Source: Allacma fusca (Eukaryota; Arthropoda; Collembola; Symphypleona; Sminthuridae). Taken from it: DNA of 64,000 nt. Under the pieces are notes generated by a model. It was given only the letters and a program-made list of their open reading frames with translations. It ran no database searches and was not told where the DNA came from. The number at the start of each line of letters is the position of its first letter. Position 1 is the first letter of the stretch. Below, piece after piece: positions 1 to 64,000 of the stretch. Made by a program: the position numbers and the translations under genes. The stretch covers positions 66,203,067 through 66,267,066 of the forward strand of contig OX359245.1 of NCBI GenBank assembly GCA_947179485.1. The letters are read 5' to 3'.

Positions 1-929
1 AATAAATGAAGCGTAATTCGACTAGGTATTAGAAGTCGATCGTGGTATAATCATATTAGCAAACGTAAAAATTACGTTACATAGACATGGTTAAATATTA
101 ATTACTATTGAATAATGACGTTTGTTCCCCACGCACATTTTAAGCTAACCCAATATAAATCATGATGAGAACTCAAAATCGTAATTACATCATTTCCGCA
201 TAAAACGGGCTATGTATTTTTGCTAAAATACAGCTCACCACAAGTCACTTTGCATAAATCTCAAAATTTTAAACGCGTCAAGCTCCTATAAACTGAATGA
301 ATGCAATTGTACCGGGAAAAGAAAATCAAACAACAATCGGAAAGTAACCGTGCATCACAAAAATCATTTGGGATTAAAACTACTGGTCAAACATCTTCTG
401 GGTTTAATAGTTGTCAGGTTCGCCATAAATGGAAATTGTAAAATTCCAAAAAATTAGCAAATATGCACAAGCAATGAACCAAGAAAAGTGGAGCTTGAAC
501 TCTATTTTTCTGATCCACAAACTAGCAAATCGAGTCCAGAAAAACTAATAATACTCATAAATCAAGTAGAATATAGATAATCTCTGTTCATTAGGAGCAT
601 TACTTTTACATAAGATAAAAACGTGCTCCGCCCAACCAATTAACATACAATTAAAATACTGAATGTAATAAGATTATTATGGTCAGAAGTACTGAAAGAC
701 AATATAAAGAGTTCGCAACCGACCATTTATGATTAATTATGTATATTCCACTCAATCAAATCGTATGTTGTGGAAACGGTGGCTTCCATGAAGCATAACT
801 AGGTCCGGTCTAAGTTTTGCTTTATGCAAGATTTACTTGACTATCTGACGGGCAAAAATTTTTTCTAGATTTGTGAATATATGAATGCTGGTAAAACATA
901 TTAATGTAGCGATTTGCACGCATGGGCGG

Positions 930-1152
930 TTTCGAAAAAGGTCGGTAACGTATGGTATCCGGGATACAGGAAAATCTGTTTATAACGGAATCACAAGGGA
1001 GCTTGGATTTTTGTCCGGTATAAACAGAATTCCGTTATATGATTATAACAGACATTATATGCTTACGCAACTACTTTTGGTGGGGATGAACAAATGTGTC
1101 CAGTATAATGAGAATTCCGTTATAAAGCGGCCGTTATAAATAGATTTTACTG
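930..1152. repeat. Possible decayed pogo-like MITE fragment
   Basis: This stretch repeats the word ATTCCGTTATA in both orientations (around 977, 1029 and 1113). The same word fills the pogo-like MITE at 22765-23528. No clean terminal repeats or target duplication are visible, so it is probably a decayed relative. The 84-codon open frame here is a by-product of the repeat and shows no protein similarity that I recognise. Confidence 0.35.
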
Positions 1153-1189
1153 TACTTGGGCAAGTGACCCTCAACAGTAAGGCAAATGG

Positions 1190-1405
1190 ACTGTTTGGGC
1201 AAGTATGACTCAGTTGGACAGACAAAAATTTTCTTACCGACTAAGGGTCCATTGTTTTACAATTCAGTTGGGCAGATGAAAATTTGCGTACTAACTAAGG
1301 ATTGAAATTGTTTAAAAATTCAGTTGGGTAAATAAAACATTTGTACAGACTAAGGGTAATTATATGTTTTTTTGAAATTCAATTGGGCAGATGATACTGC
1401 CAGTT
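1190..1405. repeat. Diverged tandem repeat, about 60-65 base unit
   Basis: Three to four diverged units each carry a CAGTTGGGCAGAT-like block, an A/T-rich stretch with AAAATTT, and then an ACTAAGGGT-like block. No coding potential is seen. It could be a small minisatellite or part of a decayed MITE. Confidence 0.6.
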
Positions 1406-1420
1406 GACCACCCCTTATGG

Positions 1421-3160
1421 TTGGACAATTGGTCCTGCTTTTAGGATACTTAGGCATTTAGAACTTTTTCCACTACCGTACATAGGTCAAGTTGGTATTC
1501 CACAGCAGTAACCTAAGAGCACAACAACTTCTGAATTTGGATTTCGTACTTTTATTTGTACAAGTGTTAACACATGATATCTGATTCCGTTAATAGTCTT
1601 TGCGATCATTCAGGATAATACTTTCTTTGTACTTATTAACTATATATTCCAAAGCAGAAAACAAAGGTACTCCCTGTAAATAATTTTGTGGAGTGAGATA
1701 CTTTGGCGCACTACTACTCGCTTGAGAAAATATTGAGTTGTGGAATGGAAATATGTATCGTTTTACCTTTGACGATCCTATAATTATAGCAAATACGTAT
1801 GTAACAATCTATCCGTCTGATCCCCAAAAATTCCAATTCCTCGGGGAGATGTTGAATTATTTCATGCGATAATTCATCATTGTATATGGTTTGTGAATAC
1901 AAAAACTTACTCCAAATGTGTATACTTGCACGTATTGTAGATACTTGACGATTGACGTAATTTGTTTTAAAATAATGTCTTAATAATAATAATTATATTA
2001 TTATAATCTTTGCTATTTTGAAAAATATTTTACGTTTTATTTTTATTTAGTGAAACTAACAAATCAGTCCAAGATATGTATAGACCTTCAAATTGAAGTT
2101 GTGCATTGAGCTTCGATGAAATTATGAAATACTATTCCAGTTGTTAAATCAGAGCACTTGTGGGGCTATATTCCTTGGTGTTTGTATGTACGGATATGCC
2201 ATCCAAGGCTGATAAATTAGAAGCATTACTGCATAAATCAGAGATGGGCAAGTGGATAGCCTATCCTTCAGCCTTCATTATAAAATATTGGAAAAACAAC
2301 CATACCATCTGGGCCATGGGGATTTCCATTCCCTATAGCCCAAAACTAGGCAGATAAATCGACAACCTTTTCCTTCCCTATTTTCCTGAGGCCGTCTATA
2401 GGTAACACCTTGCTAGGTTTTGAAGTACATTTGAGTAGTGCTGCTTTTACGATTAAATATTATTGCATTTACATTACTACATGTTCTATTTATTTATCAA
2501 CGGTAAAACAAAATACTTCCTTGTTCCTTATTCTGAATTTACCAACAACCCCAAAAACCAGATTTTAATAAAATTTAAAGCGGTCCAATCGTACGTTCAG
2601 TCGGCTCAGCGTATGTATGCATTGTTCCATGCATTTACTCTTACACAACGAGAGGTACTATTTAACATCACATTCTGACATGATCAGCAACTATTAACAC
2701 CCTTGGTTTTCATTGACTTTACTATAATAATTAGTGTTATATTTTCTTTCCTATCCTCTAGCCTTTGTAGTTATACAACGCCTACCCTTTGTGGCAACCT
2801 CGCCTACATTCTTTCAGCATTTTCCAGCCCGCATATACTATCGCCTATTTATAGGACCTATATATTGGTGAGGTGCTTATCACTGGTATAAATTACATTT
2901 GATGACTTTACTCCAGTGTGGACATTATCGTGAGCTTTTTCATGATATTTAACCTTGTTACATCAAAACTCCCACTCACTTATACCACACAACATTACCT
3001 ATAATTATATATATTAATATTATTATCTATATTATTATTTATTAATATTATCTATATTAATTTTATAAAAATCTGCTTGAAGCAGTTACTAGAGCAGTTA
3101 CTCTGCACTTTGGTACGCTCGTTTTAATTAATAGATATAAAGCGTTATCAATACAATTGT
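1421..3160. other. AT-rich stretch with no supported gene
   Basis: Only short chance open frames occur. A low-complexity TTATTAATATTATCTATA-type tract lies near 3000-3065. Nothing else was recognised. Confidence 0.6.
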
Positions 3161-3732
3161 AATAAATTAATAGCTAAAAAAGCTAAAACAGAAGTTGCTT
3201 TTGCGCCCTCAAAAGTTAAAAACAAGTTTTCTGGTTGGATTTGTCAAAGGAATCAATATTCTGTTACTGAAAATGATGAAAACGCTTGAAACGACGAAAA
3301 GCAACGCTACGATATGTGTATAGTTTGTAGTCACCATAAAGTAGCCAAGCAGCAGCACTATACCTTATTTTTATGCAATCCCACAATATGCTGCATTTAT
3401 TATTCATTGATTACACAATTATTGCAATTCCAGGAAATTCAGAAATTCTCACGTGTTGAAAATACTAAGGCGGAATTTCGTATTTTAGAATATTAGGAAT
3501 GCATAAAGTTAGATCAAACCTTATTCTGAAACAAAGGTATGGTGCTTCTACTCGCCTACTTTATGGTGACTATAAATATATCGTAGCGTTGCTTTTCGTC
3601 GTTTCAAGCGTTTTCATCATTTTCAGTAACAGAATATTGATTCCTTTGACAAATCCAACCAGAAAACTTGTTTTTAACTTTTGAGGGCGCAAAAGCAACT
3701 TCTGTTTTAGCTTTTTTAGCTATTAATTTATT
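3161..3732. repeat. Large fold-back inverted repeat (two arms of about 200 bases)
   Basis: The sequence from 3161 reads as the reverse complement of the sequence ending at 3732. The outer 150 or so bases of each arm look identical by eye (for example AATAGCTAAAAAAGC and its complement, then CAACGCTACGATAT and its complement). The inner 50 or so bases of each arm are diverged and carry small indels. A spacer of about 165 bases separates the arms. Transcription across it would give a long hairpin RNA. It may be a fold-back element or an inverted duplication. Open frames at 3314 and 3499 are accidental. Confidence 0.85.
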
Positions 3733-3997
3733 TCCAACTTTTTGATTCAAAAGCACAGATTACATTGGTATCCAATGCTAAGGGGAAAAATGATTTTCAC
3801 GTCCAGTAATGTTAACAACACAGGAAAACAAATTATTTATTTCAACCATCAACAATATTAAACTAAAATATTCCTTAAGCTAAGGATATCTTCCATTCCA
3901 TGCCTGTTGGTTAGCATTAGTTGTTCAATATCAGTTGCGTATCCCGACCCCGACAGTGCTTTCAGTTTGAGGGAATTATTATGGCTTGCTTAGATTG

Positions 3998-4711
3998 CAG
4001 GTGTCCGTCTGAAATCACCTTCGTTCATCCTTCAGGAGGGGAACCGTTTCCAATTACCCGTTCCTTCATTGTTCAGTAAAATGAAGCCTTCTGAATATTT
4101 ACCCATCCTTCGCCCTTTCTTCATTCAAATCCTACTATAATCCTTCTTTCAGACTTCAAAAATATTTAAATGCCCTTCATGCGTTACCTTCCTTCCATGT
4201 TCATTCAACACAAGTCACAAAATCAGAGCTTTAAAATTCAAACTGCTTACCGCTGAAAAACTAATAATAGCTTACAATTAACTGCAATTATTGCAGAGTA
4301 TCAGTATTACTTAATGTACAGTGAAGGGAATAGAATGCTTACATGCTCCGGGTATCACGCTGCCGACGCTGCCATTGTGAGATAAGTTTTTCTAGAATAA
4401 CATTAAGTAGGTCCGCCAGAAAAATGTTTTTCAGTTGAGTAACAGTGTACGTATGTATATATAATACGGTGTACGTATACGTACATATACTGTAGTTACG
4501 GAAGGACTTTATCTAAAATATAGGAAATGGGATTACTAACGGCGTTCGAAGGCTGTAAAATTAACATGCTCCTTCGCATTCGATTATTTCTGCAAAGAGC
4601 AGAGGCCTTCGTGCAGCCTTCCTTCCGCTCCCTTCATAATTGCCAAAGCTAACGCTTAATTCGTTCAAAGAAGCCTTTTTTGAAGGAAATCCTTCGAGGG
4701 ATAGACACCTC
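3998..4711. mobile_element. Probable hAT-type MITE with CCTTC words
   Basis: The ends are inverted (AGGTGTCC at the left, GGACACCT-like GACACCTC at the right). They are flanked by TAGATTG and TGGATTG, an imperfect 7-8 base duplication. Both subterminal parts are unusually rich in CCTTC and its near variants (CCTTCATT, CCTTCGC), with little else recognisable. No coding sequence is seen. Assignment to hAT rests on the approximate duplication length, so it is tentative. Confidence 0.5.
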
Positions 4712-5299
4712 TGGATTGCAGCATACATTATGCAGTTACGTCTGCTTAGCTGAATAGTATTAAGTTTAGGATTTTAATAATTTTTTTAATAAACGAATAT
4801 GCATTATAAATTTTTTATCGTTTAGATTGCAAGAATTTATGAAATTTAGTCTTTATTAATTTTAATATTTATTGTCCAGAAAGTTAAAAATGTTGTTGAC
4901 AATGATTGTTAAGGAAAACTATATTTAAGGGCTGATCCCTTAAAGATCACAGTACCAAATTTTTATACTAAGATCCTAGTTACTAAAGGCACCCTCATGA
5001 AAAATTTCATGTAGTTCCAAGGGGTGGAACGCACTTTTCTAGCTCGCAATGCTAAATGAACGGAGGCTATGGATATTTTTTTATGAAATTGGTACCAATT
5101 TTTGTTTATTTTTGCAAAGGAATGCCAAACCTTAAGGGATATGCGATTGTAAAAATTCAAGGAGATTCGCCTTGCATTCCCATTGACTTTAAGCCTTTGA
5201 CATTCCAAGTACGAGTTTTGGTTCAAGAGTTATCTGAGAAAGTCACTTTTTGAGGTATGGGTAAAAGCATATAGGTTGCTTTTTTAGGGGACAAACCTG

Positions 5300-6261
5300 A
5301 GCACGTACACAGACCTGGGCACATCTCCTTTAAAAGCAACTTCTTAAAAATAAGGCAATCGAGATTGAGTTCCATTTGAATATGTAATAGAAGTAGAGTA
5401 ATAGAAATAGATTTCGGTACTTCGGGTTAATTCTTATATACATATATTCGTGGATAGAGGATAATTATGAAGATTTTCATATTTTATACCTACTGTACAT
5501 GCTTGTAAAATAAATAATATGAAATAATGGATATTTACGTTAAAAGGTACTTTATAAAAAGGTATTTGCCAATAGGGGCCCATCATCTATTTGAAATAGC
5601 AGGGAAAGGATACATTTACACTAAAGCCAGTGTCAGAAAATATTATGTATTCTGCGCACCCCGTGTTAGCAGGGCTTCTGTTCGGGACGGGACCGGGGTC
5701 GGGACAGTTTCGGGACAAAATATTTGTACCCAAGTTATTTCGGGACTGAATTGGGACGATTTTTTTTGTCCCGAAGACTTCGGGACGGGACGGAACAATA
5801 GATCGGGACAGAAAAATATACCTGTACAGTATACTACTGCTGTAAAAATGAATATATATGGGAATCGTTCCGTTTAAAATTTGTTATTATATATATAAAT
5901 ATTTTTTAAAGTAAAATTTCGCTATTATTTTAGGTATTCTTGTAGAAATAAAGGAATTTGGAGCATTTCATAAGACTGGGGTTATAACCGGGACGTCCCG
6001 TCCCGAGGTTTTCGGGACGGGATCGGGACAGTTTCGGGACAAAATTTTTGTCCCCATGTAATTTCGGGACTGAAATGGGACGAATTTTGTTGTCCCGAGG
6101 ATTTCGGGACGGGACAGAATTGCCACCGTGACAAAACTATTGTCCCCAGTAGAAGCCCTACCCCATGTACACCGAAAACGAGTTCCAAGTTAAATAACGT
6201 CAGGTTGAGTGCGTAAATATGCAGTTGGTTTGGTTTAGAACTGTAATCAACGAAGTCGGTA
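5300..6261. repeat. Paralogous 5' flank of unit 1
   Basis: Outside the MITE at 5667-6160, this stretch matches about 42830-43185 in order and orientation. It continues after the transposon at 11590. It is the duplicated upstream flank of the membrane-protein array and contains no gene of its own. The match lets insertion points in this copy be read against the uninterrupted copy. Confidence 0.75.
5667..6160. mobile_element. Non-autonomous hAT-like element with GGGAC words
   Basis: Inverted ends TAGCAGGGCTTCT and AGAAGCCCTA are flanked by CCCCGTGT (5659-5666) and CCCCATGT (6161-6168), an 8-base target duplication with one mismatch, as expected of hAT. The paralogous flank at 43075-43085 lacks the whole insert. 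Both subterminal thirds are arrays of TTCGGGACGGGA-like words in both orientations, around a short AT-rich core. There is no transposase, so movement would need one in trans. Confidence 0.8.
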
Positions 6262-6581
6262 CCCAGTCTGAAAACCTGAAGCGCCCAAATATCACATTTA
6301 GGGCGCCCGTCATTTTAGTGTTCGCCGTAGCCCATATGTAAGCTACTACAGTACAGGCGATGTCAAAGCGTCCATTATGGGCAAACATAAATATAGGTCG
6401 CCTGCTGGCGTCAAATTGACGTCAAAATGATTCTTATTTTCTTACGTCGCCCCCAGGCTCGCATATTGCTTCCAAAAGCATGCCGCCCCGTGATACGGAA
6501 GGGCTATACCACGCCGGGCGCATAATAAAATGATATCTAGGCGACATATGCCAAACGTGCATCTTTTAACGCTCACTTTCA

Positions 6582-8393
6582 TTGAGCCAGTGTTGGTCTG
6601 GTGAATGTACGGCTTACAACATGTCCTCCAGTATTTCCAAAAGCACTAGAAATAAAAACTTTGCAGTAGTTATCTTTGGTGGCAGTGACGAGGCATCAAT
6701 TGTTCCTGTCCGTTGGTTGACTCATGATCATTTACAGTGTTATTGGCCAGATTTTGTCGGTCCGAAATTGCAAAAGGCAGTCGTGAATCCCAATTCATCT
6801 CCGCATGAAAGCTGGGAACTACACAACGCTCAAGTTCTGGGGAAATATAGTAAGTTGTTTAAATCAACTAAAAACTTAATTATAACTTAATAATAACTTA
6901 ATATAACTTTATATAACTTTAATTCATATGCTGTGTTATAAAATACATTCAAATGGTAATTTTAAACTTTGTTTGATTTTTGCAGAGACTTTAAAGTCTG
7001 CTCGACAAGCTGAGGAGAAGTCCCTGTACACGTCTGCCCTTGAAAGTGACTCGAGTGAAACGGAAAGTACGGATGTATCTCCCACAACAGAATCAAGAAC
7101 CAGAACCAGAAGTCATCGCCGGCACAACCTGCGAGTCGATTTGGAAGAACGGGAATCCGGAGATGAACCGGATAATCTGACTAACCAACCTCTTGTAATT
7201 CCTGATCTAGGGTTATTTCAAAGTAAGTATTTACTAGTGAATACTATGTGATGCAGTAGATTTTTTTTATTTGATTTGATTTGAATAAAACTCATTCTCA
7301 GGTAACTTTCCTGGAAATTCAGGCAGTGTTAAGGATCAAGCTGACGCTGCTGCAAGCACAAACGAGGTGCCAGGCTCAGCGCAAGTGTTCTTGCAAAGAG
7401 ATTTGCAAAGAGACCAGATCGTGTTTCAACTACTCTCTCAAAATGATTGTGTGAATTCATCAGAGGGAAAAACTGATGCCTGTACTCAGACGACTAGAAA
7501 GGATTCTCATGAAAGTAAGCCCACCAATTGCAAATAAACGAAGCAGTAATGGTACTCATTAGCTGAAAGTATTATTATTGTAAATGAAGATTGTATCAAA
7601 GTAAGTAATTTAAAATGAGAAATAATTATTGGGGGACTGATTTTATTTTTAGAGTTCCAGGAGTTGGTACTGAAAAAACTAGCAGATATTCAATTGACAC
7701 AGGAAAGGATTCTGGGAGTTGTTGGCCAAAACAAGACAGTCAATCTTGAAGATTTTGAATCACTTCCGATTCCATGCAGCTCAAAAGAAGATTTAGAAGC
7801 TTTGGAACAATTTTTGGAACATACAGAAGAAAAAAGCAAACTGGTCAGTTGGTATTACTTTCGTGAATACCCCATGCCATTATTGTCAATGTTTGTAAAT
7901 GTATGTATAATTACTGGGATCACTGGAATCTGGAACAATTTTTGGAATATTTGTAGGAGAGGTATCTTGCGTTGCTGGGCGGAGCTACTCTTAAGAAAAC
8001 AGTGAATAGCATTCTGAAACGGATTCTGACAGATACGTTTGCAATCAGTGTGAGTTTTTCGGGCAGAGGAAACGCTGAGCTGGCATTTGAACATTTTGTA
8101 CATGTTCATCAAACGGTGATAAGTATGTTAAAGTTTTAGTTGTTTTGAACGAAGTTATTTTTACACTGTGGAATTGTAATTAGAGCAGCGCCCGGAGGTT
8201 ATTCCTGCCAGATACCTCCTAAATAATCTGAGCTTAATTCTATATTTATATTTGTGCTAACATAGGATCAACCCGGAAGCATGATTTCTACCAGAGCGCA
8301 ACTTTGGAACAGATTAATAGCAGTATAGCGGAGTGGCTGCGTTTGGCAAAAGACAGATCAACAGGAAGATCGCACAAGAAGAAAGGAGAATAA
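6582..8393 (+). CDS. DUF4806-type transposon accessory protein, six exons
   Basis: Proposed exons are 6582-6849, 6986-7222, 7302-7514, 7653-7843, 7957-8122 and 8266-8393. All junctions are GT-AG and keep frame (1203 bases, 400 aa). The N-terminus has the block ending CYWPDF, then a WELHNAQVLGKY-like block that marks proteins encoded beside this transposase family in animals. An acidic Ser/Glu stretch lies in exon 2. Exons 4-6 give the DUF4806-like C-terminal domain (E-DLEALEQFL, RYLALLGG, LKKTVNSILKRILTD, EWLRLAKDR). It lies 59 bases before the transposase on the same strand. Its role is probably DNA binding or regulation of transposition, which is inference. A second Met at codon 14 could be the true start. 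No disabling change was seen. Confidence 0.8.
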
Positions 8394-8452
8394 CCTGCCG
8401 TGGTTAATGATTAACATTTAGTTAAAATTATTAGTGATTAAAATTGTCTTAG

Positions 8453-11250
8453 ATGGCAGGATTTTCTAGAAGCGTTAAGTACCGGAAGGTATCAGCATTA
8501 TATGAGTCAATGTTAAGCGAATTAGGTTCTAATCCAAAAAGCAAACTCCTAAGCAAAACCGCAACAAAGGAGCCGGATTTAGGCTGTAGCACAAAGGCAA
8601 CTGAAATTGAAGATTTTGTTGACCATTCGAATGTTCATGTCGCAGATCTAGAATCTGACACAGCTTCTGTATCGGATTCGAATGATAAAATATTGGAGAT
8701 TGAATCTAGTATCAACGATGTTAATGAATCGAGCAGTGACAGCGATATTGCACACAACCAGTGCGATTTAAGAGACGATCTGCGCATTTGGGCAGTTAAA
8801 GGAAATATTCCTTGCGATCACGTTAACAACCTTCTCGGTGTTTTTAGAAAACATTTTCCTGATCGAAATCTCCCTAAATCAGCTGTTACACTGCTTAACA
8901 CCCAGGTGAAATATAATATTCAAGAAGTGGCTGGCGGACATTACTACCATTTTGGTCTAAAAAGCAGTCTCAAATCGGTTGAAAAATGTTTTCAAAATTT
9001 TACAGCCAACAAAATTAATTTGATTGTGGGTATTGATGGTCTTCCACTGAGTCATAGCAGTTCCAAGTGTTTTTGGCCAATACTTGGTTGCGTTAAAAGT
9101 TTAAACTTTTGCCATACCTTCGTTATTGGTATTTATTATGGAGAGTCGAAGCCAAATAGCGTGGAAGATTTCTTGTATCAATTTTGCTTAGATTTCAAAG
9201 ACATTCAAACTAGAGCATCTCGGGCGGTTGAAATTTACGGGTAAGCCCGCAAAAAGCCCGGCCCGCACGGGCTTCGAGCGGGTACGGGTAAAAATTATTA
9301 CGTTTGACGGGTTACGGGCGGGTACGGTCTTTTCATCGCGGTTAAAAAAGACCGTGAAAGCCCGTAAAAGCCCGTGAGAAATTCCATTAGTTGTGAATGC
9401 AGGAGCAGCGGTTGTGAATGTACATATACTTGAACGAATTTCAGACGTTTGCAATTTTAGCTTTTATACAAACTAAGGCTTGGTTTACGATAGAGCATCA
9501 CCTCGTGGGATATTTTAGGCCCGTGCCCGTCTGTACGACTGTTACTAAATAATAAAAGCAGGTATGCTAGAAAAGTTTTCTTGCATACTTGCCTTTGTTA
9601 TTGAGTAAGTTTCATTTCGCTCTTCATTACTGTGGAAAATTCGATTTAGTCTAGAAGATGAATCCTGCTTGTAGTTCAAGTATTTGTAATAAGAATCCAG
9701 AAGTTAACATTGTAATAAATTCAAGAACGCCACCAGAAGTGCTTAACCAAAGCCGAAATAGCTTTTGTATTGCCTTCTTAATAAACAAGGTAGTTTAACG
9801 ACTGTATGTAACGGTCAAGAACACCAATATTTTAAAATACAGTTTTTCAGTATTTAAGATGTATGGTATTTGCGGGCGGGCTACGGGCTTTTTTTAATTT
9901 TCCGGGCCGGGCCGGGCTTTTTCGATAAACATTAATTTCGGGCCGGGCGGGTACGGGTAAAACGTTACGAGCCACGGGCGGGCACGGGCCTAAAATATTC
10001 CACGGGGTGATGCTCTAATTCAAACACAGGGGATCATTTTAAATGGCAAAACGTACGACCTTATATTTGATTGTTTAATTGCTGACGCACCTGCCAGATC
10101 GTTTCTAAAATGCTGCGCTGCTTACAATGGGTACTTTGGTTGCGAGAGATGTGTGGTAAAAGGGAAATATTGCGGAAGAATAATTTTTTCTGATAGTAAG
10201 TGTCGCAAACGAACGGGCTCTTCTTTTAAATTGCTACTAGATTCCGGCCATCATAATGGAGAATCCCCACTCGTTCGTCTCAACATTGATTTAGTTTCCC
10301 AAGTCCCTCTTGACTACATGCATATGATTTGCTTAGGAGTTACGCGAAAATTGTTACGAGGGTGGGTCAAATTGTCAAAACCAATTGGCTTAAACCGTAG
10401 AAATATTAAAATTTTAAACGAAGGTTTGCACAGAATTAAATATTTTATTCCTAAAGAATTTCACAGGAAGCCACGAACTGTTTTTGAGGTAGATAGGTAC
10501 AAGGCTACAGAACTCCGTTCTTTTTTACTGTATTATGGCCCAGTGGTTTTGCGGCAAGTTTTAAGCGCAGAAAAGTATGAGCATTTTATGATGTTGAGCG
10601 TTGCAACCTATATACTTCTCAGTGAAAAAGCGCAGGATAAAGTATGGAATGATTTAGCTAGAAACCTCTTGCTCAAATTTGTTTCCAAAATTAGTAGACT
10701 GTATTCAAAAGAGTGGCTCGTGTACAACGTGCATAGTTTAATACATCTAGCAGATGACGCTTTAAAATTTGGCCCATTGGACAATGTAAGTGCTTTTAAT
10801 TTTGAAAACTTTTTGCAAGGTTTAAAACGGATGATTAGAGGGCGGCATAGCCATTTAGCACAGTGTATACGCCGAATATCGGAAATAGGTATTCAGTCTT
10901 GCAAGATTACATCGTGTCAACCAGAAATGTCAAATCGTCAGGGAGACAATACATTTTTAGACCACAATGGTGATGTTGTTCAAATTAAAGAAAGTTATGT
11001 GACCAATACGAACAGCCCTAAACTTGTGAAAGGGGTCAAATTCTTAAATGTAAAAGATCTTTTCATTGTTCCTGTACCAAGCTCTTTGCTCTCCATTTAT
11101 CTAGTAAAATATACTGAAGTTACATCCTTGTTAACATTAAATACCGTTAATCTGATAAGAAAATGTGTTTTTGTACCTTTGGAAGATGCACAACATTTTG
11201 TATGTATTCCTATGGTTGCTAATTGCTTAAATAAACGCGTTGTAAAATAA
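8453..11250 (+). pseudogene. CACTA/EnSpm-like transposase, split by a hAT insertion
   Basis: The frame 8453-9210 continues in frame at 10026-11250 once the insert and one duplicated 8-mer are ignored: 661 codons, no introns. The N-terminal 110 or so residues are acidic and low in complexity. Recognisable blocks follow: IDGLPLSHSS with FWPILG (Asp near 195), then ADAPAR (Asp near 273), a GCERC zinc-type pair, DYMHMICLGVTRK (near 349) and a late SAFNFENFLQGLKR block (Glu near 513). Such spacing of acidic residues suits a DDE/D RNase-H-fold transposase, though I infer which are catalytic. As it stands translation ends in the insert at 9242, leaving about 263 residues. No other stop or frameshift was found, so the break looks recent. 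Confidence 0.85.
9211..10017. mobile_element. hAT-type MITE inserted in the transposase gene
   Basis: Ends TAGAGCATC and GATGCTCTA are flanked by perfect 8-base duplications ATTCAAAC (9203-9210 and 10018-10025), diagnostic of hAT. The ends are packed with GGGCGGGTACGGG and CCCGTGCCCG words. A further copy of the right terminus, in the opposite sense, lies inside at 9491-9530, suggesting an older nested or rearranged structure. The middle (9540-9860) is AT-rich with no supported coding sequence. It has no transposase of its own. Confidence 0.9.
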
Positions 11251-11289
11251 AATTACTATTGATTTCTGTAATAATTATTAGCCTCGCCT

Positions 11290-11589
11290 CAGCATACAAG
11301 TGCATACATAAATATGCAACGCCCACAAATTATATTTACTGCGCCGGCATCACAAAAACTAAGCGCCTTCTGTACTTATAATAAACACTCAGGCGACAGA
11401 TATTTTCCAGCGCCGTGACAATAGCCCCGTTCTGGTAGCGACGGTTAAATGATCTCGTTCTGATGCGGGGGCGACTGTCTGCCGGGCATATACAATCCTG
11501 ACCCACAGGCAGTCCCACGGCTAGCATTGGATTAATGTCACGAAGCGAACATCAAATTTCCGTCGCCCACCCATTTTCTTCTGACTGGG
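11290..11589. promoter_or_regulatory. Subterminal GC-rich repeat region of the two-gene transposon
   Basis: Words such as AACGCCCAC, GCGCCGGC, AAGCGCC, AGGCGACAG, GGGCGACTG and CGTCGCCC occur at close spacing here and in mirror form at 6280-6560. They stand out from the AT-rich surroundings. In CACTA elements comparable subterminal repeats bind the transposition proteins, so the same role is inferred here. Confidence 0.55.
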
Positions 11590-12128
11590 TATATACCTAC
11601 CTCAACTATTTGATAATTTCCAAAAAGCTTTCAGCGTATACGCTATACATATGTATATAACGTCTAGGCAGAATTATTTATCATGATAAAATATCTCATT
11701 AAATATGATTTATTATACAAACGCTGCGTACAAATATGCAAATCTTTATATGAAAATCAAATCAGGCTACCTTTAGGATCATGCCTTTAAACCACGATAA
11801 GTTGGAAATATAAATATTTTCTCCCGTTGTGTAAACCTTTAGAAATTTAATGGTCATGGAAGGGATTTTGAATCATAATTTGAAGAACTCCAGTCAAAGT
11901 AGCTACTTTTGGGAAATTAGGAGATTTTAAATTTTATATAACAATCAAACGAACGAAGTAGAAATAGTTCAAGGCGTTCCATCAGTGCATTTGAAAATTC
12001 CTTCAACAATTCAATCAATTCATTCAACTTCGGACAGTGACCAACGAAGACAATTATTATTGATTATAATAATTGCTTTGAAATTTCTGTACATAGTTTT
12101 AACTAGCAAGATAAAAAGACTTCCCAGC

Positions 12129-13320
12129 ATGATTACATTGAACGATTTACAGCTCAACATTCTTGTTACGAATTGTCTTGCCAAATTGCTTTTGGTACCA
12201 TTTACACTAAATCCCTCAGTCATGATGGCCAGACCTTCGCCCTCAAAAATAGTTTGGGGATATTGGTACTTTAGGCAAATCTTGATGTTTTTTTTATGGC
12301 GTTCAAAGTATTGCGACTAATTCAAACAGCTCTGTGGCCCGAGGAATATCTTGACTTAAAGCAATTATTTGCTCATATTATGTACCTCACAATGTGCTGT
12401 GCCTACGAATGTGGCTTGATGGTACTGATCTCCATGAATGTGGAGCTGGCAGAATTATACACGCGTATGCACAGCCTCAAATCCAGGGATGCTAATAAAT
12501 CACATGGTAACAAAACCCTTGACAATTTCAAACGGATACAACTTTATAGCAGTAAAAAATTATGATCAAATAAATTTATTCGCCCATAATAATAATTGTT
12601 ACAATTTGAGACTCCAGTCGTAAAATAGTAATTTTAAATATCATACATTTTAAAATAAATTCCACTGTCTGTACAGGTCTGCTCAAGCTCGTCTCCATTG
12701 ATACTTTCAGAAGTCACTCAATTTCCGAGATAATTATAATTTTCCTGCCGATCTGTATATTCGCCATTGTTCCGGGAGCCTTGGGCGTGTTTTCAATTGA
12801 GACAAAGGCAGTGTATCTAGTCTACTCTGTTGTACCTGAAGACATGGACGTCTGGTGGGTATTTGCAATTACATTGACAATGGAAGCGTGGGGTCTTGTG
12901 GAGCTCCTTACAGTTGGCTACATTGGTGCTTACATTCTTCTAACTTTCGCCGTTCCGTATATTTGTCATGAGGTTGCTGCGGATATTTTCAGTTCTGTAA
13001 GGTGCATACAAATTACTACGTTTTATCATTATATGAGATGTACTGAAATGCATAGGGTGACCATAATCCTGTTCTAAACTCTGTAGCCCTCATAAGGGAG
13101 GGAGTCATGATATAGTTGGTTTCCCCTGCTTCAAGCAAATTCTTTTCCAGATTTATTAAATTTACTTCAATGGTCTGTATCAATACTTTAGTTCGTAAAG
13201 CTCGAAACGTCAGAGAAAGTCAAAATGTTTTCAAAATATTTGTTAATGTTTTGATTTTCTTTCCAAATAACCTTTTGACGCAGAATTGCCGAAAATTGTA
13301 TGGGCTTTCCAGGGAAGGAT

Positions 13321-13351
<31 letters not shown>

Positions 13352-14459
13352 AGAATTATGGGTATAACCAGAAAAGACACGGAGTAAGATTGTGGAAATT
13401 ATGTTTGATACCGAAATTGAGAAAGTTGTGGAAAAACGGATTTTTGAAGCTCGCCATTTTTAGATAGAGCATGATTGTGGCTGGGTTTGTATCCTTTTTA
13501 CTATTATTTGAGTTCAATTCCAATATCAACTTCCCAGAATAAAACGTTGCATCCTTATGAGGAATCATAAATGTGAGCAAAGTTTAAAAATTGTTTTATG
13601 GTATAAAACTAATTAGTTTTTTCTTGCTTCATTTTTTGCGCAACGTTTTGACGTTCTGAGGAATGTGAGGTCTTGATGTTCTTGAAGGATAATTCTTAAT
13701 TTCTTTATAATTTCTTGTTCTGGATGTTTCCTGTAATATAGACGATTTTTTATATTAAGAACTATGAAAAGAGCTTTCTGGAAAGCCTACAAACGATTTC
13801 TGTGAGAATCAAAAAAATTAAACCAATACTCTGAGACAATATTGGACCGAATTGGCTATTGATACAGGGGGGATCATATATTTAAAGAGCCATTCACTTA
13901 TGTGACCCCAGGGGTGACAAATGATAATGATTACCCTGATTTTGAAATCAAATTGTTGTATATGTAACCGAGTTGATGATAATGTTTCTAGATCAGACCC
14001 GAAACCAACATTTTCAAAACTTCATATGACTTGTCGTCGGCTGGTTCAAATGTGGATGGACATAAAATTATACAATGAGGCCTTTGCCACAATGAATTAC
14101 TTGATCAAATTGTTGCTTTTAATAATAGCGGTATTTGGATTGTTTGCGGGAATTCGTTTTCAATCAGAGCACCCATTTTTCGCAGTAGTTATTTTGTGGG
14201 ATGTCTTGGTCCCCTTTACTTTACATTCATCTATGGAAGGTGCTACTTGGTTCAAGATAACATCAATGATTTGAAACGTGAAATAATGGTTGCGGTTATG
14301 CTAATTGATGAGAAACAAAAGGTGTTCTTTGAAAGGGTCTTGAGATCAATTCCAGCAGTCGGAATCAGAGCGGGAAGTTTCTATACTTTGGACAGAACAT
14401 CAACCCCGGATTTTATGGATTTTGTCATTAACCAGATCGTCAGCTTACTTGTTATGTAG
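12129..14459 (+). pseudogene. Membrane-protein array copy 1, two frameshifts
   Basis: Exons by homology to the intact copies are 12129-12506, 12677-13001 and 13992-14459; the splice sites are present. Exon 1 has lost one T from a T run at about 12288-12295 (eight present, nine needed to keep frame), so the reading shifts between the RQILMFF and AFKVLRLIQ blocks. Exon 3 has lost four bases at about 14190-14199, between the FFAVVI block and GCLGPLYF. The rest, including the C-terminal RAGSFYTLDR and QIVSLLVM blocks, is well kept. Intron 2 is 990 bases and matches the stretch before copy 2b at 23700-24600. The T-run change could also be a sequencing error; the 4-base loss is less likely to be. 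Confidence 0.8.
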
Positions 14460-15868
14460 TATTATTATAATTAACAAATATAACATTATATTAATATATG
14501 TATAATATTATTACTACATTATTATCGAACAATTAATTCGTGCAACGTTTTCAAGTTTGATCCAGTTTACTGTACCTAGTTATACATTTGGATATTTTAA
14601 CCAAATTAAATATTCGATGCAATTTTGCGAAAATAAAGTAACCTAACAGTTTTAAGAGGAACACTGAAAATCCGCTCCACGACAGACATTTTGGTAGGCT
14701 CTCTCTATTTCCCCCTCTTTGTACACTTTGTAGAAGAAACGAAAACCTGGACAATACAGCTGTGGCAGTGTCAAGCATTGAATAAAGTGTAATACCTCGT
14801 TGAAACCATCTCGGTAACCCTTAGTCAAGTTTTGCTTTACATTTACTTTTTAAGTCTTACTGGATTTTTGTTTAATCTTAAATCTTGGTCAACTATTCGA
14901 CAAACCTTCTTTGGTTGATTTTGACTTCTTTCGGATTGGTTTTTAAAATTTCAGAAATAGAGGCACGTCGGTATAACCTTGATCCAGAAGCAAAAGTATT
15001 ATCAAACGGAGAATTGAAACCGACGTCAAAATTTTAGTACGGCGTTACAATTCCTCAATTTTGGTTACTAAAATTTAAACAATATTTTGACCAAAAAAAA
15101 AATCTGATTGTGAGACCTTGTCCCCTCTTAAGAAACATTTTACTTCGAAGCTTTTATACAAAATACACATTTGTAAATTAACTTCCACTAGTGTTGAAGA
15201 AATGTCGAGAATGTATATTTTCCACCTTGGCATTCTATTTCAAAAACTTCCATAACTTTGACCTTGCTTGTTACATCTTGATCGTTCATAAGAACGTTGG
15301 TGGGTGAACTCATCTTCGTGCATTCAAACATAAACATCCTTTTGCACTGTTGGTATTATATTGATCTAACGATTAGCTAACAGTAATCATAATCGGTATA
15401 CGTACACAAATTTTGAAAAATACTTTATCAATCATATTCAACTTATGCATGCGCAAGTTCTCTCGGCCGATATGAGAAACAGTTTAATGAGAGCAACAAA
15501 AGCAGTTATAGATGGTGCAAGCTTAACATCCCAGGTACCTATGCACCAGTATTTGCACGTGTTTATATATAATCTCATTTAACATTCAGGTCAAAGCGAT
15601 GACTCAACCTTCTTCAGCAACAATAGGCTTCTTATTTTTTGGATAATTTGTCCCTACAAAAATTTGAATTGCCTGATTGAAATTCACTCCTCTAATCGTA
15701 ATTTGTGTGTAACCACTAAATTTTGACAAACGTTTACAATGATTTCAAAGTATGCATGTTCACATTTACTGACATCTACTGGCTCATGGAAAAGAGCCAG
15801 TAGATGCTTCTCAAATGCTTGGATGTTCCTATCGTATTATGAACATATTCGGTCCTAGTGGTCTGGTC
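14460..15868. other. Non-coding stretch after copy 1
   Basis: An ATTAATATATGTATAATATTATT-like tract follows the copy 1 stop. No AATAAA is seen near the expected place; an AATTAAA lies near 14604. The remainder has no supported gene. From about 15810 there are GGTCC and GTTCC words that resume after 16687, probably an older MITE into which the next element jumped. Confidence 0.5.
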
Positions 15869-16679
15869 TAGTGCGCCCAGTGTTTCGTTTCTGAAACGAA
15901 AATTTCCGGTTCGTTTCAGTTTGTTTCAGTTCGTCCCACAAAAATTTCAATTCAGTTTCAAGTTTAGCTAAAACGAACGTTTCAGTTCAGACTTTGAAAC
16001 AAAACGAAACATTCACACTGAAACGCGTTTGAAACGTTTCAATTGCAATATGATTCTGCCAGTAAAAATGCACATGTGACGAAAACTTTGCTTTTTCATG
16101 CTGAAAATTTCTTAGGCATGTAGACTCTATACAATATAGAATACAAGGGTGAAATCGTCTTTGGACAGCTTATGGGCTTGGGAAACTACTGAACTCAAAA
16201 ATGATATTTAGTAATAGAATATAGAATACATCTAAATCTGTATACTCTACGTAAAATCACTAGGTATCTTTTTCGCTACGTCTTGAATGTTGAAGGTTGT
16301 GCAAATTTTAATTTAACTTCCAAACACGGAGTTAACCGTTACTTTATGGGGCATGTTGGATCCGTCATTGAACATGGAAAATGCTTGGAGTTACACGAGC
16401 TACCCAAGGATAGATTTACATTTAGAAGTATGCCTGACGTCGTAGTAAACTTAGGCAGTGAATGCGGGGCCAGAGGCCATAAAGTATTTAATGTCAAGCA
16501 TTTTAAATTTTCACGCCTGAAACGATCGTTTTGCTTTTCGTTTCAGTTCACCGGTCAAACTGAAACGAACTGAAACTCTTTTTTGTGAACTTAAACGAAA
16601 CCATAATTTCAGTTCATTTTAGAGTTCAAACTGAAACGAAACAGATTTTTTGAAACGAACTGAAACAGTGGGCGCACTA
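15869..16679. mobile_element. hAT-type element with GAAACGAACTGAAAC words
   Basis: Inverted ends TAGTGCGCCCAGTGTTTC and its complement at 16662-16679 (one mismatch) are flanked by perfect 8-base duplications GTCTGGTC (15861-15868 and 16680-16687). Both subterminal parts are dense irregular arrays of GTTTCAGTTCG and its complement. Between them is a stretch with normal composition that contains an open frame (16283-16573), possibly captured sequence. It sits inside an older repeat with GGTCC/GGAAC words. Confidence 0.9.
16283..16573 (+). CDS. Open frame of unknown identity inside a hAT-type element
   Basis: A 96-codon frame runs through the non-repetitive middle of the element. Its first 70 or so residues look like ordinary protein (a GVNRYFMGHVGS block, a HELPKDRF block and a LGSECGARGH block). 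The last part is translated from the GTTTCAGTTC word array and is unlikely to be meaningful. It may be a piece of a captured host exon or of an ancestral transposon gene. I do not recognise the family, and it may not be expressed. Confidence 0.25.
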   Translation: MNVEGCANFNLTSKHGVNRYFMGHVGSVIEHGKCLELHELPKDRFTFRSMPDVVVNLGSECGARGHKVFNVKHFKFSRLKRSFCFSFQFTGQTETN

Positions 16680-16687
16680 GTCTGGTC

Positions 16688-16910
16688 TGTTCTATTCCGG
16701 TCCGAGTTATTTTGAGGAACGGAACATGTGTTCCTGTTCCAGCAATTTGTACTGACCAGATGGTTCCGGTCCTACAGTCTAAAAGACCTTGTGGTCCTGG
16801 TCCTACACTGAGAACAGATAAAATGGGCTGGTGCAGGCTGAAGGACAAGACCATTCTAAGAAATCCTGGAACATTCCGGAACAGTCCCACTCCTAGGAGT
16901 CCGAATTCGT
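16688..16910. repeat. GGTCC/GGAAC word array, outer MITE fragment
   Basis: GGTCCGAG, GGAACGG, GTTCCGGTCCT and GGTCCTGGTCC recur in both orientations. Similar words precede the nested hAT element (GTTCC near 15825, GGTCC near 15852). This is probably one older non-autonomous element split by the insertion at 15869. Its outer ends could not be fixed. Confidence 0.45.
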
Positions 16911-18000
16911 GTACGTATGAACGACTGAGCGTAGTACCAACTGGACAATCGCATAAAAACGCTGCGCTGCCCTAAAACCTTGCAGCTCTAGTAAATCAGC
17001 ATTAAAATAGGCAAGAAATATTTAGGGACTTTTACAAATGGGCAGGCCATCCACATTTATTTTGCAAACCTATTTGCGTATATTTTGGAGAGAAAAGATG
17101 TCAACTGTTTTAGTATCTTTACCAAAGAGTGAATACACTCTCGGGGTAATATTACGCTACGTGGAGTTCCAAGTAAAAACCTATACTTGGTTTTGGAAAG
17201 AGTTGGATTTTTTACAAAAACTATTTTACAAATCATTCATAGCAGTTTCGTCTACGCTATGCCTTGCTGCACACAAGATTAAATCATTTTTTATGTCAAA
17301 TACATCCATCTAACCAGAGGTGTGGAAGATTTTGAAATAGTATTTAAAATACATTCCGTATTTTGTATGTATAATTTTCTTGCCGTAATTTTGTTTTTGC
17401 ATTTGGTATTTTTAAAATCTACTAACTCATGTTATTTTTTATTTATTTATCTGGCGTCGTTTGCTGACCTAATATTTCAAACACAAAATGCTTACATAGC
17501 TCTGACTCTGACCGTAACGCTATAAAATGAACATACATATTTTTGCATTACGGGTTGACACGTAATATTGGCTTTCTTTGCAGTAACTGCGATTGTAGAT
17601 AGCCATGGAATATATCAAAAAGTTAAAAACAAATTAAACAAATATTAAAAACAGCCAGAGCATAATTTATATAATTACATATAAGTTGTATTTGATGACA
17701 ACATGACATATTTTCTTACGAACTTGTATTGTTTGGCCCTTTGTTTGCCACCAGCACTCAACCCACACGATTTTGCTTACAAAGAAACGACATATGATCG
17801 GCTTATGAATTAAAATTTGGTTCAAAGTTTTTATTATACAAGAAATAATCATGGACAATACAACCTCTAGTAAAAGTGGATATATATGTATATACATACA
17901 TCTGGCATAATTTTTACGCAAATCCTAATCATACCTGAAAGAAGAAAATCTACAAGCACAACATTTTAGATTGTGCAAAGAATTAAGGAAGCAAGACTTA
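16911..18000. other. Non-coding stretch with GTATTTTG-like words
   Basis: No supported gene. AAAATAC/GTATTTTG words cluster at 17340-17420 and recur near 21945-22120, hinting at another short repeat family. Open frames at 17038 and 17322 show no protein features that I recognise. Confidence 0.4.
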
Positions 18001-19221
18001 AAATGTTAACGTAAAATTTTATTCAACAAAAAATTAATTACCTAAAATAAATACACTTAGACTATCATAACCCATCATTTTATGAATTAATGGAGTACCT
18101 GGTTACGACACCTAGTAATCGCAGGAACTGCCGAAATTTTGTTAACATAAAAGTACTTTCACAAACTTCATCACGTATATTTACTTGCCTGAGTAAAAAT
18201 GGGGCATTTGCTTAATAAAAAAGCGTTACCATTTTGACTTGGACACTCTCATGTAATAAATTTAGAAGAATTTTTTGAAGGTACTTCATGAAAGTGCTCT
18301 AATATTTAACTGAATGTTATTTTCCCAAACATTATCTTGTTGAAACAAATGTCAGAGTATATTGAATCTTTCCAAGGACTGGATTTGGAAAAAAACTTGC
18401 AGTAATACTTTTAGTTTGCACAGTTTAAACAGAAGAGTAAAACCCTTTTCTACTTACTGTGTTCGTATTTTCCCAGCACATAAGTAATTCCTCACAATAG
18501 GTACATTAAAACTTTAGTTTGAGTCACAAAAACGTGATATACAGAATATCTGATGTATAGTACCTACATACTTAACGCTCACATGCATTCCGAGGCTGGG
18601 TTCCAGCGTAAACAGGTGCGGTCGATTATTTACCTGTGTAATAGCCTTGATTCAAAATCTTCTTTCAACAAACCGGATGTACCCCAAATATTTGTAAAAT
18701 ATATTCATAATCAGGATTCATCCCTAGATGAGTAAAATGAACGCATTCATAATAAGTAATAGATTAGACAAACATGTGCACATGTGCAAATCTTAATCAG
18801 AAACTCAAATAAGATTGTCTTCAGCATTATACCTTTACACAACCCTAAGGTGTAAATCCAAACATATTTTTCTCATAGTGTAAGCGTAAAAGAAGTACAT
18901 AATGGCTGTGAAATGCATTATGGGGTTCATACCTTGAGGGGCTCTAAGCAAAGCATCTTCAATTTTGACATTAAATGATTTTAAGCGTTAGTAAACGAAC
19001 CAACCAAGTATAGAAAGAAATCAAATGGTAGATAGTAATAGTATGCGTGAAATTGTACACATAATTTGACAGGTTGAACATTGGCCATCTAAAAAAAGAC
19101 AACCAGTGATTATACCCGAAATAGTTTTCAGTATATCTGTACAGCTTCGAGCGGAATATTTTGGAATTTATTGCACACACAAATATAATTATAACTAGTA
19201 GGATAAAAGGTCTCTACAAAC
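18000..19221 (+). repeat. Shared 5' flank of copy 2
   Basis: This flank aligns in order with 25830-26838 (copy 3), and more weakly with about 36000-36986 (copy 4). Shared blocks include the GTAAAATTTT start, the segment around 18580-18780, and the last 350 bases before the start codon. It shows that whole gene units, not exons alone, were duplicated. Confidence 0.8.
18896..18903 (+). promoter_or_regulatory. Degenerate TATA position of copy 2 (TACATAAT)
   Basis: This aligns with TATATAAA at 46832 and 60642 and TATATAAT at 36646, within a conserved block (GCGTAA...AGTATATAA.GGCCATGAAA) about 320-340 bases before each start codon. Here the third base is C. The block is presumed to be the core promoter by position and conservation only. 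Confidence 0.4.
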
Positions 19222-20597
19222 ATGCTAACGTTAAACGATTTACAAATTAACATATTCCTAACAAATTGGCTTTGCAAAACGGCTTTCCTACCATTTACAT
19301 ACGATGCTTTAGACATCGTGGCAAAGTCGGCATCCTCAAAATTTAAGTGGGGTTATTGGTACCTTAGGCAATTTTTGGTGTGTTTATTTATGTCCTTCAA
19401 AGTATTCCGATTTATTCAAACTATTCTGTACCCCGACGAATACCCTGATTTAAAGCAGGTATTTGTCAGTATCATCTATCTAACAATGGCATTTGTCTAC
19501 GAGTGCGGTTTGATGATACTGATCTCCATGAACTTGGAGCTGGCAGATTTATACACGCGCATGCACACCCATAAATCCAAGGATGATAGAAAATCACACG
19601 GTAACAAAAACCTTAACATATTCTACATGATACAACTTCTCAACCATAAAAATAGTTTTATTAAATTGAAGTACGAGACTCTAGTCTATAAACAATCAGT
19701 TTATTAAAATCAAATCCATTCACTCTACAGGTTTTCTCAAACTGGTCTCCGTGAATACTTTCAAAAGTCACTCAATATCGGAGCTGAGTATAATATTCCT
19801 TCCGTTTCTTACGTGCTCAGTTATTCCTGCAGCGTTGGGTGTATTTTGTATTGAGACTAAGGCAGCATATCTGATCTATTCGGTCGTACCTGAGAACATG
19901 GAGAGTTGGTGGGTATTTGCTATTACATTGGCAATAGAAGGTTGGGGTCTGGCGGAGATCATTACGGTAGTCTACATTGGTGCTTACGTTCTTCTAACTT
20001 TCGCCGTCCCGTATATTTGTAATGAGGTTGCAGCGGAGATTTTGAGTTCAATAAGGTACACACGCACTGCGTGTACACAAATTTCTGTACGTATAATCTC
20101 AGTAGCTTTAAAAATATTTTCATGTTTCTAGATAAAACCCACAGTTTGTACAAGTTGTTGAGTATTATCGCCGAATGGTTCATATGTGTCTCGATATAAA
20201 ATTATACAATGAAGCCTTTGCGACACTGAATTATTTGGCCAAATTGTTGTGTTTGGTAATAGCGATATTTGGGTTGTTCGCCGGAATTCGTTTTCAAGCA
20301 GAGCAACCTTTTTTTGCCATGGTTATCACCTTTGTTGGATTCCTTGGGGTCCTTTACTTTGTAGTCATCTATGGAAGGTGCTATTTGGTGCAAGACAGTA
20401 TCAATGATGTAAAGCGCGAAATAATGATTGTAGTTATGGAAAATGATCTGAAACAAAGGAAATACTTTGAGCGGGCTTTAAGGGGAATTCCAGCAATTGG
20501 AATCAGAGCGGGAAGTTTCTATACATTGGACAGAACGTCGTCTCCAGAATTTATTGATTTTGTAATCAACCAGATCGTCAGCTTACTTGTATTGTAG
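19222..20597 (+). pseudogene. Membrane-protein array copy 2, in-frame deletion creates a stop
   Basis: Exons 19222-19600, 19731-20055 and 20132-20597 have GT-AG borders. Exons 1 and 2 are open and close to copy 4. At the start of exon 3 a 6-base deletion (the CCGAGA seen in copies 3, 6 and 7) leaves TAA at 20133-20135, right after the splice junction. Translation would end near residue 235, before the last hydrophobic segments. The next acceptor-like site (CACAG at 20144) would put the rest out of frame. Downstream of the stop the whole exon 3 frame is intact through QIVSLLVL, so the loss looks recent. A truncated product or alternative splicing cannot be excluded. Confidence 0.75.
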
Positions 20598-20644
20598 TGG
20601 ACTTACTCTGTATTCGATGTCCATGCACTTAAACATTTGAGCCA

Positions 20645-20650
20645 AATAAA
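20645..20650 (+). terminator. Polyadenylation signal AATAAA of copy 2
   Basis: AATAAA lies 48 bases after the stop. It is conserved as AATAAA in copies 3 and 4, but is AATAAG in copies 6 and 7. Confidence 0.6.
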
Positions 20651-20867
20651 TATTTGATACAATAAGAATAACCAAATTATTTAATCTAGTTACAAACAGG
20701 AACCTGGAAATTCATCTCTGTAATACGCAAGTTTGTTACCCATTTCCTGCAAGTCAATGCAACTATTTTTCCACGGACCGTCTCATGTGTGTGAATCCTT
20801 TATAATACGTGGAATATACTGTATTGCGCTAAACATCAAAAGCCACTGCTTTTACTCTAGCCCAGTG

Positions 20868-21240
20868 GTGGAATTATTGTGGGATGCCGGGAAGATTCTT
20901 ACCAGGGAAAAACTATTTCTGGGGGGAAATCACTAATTCTTTTTAGCAAACAGGGGTTTTCAAATTCGTTAAAACTATTTTTGGCACGGATTTTCAAATT
21001 TGTTGGCATGTTTCAGGGAAATGTGTTATGCAAACAGGATTTTTTTAGATTGGTTGACATTATTTGGCCGGGATTCGACGTCTTGTACGGAAATTATTTT
21101 GCCAACAGGGATTTTGAAAATCGTTGACCTTTTTTTGAGCAGGGAGAATTGAAATCGTTGAGGACCTCCCTGCAGGGATATAATTTTCAACAGGGAAATC
21201 GAGAATTGATCTTTCAGGGAGATTTACCAGAATCCGACCC
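20868..21240. repeat. Degenerate tandem repeat with CAGGGATTTTCAAATTCGTTG unit
   Basis: About ten diverged units of 20-37 bases start with CAGGG or CGGG and continue with an AAATT(C/T)GTTG-like block. The left border reads CAGTGGTGGAATTATTG and the right border reads as an imperfect inverse (CCAGAATCCGACCCCGTG). It may be the interior of a MITE of the word-array type. No coding sequence is credible here. Confidence 0.6.
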
Positions 21241-21359
21241 CGTGCGTAGCCTATCAGGCAAACATCGTGAACTTTCCACTCAGGATTGATGTGACGTTTT
21301 GTTTGAGCTTAGTTACGTGGTCCAACATTCCAACAAGCATAAACATTCTGGCCATTTAG

Positions 21360-22535
21360 CGCTGGTTTACAAGTTAATTAAAAAGATTTAAATCGCAAGT
21401 ATAGTGTCTCACTTTTTCAATTAAAATGAAATCGCTCCGCAGTTTAAACCTCATTATCGCAATTTTAAAATTTCCTGTGTTAAGTTTTATAAGAAATTGC
21501 CATTCTCAAAAGTCGGCGAAGTATTAAAAAAGCAAGTAAACACTGTTATTTTTTGTGACTCGACTTTACCTTCCTAAATTCCATAAACCATTAGAGTTTT
21601 AGAAATTTATTCTTAAAAAAAAAACATTCTCGAAAAATTTACAAACTAAGGAAATGAGATTATTTTGGTGTCATAGATTCAATTAATTTTGAACCAGTCA
21701 CATATGATGTTGTCCATCAAAGGAATCTGACTGGACCAATCTACTTTGGATGGCATAAAATATGAAATGCACAAAACTGCTTTTCGCAATTTATTACTTT
21801 ACTTACAACTTCAAAACGATAAGATACACGTGTAAAATTATACGTTACAATATTTTAAATTAAACACTTAAGAACTAAAAGAATTAGTCCACATGTTGTG
21901 TATTAATTCTTGTGCGATCAGTATGCAGTATGAGCTATGCAGTATTTTCAAATGCAGTATTTTCAGACCACAAAGTCTTTTGTATTTTAAAGGTTGCAAT
22001 CAGTTTGCAAATATTTTGTACTTAGTATTCGAACGGCCTATATGTACAAAAGTATTTTGTATTATTACTGACTTTTAAGATCATGGAAAATGCATTTAAA
22101 ATAAAGTATTTGGCTCACAATACTTTTCACTAGCATGATTACCACTTTGAAGTTGTTTGTGGTTTACATGATGTCTAATATCTGTAAAAATTTCATTTGC
22201 TTTTGTACATCGCTTACAATTAGTCCCCTTGACCTTATTAACAACATTATTAAGATCCGTCTAAGACTCAATTTTATTTTCAGATACTCGGACACTGAAA
22301 ATATCGTAATAATCTCTATTACTTAATAAAGAATCAGAATAACTGATTATCGTTAGTCAATGTAATTATAATTAATGGAATGAGTTTATTAATGACAAAT
22401 TCAACAAACGTTAAATCATTTGTTAATACACAAGTCTTATTTGCAGTCCTAGAAGTGATTAAGGAACGGCCACAAATTTCAACATCGCAAAATGCCCACT
22501 ATATTCTTTCGGAGGATAGTCCTTGCGTATTTAAT
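21360..22535. other. 3' flank of copy 2 and further non-coding DNA
   Basis: The first 250 or so bases match the flank after copy 3 (28660-28870; shared block AAATTGCTCCG.AGTTTAAACCTC). GCAGTATTTTC-like words occur at 21920-21965. Nothing else was recognised. Confidence 0.5.
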
Positions 22536-22764
22536 TCTAGTCTATTCGTTTGCGAATTTGTTCTCGCTAGTCTAGTCTAGTCCTATTCACACATTTTTTA
22601 AAATTCGATTCCTGTTCAGTGCTTAAACTAAAAAAATGCCAGGAATTGCTCCGATGTAATGGACGAGGGAATGTCCTGATCCTGGTTTTGGATTCAGAAG
22701 TTCATGTAAGGGTGATGGTTTGCGGAAAAAAAATGCTGAAGCCAGATAGCGGGATGAGGCGATA
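22536..22764. repeat. Dispersed repeat shared with 63210-63503
   Basis: Begins with CTAGTCTAGTC-like words (22565-22582) and continues through a block around ATGGACGAGGGAATG to GCCAGATAGC and GAGGCGATA. The second copy, near the right end of the window, is uninterrupted, whereas this copy is split by the pogo-like MITE. Confidence 0.65.
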
Positions 22765-23528
22765 CAGTCAACTCTCTCTATAAGGGAGTACTCTATAAGG
22801 GAAAACTCACTATAAGGGACACAATTGGTTGGTCCCGGCAAAATGCCCATATAACTAAATGTATAAGACTCGGCTTATAAGGGATATGTTTATAAGGGAA
22901 AACTCTCTATAAGGGAACATATTTCAAGGTACGGTGGAGTGGTACACACATTCTATAACGGATTTCAGAAAATAATTGGTATGTGTGTAGTCGCTTCCAC
23001 CAGAATTTGGAAACAAAACGTGCAAACTGCATAATAAGCTTATTTTTGCACTTCAGTTTCCTTCATGCTTGAGTAACCACGATGTCTCGGGAGATTGAAT
23101 ATGAACTATAACCGACAATATTGTATAAATTTTGTAATATTTATTGACCACTAATTAAAATCAAGAAATACGTGAATTTAAAATCTGCAGCACTAAACGC
23201 AAAACCTTGAATAATTTTTGAAATACAATCCGGCAAATAGGAGAGTAAAGTGTATTGAAAAAAGAATTTGTCAAGTTCTTTTTCAAGATTTTTGGAGTTG
23301 GATTTCAAGAATTGAAGTGGTTACATACCAAAAATTAACAAATCTACCAACTACATGCATTTTTAGTGGTTTTTTAATTTTTCATAAGCATGTGTAGTTA
23401 CTTTTTAGATAAGTTAGTGTGCTTTCTGTATAGTGGATTTAATTCCGTTATAAGCCTATAAGGGACAATCTTTATAACGGACAAAATATGACAGTCCCCA
23501 GAATTTCCGTTATAGAGAGAGTTGACTG
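22765..23528. mobile_element. pogo/Tigger-like MITE
   Basis: Inverted ends CAGTCAACTCTCTCTATAA and its complement (ending 23528) are flanked by TA on both sides, as in Tc1/mariner elements. The paralogous repeat at 63495-63510 reads GAGGCGATATAATC with a single TA, a clean empty site. Near the ends TATAAGGGA and CCGTTATA words recur many times. The centre (22990-23400) is AT-rich and lacks a transposase frame. Confidence 0.88.
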
Positions 23529-23566
23529 TATAATGCGGGACGGGTAAAAACAAATTTACTAAATAG

Positions 23567-24712
23567 GCTACATAGTGCTTACATTCTTCTAACTTTCGCC
23601 GTCCGTATATTTGTAAATAAGTTGTTGTAGATATTTTCAGCTCAATAAGGTTTAAAAAAATTTCTTACAAATTTCAAGGCTTTATAAATACGAGTAGTAT
23701 TGTAATATATCAGGTGACCATAGTCCTGTTCTATCCCCTAAAGCCCTCATAAGGAAGGGAGTCATGACATGGTTTCCTCTGCTTGAAGCAAATTCTTTTC
23801 CAGATTTTCTTAAATTTACTTCATTGGTCTGTTTCAATACTTTAGTTCGTAAAGCTCGAAACGTCAGAGGATTTTGGGTTTTTTTCTGAATATTTGCTAT
23901 TTTGGATATTGGATATAATATAGGATATATATTGGAAGGATTTCATAGGTTTGTACAATGCCAATTGTGGACAAAACCAGAAAAGACACGGAGCAAGATT
24001 TTGGAAATTATGTTCGAGAGCAAAATTGAGAAAATTGTAGTTTTTTTTTGAACTTTTGAAGTTCGACATTTTTAAATAGACAGTCCGGAGCATGGTTATG
24101 GCTGGGTTTGTAGCATTTTTGTTATCATTTGAGTCAAATATCAACTTCCCGGAACAAAACTTGCATCCTCATGAGGAATCATAAATGCGAGCAAAGCTCA
24201 AAAATTATTTTTAAATGATTCAATGGAATATATTTGTCTCCTTTGCTTCATTTTTACGCCACATGTTCTTCTGAGGTTCCTGAAGCATAATTTCGCAGGT
24301 CTTGTTCCGGATGTTTCCTGTCATATACATATAAACGATTCTCAACATTAAGATCTAAGGAAGGATTTATAGAAAGTTCATGAAAGGTTTGTTTGAGAAT
24401 CAAAAAAATTAAGCCAATTTTCTAAAAAAATTTTGAAATGAATAGGCTAAAGATACTGGGAGAACCATATATTTTATGAGTCAATCCCTTATGTGGCAAA
24501 AGATGGGTGACAATTACGTGTGCAATTATGGGTGACAAATGATAATGGTTACTCTGATTTTGAAATCAAATTGTTGCATATGTAACCGAGTTGATGATAA
24601 GGCTTCTAGATCAGACCAGAAACCAACATTTTCAAAACTTCACATGACTTGTCGTCGGCTGGTTCAAATGTGGCTGGACATAAAATTATACAATGAGGCA
24701 TTTGCCACCCAT
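23567..24712 (+). pseudogene. Membrane-protein array copy 2b, severely truncated
   Basis: Only the last 80 or so bases of exon 2 remain (23567-23649), with one base missing in the CCGTCCGTAT stretch and an in-frame stop (AAATAAG). A long intron 2 related to that of copy 1 follows (about 23700-24609). The first 100 or so bases of exon 3 (24610-24709) are nearly identical to copy 1, through the DIKLYNEAFAT block. The gene then breaks into a hAT fragment. It is a non-functional relic, probably from the same ancestor as copy 1. Confidence 0.8.
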
Positions 24713-25308
24713 GGAACAAAAAAGCGCTTTTAACAGGACGCTTTGAATTGTTTTAAATCAAAGGCCTATTTAAGCAGACGTTTTGATTTTAGTGACAATA
24801 TTGTTCTGAAAATGAAACTACTAAATTTGAAATCATAGGAATTCTTAGTATCCATTGCTTATTTACTAAATCTTGCCGATGCACTCGGTACCTTACCGAG
24901 GACATATATTTTGCTTACTTCGTCAAAGTTATGAGTTTCTGATTGTGATTAGATTGGTGGGTGCAAAGTGGGTTGAGTTTTCAAGAATGATATCATGAAC
25001 TATTTAATTTTGTATCGTTCGTGGTGTCAATTCCTGTTAGCAACGCTCCTGTAGAAAGGTATTTCAGCCTAATGAAGAAAGTTTGGACAGCCGAGAGAAA
25101 CTTCATGCCAACGGAACTTGTGAAGGCAGAGCTTCAAGTCAGGCTTAATTTGACCTTTTCGTGTCGTGAATTTTTCTTTTTTGAACAAACCGGAAAACCA
25201 GAAAATGGTATTAGATGTCAGAAAGGCTGAAAAATACAATTATGAATCATTTATACGTAAAAAAATCCTTTTGTCCCGGATTGACGTTTCGGAAAAGTGG
25301 GAACCCTA
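24713..25308 (+). pseudogene. 5'-truncated hAT transposase fragment
   Basis: This matches about 55515-56153 of the larger hAT remnant: an AAAGCGCTTT start, the GCCTATTTAAGCAGACGTTT block, the C-terminal dimerisation region (NAPVERYFSLMKKVWTAERN, 25039-25098), and the right end GTGGGAACCCTA. The left terminus is missing. Immediately after the right end come ATCCGGGACGTCTG bases that resemble the inverted left subterminal sequence of the same family, so the junction looks rearranged. It truncates copy 2b at its left side. Confidence 0.75.
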
Positions 25309-26838
25309 ATCCGGGACGTCTGACGACATTTGTTTTTTGACATTTTAGTTTATGACGAGTTGCAATTTAATAACGCTACCGGAAAGTAACGGATATTTTA
25401 TACTTGATAATGTTAATGGAAGCTGACGCAATAGCGTTGTATTATAGTGGCGGAACGGTAATGCTGAATTTTTCCTACAATATGTAGTAATATAATGATA
25501 ATTACCATAAACTTTTAAATTTATATAAATTGTGCGACGTAACAAAAATGTAGATGAGCATCTCCGTTAACTTATCACTTTCTGTACAAGTGTATTTGCA
25601 TGTGTTTATACTTGAATTCGTTTAATTTTTTGGGGCTTTTGGGGGCCCATATATAAGTCCTTCAACAGTGGAAATCAGACACTATACTATGAAAATCATG
25701 AGAATGTTTCCAGGAAGATAAAGACACTTTGCTGTTTTCACTATCAAGCAAAAGCACTATCCAATGTAAGTAAGTCAACAACCACTGCAATATATTTTAT
25801 GAAGTAAAACTTTAGATTTTAGCGTAAAATTTTAATTAACAATCTCTTTATTTCCTAAAATAAACACAATTAGATTATAATAACCTTATGCTTTTATTAA
25901 TTAATGGAGTCCCTGGATCCTAAGATATGGAATTGGCAGGTACTGTAGAAATTTTGTAAACAGAAAAGTACTTCATCGCGCATTTGTATATTTACTTGCC
26001 TGATAAAAAATGGGACAGTGGTTTAATAAAAAAGATTTACTATTTTGAATTGCACGCTCTCATGTAATAAATCTGGAAGAACTTTTTAAAGGTACTACAT
26101 GAGAGGGACCTAATACATATTTAAGCGAATGTTATTTACGCGCCTTGTTGAAACAAACTTTCGGAGTAAATTGAATCTTTGTAAGTTATGGATCACATGC
26201 ATTTCAAAGTTGGGTTCCAACGTAAACAGTTGCAGTTGATTATTTACCTTTGTAATAGCCTTGATACAAAATCTTCTTTCAACAAACCGGTTGTACCTCA
26301 ACTATTTGGAAAATATATTTCTAATCAGGATTCATCCTTGGATGAGTAAAATAAACGCATTCATAATAAGTAGTAGATTATACAAACCCGTACGTACATA
26401 TGTGCAAATCTTAATCAGAAACTCAAATAAGATAGTCTTCAACATTGTACCTTTACATCACCCTAAGGTGTAAATCCAAACATATTTCTCTCATAGTGTA
26501 AGCGTAAAAGTAGTACATAGTGGCTATTAAACGCATTCTGAGGTTCGTACCTTGAGGGACTCTAATAAAAGCATCTTCAATTCCGACATTAAATGATTTT
26601 AAGCGTTCGTAAACGAACCAACCAAGTATACAAAGACATCAAGGAGTAGTAACAGTATGGCTGAAATTTCACACGTATTTTAACAAGTTGAACATTGACC
26701 GTCTAACAATAAGACAATTAGGTGTTTATACCCGAAATAGTTTTCAGTAGATAGATATATCTGTAGCTTCGAGCCTAACATTTTGGTATTAATTGTACAT
26801 GTACAACTTTAATTAGTAGGGTAAAAGGTTTCTTCAGC
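25309..26838 (+). repeat. Spacer and shared 5' flank of copy 3
   Basis: From about 25830 the sequence follows the flank of copy 2 closely. The presumed core-promoter block is at 26500-26560, with TACATAG (26514-26520) in place of TATATAA. The first 500 bases hold no recognised feature. Confidence 0.6.
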
Positions 26839-28192
26839 ATGCTAACGTTGAACGATTTACAGATTAACTTTTTGTTAACAAATTGGCTTTGCAAAACAGC
26901 TTTATTACCATTTACATTCGATATTTCTTCTATCGTGGCAAAGTCGTCGCCCTCAAAATTTACGTGGGGTTATTGGTATTTTAGACAATTTTTGGTGTGT
27001 TTATTTATATCATTTAAAGTAGTCCGATTTATTGAAACTATTCTATACCCCGAAGAATACCCTGACTTGAAGCAGTTATTTGTCAGTATTATCTATTTAA
27101 CAATGGCCTTTGTCTACGAGTGCGGTTTGATGGTTCTGATCTCCATGCACGTGGATAAATTCATGATAAAATTAAATTTATTCAATCATAGCCATAATAA
27201 ATTAGTCTGAGACTCCAGTCTATAAAAAATCTGGTTCTTAAAATCAAATCCATTTTAAAATAAATTCCATTCTCTCTACAGGTCTACTAAAACTGGTTTC
27301 CATGAATACTTTCAAACTTCATACAATATCCGAGCTGATTATAATTTTCCTTCCGTTTCCTATATACACAGTTCTTCCTGGAGCGATTGGTGTATTTTGT
27401 ATTGAGCCGAAGGCAGCATATCTGATCTATTCTGTCGTACCTGAAAGCATGGATAATTGGTTGATATTTGTTATTACGTTGATAATAGAAGGATGGGGTC
27501 TGGGGGAGATCGTTACTGTTGTCTACATAGGTGCTTACATTCTTCTAACTTTCGCCGTTCCATATATTTGTAATGAGTTTGCAGCGGAGATTTTGAAATC
27601 AATAAGGTACACATAAAATACATGTACACATGTCACGTGTCACGTATAGTCATAAATTCGTGAAATCACATTTCTGTGTATATAATCCAAATGGCTTTAC
27701 AAAAATGTTACTACTTTTAGATCCGAGAAAAACCCGGAGTTTTCACAAATCGTTGTGTACTATCACCAGTTGGTTCATATGTGTCTGGACATCAAATTGT
27801 ACAATGAGGCCTTTGCAACACTGAATTATTTGGCCAAATTATTGTGTTTGGTAGTAGCGATATTTGGATTGTTTGCGGGGATGCGTTTCCAAGCAGAGCA
27901 ACCTTTTTTCGCAATGGTCATCGCCTTTGTCGGATTCCTAGGAGTCCTTTACTTTGTGGTCATCTACGGAAGGTGCTATTTGGTGCAAGATAGCATCAAT
28001 GATGTGAAGCGCGAAATAATGATTGTAGTGATGGAAAATGATCTGAAACAACGGAACTACTTTGAGCGGGTTTTAAAGGGAATTCCAGCAATCGGAATCA
28101 GAGCTGGAAGTTTTTATACATTGGACAGAACGTCGTCTCCAGAATTTATTGATTTTGTTATTAGCCAGATCGTCAGCTTACTTGTATTGTAG
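26839..28192 (+). pseudogene. Membrane-protein array copy 3, exon 1 end and splice donor deleted
   Basis: Exon 1 starts at 26839 and is normal through the LISM block. It then jumps at about 27158 from CACGTGGA to TAAATTCATGATAAA, sequence that in copy 1 lies inside intron 1. About 60 coding bases (the AELYTRMHSLKSRD region) and the phase-1 donor are gone. Exons 2 (27282-27606) and 3 (27721-28192) are open with normal borders. A cryptic GT in CACGTGGA would give phase 0 and break frame. Without rescue, translation continues into the intron for some 19 residues and stops at 27208. The lesion is a single deletion in an otherwise clean gene. Confidence 0.78.
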
Positions 28193-28239
28193 TGTACTTA
28201 CTCTGTATTCGATAGCTATGCATTTAAACATTTCAGCCA

Positions 28240-28245
28240 AATAAA
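28240..28245 (+). terminator. Polyadenylation signal AATAAA of copy 3
   Basis: AATAAA lies 48 bases after the stop codon, the same distance as in copy 2. Confidence 0.6.
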
Positions 28246-28639
28246 TACTTGATATAATAAGCGTGACCAAATTAAGTTAGCTATTTACAAACAGTTACCT
28301 GGAAACTAATTTCTACAATAAACAAGTTTATTAGGCTAAGGGCGATCTAACTGTTTCTTCCAAACCAATGTAACTATTTTCTCATTGAACTGTTTTATGG
28401 GTGTGCATCATTTATATTACGTGGAATATTGAGCTAACCAAGGACCACCCCTTTTACTATTGACGAACAGGCAAGCATCGTGAATAGTCCACTCAGGATC
28501 GAAATTACAATTTTTGTGAGCGTAGGTACCTGGCCAAATATTCGTATGCGCATAAACATTCCAGTCATCTAAGGCTGGTTTAAATGTTATAAACTTAAAT
28601 TGTAAGGACATGATTCATTCCGTCTCACTTAAAGCGTCA

Positions 28640-30690
28640 ATTTAATTATTCTTTCTTAAAATTTATTATTAATAATATTATTAATAAAATTCAATGAAAA
28701 TGAAATTGCTCCGAAGTTTAAACCTCCTAATTTTAAAATTTCCCATGTTAAATCTTATAAGAAATTGCCATTCTCAAATGTCGACGAAATATTAAAAAAC
28801 CAAGTAAACACTGTTATTTCTGTGACACGACTTTTACCATCTTAAATCCCATAAAATATTGGAGTTTTTAAAATTTATTCTTTGCTCGTTGTAACTCGTT
28901 TTTCAAGTATCAAGTACAAATATTCACTGTCTGCACTACAGGGTTGGGTTTTTGTTTTTTTTTCTTCAAAAAACACAAACAACCAGGTTTTTTTGGTTTA
29001 AACAAATTTTCAATCCAAAACATTTATAAATATGCAAAAGCATGTAAATCTACATAAACTTGCTTATTTCCCAAAATCCGTAAGTATTACGAAACACTAG
29101 ATTGTCAACGTGTTATAATTTTGACAGCAGTATAAAGACAAGTTTGGCAGCTTTTTTATTCTACAAATGATTCCGAATTTCGAAATGCTCAAGACTGAAA
29201 GCTACTGGTATTCGCTTCACTAAAGTTTAACCACACAATGTACCGTTTTCTCCCTGGCAATTTGTTTGTAATATAATGTGCTAACAAGTAACTTTCACCA
29301 GATGTCCACTTGGGATCCGAATAAAATTTTGTATACCTTGCCCAATGTCCCAGCAAGAACAAAAGCTAGGGCCATCTCGCCCTGCTTTGCGCGTGCCGGA
29401 ATGCCCCCCTGTCCAACTTAAATTTTCCAATGCTAAATCCCACACGAAACTTTCATTTCAATCAATTTCAAATTTCATTCAAATACAACGAACGTGAATG
29501 AACGTCAATGAAAATGAATGTCTAGGTGTGATTAAGAGATCTGAATTTAACTGAATGTGAGAATACGTAGTTGGGAACTCAGATTTAGCGTATATGTTCC
29601 TAATGCTTAAAATGATTCAAACCAGCAATGAACTAAATATTTAGTTCATTGCAACTAGTTTTATATATATTTCCGTTGAATATTCCTCACATGTATTTTG
29701 ACATACATTTTGTTTATTTTAAGGAATTGTACTAGCTTATAATCTCGCACAAGTATCATTAATAGTTTTGAAGTATGTGTATTTATTTATTTAAGGCCCT
29801 ATAGTTTTTGCCCATATCCCGATATTAGCATTGCAAAGTTTTACAAGAAGTTTTCGATTTTCTATATTTATATGTAATTATAATGTAAACATTATTTATA
29901 TTAAGGATTTTACAGATTCACTCGTTGCTTCCTTATGCACAGCCACTAAATATTTTTCTTGTTCTCAAAATCGTTTCTAGAATCAGGAGAGTTTCTGAAA
30001 TTTTCCGTTAAAATGTAGCTTCTATGTAGTAACAGTTGTTACTGTTACAGTTGTTACTGTAAACGATTCAACGGGATGATTTAACATGATGACATTCAAT
30101 GATTTACATCACAGCAATTACAAGCTGGTAAAAATTCTGCCTCGTCATAATTTGTGAAATACTAGACATAATGGAACTATAACTTTTATACCGAGGTATT
30201 GCATCTTCAATTCAATCTTCCTTTTCTAGGGCATCCTCCATAACCACAAAATCATTTAACGTCATTTTAACTGAATCACAAGTGGAATTTATAATTACAC
30301 GTACGTATTGCTGGTGCGTTGTGCTAAGTTGGTCAACCATCTGTATTGCATAGCAGTATGTTTTTTCAAAATTACGATGCACTCCTGAAAATGCGCTGAA
30401 TATCAAAGTTAACCTGTAGGTCGGAGAGAGAGCCACACACTACACTAGATGCGTCGTAAGGTGAATTTCTGTTCGTTAAAGTACCCACATTTTCAGGTAT
30501 TAATATGTCAGGTTCAGGTATATGGGAAGCTTGTACCTGTTCCTGTCAGGTACAACCCATAAAATCCCAAGTTTGTACCTGTACCTAACACCTAGTTTTG
30601 TACCCAAAACTTGGGTACATATAGATAGTACCCATAAAGTTCCCATTCAGTTTGGGTACTTAAACAGTGTACCAATTTCGGACCTGGACC
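28640..30690. other. 3' flank of copy 3 and non-coding DNA
   Basis: The first 230 bases match the flank after copy 2. A CAGGGTTGGG motif followed by T-rich and A-rich opposite-sense tracts (28940-29030) may be a small hAT-like end. GTAACAGTTGTTACTG repeats near 30028-30063 form short palindromes. GGTACCTGT/GTACC words fill 30490-30680 and resume after 31602, apparently one outer element split by the insertion at 30691. Confidence 0.45.
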
Positions 30691-31601
30691 CATGCTTGCA
30701 ACAAGTTCGTTCAGTGAACTAGTTCCTGAACTGAATGAACTGAACTTTTCAAAAATAGTTAACATTTTGAGTGAACATGAATGAACGGAAATAAATTAAT
30801 AGAATAAATGCCTGAACGTGAACTGAACTATTTTTCACTTTGAATGAACTTGAATTACTAACGATAAAAATAGCAAATAGTTGAACTGAACTTAGTTGAA
30901 CTTCAGGAAATAATAGAACGTGTAGTATACGATATTTTATTTGACTCCACCTTCCCACCTGCAAATACGACGCGTTTATCGGGTTTGTTGTTTATGATGT
31001 GCTTTTACTATTTGTACTGTGCGATTTATCTTTTAAATCCAGAGTGCATGAACAACACAGGCATAATTGGTGCACGCCGAAGTGAATTTCGACTTTTTGT
31101 TTATTTTGTAATGTATTTGCTAAGTTTGATTTCTTGTCCAAGAAAATCCGGATTTAATCAAAACTAGTATTTAAAAAAAAGCAGCAAATTATATTCTCTA
31201 TTTAGTTTACCTGAGAGTAGAAACCAAGGGTAAACCAGACAATGAATTGAATTTTTCTACAATGCCGAAATTGGGATTTGTTTTCCCTTAATATTATTAA
31301 ATACTCGGTTAAATAACCGGTTTTTAATACCAAATAAATTATTAGCTTAAATGCAGAACTAAATACATAATTATTAAAAATGAGCGGAATTGAACGACTA
31401 ACTGATTTAACTGAACTTGAACTGATATAATTGCAAAACTAATTTGAACTGAACTGAACGAGCTGTAAAACAAATTACAGTGAACTAGAGAGAACGTCAT
31501 ATTTCTATTTGTACCCGAACTGAGTTGGAATGAATGCGTTTGACATCCAAGGAATAGTGAGCTGAACTTGAATTGAATTTTACCACGAAGTTGCAAGCAT
31601 G
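30691..31601. mobile_element. hAT-like MITE with GAACTGAAC words
   Basis: Inverted ends CATGCTTGCAAC and GTTGCAAGCATG are flanked by CTGGACC on both sides (30684-30690 and 31602-31608), a 7-base or nearly 8-base duplication. Both subterminal parts are packed with GAACTGAAC, GAATGAAC and GTTCAGTGAAC words. The middle (31000-31350) is AT-rich and has no supported gene. It lies inside an older repeat whose words are GGTAC/GTACC. Confidence 0.75.
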
Positions 31602-32083
31602 CTGGACCTGTACCTGTACCTGTACCCAAATACTCAGGTACTACCCGTACCCAAGCGATGCACTCGTCCCTGGGAACATCAGCAAATGTACTCCATTTTA
31701 GTTAGTAGTGTTACCAGTTTATTCCTGCGCAATAATTTATTATCAAATTGTTCCCCAATGCTAAACCCACCAAAGCAACCCGCCTTATTAAAATGTCACA
31801 AGAATAATCCATATAGCTTCAATATGGTGACCTCTTGGGAAAAATTATTATAGTTTCGTACAAGTACTTAGTTTGCAAAACAATAGATGTACAAGCTATG
31901 TATATATAAAACAGTTTTATTTCAGAAAATGTGAAACCTCGCACTCAGTAACAGTCAAACCTCAAAAAAGAGCTAAATAAGGTAAAACGTTTCCAATAAA
32001 ACTTCATTTGGTGACACCAACCAAGCGGATCAACATTGGAGTGTAAATTTACCGACTCCGGTTGACTCCAATAACCCGTATAC

Positions 32084-33406
32084 CAAGGCTATAGATAGTA
32101 ACAGGTTCGGACATAGCGTATGCTGAAACAACCCCCTCGCTGTGACGTCATCAAAAGTCATTTCTTACTACACATACTACACAAATATGTAAACAATTCG
32201 CAAATTAGAGTGAATAAGATTTTTAATTATTTTAAAGTATTACAATTAAAATTAAAATTAACCCACGACAACAACAGAGATATTAACAAATTGTTTCCTT
32301 TTCACAAAATTAATCCGTGGCTTCTGCTTTTTAGTAGAGAATTAGTTAAGATTAAAAATCCCAGCTGACACTTGCGTTTCTTGCTGTTTCTGTAAATTTG
32401 GATCTTGCTTATTTCATGAATGCCTTTAAATTGAATAACGACACCGTCTGAAACTCGATGTGAACACCAAATCCCGACTTATTATTATTTTTTGAATCAA
32501 ATTGAAAACAGGAAGTTTGGTAAAAATCTCTTCGTCAAAAGTCAACTTGCTCGTTCATCTTCATAAAGTTTTGTTATTGCAGTGGAATTTGCAAATATTC
32601 CTTGGTCACATGATAGGTTTTAGTACTTAGGTACTTGATTGTCAATGCCTTTGAAATATCCCCTATGCTCCAGTTGACACTTTTGTGACCACTAATTAAT
32701 TTATCTTGGTCGGGGGAAAGAGATATTTAAGTGGTTTGTGTTTACTTAATGCAGCTTTTAGACTTAGAACTTTAGAAACACACAAATAATCTTCACGATT
32801 TCACTTCTCTGTTTTGAAATGATTGATATACGTTTCTTCACAAGCTAATTTTGATCACCTCGAATTTGTTATGCTTTACAATAAGTTGTTAATTTCAGCT
32901 CTAAATTCTTTTTTTGTGTAGACAGTTACTTCGAATTAATTGAAAGGAAACTGGCTGAGTTCTGAATGGAAACAAATTGGAAACGGCCGTTCTTTTTAAT
33001 ATTTTTTAGGTGTAAAGTCCAAAAATTAAATTTTTAAATCTCAGACATAATCACTTTCACTGAAATAATGTGAACAAATCCTAGCTGTAACACAATTTAC
33101 ATTCTCTTTCCTCTTACACTTACCAACCCAAACCTTACCTAATTGAGAATTTTTAGGGAACTGGTGACTCTGTTTGTGACTTGAACTCTGTTTAATATTT
33201 TAATGTTTTACATTCTGCTATTGCACAAATAAAGTTCACATTAAATAATTTTATTTGCTTCTTTACACAGATTGTCAATTAAAAACAAGTAGAGCGCTCG
33301 CTGAGATCACTTTTACTGACGTCACAGCCCCCTAAATTTGTCCACCTCTCCGCCCTATTCATTCTTACATGCGATGTGGCCGAACCTGTTACTATCTATA
33401 GCCTTG
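32084..33406. mobile_element. hAT-type element, 1.3 kb, with long terminal inverted repeats
   Basis: Perfect 8-base duplications CCGTATAC (32076-32083 and 33407-33414) flank ends beginning CAAGGCTATAGATAGTAACA. These are identical for 27 bases and similar for about 90. The inner part of each arm carries TGTGACGTCA next to a CCCCCT run. The interior (32200-33250) is AT-rich with only short frames and no transposase, so it is non-autonomous. No nearby gene is interrupted. Confidence 0.9.
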
Positions 33407-33414
33407 CCGTATAC

Positions 33415-35880
33415 CGCCTAATCACATCAAAAGGTAGAAAAACCAGTCGAATAAAACTATTTGTTTCGAGTAAGACTCCCGCCCGAACTTTATTTATTGA
33501 ACACAATACATATTTGAGTATTTCCGAGAACATATATCTCTGTAAAGATATATTCCATACCTGAGAACCTATCATATGCCAAGTGTCAGTCTTTATTTCC
33601 CGAGTTAGCATTATTATTTTAAACTTGTTGCCCATAACCATTTTCTGGTCAAACTAATCCTTGTATTATTACTTTACCAAACTTCAAAACAGTCAATTTC
33701 TCGACCGAAATTTCGTATCATTTTCGTCAAGCAGGATTCATGCGAGATACGAACCAAAAAAACCAGGGTTATTTATTTGTTTGGCGTTAAAGTTGGCTTT
33801 GAAGTGGAAACGTCACTGACAAGCCATCATCAAAACAATTACCAAGATGGGATTAAGTACGACGTTCGACGTACTACTGATGGCTATTGCAGCAAGATGA
33901 GCAACGTTGATTTGATGACAAGCCAGTTTCGTAAAAAGAAAAGAAATGCATACAATATATTATATGGCTACATGTTGGCGTGCTAAAATTGGTCTATCAA
34001 AGGTTTTCAGGGCAAATGTAATACACCAGAGGTTTTCTCTGGCAACCATTCTTATTGATGTCTTAGCCATGCATTCCTTATTGAACTTTACAAATTGTCT
34101 ACAGTTGAAATTGGCGGCAACACAGGCTATTTAATTGAATTCCGTGCAATTTAAAGAATCTCGTTGCGAGTTCCGAAATTATTACTAACAAGAAGCCAAT
34201 TTTTTACGTTGTGTAATTTCGAAAATATGACAGTGTCAATGTGGTTTCGTTGAACTAGTTATAAGATAATAATACAGTCACATTGGGCAAACATTTTTGT
34301 ATTTTAAAAATCGAAACACTCTTGCAGAAGGCAGTGGATATAATAATGTTCCCAAAAATCAATTGTAAAGAATATGTCATTGAAGTACATACGTTGTGGA
34401 CCCATAACATAATTTGACGCTATAATATTTACGTATAAATATTTAAAATTAAATGTCATATTGTACAAAACATGAAATTATTCCACAATTTAGGTTATCA
34501 CCCAATGAAAATGCAAAATGCCACAAAATACATCAAGGTAGTTAAAGGAGTTAGAAGTTACTCTTAAAAATTGTGTTGAAACAAAAAACTGTAAAACCGT
34601 TAAAACAAAAATCCGACTTTGAATCACGTTCGGGAACTGCCAATGAAAAAAACGGTCAGTCTTAGAAATTCTTGAAAACAAGTTGTTACAACTAGGGGAA
34701 TTAAATATTTGACGAGAGACTCCTTAATTATTTAATTTCCCGGCTTAAGTGTCTTTCAAGATATTTTGAAATTTTTAAGAATTTGAATTTAAGATATTTG
34801 CCTTTCCTTTTATTAACTTAATGACAGCTTTGCTGTTATTAAGTTACTTAGTTACTAGTTACTATTACTAAGTTAATAGTTTTAAGTGTTATTATCATAA
34901 AACATTAATTTCCATGTTTGATTAATGCTAGTGAATTTTTAAAACTCTGAAATTGGTTTCATTCCTCTCTACCTCCCACCAAATTAGGATTTCCCAACCT
35001 CCCGCAAACTCCTGAGACTCGGGATAAAGATTTTAATCTACCCGACCTCCTGTAAAAGAGTAAGTTAGTAAAGAAAGTTAGTGTTCCTCAGAGATAATCA
35101 ATACATACATGATTATTATGTTCAGATATTGTGCTACTGTTCTTGAAGGTGTTAGCAAAAGACAACTGTTTTCATCAGTTGTGATTGATACAATTCTGAA
35201 ATATACTTTCATTTTACATATATAACTAACTCTGCAAAAAAATAAAGTTTGTCAGAGCAGTTATTGCCCAGCTGAATTATTGAGCAGCTGGATTACCTGC
35301 ATACTAAGTCAGGTACTTCAGTAAATCATTTTCTGCATATATTTTTAATAGAGAAAAGTACATTGTCAAACTTCACCACGGATAATTACTTCCGTGAAAA
35401 GAAATGGGAGGTTTTCTTACTGAAAATGTTTGTAAAATTGATTTGGACCCGCATCAAATTTAAAAGAATATTTAAAAGATATGAGAGTGGTCTAATATTC
35501 AAATGACTTCAAGTTTCGCACACATTGTCTTGTTGAAACTTTCCAAAGACTGCATTCGGAACAAAATGATTTATCATTACCTTATCATTACTATTCTGTC
35601 TTCATTAATTTAATGACAGTCTTTTCATCTTCTTGATCATCACTATTAGATATAATAAGAAATTCATTTCCGCGTTGAGTAAACCCGACCTCTCACCAAA
35701 TTGTGATTTCTCGACCTCCACAAATTAGTGTCAACCGAAGATTTGGATGTTAAACATAAAGTTGGTGTTCCTACGCGTTAGGCTATTGTAGGTACCTAAA
35801 CATATGTGGCACTTAGGTCAAGTCAGGTAATCCAGTTAGAAATTTTGCATACTTCCCAAAAGTACCTCGACAAACATCAT
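33415..35880. other. Non-coding stretch
   Basis: No supported gene. A local palindrome around TTAATGACAGCTTTGCTGTTATTAAG lies near 34817-34843, followed by TTACTAGTTACTATTACTAAG. From 35340 onwards, blocks of the array's 5' flank appear in two diverged copies (near 35360-35560 and 35880-36150). Confidence 0.5.
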
Positions 35881-35999
35881 TGCGACTAAATACTTTGCCT
35901 GAGAAAAGATGAAAAGGTTGCTTAATGGAAACATTTACCATGTTTACTTGGACGTTTTTACACGATATATTTAAAAGAATTTTTAAAACATACTACAAA

Positions 36000-36986
36000 C
36001 TTGGACGGTTGAATAACCAAATTGTCTGCCATATTGGTTTCTATGCAGGAAGTATAAAAGAATTTTTAAAAGGTACTTCATCAGAGTGGTATAATATTTA
36101 ATTGAATGTTATATTCGCACACATCTTCTTATTGAAACAAAGACATTCTAAGTAGATTGAGTTCCCAATAACTGGGTTAGGAACAAAACTCCCAATTACA
36201 CATTTTGACCTCATATCTACACTCATTTAGATACCAGAGGCTGTCCCTAAGCCACGTAATTTCCGTATTATCCCAGAATGTAAATAATTCCAGCGAATAA
36301 GTAAACTGCAACAAAATTTTGAGTCACAAAAACTCGATACCTTCAAAGCGTTCACATGTTTTCCGAGGTTAGGTACTAACGTAAATACGGACAGTGAAAT
36401 ATTTACCTATGTTTTAGCCTTCCTTCAAAATCTTTCTTCAAGAAAGTGGATATGCTCGAACCTTAACTACCCGGAAAACGTTTGGCTAATCACAATTCTC
36501 TTGATGAGTAAAGTAAATGCATTCTTTCGTTTTATTAATTATAAAATATATGCAAACATACAGATACTTATGTGCAAATCTTAATCAGAAACTCAAATAA
36601 GATCGTTTTTAGCGTATTTCTCTCACAGAGCAGGTTTAAAAGAAGTATATAATGGCCATGAAATGCGTTCTAGAATTCAGACCAGGAGGTAGCCTAATCA
36701 GAGTAGCTTCAATTCAACACATTAAATGATTTGGACCGTCATCAAACGAAACCAACCAAATATATCTATCTTTATACGTATAGAAAGCCCTCCAGGGGTA
36801 GCAATAGTGCGTCTGAAATTTCAAACATCTTTAAAAAGGTTTATCAGTGGCCATTTAGGACAATCAGTGATTACACACGAAATATTTTCAGTATAAATAA
36901 TTATGTATATGTAGCTTCAAGCGTGACATTTTATTACTTAATGTACATGTATAATTTTAACTCGTAGACTAAAAGGTCCCCTCAGT
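36000..36986 (+). repeat. Shared 5' flank of copy 4
   Basis: Order and sequence follow the flanks of copies 2 and 3, with blocks shared with the flanks of copies 6 and 7. It includes a conserved region about 340 bases before the start codon with an intact TATA-type box. Confidence 0.7.
36646..36653 (+). promoter_or_regulatory. TATA-type box of copy 4 (TATATAAT)
   Basis: It lies 334 bases before the ATG, inside the block AGAAGTATATAATGGCCATG that is conserved across the array. It is presumed to be the core promoter. The implied 5' leader is about 300 bases. Confidence 0.5.
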
Positions 36987-39742
36987 ATGCTAACTTTGAA
37001 CGATTTACAGATTAACATATTCCTAACAAATTGCCTTTGCAAAACGGCTTTCCTACCATTTACATTGAATTCTTTAACCGTCGTGGCAAAGCCGTCGCCC
37101 TCGAAATTTGTGTGGGGATATTGGTACTTCAGACAATTTTTAGTGTGTTTATTTATGTCCTTCAAAGTATTCCGATTTATTCAAACTATTCTATACCCCG
37201 AAGAACACCCTGACTTAAAGCAGTTATTTGTCAGTATTATATACCTAACAATGGCCTTTGTCTACGAGTGCGGTTTGATGGTACTGATCTCCATGAACGT
37301 GGAGCTGGCAGAATTATTCTCGCGCATGCACAGCCTTAAATCCAGGGATGATAGGAAAACACAAGGTAGCCAAACCTTCCAACTTATCCAAAATAATATA
37401 ATTAACTTTTCAATCATAAAAGTTTACGATCACATTAAATTTACAAGCCCAGAATAATAATGAAACAGTTTAAAGGTTAGTTCACAATTACATGCGTTTG
37501 CGTCAAGCTTTGCGATGCGTTTACTACATGCGATCGACGGACTTTCCCTCGATGCGATTTGCCGTGAAAATCGCATCGCGGGACCATTCACATACAGGCG
37601 CGAATGTTGCTTGCGTTATTCACTCTTTACTTTCCAACTAAAACTTTCACTCAATAAATGGAACACCTACTCTGTAAAAAGATAGCATGGTTGCAAATAA
37701 CTGTGCCATCTTGAGAGGGGGCTCAAAGGATTGAAAGATAGTTACTTAGGTACCAATGTGTTCATACCAAGAGGAAAAAAATGTTAAAAAGGAAAGGATG
37801 TATTGGATTGGATCATTTTTGCCGAAGCAAAAAACTAGACGAGACTTCTCTTGGCTGTGAGATTTACTGTTAAGGCACTGGATATTAAATAGTAAATATT
37901 TGTTGTAATACGAAATCTTGGTGTCATTCTTGGCAAAAAATTAAACCGTTACATTAGGCTCCGGTTTTGGTTTTTGATGATCCAGAGTATTATTTCCATT
38001 ACTTCAGGATGACACCAGAAAAGTTCGAAGAGTTGCTGAGTAAACCTGACCCGAAATTGCAAATGAATGATCAATTTCGAAAAACTATTTACCCCGTTGA
38101 GCGTCTTCAAATGACACTTGTGTCTAATTTATTACGGTTTGTGAAATTTGAGTTTTCCTCTGTGCAGTACCCGAACTGTTGACTGTGGGTGCTGTCCATG
38201 GAAAGCATTTCGCCATTTCAGCGCGAAATAGATTTTACAATATTTACAAGAAAAAAAAATTAAGTTGGGCATTATTAAATCTAATTTAATGTTGCAAAAA
38301 AATAAAAATTCAGATTCTGTTTCGTAAGGGCTACTTTTCGGTGGTTCTGATAACCGCTTGTCTCGCGAAAAACAATTTTATTTTGGATAATTTTGGAGCA
38401 GTAGGATCTGAGAGTGATGGTGGGATTTCCCGAAACAGTGAACTAGGAAAACGAGTCTTGCTTTTGTTTTTCTCAAAATATTTAATTTCCTTCTTTGTAA
38501 ACTTTGCTTTTTTCAAAGAAATCGTCCAAAACTTTTTACATACACGCTTATTAATTGTTTTGGGGTTAATGCTAAAAGTTGTCCGACGCGCGTTGAAGTT
38601 CAATTTATCCAACTTTGAAATCGCGCTTATAAACGCATGGTCATCGACGCATGCAGGAATCGCATGAATGCATCGCAGTTACGTTCACATGATTGAAACA
38701 AAATGAACGCGCGTTAACAGCAAATCGCATGTACAATCGCATGCATGTGAACTAAGCTTAAGACTTCAGTTGACAAAAACGTAATTTTTCTTAAAATCGT
38801 ATCCATTTTAAAATTGATTCCATTCTCTCTACAGGTCTACTCAAACTGGTCTCCGTGAATACTTTCAAAAGCCATACAATATCCGAGCTGATTATAATTT
38901 TCCTTCCGTTTCTTACGTACCCGGTTCTTCCTGGAGCGATTGGTGTATTTTGTATTGAGACAAAGGCAGCCTACCTTATATATTCGGTCGTACCTGAGAA
39001 CATGGCTAATTGGTGGGTATTTCTGATTACATTGGTAATAGAAGGGTGGGGTCTAACGGAGATCATCACGGTTGCCTACATTGGTGCTTACATCCTCCTG
39101 ACTTTTGCTGTTCCATATATTTGTCATGAGGTTGCAGCAGATATTTTCAAGTCAATCAGGTATACATGCAAACGTTGTATGCACACATGTATCGTACTGC
39201 TGTAAATATAAGACGTCAAATTTCTGTGCACATAACCCAAATGACTTTACAAACATTTTAATGTTTCTAGATCCGATGAAAAACCTGAATTTTCTCAAAT
39301 TGTTAAGTACTGTCACCGGATGGTTCACATGTGTCTGGACATAAAGTTATACAATGAGGCCTTCGGAACTCTAAATTATTTGATTAAATTGCTGTGTTTG
39401 GTAATAGCGATATTTGGATTGTTTGCGGGTATTCGTTTCCAGGAAGAGCACCCTTATTTCGCAATGGTTATCACCTTTGTTGGTTTACTTGGACCCCTTT
39501 ACTTTGTATTCATCTACGGAAGGTGCTACTTGATTCAAGACAACATCAATGATTTGAAGCGCGAAATAATGATTATAGTAATGGAAAATGATGATAAACA
39601 AAAAACCTACTTTGAGCGGGTTTTGAAAGGAATTCCAGCGCTAGGAGTCAGAGCGGGAAGTTTCTATACATTGGACAGAACGTCGTCTCCTGAATTCATG
39701 GATTTTGTCATTACCCAGATCGTCAGCTTACTTGTAATGTAG
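36987..39742 (+). CDS. Multi-pass membrane protein, array copy 4, intact (possible gustatory-receptor-like)
   Basis: Exons 36987-37365, 38835-39159 and 39271-39742 join to 1176 bases, 391 aa, with GT-AG introns in phase 1 and phase 2. About six to seven hydrophobic segments are visible (near 45-67, 80-105, 143-168, 187-225, 266-290 and 297-318, plus a short C-terminal one at 378-391). There is no obvious signal peptide. Conserved blocks are VFCIETKAAYLIYSVVPE, GLFAGIRFQ, IYGRCYLIQD and the C-terminal VRAGSFYTLDRTSSPEF...QIVSLLVM. Size, topology and the C-terminal layout recall insect gustatory/odorant receptors. However, the TYhhhhhQF motif and the usual phase-0 C-terminal introns are absent, so this is a hypothesis. 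Intron 1 (1.47 kb) hosts a Harbinger remnant. Intact frame and TATA box suggest a live gene. Confidence 0.85.
37475..38757 (+). mobile_element. Decayed PIF/Harbinger element inside intron 1 of copy 4
   Basis: Inverted ends GGTTAGTTCACA (37475) and TGTGAACTAAGC (ending 38757) are followed inwards by ATGCG/CGCAT-rich words (GCATGCGATCG, GCGATGCG). Other copies of intron 1 are only 130-180 bases, so the insert is specific to this copy. The expected 3-base target duplication could not be identified with certainty. Its remnants of transposase coding are in the same sense as the host gene. Confidence 0.8.
37967..38460 (+). pseudogene. Harbinger transposase remnant (HARBI1-like)
   Basis: The N-terminal block FDDPEYYFHYFRMTPEKFEE...FRKTIYPVERLQMTL is typical of PIF/Harbinger transposases. 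After internal deletion, a YPNC block is followed out of frame by GAVHGKHFAIS (about 38187-38220). The family has GAVDGKH there, so the first catalytic Asp is replaced by His. The second catalytic region survives as GAVGSESDGGISRNSELGKR (38395-38454) in another frame. There is no third block. It cannot encode an active enzyme. Confidence 0.75.
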
Positions 39743-39802
39743 TGTAATTACTCTAATATCAATAACCGTAAAAATTATTACAATTATTAGACATTTTAAC
39801 CA

Positions 39803-39808
39803 AATAAA
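39803..39808 (+). terminator. Polyadenylation signal AATAAA of copy 4
   Basis: AATAAA lies about 60 bases after the stop, in the block CCAAATAAATATTT that is also found after copy 2. Confidence 0.6.
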
Positions 39809-39889
39809 TATTTAATACAGTGTTACCTAATTTGTACACCAAGTTACAGTCTATATTCGTAGCTGTAGTAGTGATAGTATAGCAGTAAT

Positions 39890-41322
39890 ACCTAGTGCAG
39901 GGTTTTGCATCCAGGTCAGGTCCAAACTCCACCTGGGATGATTTTTTGCTGGGTTCTGCCGTAAATAAAATTTGTGGGCGGGCTAAGGCTTGCAATAGAA
40001 AATCATTACAGGGTTCAGGACGGCGCATTAACATATTTTTCGTTCCCAGGTTGGTAAGTAGTAAATAAAGCCGCCTGTAAATTATGCAGTACAAACAGCG
40101 GTGACATGTGGCTGTTTCGTTCTAAACATTACAATTTATGGATTAGATGTGATCTCATTATTATAAGTAATGAAAACGTGATTGACCTAGCTATTGTATA
40201 ACTGAACATGAACATCTTCAAACACGTTTTCTACCCGCACCTCATACTTTCAATATATACAGTCGCAGTGTAAATTTGGAGTGGTACAGGACAATACAGT
40301 ATAAAATTTTAATACTTTAATTTTGATTTAAAAATTTAAATTTCGTAAGGTGAACGGGTGAATACAGAAAGAACTGTGTTAATCGAGTACTTTACTGCAG
40401 CTGATAAGTATGTATACTACGTGCTAATTTCTGACAATGTAATCCCATTGGTTTGAAGAGTGTCCAGGGAAATCTTTAAAATTGCCCTGATTAACAATAC
40501 TATCGAAACAAAATTTGGCACTGTTATATGTGCCGATCATGGAACATCAAGTTAACATCTTCATATCGAGGTATTCTTCCAGCGTATATGCTGGTTGATT
40601 ATTATAATGATTTTACTTGTTAAAAGTTACCAAACAAGTTGTGGGGTTTCCCATTGGTCGAATTAAAATATATATGCATTTCTTCAATAATCGCGTGACA
40701 GGTAAACTAAATGTACAGTGGGATTTTCAAAATGAAGAAATTGTTTTTGACGACTTCTGGTTGGGAAAAGAATTTACCCACGTTTTCAGCAATTTCAAGC
40801 GATGGAAAAGCATTTATCCGTATTTTTACCGGGAACGGGTTTACCGCCAATGCTGTTATAACCGGTGCAGACCAGTAAACAAATTTGACACCTCGTAAGG
40901 TCCGGGTTATAAAACTACAGGCGCAAAAGGCTGGATTTAATTTCACTGTAAATTTGATTCGGGTGTGCGTCCAAACGTTTTACCGGATCACATGTCGATT
41001 TTAAATTACATACTAGGGATTTAAAATCATATACCTTACAAATTCCCTTGTGCTTACATGTTGCACTGAACCAAACCAAGCTCTGTTGAAGAAATGCTTG
41101 ACACAACAAGATTTGGTCTTGGAACAACTTGAAAGGGTCTGTTTCAGAAATAAAAATATGATAAAGCATTGAATAAGTTGACCAGGTTACCAGAACATTT
41201 TATCAAAACAAATTATATACTCGATGAGCTTTTGAGTGCCTAGTATTTTGAATGTAACAATACACAAGAGTATGTATAATACATTAAAGAATCATCGCTA
41301 CGCGATAATTTGAGGCTTCGCG
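39890..41322. other. Non-coding stretch after copy 4
   Basis: A short GC-richer insert starting CAGGGTTTTGC (39899) follows GTAATACCTAGTG. The related sequence GTAGTACCTAGTGC at about 50955 lacks it, so a small element is likely, but its end is unclear. Other open frames here show no recognised similarity. Confidence 0.4.
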
Positions 41323-41740
41323 TAGGGTGGCGTCAGCCGCAGCCGTCAAAGTAGAAAAAAAAATCGTTTTTTTCGAAATTTCAGAATTGTTTTCGAAAAA
41401 ACCATCGGGCCGATTTCAACCAAATAGACAGTAACCATTACGTTTTACAGAAGCAATATTCACAAAAAGTTTCATTGAAATCGATTCAGTAGTTTAAGAG
41501 ATAACAGTCATTTGACATAAAGTCCAAAATTTCAAGAATTTTTTTCGAAAAAACTATCCGGCCGATTTCAACCAAATACGAACTCAGCCTTACTTTTGAT
41601 ACACGTAATGCCCATAAAAAATTTCATTGAAATTAGTTCTGTAGTGTTTGCGTAAAAGGGAGTCCGTTTCGTGCGGAGGGACACACGGACGTACGGACGT
41701 ACGGACAAGGCTATTTTACTAGGGGGCTGACGCCACCCTA
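41323..41740. mobile_element. Short element with TAGGGTGGCGTCAGCC inverted ends
   Basis: The ends TAGGGTGGCGTCAGCC and GGCTGACGCCACCCTA are perfect inverted repeats of 16 bases. Inside, a unit of about 150 bases is repeated twice: TTTTTCGAAAAAAC.ATC, a GCCGATTTCAACCAAATA block, then TTTCATTGAAAT. A short tandem GGACGTACGGACGTACGGAC follows. No coding sequence is seen. No matching target duplication was found, so the superfamily is unknown. Confidence 0.75.
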
Positions 41741-43764
41741 AAAACACATATGCATTAAAGTGTTTCTTTTTAATAATAAGTCTCTATAAATATGAGAATG
41801 AAAATAATCAAAGTAAAAATTTTAGGTGGTAAAATATTTACTTCAAATAATTTGTCGTCTTTGATGTTTGGCCCAAATGATCCGGTCATTTCTGGTTATA
41901 TATAGAATAGTATATAGTATTCCTTGGTCCGAATATGAACCGCGCAGATCATACCAGACATTTGGGAACTGACCACACAATTCTCAGCAATATACTTGTG
42001 ATGACAGATACATTCTGCCTAAGTCTTCAGTAATATTATAATCTTGTGACTATATTCATACATACATCACACGAGCAATTATTCTGTCCGAATTTCATGG
42101 ATGCTAGCGAAACGATAATCATGGAGTCCTCAAGCTGGTGTTTCTCAGCTTAGCCTAAAGGTACATAAGCTATAAAAACCGATATTGTACTACTGTTCTT
42201 AAAAGTGCTAGCAAAATATAACTTTTCACCAGTAATGTATGTGATAATTTTGAATTTTTTATTTTATACACAAAAGAAACTCGACGACAATAGAAAACAA
42301 AATTTATCGACAGTTATTTATACGGGCTCTTAAGACAGGTACTCCAGTGAATCATTTTGTACAGAATTATTTTTTATAGGGACAGGTACTTTGCCGTACT
42401 TCGTTACATATATTTACTTGTTTGACAAAATATTGGACAATCGGGTAATGGGAATGTTTGCCATTTTGATTTATGCCTAAACCAATTTTTAAAAGGTATT
42501 TCATGAGAGTGTTTTAGCATTTAAGTGATTGTTAGTTTCGCAAGCATTGTCTTGTGAAAACTACCCAATGCCAGGGCTATAGGAATACACGCATTTGTAC
42601 ATTTTGTTCACATACATATATACAGTTCACCCTCTATATAATGGTTACCAAGGGATAAGTAGACGTATTCGGCCACAAAACCAGTTCCCTTAGAAACAGT
42701 AACTATCAATGCGAAGGTCAAAATACCTGCCCACATCCCCAACATTTGCACATGTTGGGAATGTGACCACGATATTAGCAAAATAAGGTGATGGGGATCA
42801 CGTTTTACTTGAATCAGTAATAGGAGTAATAATTAGATATATTTTCGGTACTTCAGCTTAATTTTATTGTATATTCGTAGACTCAAGAATATCATTATTT
42901 CTATCTACAGTGCTTCTAGAATAAATAATTTGAAATATTGGAAAACTACGTTAAAACGTACTTTATAAAAAGGTATTTGCAAATAGGGGTCCATTGTCTA
43001 TTTGTTATATGTAACAGGGAAAGGAAACATTCAAACTAAAACCAGCGTCAGAAAAAATTATGTATTCTGCGCGTCCACTGTACACCGAAAACGGGTTCCA
43101 AGGTACATAACGTCAGGTTGAGTGCTTAAATATGCAGTTGTTTAAGTTGAGAATATGTAAACAGCAAAGTCGATATATTCCTACCTCAACTATTTGATAC
43201 TTTTGAAAACGTGAACAGCGTATACGCTCTACACATACATATATATATATATATATACCGTTTCGGCAGAATTATTTTGCATGATAAAATATCTCATTAA
43301 ATAGGATTGATTGTACAAACGCTGTATAAATAAATATGCAAAACTTTATATGAAAATCACAAAGGTTGCCTTCAGGATCATGCCTTTAAACCATCATAAG
43401 TTGGAAATACGAATATTGTCTCACATTGTGTAAACCTTTAGAAAATATTAATGGTTATGAAAGGGGTTTTGGAATATAATTTGAAGACCTCCAGCCAAAG
43501 TAGGGTCTTTTCGGAAATTAGGACATTTTAAATGTACATAACAAGCAAACGAAAGAAGTAGAAATACTGATTTTTCAAGGCGTATAGCCATCAATGTATT
43601 CAAAAATTCCTTCAATAACTAAGACGTTGGACAGTGATCAATGAAGACAATTATTATTGAATATAATAATTGTTTTTTTAATTTCTGCATATAGTTTCGA
43701 GCATGACATTTTGTTATTTATAGTATACATATTTTTAATTAATGAGGTAAAAAGACTTCTCAGC
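41741..43764 (+). repeat. 5' flank of unit 5
   Basis: From about 42830 it matches 5300-5660 and 6170-6260 and then, after the point where the transposon inserted, 11590-12128. An alternating AT tract lies at 43238-43257. This copy is free of the two insertions found in unit 1. The earlier part (41741-42800) has blocks of the more distant array flank near 42400-42560. Confidence 0.7.
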
Positions 43765-44030
43765 ATGATAACATTGAACGATTTACAGCTCAAAATTCTC
43801 GTTACGAATTGGCTTGCCAAATTCGTTTTAGTACCATTTATATTGGATCCTTCAGTCATGGTAGCAAGGCATTCGCCCTTAAAAATAGTTTGGGGATATT
43901 GGTACTTGAGGCAATTCTTGATGTTTTTACTTATGACCCTCTTATTAAGTATTGCGAATAATTCAAACAATTCTGTGGCCCGAGGAATATCTCAACTTGT
44001 AGCAGTTATTTGCTCGTATCATGTATACCT
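43765..44030 (+). pseudogene. Membrane-protein array copy 5, exon 1 fragment
   Basis: The start and the first 60 residues match copy 1 (a TLNDLQLKILVTN block, then KIVWGYWYLRQFLMFL). The frame is lost near 43940 (LLMTLLL where the family has LFMSFKV), with later bases still matching copy 1 out of frame to TATACCTCAC. Homology ends at 44030, where GC-rich repeat sequence begins. No exon 2 or 3 follows. It is a dead fragment. Confidence 0.8.
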
Positions 44031-44597
44031 CACCCGGTGAAAACCCGGCTTTTTAGTAACAATTGAATCTGCTGTGAAACCTTTATTTATGTACATATTC
44101 TATTATATTTATACATATACTATCTATCCCAACTCATCAAATTCAATAAACGTGCACTCACGGAGCAAGTCTACTTATTGGCTCTGAAAATGTTTGACGA
44201 TAAACTATCAAGCTTAAGGGATCGTTTCAAAATTTTAAGTATGTGTAATTACGTATTAAATATAGTGAACGATTATTTAGCTTTAGCATGAATTTACATG
44301 AAAGAATTGCTTAATACTCTACGCAACGTCAAACATGCTTGCCACCTATCCGTCTTAAATTCTATTCAAGTAAAATTACCGGATTATTTGTAATTTCTGA
44401 CCTGCCCGAAACCCGAAATGAAAAATAATTGCAGGCCAAAGCCCGATCTTAACCCGGTTTAACTGTTTTATTGCAGCCCGAACCCGGTCGGAGCCCGATG
44501 TAAGTTCGTATTTGCAGCCTGAACCCGGCCAAAAAACCGGCCGGGTCGAATTCGGGCAGGCCCAAATCAAAAAGCCCGCTTTCGAGCCCCACATCTA
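44031..44597. mobile_element. Probable MITE with CCCGGTC/AGCCCG words at the break of copy 5
   Basis: The left side reads CCGGTGAAAACCCGGCTTTTT and the right side, read inwards, GGCTCGAAAGCGGGCTTTTT. These are imperfect inverted ends, with CCCGAACCCGG/GCCGGGT-like words near the right end and an AT-rich middle. A target duplication is not convincing. Directly beyond it begins the 5' flank of the next unit, so the element marks a deletion or recombination junction. Confidence 0.5.
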
Positions 44598-47150
44598 ACG
44601 TATATTTACTTATTTTAGAAAATTAACATGTATGGTAATGGGAATTTTGACGCCTGCCAAACAATTTTTAAAATGCATTTCATAACAGTGTTTTAGTATT
44701 TAAGTGAATGTTATTTTCGCACACATTCTCTCGTTCAAAAAAATGATTTTGTATAAATTGAAACTACCCAGTTTCAGGATTAGGAACACTTTTTTTTGTA
44801 TAACTTGTTCACATACAGTTCATCCTGTATACAATGGTTCCAATTGGATAAGTAGACGTATTTGATCGCACAAACAGCAGCCTCAGGAACAGTAACTATC
44901 AATGCAAAGTGCCAAGTACAGGTCATGCGAACGAAAAATTATTGTAATAAAATTATAAGTACTTTCCTGGCTCCTACGCCAGGTACTAAAGTAAATGATT
45001 TTATATGGGCATTATTTATACTTGTACTGTTATTGGCCTAACTTTACCAATAATATTTACTTGCTTGAGAAAACATGGGACGGTTGGCATAACCAAATTG
45101 TCTCCCATATTGACTTTTATACAGTAACTTTAAAGGGATTTTTAAAAGGTACTAGAGTGGTCTAGTATTTAAATGAATTTGATCTTCCCACACATTTTCT
45201 GGTTGAAACTTTCCAAGTATTGAATTATGAACAAAACTTGCAATTCTACACATATTTCAATAATAGAGGGTAACCCTAAGATAAGTACTATCTGTATGCC
45301 TGTATTTACCCAAAATGCAATGCCATAAAATCGGTACCTAAACTCGTTACCTAGAGCGTTCACACGTATTCCAAAGCTGGGTTCTAAAGTAAATACTCAG
45401 TTAAATATTTACCTGTTTATCAACCTTTATTCCAAATCTTCTTTGAAAAAAGTGGATGTACTTGTGCCTTAACTACTCGGGAAACGTTTACTACCCGAGA
45501 ATAATACAGACACTCCTGAATATCCGAAATAGTGGGGGGACAATATTTGTTAATTAGATTTAATTACTTTGCAAGTGGCCACATACAAATGTATGTATGT
45601 GCATATAAGATTACACATTATTTTTCGTTAGCAAGCTCATATAAGCATGTAAATCTTCCACTTTGTAAAAAAATATATTTGTTTTGTAGGAACAGGCTTT
45701 CAGAAAAGACACCAACACAATCTCATGTATTAAAAACTTTTTCATACAACACTAAATACTAACAATATTTCATGGCATTCAAATAGAGATATCAAAGAAT
45801 CGTTGCAGTGTCGTTCTGGGAATGGTTCGGTCTGTTCTTTGATTTTTGTTCTGGTCAGGTTCAAGCGTAGGATCATTCCACAGGATCTGTTCTACAACTT
45901 TGGTCCAAAAAACATTCTCCAGTAGATTCAATGGTTTAGAAGGGCATGACCGGTTTCTTGCGTTCGACATGACCAATTGGACCAAATTCTCTGATTCCTC
46001 GATGAGCCGCTCTGCGTGTATTTCCTAAGTTACTATTAAATTATAAATTATCACCCTATCAGACAGTTGCAATCATGAAAGCGTATTGCAATACTGACTG
46101 AAATAAAATCAGCTAAATAAGTTTGAAGTCGTTATCAAGGACGAAAAGGGTTGCTTAAAAAATCTATTTCGGGCTACATTGTGATAACCCACAACTTTAC
46201 TCGGTTATGATAGTTACCTAGATCAACCGGCCTCCACAAGTTATCTTTATTATCTTTATTGTCTTTCAGTCTTATGACTATAACAATTTCACAGTTTTTT
46301 GATGCATGCTATTTAATTATTTGGGACTCAGCCCGTTTAATCTCAACCTTGGCAATTTGCTTAATTTATGGAGGAAAGAGACAGCAAAGTAACATTGAAA
46401 ATTATATTCCGCAACGAACTGAGGGTGCGCTGTCTCCACACATATATACAAGGGTGCAAAGATATTTAAAAGAATTTTATTGCTTTTTTAAATACAACTA
46501 ATAGCAATTTGTGCACGAATTTTTAGAAAATTGAAGCTTGATTACAGTTTTGATAGAAAAAGTCTGGAAAAGGTTAATTTGTCTTTTCAAAAGTGGGACA
46601 TATCTGTAGTATTATAACCTGTCCGTCCCTGACGTTTGTTGGTAAGGACAAAGTCCACCCTGCCCCCTTGTTCCGGAGTGCCTGATTATATGCATAATAC
46701 ATGCATTCTTATTAAACAATATTAATTATAATATATAAACATATTCGTATGTACAAATCGTAATCAGAAACTTTGCAATCATAAGGTGTAAATAAAAGAA
46801 TATTTCTCTCACAGTTTAGGCGTAAGAGGAGTATATAAAGGCCATGAAATACGTTCTGGAGGTCATACCTAAAAGAACTCTAAGCAAAGTAGCTTCAATT
46901 CCGGCATTATTTGACTTTAAGCGTTATCAAACAAACAAACCAAGTATATATACGTATAGAAAGACGTCAAGAGATAGCAACAGTGTGTCTGAAATTTCAG
47001 ACAACATTTAACAGGTTGAACAGTGGTAATCTAAGACCATCAGTTATTATCCACGAAATACGGTCAGTATATGAATAGCTTCGAGAGGAACATTTTGTTA
47101 GTTATTGTGCATTTAAAATACTAAGAAGTACGATAAAAGATCACTTCAAC
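44598..47150 (+). repeat. 5' flank of copy 6
   Basis: Blocks at 44930-45500, 45530-46020 and 46540-47150 match 56370-57310, 58540-58760, 58850-59013 and 60505-60960 upstream of copy 7. The stretch 46235-46540 is an extra piece with no match there. No gene is supported. This flank lacks the hAT element and the LINE found upstream of copy 7. Confidence 0.7.
46832..46839 (+). promoter_or_regulatory. TATA-type box of copy 6 (TATATAAA)
   Basis: It lies 312 bases before the ATG, in the conserved block GAGTATATAAAGGCCATGAA. It is presumed to be the core promoter from position and conservation. Confidence 0.5.
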
Positions 47151-48611
47151 ATGCTAACGTTGAATGATTTACGGCTTAACTTACTGCTAATAAATTTCCT
47201 TTGCAAAAACGCTTTCTTACCATATGCATTGGATTTTTCAGCCGTCGTGGCAAGGCCATCGCCCTCAAAATTTTTGTGGAGATTTTGGTACTTTAAACAG
47301 TTTTTGGTATTTTTATGTATGTGCTTCAGATTATTCCGATTTATTCAAGCTATTCTATGGCCCGAAGAATACTTTGACCTAAAGCAGTTCTTTGTACATA
47401 TTATCTATCTAACAATGGCCTTTCTCTACGAGTGCGCTTTCATATTTGTGATCTACATGAACGTGGAACTGACTAAAATATTCACCCGTATTCATAGTTA
47501 CAAATCCAGGGATGCTAGAATTTTTTATGGTAAAAAAACATTAATTTATGCAACCTCATACAACTTCTCAATAATAAAAATTAACTATCAAATTAAAATT
47601 ACGAACCCGTAATCATAATAATTTACAGTTTTCGGCTCTAGTTACTATAAGAGTTCTTGAATATAATTAAATTGATTTTAAAATAAATTCAATTCTTTCT
47701 ACAGGTCTACTCCAACTGGTCTCAGTGAATACTTTCAAAAGTCACTCAATATCCGAGCTAGTTATAATTTTCCTTCCGTTTCTTACGTTCACAGTTATTC
47801 CTGGAGCGATTGGTCTATTTTGTATTGAGACCAAGGCAGTATATCTGATTTATTCTGTCATACCTGAGAACATGGATAATTGGTGGGTGTTTGTTGTTAC
47901 ATTGGCAATAGAAGGATGGTGTCTAGCAGAGGTCATTTCGGTTGCCTACATGGGTGCTTACATCCTCCTGACTTTCGCTGTTCCATTCATTTGTAATGAG
48001 GTTGCAGCAGATATTTTCGATTCAATCAGGTACACACGCCACAATGTATGCACATATGTGGCGTACTGTTGTAAATAGATGAACTCAAATTTCTGTTCTT
48101 GTAATCTAAATGACTTTACAATAATTTTAATGCTTTTAGATCCGAGAAAAATCCAAATTTTTCACAAATTGTTGTACACTGTCAACGCCTGGCTCATATC
48201 TGTCTGGACATAAAATTATATAATGAGGCCTTTGCAACTCTGAATTATTTGATCAAAATAGGGTGTTTGGCAATAGCGATATTTGGACTGTTTGCGGGAA
48301 TGCGCTTCCAAGCAGAGCACCCTTACTTCGCAACGATTTTCGCTTTCGTTGGATTCCTTGGACCACTTTATTTTGTATTCATCTACGGAAGGTGCTACTT
48401 GGTTCAAGATAACATCACAGATTTGAAACGCGAAATATTAATAATAGTTACGGAAAATGATGTGAAGCAAAAGAACTACTTTGAGAGGGTTTTAAAAGGA
48501 ATTCCAGCAATGGGAATCAGAGCGGGAAATTTCTATACACTGGATAGAACATCGTCACCAGAATTCATGGACTTTGTCGTTTGCCAGATCGTCAGCTTGC
48601 TTGTAATGTAG
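47151..48611 (+). CDS. Multi-pass membrane protein, array copy 6, intact (possible gustatory-receptor-like)
   Basis: Exons 47151-47529, 47705-48029 and 48140-48611 join in frame to 391 aa; introns are 175 and 110 bases with GT-AG ends. The protein keeps the hydrophobic pattern and the family blocks: LFCIETKAVYLIYSVIPE, GLFAGMRFQ, IYGRCYLVQD and GIRAGNFYTLDRTSSPEF to the C-terminal QIVSLLVM. It forms a close pair with copy 7 (for example NVELT, EGWCLAE and RAGNFYTLDR in both). It has an intact TATA-type box. The expected poly(A) signal reads AATAAG. It is probably expressed. A receptor role is inferred from topology only; another membrane family remains possible. Confidence 0.85.
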
Positions 48612-51035
48612 AACCATTTCTCTATTGTCAATTGACTTACATTTGGACATTTTGACCGAATAAGTATTCTGTAAAATAGGCGTAATCTAATTATGTTACA
48701 CATGTATGCGTAAACATTCCTACTAGCGCTGGTTTAAAAGTTAAATTATACACTTGTCACCGCAAGGACGGATCCTTTTGTCGCACTAACAGATTTTCAT
48801 GCTACATCCTACAAAAATTCATCTACTCTAGATCAAAAATTTCAAATTTCAAATAGTATTTAAGTTTTGGCGGGATATTCAAGAACACCATTTCCTCTTG
48901 ATATACACACACATTCTAATTGGTTCAGGAGTAGAAACCAGCCTCAACAGGGCTCGAGTTTAGTTATATTGCAAAGTAACATAAAATTGCACAGTTAATA
49001 CTACAAATCCGGTGTCTCACATCAACTACTAAACTTACGAAAGCTTTCATTAATAATAATTTTTTTCAATCAAACATGACGATAAACAATATTTTTGAGT
49101 AACTCAGTGTTGACAGAGAAACCGAACGACATCACAAATGATTTTCTAGACCTGTGATATGTAATAATATAAACTGAGTTTTAAGGTAAAGTTCATTGAA
49201 CATGTATATTCACTTTATGTATAATCAACATACTAGTTAGTTATCATATGCGGCAAAATTATTTTTATGTTAAATAATCAGTTTGAAACTCTCCCTAGCA
49301 CAAACTTAGGAAGTTGTTGAATTCCCAATCATATTTGTTGCTTCAACGGCTTTTTAGCTTTCCACTGAACATTGCTCTGCTGGCACTTCCAGCCAAAGGT
49401 GGGCAAAATAGTTTGCCTCGCCAATGTCCTAACTATATATTTAATACCCGATCCTGCTTACATATTGCCTACATTAATGTCGCTAAAAAATATACCGACA
49501 TATACGGAAGGATTATTCGCAAGCCTACCTAGATGCCTATTTTTTTTAAAGAAAACTATAGCCTACATATATGCCTGCATATTATTGAAAAACTCCACAG
49601 CCTACATTTACGCCTACATAGTTGTAGGCTACATTTGCGCCTATGAGTAATATGTAACAGTTTATGGGAAATCTATGCTGATATAGGAACGCCTGAGTTG
49701 TCTCTACACAAGGATTTCCCCTACATATGTCAAATTGGGGTTCTACCGGCGTTATACAATTTATTAATTCATCCCAAACTTAGGTATATATATTATACAT
49801 AATTAAAGTAGCTCCACTAACAATAAAGGAGTTATGTATAGTATGTATGATAGCGCCAGTATATAGATGTGTTTGTAGTTCCCCTCCGTCCTTGACATCA
49901 CCTGGGAAAACTTAAATGGGGAAACAAACATTATAACATTTATCACTGTTAGGTAACTTGCTGCAAGATTTTTGAAGTGTTATTTTCCTTAGAACATGTA
50001 CATAACCCTCAGGATAACTAATTTGAATACTTCGTGAATATTTAACAAATTTTTAACTTCTAACTGCACTTAGAAACAACATTCATTTCCTAGCTATTCA
50101 TCAATTTTAGTAACAAAGATAAGGAAGCACTATTTACACAGTGAAAAATGTCCACAGCATAGTAAGTACATCAACCTAACATATAAATGCATGTAAAATG
50201 TGCGCCTACATTTAACCTACATTTGTATGAATAAGTTATAAGGCCCAACACATTTTATAGGCAATGTACACAACAAGTTATCCTCCTATCCTATAATGCG
50301 TACAATTAACATGAGAATTTTTGCCCACCTTTGCTTCCAGCACAAGTGAGTTGTTCTAGAAATGATGGAGTGTGTTTATTTCTAGAATAAATGATTTATA
50401 CAGGATATTTTTCAAAGTAGCCGTTAACACTAGCTCTTTACCATCCGTGTCGTAAACATTAACTGTATTTCATTGCAAACTTTGTCCATTTGAGAAGTGA
50501 AAATCTTTGCTAATCCAGTTCTATTTTAAATTTTATAAAGTAAAATAACTCGACCCTAAGCTTCGCACCTATTTTCATGCCTTCATTTTAAATACTAAAA
50601 GTACAGTAAAAATAAAAGGTTGTCAAAAACAGCTTTGTTTTCGTTCGTAATTATTAAAATTACGCCTTAAAACTATTATGTACTAACCAAGCTTTTTGTA
50701 TGCTATACCATAAAACTGCATGATAACTATTGTCTGAAATATCGCCAGCTGATTTGAAGATATTTGCAATAATATCGTGGAGCCATTACATTGCTTTAAT
50801 GCAATGTATGTATTGTAATATGCATATTTCATATTTTGTGGTATCAATGGTCATAACTTTGTCTGATTCCTTTGATGAACAACATCATATGTATGCTTCT
50901 GTTTTATAAATTGGTGGCACTGTATATTCGTAGTTTGTAGCGGTACAGTAGAGTAGTACCTAGTGCTAAATTATTATTGACTGAGAAGTACCTGAAGGTT
51001 TAGATATTTTACATTCAGATTCAGGTATTCATCCA
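48612..51035. other. 3' flank of copy 6 and non-coding DNA
   Basis: 48612-49260 matches 62432-63140 after copy 7. GCCTACAT words recur at 49440-49650 and again near 50190-50230. No supported gene. Confidence 0.5.
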
Positions 51036-51897
51036 GATTGTACTCGGACCAGCTCAGTTCAAAACCGAAAATTCTGATTCGGTTTAGTTCAGTTTGATTC
51101 ATTATAAACAGAGTTCCGTTCAGCTGTTGAACTGAACTGAACAGTTCGATTCAGTATTTGAATAAAACTGAACCATATAATGCAAACTGCAGTTCAAACG
51201 GTTTGCAAACGGGACTCCTGCCTGGAAACGCCGCCACCAACGTACAATCTTATCTTTCAATCCCATATACTTTTATTTAACGAATAATGAACATTTGATT
51301 AGCTACTTTATTAGTATAAGTAATTTTTCTTTTAATAATTCTATGGGTCATTGCTGCGGCCGGAACAATCACGGGGTTAAAGAACTTGCATTTTATATTT
51401 TCTTTAAAATTTCAACAGCTAGATACTTTTGAGTTGGTTTGATTACAGAGCCAAAAAAAATTAAAATGGATACGAATCCTAAGGAAAATACAGACACTGA
51501 AGTCGTCCAAATCTGTGAAAGGAAGCAATGGATAACTAAACGTTGATTTTGAAAAAGGACCATTCCAGAGTACGCTACCATTATCAAGAACATATCATTT
51601 TTGTATTCTCCAGTTTACTGATTGCTATGGTCAATGCGATTAAAAATAGGTTAAGAGGAAGAAGAAATCAGTTTTTTCTCTACATGTGTACACCCGCAAT
51701 TATTATCACTTAGTATTTACCAAACACTGCGACTGAATTGTTTGATCCACCAATTCAGTTCAGTTCATAGTATAAAACTGAACTAAACTGTTTTTGCTTG
51801 AACTGAACCGAAACCGAATTTTCGTTTCAGCGCACTGCTCAAACTGGACTGCACTGCAAATTTTGAATCGAACTGAACTGTTCCGAAAAAAACCCAG
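51036..51897. mobile_element. Possible MITE with GAACTGAACTG/CAGTTCAGTTC words
   Basis: Left words CAGCTCAGTTCAAAACCG and right words CGAACTGAACTGTTCCGA form imperfect inverted ends, with many CAGTTCAG copies at 51050-51200 and 51750-51890 around an AT-rich core. No clear 8-base duplication was found. It resembles the word type of 30691-31601, but the terminal sequence differs. Confidence 0.5.
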
Positions 51898-52276
51898 TGT
51901 AAATTATTTTGCCCAACTACCTGGGTGGTCCAAATTATTTTTGGTCAAAAACCTGGGTAGCCCATATTCGTATTGCCCAACTACCTATGTAGCCTAAATT
52001 GTTTTTGCCCAACTACCTGGGTAACCCAATTATTTTTGCTGAACTACCTATGTAGCCAAAATTGTTTTTGCCCAACAACCTGGGTAGCCCAAAATCAAAT
52101 TGCCCAACTACCTGAGTAGCCAAAATTATTTTGCCCCACTACCTATGTAGCCTAATTTGTTTTTTCCCAACTACCTATGTAGCCTTATTTGTTTTTGCCC
52201 AACTACCTGGGTAGCCGAAATTATTTTGCCCAACTACCTATGTAGCCCAAATTATTTTGCCCAATTACCTATGTAC
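51898..52276. repeat. Minisatellite, 31-32 base unit, left block
   Basis: About twelve diverged copies of a unit with the core GCCCAACTACCTATGTAGCC followed by an AAATTATTTT-like spacer. It resumes at 53125-53320 after an insert containing a GIY-YIG coding region. The open frames reading through it encode repetitive sequence only. Confidence 0.9.
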
Positions 52277-53124
52277 TTATTATTATTATGGTTCTCAAAT
52301 TATTCCACTGCCACCTATGAAATCTTTTCGCCGGGCCCGAACTTAAAGCAAGTACTTGTCCGCGCATCAATTACCAAAACACCTTTACCAACAACACCAG
52401 GCACATTTCCGTGCAAAAGAGGTAAACGATGCGTCACCTGCAAACATACTTTGAAACTATCTACGGTGACAAACTTGAAGAGGACAATACATCTCAAACA
52501 AGAATTTACATGTGAATCAACGTCGTTGATATACGCTATTAAATGCAACAAATGTCCTGATGTAATATACATAGGGCAAACGGAAAGACATCTTGGGGAT
52601 AGATTTGCGGAACACAGGAGGGATGTGTTGAATAAACAGTATAAAAATGTTTCCCAACATTTTAATCTAACTGGACATAGCGTGGATGATATGCTAGTTA
52701 CTGGATTGAAGTACGCTTCAAGAGATGAAAAAGTCAGAATTGAACCCGAAAACCGAATGATCCATTTCTTCAATTCTAATGCATTACCTGGACTAAACAT
52801 CAAATTTACATATTAAGGAAACATCGAAACCTCAGGACGAAAGTTCGACGGGTGTGGCAATCCCGGGGTTATCTTAGCCAAAAATTTTTTAATTGCCTTA
52901 ACTAATTCATATTTTTAAAAAAATAGTTTATTATGATTATTTTAAATAATCGAAAAATCAATAATTTCAATTTTTCAATTTTTATTGATTGTAGTATGCA
53001 TTATATTGAATGTTACTACTAGTATATCATTTGCGTGACGAAGAGTAAAAGCTCGAAACGTTGCTGCGAATAAAATATAAGCCTTGTGTTAAAAAGTGAA
53101 CTTCTACCCTTATTTAATATATTA
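52277..53124 (+). mobile_element. 5'-truncated Penelope-like element fragment
   Basis: The insert splits the minisatellite and carries a GIY-YIG endonuclease frame plus about 300 bases of 3' sequence. ATTACCTATG occurs at both borders and could be a target duplication, but it is also part of the minisatellite unit, so this is ambiguous. No reverse transcriptase domain is present. The trailing GTGACGAAGAGTAAAAGCTC part is non-coding. Confidence 0.65.
52310..52816 (+). CDS. GIY-YIG endonuclease domain of a Penelope-like retroelement
   Basis: The element-derived part of the frame starts near 52310 (the upstream part of the frame is minisatellite). It shows a Cys-rich block (C-K-GKRCVTC), then FTCESTSLIYAIKCNKCPD, the nuclease signature VIYIGQTERHLGDRFAEHRRD with the catalytic-type Tyr, Arg and His, and further on a QHFN..GHS block and a Glu in RIEPENRMI. 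The frame ends in KFTY and stop. This matches the C-terminal endonuclease of Penelope-like elements. It is fused in frame to repeat sequence, has no reverse transcriptase and is probably not functional, although the nuclease domain itself is undamaged. Confidence 0.7.
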   Translation, partial: ATYEIFSPGPNLKQVLVRASITKTPLPTTPGTFPCKRGKRCVTCKHTLKLSTVTNLKRTIHLKQEFTCESTSLIYAIKCNKCPDVIYIGQTERHLGDRFAEHRRDVLNKQYKNVSQHFNLTGHSVDDMLVTGLKYASRDEKVRIEPENRMIHFFNSNALPGLNIKFTY

Positions 53125-53325
53125 CCTATGCAGCCTAATTTGTTTTTGCCCAACTACCTCGGTAGCCCAAATTATTTTGCCCAACTACCTATGTAGCCTA
53201 ATTTGTTTTTGCCCAACTACCTGGGTAGCTCAAATTGGTTTTGCTCAACTACCTGGGCAGCAAAATTTCGTATTTCCCAACTATCTTGGTCGCCAAAATT
53301 CGTATTGCCCAACTATCAGCTTGCT
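53125..53325. repeat. Minisatellite, 31-32 base unit, right block
   Basis: About six to seven units continue the array of 51898-52276 (core GCCCAACTACCTGGGTAGC). The last units are the most diverged. Confidence 0.88.
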
Positions 53326-54356
53326 GTGATTCTTATCTATATACATACATACCACTTTCTGCCAGTCTACTCGAAGCTGTTTTGGATAATAGCTAAATAA
53401 TATTTAACATAATATATGGCGATAATCTAAAATGGCTTAATATTGTACGCCCTATTGAGCTTCCAGTAGACTTCCCAAGTCATATTTCCTCTATTAAATC
53501 CAGAACAGAACGTCGTGTCTCTCAGTCTGTGTCGATATTCAAGCCTACAGCGAATGAGTGAATGCTCAACTCAAACATACATATGTGCCCTTGTTATGGA
53601 ACTCAATTCTATCTCCATGCATTACAATTCCAATCTGATTATTTTGTCAAATCGAAGCCGAAAGGTCACTATGCTCTATCAATCCAACTAAATGTACTTT
53701 CTAATTTTCTAGACCTTAAGAATTTGAGGAGTGGAGAATTTTGTGACTGAACTAAGTACTTATAAGTGTGGGATACCTATTATGGAAAATCAAATGGAAT
53801 TGAAAGTACTTATTGTATCACTTTTTATATTTACGTCAGTTAAATTCTCAAATACTGCATTGCTGAAGTTAATTGGTCACTATTTTTTAAATACACGCAT
53901 TAATATCGACATTTGGTCTTTGTATCCTCTAAAAATATCATTAGTTAATAAGGATTGATTTGTAGGAATCATGGATTTTAGTGACAATAGCACTTGAAAC
54001 GTGTTGCGCTCCTCCGAATACTCTTCATTTTTCCTATTTGAAATAATCACGGCGTCCATTGTCAGAGACTTCAGCTATATTTTTACGATACAACTGACTA
54101 AGCTTGTACAAATTATAATACAACTATAAAAAATTATATTTGAACAGCAAGTTGTGCTGAGCAAGATTTAATAACAATGGAATGTTGGTATTAAATTGAT
54201 AAAGCGATTAGCTAAATTCCACGTGTATAGCCAAATACTGAGTTTGGGAGAGAACCTTGGTAGCCTTCGGGACGTGTCTTGTTACGGGATCTACAGTCAT
54301 TTACGGTAGGTCTTTAGTGTCACAATTCTCAAGTACTTGCCCCTGTGAAGCACAGG
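53326..54356. other. Non-coding stretch
   Basis: No supported gene or repeat structure. The open frames at 53562 and 53731 show nothing recognisable. Confidence 0.5.
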
Positions 54357-56153
54357 TAGGGTTCCCAGACGTCCCGGAATGCCCGGGACAGTCCCGGAAT
54401 GCCCGGGACAGTCCCGGAATGACAGTCGTTGTCCCGTGTCCCGGAAGGGTGTATTCCGGGACACGTGAATGTCCCGGAAACGTCGAGCTCAAAAAGTTGT
54501 GAAAATTATTAGAGTTTTTAAGATAAAAATAAAATATTTCGTTGCAGAGGAGCTCGATTCAAACGGTAGCATCATATGCCATCTACATAAAACTAATAAA
54601 ATCATAAAATTGTGATTACAAGCGTAACAAAATTGCTTAAGCATCAGGTAATAATTAAAAAGGTCTAGGTTTTACAATTCTATATGCGAAGAGGCTGTCA
54701 ATTCAAAAAATTGGTTACGTCGAAATGGCAAAGATAACCAGACCCCTGCTAGGATTTTTGTGTGTAAAGCGACTTTCTCTGTGAAGTATGAAGAATTTGG
54801 GTATGTTAAATCTCACATGTAAAGTTCCTAAAAACCTAGAGAAAACAGGTGCTGAAACTTAAAAAGTTAAGATTTTTTTAAACTGAAAAATCTGGAGACG
54901 ATTAAAACTTCAACATATTTGGTGTTATAGTGCAAACAATGCGACCGTAAATTATGGTCGCCAAAATTGTGTTTTAGAAATTCCAGGAAGAAAATCCGTC
55001 AATTGTTGCTGCTAATTGCAAATATCACATTATACACAACGCTGTATAAATGCATGCAATAAATTATCAATGGATGTTGAAGGCTTTAGTTTTAAAGGTT
55101 TTTAGCGAATCTAGCTCGTCTGCGCAGAGACTGGACTCTTTAAAACAGTTATATGAATTTGTGGATGTGGCTTTCCTAACTTCCAGCACTGGACATATTC
55201 CTTTCTAATAGGTCAGCTTTGAAGTCATATTTTCTTTTGAAGGAACAAAGTGACTGCCTTGCTGTTAATCGCAAGGTTGTATGTCATACCAGCAATGAAG
55301 TTGCTGCGAAAGTAGAATGCCTAACCGAATGTTACCTATATATTGTGCACATTATTGTACAATAAATGAATTTGCCCATTTTAATGTTAAAGTGGAGTGT
55401 AATAATTGTACTTCTACGGAAGTTTACGCCATAATGAACTCTCTTCTGGAAAGTCCTGTAAACCGATACGATAAATTTTACGGAAGTAGCGCTAATGCAA
55501 TTCTGAAAAATTTACCCCCGCAACAAAACAAAAGCGCTTTGAACAGGAAGGTTTGGATTTTTTTGAAATCACTGCAGACCTATTTAAGCAGACATTTTGA
55601 TTTCAGTGATATTAATTTTTTTGAAAATGGAACTATTAAATTTGAAATCAGAGGAATTCTTAGTATCTATGGCTTATTTACTAAATATTTACGTTTCACT
55701 CGACGAAATTAAACGAGGACCAACTGTACAATGAATTTTGCTTAATTCGCCAACTTTGAGTTTTTTATTGTGATCGGTGATTGTGAGATCGGTCGGTGCA
55801 AAGTGGGCTGAGTTTTTAAGATAGATCATTGTCTGAATTATTCAAGCTTGTAACGTTCGTGCTATTAATTCCTGTTAGCAACGATTTTGCAGAAAGCTAT
55901 TTCAGCCTAATGAAGAAAGTTTGGACAGCTGAGAGAAACGTAATGTCAACAAAACTTGTGAAGGCAGAACTTCAAGACAGGCTTAATGTGCCCTTTTCGT
56001 GTTGTGAATTGGTTTCTTGTTTGAACAAACCGGAAAACAAAATGTTATTAGATGCCAAAAAGGCTGGAAAATACAATTAGGAATCGTGTATACGTAAACA
56101 AAATTGAAAATTATTTTGTCCCGGAATGACGTTTCAATAAAGTGGGAACCCTA
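54357..56153 (+). mobile_element. hAT transposon remnant, 1.8 kb
   Basis: Inverted ends TAGGGTTCCCA and TGGGAACCCTA are flanked by perfect 8-base duplications AGCACAGG (54349-54356 and 56154-56161). The left end contains three tandem copies of a CCCGGAATGCCCGGGACAGT-like unit. The interior carries a decayed transposase. A truncated relative lies at 24713-25308. Confidence 0.92.
54900..56080 (+). pseudogene. Decayed hAT transposase
   Basis: Across stops and frame changes, hAT blocks can be read: NCKYHIIHNA (about 55014), LKVFSESSSSAQRLDSLKQL with a following YEFVDV (about 55096-55170), then an open stretch 55317-55710 and, in another frame, the C-terminal dimerisation block SYFSLMKKVWTAERN...TKLVKAELQDRLNV (about 55893-55988). 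The N-terminal BED-type zinc finger region is not visible. At least four stops occur before 55310. The protein cannot be active. Confidence 0.8.
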
Positions 56154-56161
56154 AGCACAGG

Positions 56162-57321
56162 GCTTTTACTAGTTAACTTTTAATAACCACAACAATAGAC
56201 CGCCTATGTAGCTAACCGGTCAGTGAGAGTAACTAAAGTAATATGAGAGTAATTCACTTAGCTTAACTTTAACAAGAAAATAACATGTACATACATACTC
56301 ATATCCTCAATTTCTCACACAGGTATTGTGCTACTGTTCTTGAAAAAGATTTGAAGCTACAACTGTTTTCATGAGTAGTGATTATAACAATTCAGAAAAA
56401 TACTTGCAAGAAAAATACTGCACCTGAAGTACCTGACTCCTTCGCCGGGTACTCCAGTAAATCATTTTATATGGAGCATGTGGGTATTATTTATTCTTGT
56501 ACTGGTACTTGGCCAACTCTACCAAGAATGTTTACTTGCTTGAGAAAACATATGGCGGTTGCAATATTGTTTACCATATTGAATTTTATGCAGTAAATTT
56601 AAAAGAAATTTTAAAAGGTACTTCATTAGAGAGGTGTTTGAAACTTTCCAAGTACTTAATTATTAACAAAACTTGCAAATAAAATTTTTTTTCGCTAATG
56701 TACACATCTAAATAATAGAGGATAACCAAAAGATATGTACTTTGTTTGTTTTTTTCCAGAATGTAAGGCCATTAAATGGATACACTAAAACTAAATGTTG
56801 AGTCACAAAAACTCGATACCTACTTAACGTTCACACGTATTCCAAGGTTGGGTTCTAACGTAAATACGGGCAGTTCAATATTTACCTGTATATTAACCTT
56901 CATTTCAAATCTTTTTTCAATAAAGTGGATGCAATTGTATCTTAATTACGCGGAAAACATTTACCTAATACAATTTTTTTAGATGAATAATATACGGCAT
57001 ACCGGAATTTTCGAAATAGTGGGGGGGCAACACTTTTTAATCAGCTTTAATTACTTTGCAAGTGGCCACATACAAAAGTATGTGTACTTATACATATAAA
57101 AATACCCAATATTTTGCGTTAGCTAGCTCATGTAAAAGCATGTAAATCTACCAATTTGTAAAAACATATTTTTGTTTTAAAAGAAAACGCATTCACAAAA
57201 GATACCAGCACAATCTCATATGTATATTAGAAACTTTCTCTTATAAACACTAAATACTAGCTATATTTTATGGCTTTCAAATAGAGATAACAAAGAATCG
57301 TGGCAGTGTAGTTCTGGGAAT
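56162..57321 (+). repeat. Distal 5' flank of unit 7
   Basis: 56370-57310 matches 44930-45815 upstream of copy 6 (for example the GTGGCCACATACAAA and AGTGGGGGG blocks). The 56160-56370 part resembles 42170-42220. No gene is supported. Confidence 0.65.
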
Positions 57322-58539
57322 CAGAGCTGCGCTCAAGTATTTCAAGTCATGGTCAAGTTCGGGTCATGGTCAAGTAAAATATAATGGATACTTGAACATT
57401 CAAGGCATGGTCAAGTTATTTATTCTCCTTGACCCTGAGATTTGAAATCAAGTAGTTATCATGGTCAAGGCAAAAAATTCTACTTGAGAGTCAAGTCATG
57501 TTCATGGTCAAGTAAAAATGTATAAATCCTTGACCATGAACCATTAATAATTATTTCAAGTACTTATTCAAGTAACGAAACGTTACGCATATCGAAGTTG
57601 TGGCACTATATATTTCAATAGGTTTTCTTTCATAATGTTATCGTTACTCCGAGACTCCGTATCCATACATGTTCTTCTAAACTACATATTTTTGGGTTAC
57701 GATTCAATATCTCTAGATATTTGAAAGCCATAGCTGTAATAGTGAACGAAAGAAAACGAATATAAAAACTTTGGAGCAGCACCTATGAAAGCAACAATGT
57801 TCAATGTTCGATTGTTGTATAAAATAAACGCGTTGTTAATCAATCAAGTTACTTAAATCCAAGTACTCTTTTCATTCTAAACAATTTAACATCTGTAAAA
57901 CGTTAAACACTACCACATAAGCCAGTTTGTTTCATTAACAGGGTGGACGCTGAACTGTAGATATTTTCAGTGAAGCACAACCCAAACTTGAATGTTAGCG
58001 TAAGTAATTATTATTAACAGGAAAATTCAATGGGAAATGATTTACTTACTTCTAAAAGACTGTTTACCTTACAATTAGCAGAGACTATTCGTAGTTTCTC
58101 GTGATTGAAGGTTGCCTAAAACTAAAACACAAGACATTAAAATATCCAACTGAAGCAGCAACTCAAAATTTACTTGGAGAAGCTTGACAATTGTGAATAA
58201 TATTGTTATTTGCTAAGTTTTAACCATAAATGGTGTACTTGGTGTATTTTAAGTGTGAATACTATTTTTCTATTTCTATTTTTTTAAAAATTTGACAGTT
58301 CAAGTCAAGTTCAAGTTCGGATCATGGTCAAGTCATGGTCAAGTCAAGAGTTGTCCCTGCTATACTTGACCAGGTTCAAGTTACGCGGAAAGTACTTGAA
58401 TACTTGACCCTGAATTTTCAAGTAATTGTCTGACCATGAACCGTCAAGTTCAAGACCGTCTGAAAAACCTACTTGACTGTCAGGGTCAAGTCAAGTTCAG
58501 GGTCAAGTTTGGGATTTACTTGACTTGAGCGCAGCTCTG
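57322..58539. mobile_element. hAT-type MITE with TCAAGTCATGGTCAAG words
   Basis: Inverted ends CAGAGCTGCGCTCAAGT and ACTTGAGCGCAGCTCTG are flanked by perfect 8-base duplications CTGGGAAT (57314-57321 and 58540-58547). The paralogous flank at 45816-45823 has a single CTGGGAAT and no insert. Some 200-250 bases at each end are dense arrays of TCAAGT, GGTCAAG and CATGGTC words. The middle (57570-58290) is AT-rich with no supported gene. Confidence 0.92.
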
Positions 58540-59013
58540 CTGGGAATGGTTTGGTTTGTTTTTTGAAATTTGTTCTGGTCAGGTCCTAGCGTATGATCAT
58601 TCCAGAGATTTTGTTCCACAATTTTGGTCCAAAAAACGTTCTCTGGTAGCTTCACTGGTTTAGAAGAGCATGAACGGTTCCATGTGTTGGACCTGACTAA
58701 TTTAACCAAATTCTCTAATTCCTTGATGAGCCTCGCTGCGTGGAATTCCTAAGTTACTATTGAAATTGTCATGTCCCACAACTGTCATTACTCAGTTATT
58801 GTAGTTACCTAGATGAACCCGTCTCCACGAGTAAAGTTTGCAGTTTTGACAGTAAAAAGTCAGGAAAATGTTAATTTGATTCTTCACAAGTGGGAGATAC
58901 AGTATAATAGCCTATCCCTCCATGTCGTTTTTTGGTAGGGACAATGTCACAATGTCCCTTATACCGGAGTGCCTCAAAATAAATTCATTCTTATTAAACA
59001 ATATTAATTATAT

Positions 59014-60500
59014 GTGAATAAGTTATTTGAGAAGATAATTCACTCTAGACTAACGTATCTATATGAAAGGCAAATTGATGATCACCAACATGGGTTCCGT
59101 AAGCAACGCTCTTGCTTCACTGCAGTGTTTTCATTTTTACACATGATTTGTCTGTACTTACTCCTACTTTTGTATTGGCAGTTTTTATAGATATACGCAA
59201 AGCTTTTAATTCCGTATCCCGAGTTATATTACTCCAGAAGCTTCATTGAGTTTACAATTGTGACCCTAGTCTACTTCATGTAATATCTAACTATCTTTGT
59301 AACCGTGAGTTTAAAATACATGTAAATGGGACCCTCTCAAAAACGTTCAGTGATACAAATGGCGTACCTCAAGGTTCAGTGTTAGGCCCACTGCTCTTTA
59401 ATATGTTTTTCTCAGATATCAGCTCAGCAATTAGCACTGATTATGTGGCCTATGCTGATGACATTGTTTTATACCTACATGGAACGCTTTTTCAGAAACT
59501 ATTTAAAAGCATGCAAAACATAGTTAGTAATTTAAACACCTGGATGACAAAAAACAACTTGGTCATAAGCACCAGCAAAACTAAATATGTTGTGTTTCAC
59601 AAAGAATGTAACCATGATGTTCAGGAAAAATTATACATAAACGGTGAACAAATTGAACGTGTGTTCTCTTTTAAATACTTAGGCGTGATTCTGGATGACA
59701 AACTTAACTTTAACCTACATGCGGACTATATTCTAAAGAAGGTCTCAGTATCTATGGGTGCTCTTTTGCGTGTCCGACGGTACTTGACAATTGATGTAAA
59801 AAGACTTTTAGTTAATGCCTATGTTTTATCTCACGTTGATTATTGTCTATTAGCCTGGTCTTCGGTGTGCTCCTCAAAAATAGAACTTATTCAGATGCGA
59901 CTAAATAAGTTTCTTCTAAATTTTTACTTGAATCGTAAAACATCTGCTTATTGTATACCATTATCTGACCTCCACGAGCATTTTAATATTTATTCTATAA
60001 CTGAAAGAATTCTTTATTATAGTGCTAAATTTGTTTTTAAAGCCATTCACTTTGGTCATCGCATTATGTAAATCAATGGCGTTTTCTTATGTAAATCCCT
60101 CCCAAATAAAATTCCGTTCAGCTACGACAATAACATTATGCCATCCTATTGTTAAGAATAAGGTGGGTGAGAAAAATATAATGTATAAATGTGTCTCCCT
60201 ATGGAATAGCTTACCTGGCTGTCTACGGATGCGGAATATTAACACTAGCGCCTTTCTTAAATCTTTGTCTCAATTTATTTCAACTAAAAGACTTGATAAT
60301 GGCGTGATGTAAAGTGTGTAAAATATCTTGTAAACTCACAACCATCCATGTAATCTTTTCGGTACCTTTCCTTATGACCAATTTTCTTCACAATTGATTG
60401 TTTTGTCTCAAACTTTGTACCTCACTTGTTTAGTGTCCCGGGTAAAAACCAATACTTGTATTGACTCTGCAAGCACTTTAAATGCAATAAATAATAATCA
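59014..60500 (+). mobile_element. 5'-truncated LINE (Jockey/CR1-like), upstream of copy 7
   Basis: The insert interrupts a flank that is continuous at 46721-46740 before copy 6. TAATTATA occurs at both junctions, as a target duplication. The 5' end lacks the endonuclease and N-terminal reverse transcriptase. The 3' end is an AATAAATAATAATCA-like tail rather than pure A. Its sense is the same as that of the array. It ends only 140 bases before the TATA-type box of copy 7. Confidence 0.85.
59050..60312 (+). pseudogene. LINE reverse transcriptase remnant
   Basis: Before 59360 the blocks HQHGFRKQRSC and DIRKAFNSVSRVILLQKLH can be read across frame changes and a stop. From 59361 a long frame gives NGVPQGSVLGPLLFNMF, the active-site block YADDIVLY (about 59448), FKYLGVILDDKLNF and the C-terminal SHVDYCLLAWSS region. 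Near 60055 the frame shifts, and the rest (NIMYKCVSLWNSLP) continues to 60312. The catalytic palm motif is kept, but missing 5' parts and frameshifts make it inactive. The layout suits Jockey or CR1-type LINEs; which one is uncertain. Confidence 0.85.
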
Positions 60501-60641
60501 TAATTATAATATATAAACATATTCATATCTACAAATCTTAATCAGAAACTCAAATAGGAACGTCTTCAGCATCATTTGCACAACCATAAGGTGTAAATAA
60601 AGGGATATTCCTCTGAGAGTACAGTATATGCGTAAGAGAAG

Positions 60642-60649
60642 TATATAAA
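60642..60649 (+). promoter_or_regulatory. TATA-type box of copy 7 (TATATAAA)
   Basis: It lies 320 bases before the expected start position, in the block GAAGTATATAAAGGCCATGAA shared with copies 4 and 6. It is presumed to be the core promoter. Confidence 0.5.
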
Positions 60650-60961
60650 GGCCATGAAATGCATTCTGGAGGTCAAGCATAAAAGAACTCTAATCAAAGT
60701 AGCTTTAATTTAGACATTAATTGATTTTAAGCGTTATCAAACGAACCAAGTATATATATGCACGTATAGAGAGGCGTCAAGGGTTAGCAACAGTGTGTCT
60801 GAAATTTCAGACGACATTAAACAGGTTGAACAGTGGTCATCTATGACAACCAGTGATTATCCACGAAATACGTGTCAGTTTATTTTCAGCTTCGAGAGGG
60901 ACATTTTGTTAAGTATTGTACATTTATAATATAAACTAGTGCGATAAAAGCTTGCTTCAAC

Positions 60962-62431
60962 ATACTAACGTTGAATGATTTACGGTTTAACTTACTGGTA
61001 ATACATTTCCTTTGTAAAAACGCTGTCTTACCGTATGCATTGCATATTTCAGCCGTCGTGGCAAAGCCATCGCCCTCAAAATGTTTGTGGGGATTTTGGT
61101 ACTTTCAACAACTTTTGGTATTTTTATTTTTGTGCTTCAGATTTTTCCGATTTATTCAAACTATTCTTTGGCCCGAAGAATACCTTGACCTAAAGCAATA
61201 TTTTGTACATATTATCAATCTAACAATGGCCATTCTCTACGAGTGCGGTTTCATTGTAGTGATCTACATGAACGTGGAACTGACAGAGCTATTCTCGCGT
61301 ATGCATAGCTACAAATCCAGGGATGCTAGGAATTCGCATGGTAAAAAAACCTATTAACTTATCCAGTTTCATACAACTTTTCAACGATAAAAATTAACTA
61401 TCGAATTAAAATTGCAAACTAATAATAATAATAATAACTAACAGCTTGCGGCTCTAGTTACTAGAAACTATATTTTCAAAAATTAAATTCATTTTCAAAT
61501 AAACTTTATTCTCTGTACAGGTATACTCCAACTATTCTCCGTGAATACTTTCAAAAGTCACTCAATATCCGAGCTGATTATAATTTTCCTTCCGTTTCTT
61601 ACGTTCACAGTTGTTCCTGACGGGATGGGTCTATTTTGTATTGAGACAAAGGCAGTATATCTGATGTACTCTGTCGTACCTGAGAGCATGGATAATTCGT
61701 GGGTGTTTGTTGTTACATTGGCAATAGAAGGATGGTGTCTTGCAGAGGTCGTTTCGGTTGCCAACATGGGTGTTTACATCCTCTTGAATTTCGCCGTTCC
61801 ATATATTTGTAATGAGGTTGCAGCAGATATTTTCAAGTCAATCAGGTACACACTCCATGATGTATGCAAATTCTGATGTGGCGTACTGTTGTAAATACCT
61901 GAACTCAAATTTCTGTGCATGTAATCTAAATGACTTTAGAATCATTTTAATGCTTTTAGATCCGAGAAAAATCCAAAATTTTCACAAATTGTTGTAAACT
62001 GTCAACGCCTGGATCATATGTGTCTGGACATAAAATTATACAATGAGACCTTTGCAACTTTGAAATATTTGATCAAAATAGTGTGTTTGGCAATAGCGAT
62101 ATTTGGACTGTTTGCGGGAATGCGCTTCCAAGCAGAGCACACTTATTCCGCAACGATTTTCACCTTTGTTGGTTTCCTTGGACCACTTTACTTTGTATTC
62201 ATTTACGGAAGGTGCTACTTAGTTCAAGATAATATCAATGATTTGAAGCGCGAAATAATGATTGTAGTGACGGAAAATGATGCGAAACAAAAGACCTTCT
62301 TTGAACGGATTTTGAAAGGAATTCCAGCAATGGGAATCAGAGCGGGAAATTTCTATACATTGGACAGAACATCGTCTGCTGAATTCATAGACTTTGTCAT
62401 TAGCCAAATCGTCAGCTTACTTGTAATGTAG
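60962..62431 (+). pseudogene. Membrane-protein array copy 7, start codon changed to ATA
   Basis: Exons 60962-61340, 61521-61845 and 61960-62431 have normal GT-AG borders and an open frame of 391 codons. The family start CAACATGCTAACGTTGAA reads CAACATACTAACGTTGAA here, so codon 1 is ATA (60962-60964). The next in-frame ATG is about 86 codons downstream, after the first predicted membrane segment. Everything else is preserved, including LFCIETKAVYL, GLFAGMRFQ, IYGRCYLVQD and GIRAGNFYTLDR to QIVSLLVM, and the TATA-type box. It may be a very young pseudogene, may use a near-cognate start (ATA, or TTG at 60971), or may vary between individuals. Confidence 0.75.
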
Positions 62432-63180
62432 TAGCGTTGCTCTGTTTTCAATTGACTTACATTTGGACATTTTGACCGAATAAGTATTCTATACAATAAG
62501 CGTAACCAAATTATGTTACTCGTACACGTTTAAGCATTCTGGCCAACCAGCTGGTTTAAAAGTTAAATTATAAACTTGTAATCGCAAGGACAGGGAGCCT
62601 TTTGTCGCTTTAATGGTTTTCATGCTACATCTCACTAAAAACTTAACTGTTGTACAACAAAAATTTCAAATTTCAAATTGTATTTAAGTTTTGTCGGGAT
62701 ATTCAAGAATACCGTTTCCTCTTTATATATACACACATTTTAATTGCTTCAGGAGTAGAAACCAGACAGGATAGCGCTTGCGTTTAGTTATATTGCAAAG
62801 TAACACAAAGTAACACAGTAAACAGGATAAATCGGGTATCTCACCTAAACTGCTAACCGGACGAAACCTTTCATTGATAATATTTTTTTCATTCGAACTT
62901 GGTGATAAAACAATTTGCATGACTGGGCATGTTTTGATTCGCAAAATTTAGTCTGAGTGACTTAATGTTGACACAAACCCAACGACATCACAAATGATCT
63001 TCTATAGCTGTGATATTTAATAAAATATAAACTAAGTTTTACGGTAAAATACATTGAACATGTATATTGACTTCATGTATAATCTACATATTAAACCCCT
63101 TAGTTATCATTTGCGTCAAAATTACCCTTTATTAATATTGACCACTCCATGTCCTTTGATTTAAACCACTGGTGCCCATG
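62432..63180. repeat. Shared 3' flank of copy 7
   Basis: This matches 48612-49260 after copy 6, including AATAAG in the place where copies 2-4 have AATAAA. No gene. Confidence 0.65.
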
Positions 63181-63503
63181 AGCTTGACTAATCTAGTCAA
63201 GCTCATTCGGAGGATTGGCCTTGCCTATTCAATTCTAGTCTATTCTTCTACAAATTTCCTCGCACTAGTCTAGCCTAGTCCTATTCACAAGTTTTGCTAA
63301 AACTCCTAATCTATTCCTAGTCAATTCCTAGTCCATTGCTATTCAAGGCTAAAACTAAAAAAATCCCCATGAATTCCTCAAATTTAATGGACGGGGGAAT
63401 GCCCTGGTCCTGGTCTTGGACTCAGAAATTCGTGGATAAAATAAGGGAGGTCGGGATGAAGATATAAAATGCGGGATCTGCCAGATAGCTGAATGAGGCG
63501 ATA
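63181..63503. repeat. Dispersed repeat with CTAGTC words, uninterrupted copy
   Basis: It starts near a palindromic GAGCTTGACTAATCTAGTCAAGCTC-like stretch and runs through CTAGTCTA/CCTAGTCC words to GCCAGATAGC and GAGGCGATATAATC. It is the counterpart of 22536-22764 plus 23529 onwards, without the pogo-like MITE. Confidence 0.6.
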
Positions 63504-64000
63504 TAATCAGGGACGAGCATACGGTACGCGTTCGCAGTTAAACATTACAATTTGTAACAAAAAACATCCCCAAATATTTTGTGAACCATACTAACAACAC
63601 ATCCTCATAAATTAAACATTAGATTTCTTCAGCACTGCTGGACACTCTAAATCCGTGCAGCTTAAAAATATGTGCTCGAGTACCACATCAAGGAATTACT
63701 CATGAATTAATGTGAAAGGGGTGTAATTACATTGCACTCCTTTCAAAGAAAGTTCGCACTATTGTTTGTAACATAAAAATTAATGACTAATTGTCACATA
63801 TAAAACATTTGACAATTTATTCAACACTGCTGGCACAGTTCCGTTAGCACTCCTACTTAATAATAACCCCTACTACTATTTATCTATTAATGCATTTTTC
63901 ATTGAATAATCACTTGTCGTATTTCTGGTCGGGTTTTTATTCACCGATCACACCACGTTGATATTCAATTTTTGATGGTCAGTTTAGCTTTTGAAAGCTA
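63504..64000. other. Non-coding end of the window
   Basis: AT-rich. Two loosely similar stretches contain ACACTGCTGG (63634 and 63823), about 190 bases apart, suggesting a short diverged duplication. No supported gene. Confidence 0.4.

Follow-up and report, generated by a model that had tools for sequence, protein, structure and literature searches.

In the 64-kb window of the springtail Allacma fusca analysed here (the whole stretch of DNA), we found a set of elements whose ends carry family-specific arrays of a short word. In our judgement, these arrays quite probably represent putative transposase docking words, partly grown by local duplication and drifting with the transposase, in mostly non-autonomous or decayed hATs. 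An earlier note on this DNA had described nine such places (E1-E9) with a shared architecture of hAT-like ends and family-specific arrays, and both descriptions stand: tips and duplications are above chance, with E11, E9 and P1 varying from the pattern, and the arrays at all nine places are above doublet shuffles.

When we scanned the window for 12-bp inverted tips (up to two mismatches allowed) with an exact 8-bp repeat on either side, eight tip pairs were recovered, compared to a mean of 0.27 and a maximum of 3 in 30 Markov-resampled windows. The eight include E3, E4, E6 and E7 together with E10 and E11, which the earlier note had not listed; the pairs 42935-43477 and 57565-57859 (within E7) were taken for chance. 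With the duplications of E1, E2, E5, E8 and E9 judged by eye, the 8-bp target duplication that serves as the hAT criterion is present at 7/8 or 8/8 in E1-E4, E6, E7, E10 and E11 (Table 1). Inverted tips of hATs are short and of the type CAG.., TAG.. or CAA.., and the hAT-type tips found here are CAGAGGTGTC, TAGGGCTTCT, TAGAGCATC, TAGTGCGCCCA, TAGGGTTCCCA, CAGAGCTGCGCTC and CAAAGGTGGGC; those of E5 are listed apart from them, and E9 has no clear tip of this type. CACTA elements possess CACTA tips and a 3-bp duplication, and we rejected membership of that group since the tips and 8-bp duplications are otherwise. The proposal that all nine elements are MITEs with 8-bp duplications is not supported: six of the nine have the duplication at 7-8 of 8 positions, but the window copies of E5, E8 and E9 do not. 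Among MITE traits, E1 and E5 appear to descend from transposase-coding elements, and E2-E4 and E7-E10 are multi-copy and short. E6 is a decayed transposase element and not a MITE; its Dimer_Tnp_hAT remnant falls short of the Pfam cut-off (0.0051), and the same domain passes it in the second copy of the family (2.1e-5).

Table 1. Elements in the window, with target duplications given as matching positions out of 8
Element	Positions	Strand	Word	Other features
E1, non-autonomous hAT copy	4000..4713		CCTTC	right tip CAGAGGTGTC, left tip shortened; GATTGCAG flanks both sides (by eye); array above shuffles
E2	5667..6160		CGGGAC	left and right arrays direct repeats of one another; duplication CCCCGTGT/CCCCATGT, 7/8
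E3	9211..10017		GCCCG and GGGTACGGG	duplication ATTCAAAC, 8/8; second, internal tip at 9491
E4	15869..16679		GTTTCAGTTC	tips TAGTGCGCCCA; duplication GTCTGGTC, 8/8
P1	22765..23529		CTATAAGGGA	inverted arms, TA duplication, array
E6-family second copy, truncated	24709..25308	+		right end only; 80% over 629 columns
E5	30691..31601		GTTCA (GAACTGAAC)	tips CATGCTTGCAAC; no in-register duplication, CCTGGACC/CTGGACCT
E11, hAT-like without word array	32084..33406			perfect tips; duplication CCGTATAC, 8/8
E8	44032..44597		GCCCG/ACCCGG	left tip lost; duplication 6/8 at best; array above shuffles, best 6-mer 6 copies
E10, beyond the earlier list	49394..50333		GCCTAC	duplication CTTCCAGC, 8/8; array stronger on left
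E9	51040..51886		GAACTGAAC	shared copy boundaries; no target duplication (by eye); superfamily not established
E6, decayed hAT transposase element	54357..56153	+	GTCCCGGAATG, mostly left	duplication AGCACAGG, 8/8
E7	57322..58539		TCAAGT(CATGG)	duplication CTGGGAAT, 8/8

For each element, we counted the commonest 6-mer on both strands of its two ends (at most 250 bp) and compared it with 300 doublet shuffles. The count beat all 300 in 11 of 12 elements (E1-E10 and P1), the exception being E11, whose best 6-mer has 4 copies (p=0.18). Interiors hold 0-2 copies of the commonest 6-mer; E2 and E8 consist almost entirely of their ends. Random pairs of stretches from the rest of the window (1000 pairs) had a 99th percentile of 6 copies and a maximum of 7, so that E1 and E8 (6 each) and E10 and P1 (7 each) count as weak if this control is taken alone; the signal is weakest in E1 and E8 among the nine places. 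The ends contain 19 copies of CGGGAC in E2, 16 of GTTTCA in E4 and 10 of ACTGAA in E9, and CGGGAC occurs 9 times in the left 250 bp of E6 and once in the right. The words had been described as bidirectional, and both directions do occur, but one orientation mostly dominates and is the same at both ends along the element (11 of 13 elements). Arrays also lie outside the listed elements: GTACC at 30480-30690, GGTCC/GGAAC at 15800-16900, CTAGTC at 22500 and 63230, and a 32-bp minisatellite at 51901-53315. P1, which we take from its tips to be pogo/Tigger-like, has a paralogue at 63203-63509 with an empty site read by eye, and word arrays apparently extend beyond hATs in this element.

Genome-wide copy searches covered E2-E9, and all eight of these elements recur. 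Forty places were scored for each of E2, E4, E6 and E10, and those besides the window copy stand at 90-94%, 78-93%, 83-99% and 82-89%, respectively. Among the matches listed, 19 other copies span E5 end to end within ~5 bp, 18 other copies share the boundaries of E8 within 3 bp (14 of these 18 over the subset 44047-44589), and the boundaries of E9 agree within 8 bp in 33 copies. Empty sites were found for E2 (a paralogue near 43072-43079) and E7 (45816-45823), and the E3 insertion breaks an ORF. We fetched 20 E3 copies and kept the 15 that had the tips and a duplication with no more than one mismatch, dropping the other 5; the duplication is perfect in 14 of those kept, and GCCCG counts in the 15 and the window copy are 6-8 on the left and 8-11 on the right. 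E7 is the youngest family seen among the window elements; at 30/30 loci read (the window and 29 others) the 14-bp tips and the 8-bp duplication are without mismatch, and ACTTGA occurs 10-12 times in the left-hand 250 bp of every copy and 16-18 times in the right-hand 250 bp. The words of E3 and E7 are conserved among copies of the same family, and in view of the duplications, empty sites and copies we rejected a simple-repeat artefact.

The pairing of each word with a transposase-coding partner was borne out for two families. For E1, the match covers the two ends of a 3.8-kb hAT element around L067, and for E5 (GTTCA) those of a 2.3-kb element around L079; the partners have 8-bp duplications (8/8 and 7/8, respectively) and Pfam Dimer_Tnp_hAT domains (8.6e-17 and 1.3e-16). 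Along the E1 partner, CCTTC counts per 250 bp are 13,1,1,1,0,0,0,0,1,1,0,2,0,6,16,1, and a third complete element (L069) has the word AAGGC at both ends. No transposase-coding partner was found for E2, E3, E4 or E7, and the candidate for E10, an end at L075, shows no more than tip resemblance to it (138 columns at 60%; blastn at 1e-4 gave no match). Our reading of BED-like regions covered four transposases. Pfam detected zf-BED in the E5 partner (8.3e-7); it detected none in the E1 partner, where a finger-like pattern is seen by eye, and finger-like residues were also seen by eye in L062 and L069. No BED-like region was recognised in the stretches upstream of L068 and L085.

Among transposase-linked 3' ends, 5 of 13 were not above shuffles, and L077, L094, L096 and L099 had no array by eye in the stretches read; the flanks examined yielded no 5' tips for additional families. 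We rejected ACTTGA (L070), ATCGAA (L075) and CTCAAA (L083) as words, all of which lie outside the 3' boundary from copy comparison. The GGTCC array at L092 begins where near-identical relatives continue differently and is therefore an insertion. Pattern scans of viral contigs with two of the tips gave one locus per tip, in gene-dense sequence lacking arrays and phage-like by eye, which we judged to be chance matches, and Pfam returned no convincing domain for five exons of a tandem gene cluster (36942-39742, 60935-62431).

Word change follows transposase divergence, as word similarity declines with transposase identity across 15 transposase-linked ends (Mantel p=0.0005), and related families may retain similar tips while the word differs. 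We considered whether this correlation reflects common descent of the non-coding ends only, with no co-evolution of protein and site. The families are non-independent, and 4 of 105 pairs have alignable ends, including the same-word pairs L067-L068, L067-L085 and L068-L085. However, the effect persists in the 101 non-alignable pairs, where word similarity averages 0.12 at 45% amino acid identity or above (n=33) and 0.05 below it (n=68; p=0.004), and L079 and L086 share a word (0.61) without alignable ends. The effect of identity in non-alignable pairs is modest, and we regard descent alone as a somewhat doubtful account of the correlation. It would be compatible with docking words and would deny co-evolution only. 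Separately, the words of one related group may form a stepwise series: CCTTC, GCCTTC, AAGGC/CAAGG, TAGGAA and perhaps the GCCTAC of E10.

Arrays could also arise by mutation only, with slippage and unequal exchange multiplying end words that hitch-hike without function on successful elements. Growth by local duplication, as the earlier note had suspected, is visible in several elements: E6 contains a 20-bp tandem unit whose number seems variable among copies, the E1 partner has a 29-bp unit ~7 times (by eye), a repetition not seen in E1, one E7 copy carries a 22-bp word insertion, and the window E7 has lost sequence between words. Words and spacers of E7 copies mutate alike (0.25 vs 0.24%), and between E1 and its partner the words show no conservation beyond that of control 5-mers, 18 of the 21 distinct ones doing as well; both observations speak for mutation. 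On the other hand, in two homologous comparisons out of three word columns were better matched than spacers (87 vs 67% and 97 vs 60%), and non-homologous control alignments gave no excess of word-column matching. Many ends have both word orientations with unlike spacers, complete elements have arrays at both ends and none between, and other hATs show measured binding to such words, all of which make mutation alone unlikely. It is very improbable that the words are sites for host DNA-binding proteins (silencers or insertion-aiding chromatin factors) and not for transposase, since, although similar-word arrays occur in several superfamilies (pogo-like P1) and also in stretches unassigned to elements, the words differ by family and follow the transposase lineage, where host proteins would favour shared words. 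As for the suggested arms race, the data point to no host or rival as its driver.

We therefore favour transposase docking. A family end would consist of a short tip for cleavage and an array of one short word, which most likely docks the family's own transposase, probably via an N-terminal BED zinc finger. Non-autonomous copies have retained the parental arrays of a transposase-coding element, as the sequences show for E1 and E5, and this parent would mobilise them. Arrays gain and lose sites through duplication and deletion between words, as individual copies show, and words would tend to be retained better than spacers, as in two of the three comparisons. As transposase lineages diverge, words would drift and tips may stay similar, consistent with the correlation across 15 families, and a shared word orientation at the two ends would enable the complex to distinguish left from right. 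Tentatively, the set may record a hAT radiation in which the BED-read word is the fast-changing specificity determinant and cleavage tips stay compatible; new words reached in small steps would allow escape from relatives' transposases, and head-to-tail words would mark the ends.

The literature covered has mostly dealt with subterminal repeats in single elements. Many families with one word each in one springtail genome, some of them with a transposase-coding partner, provide a natural series for transposase-signal change, which would address how a DNA-binding protein and its site array change together, the lack of cross-mobilisation among relatives, the ties between MITEs and transposases, and the origin of diverse BED-type host protein motifs. 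Should head-to-tail polarity be borne out by a larger set, a sequence rule for left-right end pairing by hAT complexes would result, and if the radiation reading is true, the words would be a readable record of transposon and transposase specificity parting. Among the papers listed by our searches, which left most subscription journals and Repbase outside, none described these arrays in springtails or word drift along transposase relatedness.

hATs are known to carry subterminal repeats, and the arrays here belong to that kind. Their expansion had been called unusual, but in principle it is not: in the available text of two reports, Hermes and Ac ends also carry multiple sites (PMC10368747, PMC3260210). 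For four hAT-encoded proteins, the array motifs agree with the subterminal regions of the elements themselves, and BED-Hermes proteins have diverse 8-mer preferences; the available text of that report, on CGGBP-type hATs and their domesticated descendants, describes no in-genome word drift or MITE arrays (PMC8097297). Kat1 of Kluyveromyces lactis is a domesticated hAT and one system. Herves of Anopheles has, as here, a short motif, CGATTCAT, that recurs in both subterminal regions and, according to the text available, is sufficient for transposase binding (PMC3143072); that motif occurs few times per end, has another sequence and has measured binding, whereas our evidence is sequence. Hermes of the house fly has 17 AAG(T/C) sites at one end and 14 at the other, which are, in the part of the report available, concentrated near the tips and unequally arranged as in our elements (PMC10368747), but the BED-read Hermes site is shorter than the words here. 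Ac ends contain multiple AAACGG subterminal repeats bound by transposase, and the accessible text has non-autonomous relatives keeping them (PMC3260210). Ac/Ds of maize is thus like our elements in having a multi-copy short word in both ends that non-autonomous relatives keep, but Ac/Ds is one word in one system, whereas here many words occur in one genome, several tied to their own transposase.

The assembly searched comprises 392,743,791 bases, and the window occupies 66,203,067-66,267,066 of its contig C1. Scanning for inverted tips flanked by a perfect 8-bp repeat yielded 8 pairs in the window versus a mean of 0.27 and a maximum of 3 in 30 resampled windows. Six are credible elements: E3, E4, E6 and E7, which belong to the nine of the earlier note (E1-E9), and the hAT-type E10 and E11; the remaining two were taken for chance. 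By eye, E1 has an 8/8 flanking repeat and a shortened left tip, the E2 duplication matches at 7/8 bases, and the window copies of E5, E8 and E9 are without convincing duplication. When 40 places were scored for each of these three, the E5 boundaries (30691-31601) were shared within about 5 bp by 19 listed other copies, the E8 boundaries 44032-44597 were found in 18 listed other copies and 44047-44589 in 14 more, and the E9 boundaries (51040-51886) were common to 33 listed copies within 8 bp. Empty sites for E2 and for E7 are present in paralogous stretches inside the window, and E3 insertion broke an open reading frame whose protein is perhaps that of another DNA transposon.

Perfect 14-bp tips and a perfect 8-bp duplication were found in all 30 E7 loci read, 29 of them outside the window, from 1,052 candidates at first look with the best 40 scored. 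For E3, 15 of 20 fetched copies passed our filter (tips present, at most one duplication mismatch), 14 of them with a perfect duplication, and 5 were dropped. Identity to the window copy, among 40 places scored including the window, was 90-94% for E2, 78-93% for E4, 83-99% for E6 and 82-89% for E10. Counted along the window copy, 28 of the best 40 E6 matches start at base 35 or 55, within a 20-bp tandem unit, and only 2 at base 1; copies may thus differ in their number of units. At one locus (G000:C12:41959211-41960375), E2 matched three times, overlapping at a spacing of ~338 bp, suggestive of a head-to-tail multimer formed via its direct-repeat ends.

Other features of the window are collected in the table. 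The tandem gene cluster is a multi-exon, hydrophobic family, membrane-protein-like by eye, that self-aligns repeatedly across the window; five of its exons were scanned, with no convincing Pfam match. Between the minisatellite blocks lies a reading frame that by eye looks GIY-YIG-like and Penelope-like, with no Pfam match.

Positions of additional elements, word-rich stretches and other features in the window
Feature	Position	Remarks
E10	49394-50333	inverted tips, perfect 8-bp repeat; absent from the earlier list
E11	32084-33406	inverted tips, perfect 8-bp repeat; absent from the earlier list
Word-rich surroundings of E4	15800-15868 with 16680-16900	GGTCC/GGAAC
Word-rich surroundings of E5	30480-30690 with 31602-31660	GTACC
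Word-rich surroundings of E7	45780-46060	GGTTC/GGTCC
Tandem gene cluster	19207-20597, 26779-28192, 36942-39742, 47079-48611, 60935-62431	
32-bp minisatellite	51901-53315	core GCCCAACTACCTATGTAGCC; blocks 51901-52275 and 53123-53315
CTAGTC-rich repeat	22505-22770 and 63203-63509	copies 70% alike; first carries pogo-like P1, inserted at a TA
Inverted repeat, 178 bp	3147-3746	arms 96% complementary, 244 nt apart
Reverse transcriptase fragment	59250-60071	RVT_1 2.8e-18
Large reading frame split by E3	8453-11250	DUF4218 match weak (2.4e-4), below cut-off

The earlier note had described element ends filled with many copies of one short word per family, and this observation was correct and useful. 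Such structures are already known as hAT subterminal repeats, but the natural series present here is unusually rich. Counted on both strands in ends of up to 250 bp each, with bounds a few bases off the final ones, the top 6-mer occurs 6 times in E1, 19 in E2, 8 in E3, 16 in E4 and in E5, 10 in E6, 28 in E7, 6 in E8, 10 in E9, and 7 in E10 and in P1. These counts exceed all 300 doublet shuffles in every case, and the interiors hold 0-2 copies. The ends of E11 showed no array, with a top count of 4 within the range of 300 doublet shuffles. Since random stretch pairs elsewhere in the window (n = 1000) gave a 99th percentile of 6 and a maximum of 7, the arrays of E1, E8, E10 and P1 are weak on this control alone. 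Across the 30 E7 loci, the left end carries ACTTGA 10-12 times and the right end 16-18 times. In word arrays generally, selection may act on the number of sites. E4, E5 and E7 are themselves nested in other word-rich stretches, and a copy of the one around E4 adjoins the transposase in locus L092 (90% over 221 bp). Locus L070 (about 2276-2513) holds a second family with E7's word, 71% alike to E7's right end over 249 bp, with a related but different tip (CAGTGCTGCGATCGGGTCAAGT); it adjoins an unrelated transposase element.

A genome search with the hAT dimerisation family gave 860 candidate places; the best 150 were scored, each exceeding the cut-off, and 40 of these were read (30 loci and 10 stretches). 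The left end of E1 matches the 3' end beside transposase locus L067 at 88% over 162 bp, and the 5' end of that partner aligns with the right end of E1 over 324 columns (73% identity). The whole partner, assembled from L067 and its neighbouring stretch, spans 3,791 bp with a perfect duplication (CTGGGAGG) and a perfect tip, and CCTTC per 250 bp along it runs 13, 1, 1, 1, 0, 0, 0, 0, 1, 1, 0, 2, 0, 6, 16, 1. E5 and L079 resemble each other at both ends, with 70% identity across 205 columns at one and 69% across 247 at the second; this partner measures 2,314 bp, with duplication CTTTTACG/CTTGTACG, 9/12 tip bases, and zf-BED (8.3e-7) and Dimer_Tnp_hAT (1.3e-16) domains. Such partners could cross-mobilise the window elements. 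L069 together with L106 makes up another complete element, the third (3,610 bp, duplication GTAGAAAG), which has AAGGC at both ends, and E6 and its truncated second copy keep their own dimerisation remnants. The 3' boundaries of several further families were set by comparing near-identical copies.

We compared 13 3' ends that are linked to a transposase and have a defined tip with 200 shuffles each: an array above all shuffles is present in 8 (L067, L068, L085, L069, L065, L086, L084 with 15 CGGATA, and L095 with 10 AGTAAG) and lacking in 5 (L075, L074, L076, L063, L079). No array was seen by eye in the stretches read at L077, L094, L096 and L099, the last partly N; the remaining loci read are more copies of these families or are without a defined end. 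Arrays in these hATs are thus common, not universal.

Word-profile similarity correlates with dimerisation-region identity (Mantel rho 0.38, p = 0.0005, 2000 permutations) across 105 pairs of 15 families, namely the 13 with tip-defined 3' ends plus L062 and L100, the latter without a defined tip. In the 101 pairs without alignable ends, which are not independent, mean similarity was 0.12 at >=45% amino acid identity (n = 33) versus 0.05 below (n = 68; p = 0.004). L062, L069 and L075 are 68-77% identical and have similar tips (CAGTGATGGGCA, CAGTCATGGGCA, CAAAGATGGGCA), while their word similarity is only 0.08-0.19, the L075 word itself being weak; the E10 tip (CAAAGGTGGGCA, word GCCTAC) resembles that of L075. 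BED-like regions were less identical than the dimerisation region in 6/6 pairs, from 35 vs 57% to 38 vs 39%, across four regions defined by eye, too few to test co-evolution. The arms race suggested as one possibility in the earlier note is not shown by these data.

In homologous ends, matched columns between E5 and its partner were 87% inside words and 67% outside, with 2 of 26 distinct control 5-mers equalling the word, one being the word itself in a shifted register; for L068 versus L085 they were 97% and 60%, with 0/3 distinct controls as good. As a deliberate control, word-sharing ends were aligned without homology, and here words had no advantage (42 and 42%; 54 and 50%); the aligner alone therefore does not produce the effect. 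The closer E1 pair (91 vs 80%) gives no support for word constraint, because 18/21 distinct control 5-mers equal it and, once columns near gaps are set aside, the difference narrows (92 vs 87%, p = 0.06). Among E7 copies, words mutate at 0.25% and end spacers at 0.24%, as expected of copies no longer evolving as a family.

Tips are inverted, but words mostly are not: the commonest non-palindromic 6-mer, read along the element, has the same orientation at both ends in 11 of 13 elements (E1, E2, E5, E6, E7, E9, E10, P1 and three complete elements) and the opposite in E3 and E4. With the commonest 5-mer, 9 are the same, 1 opposite and 3 tied; merging E1 and E5 with their partners leaves 9/11 (one-sided binomial about 0.03, by hand). 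Since several single ends hold few words (E6 right, E10 right, E1, L067 left), we treat this polarity as a lead, not a result; it might serve end discrimination. This work adds the match between words and transposase-coding elements of the genome, word drift in related transposases whose tips are similar and, as a lead, head-to-tail polarity, none of which was found in the literature searched.

Given the published biochemistry of Herves, Hermes and Ac, the best interpretation of the words is as docking sites for the transposase. The sequences themselves establish the arrays, the correspondence of E1 and E5 with transposase-coding elements, events of duplication and the correlated drift of words, while binding is inferred. 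According to PMC8097297, four hAT-encoded proteins yielded motifs, and these correspond to the proteins' own subterminal regions. In Hermes, left-end sites 2-7 are termed antisense and right-end sites 1-5 sense, relative to a reference left unstated in section 8 of PMC10368747.
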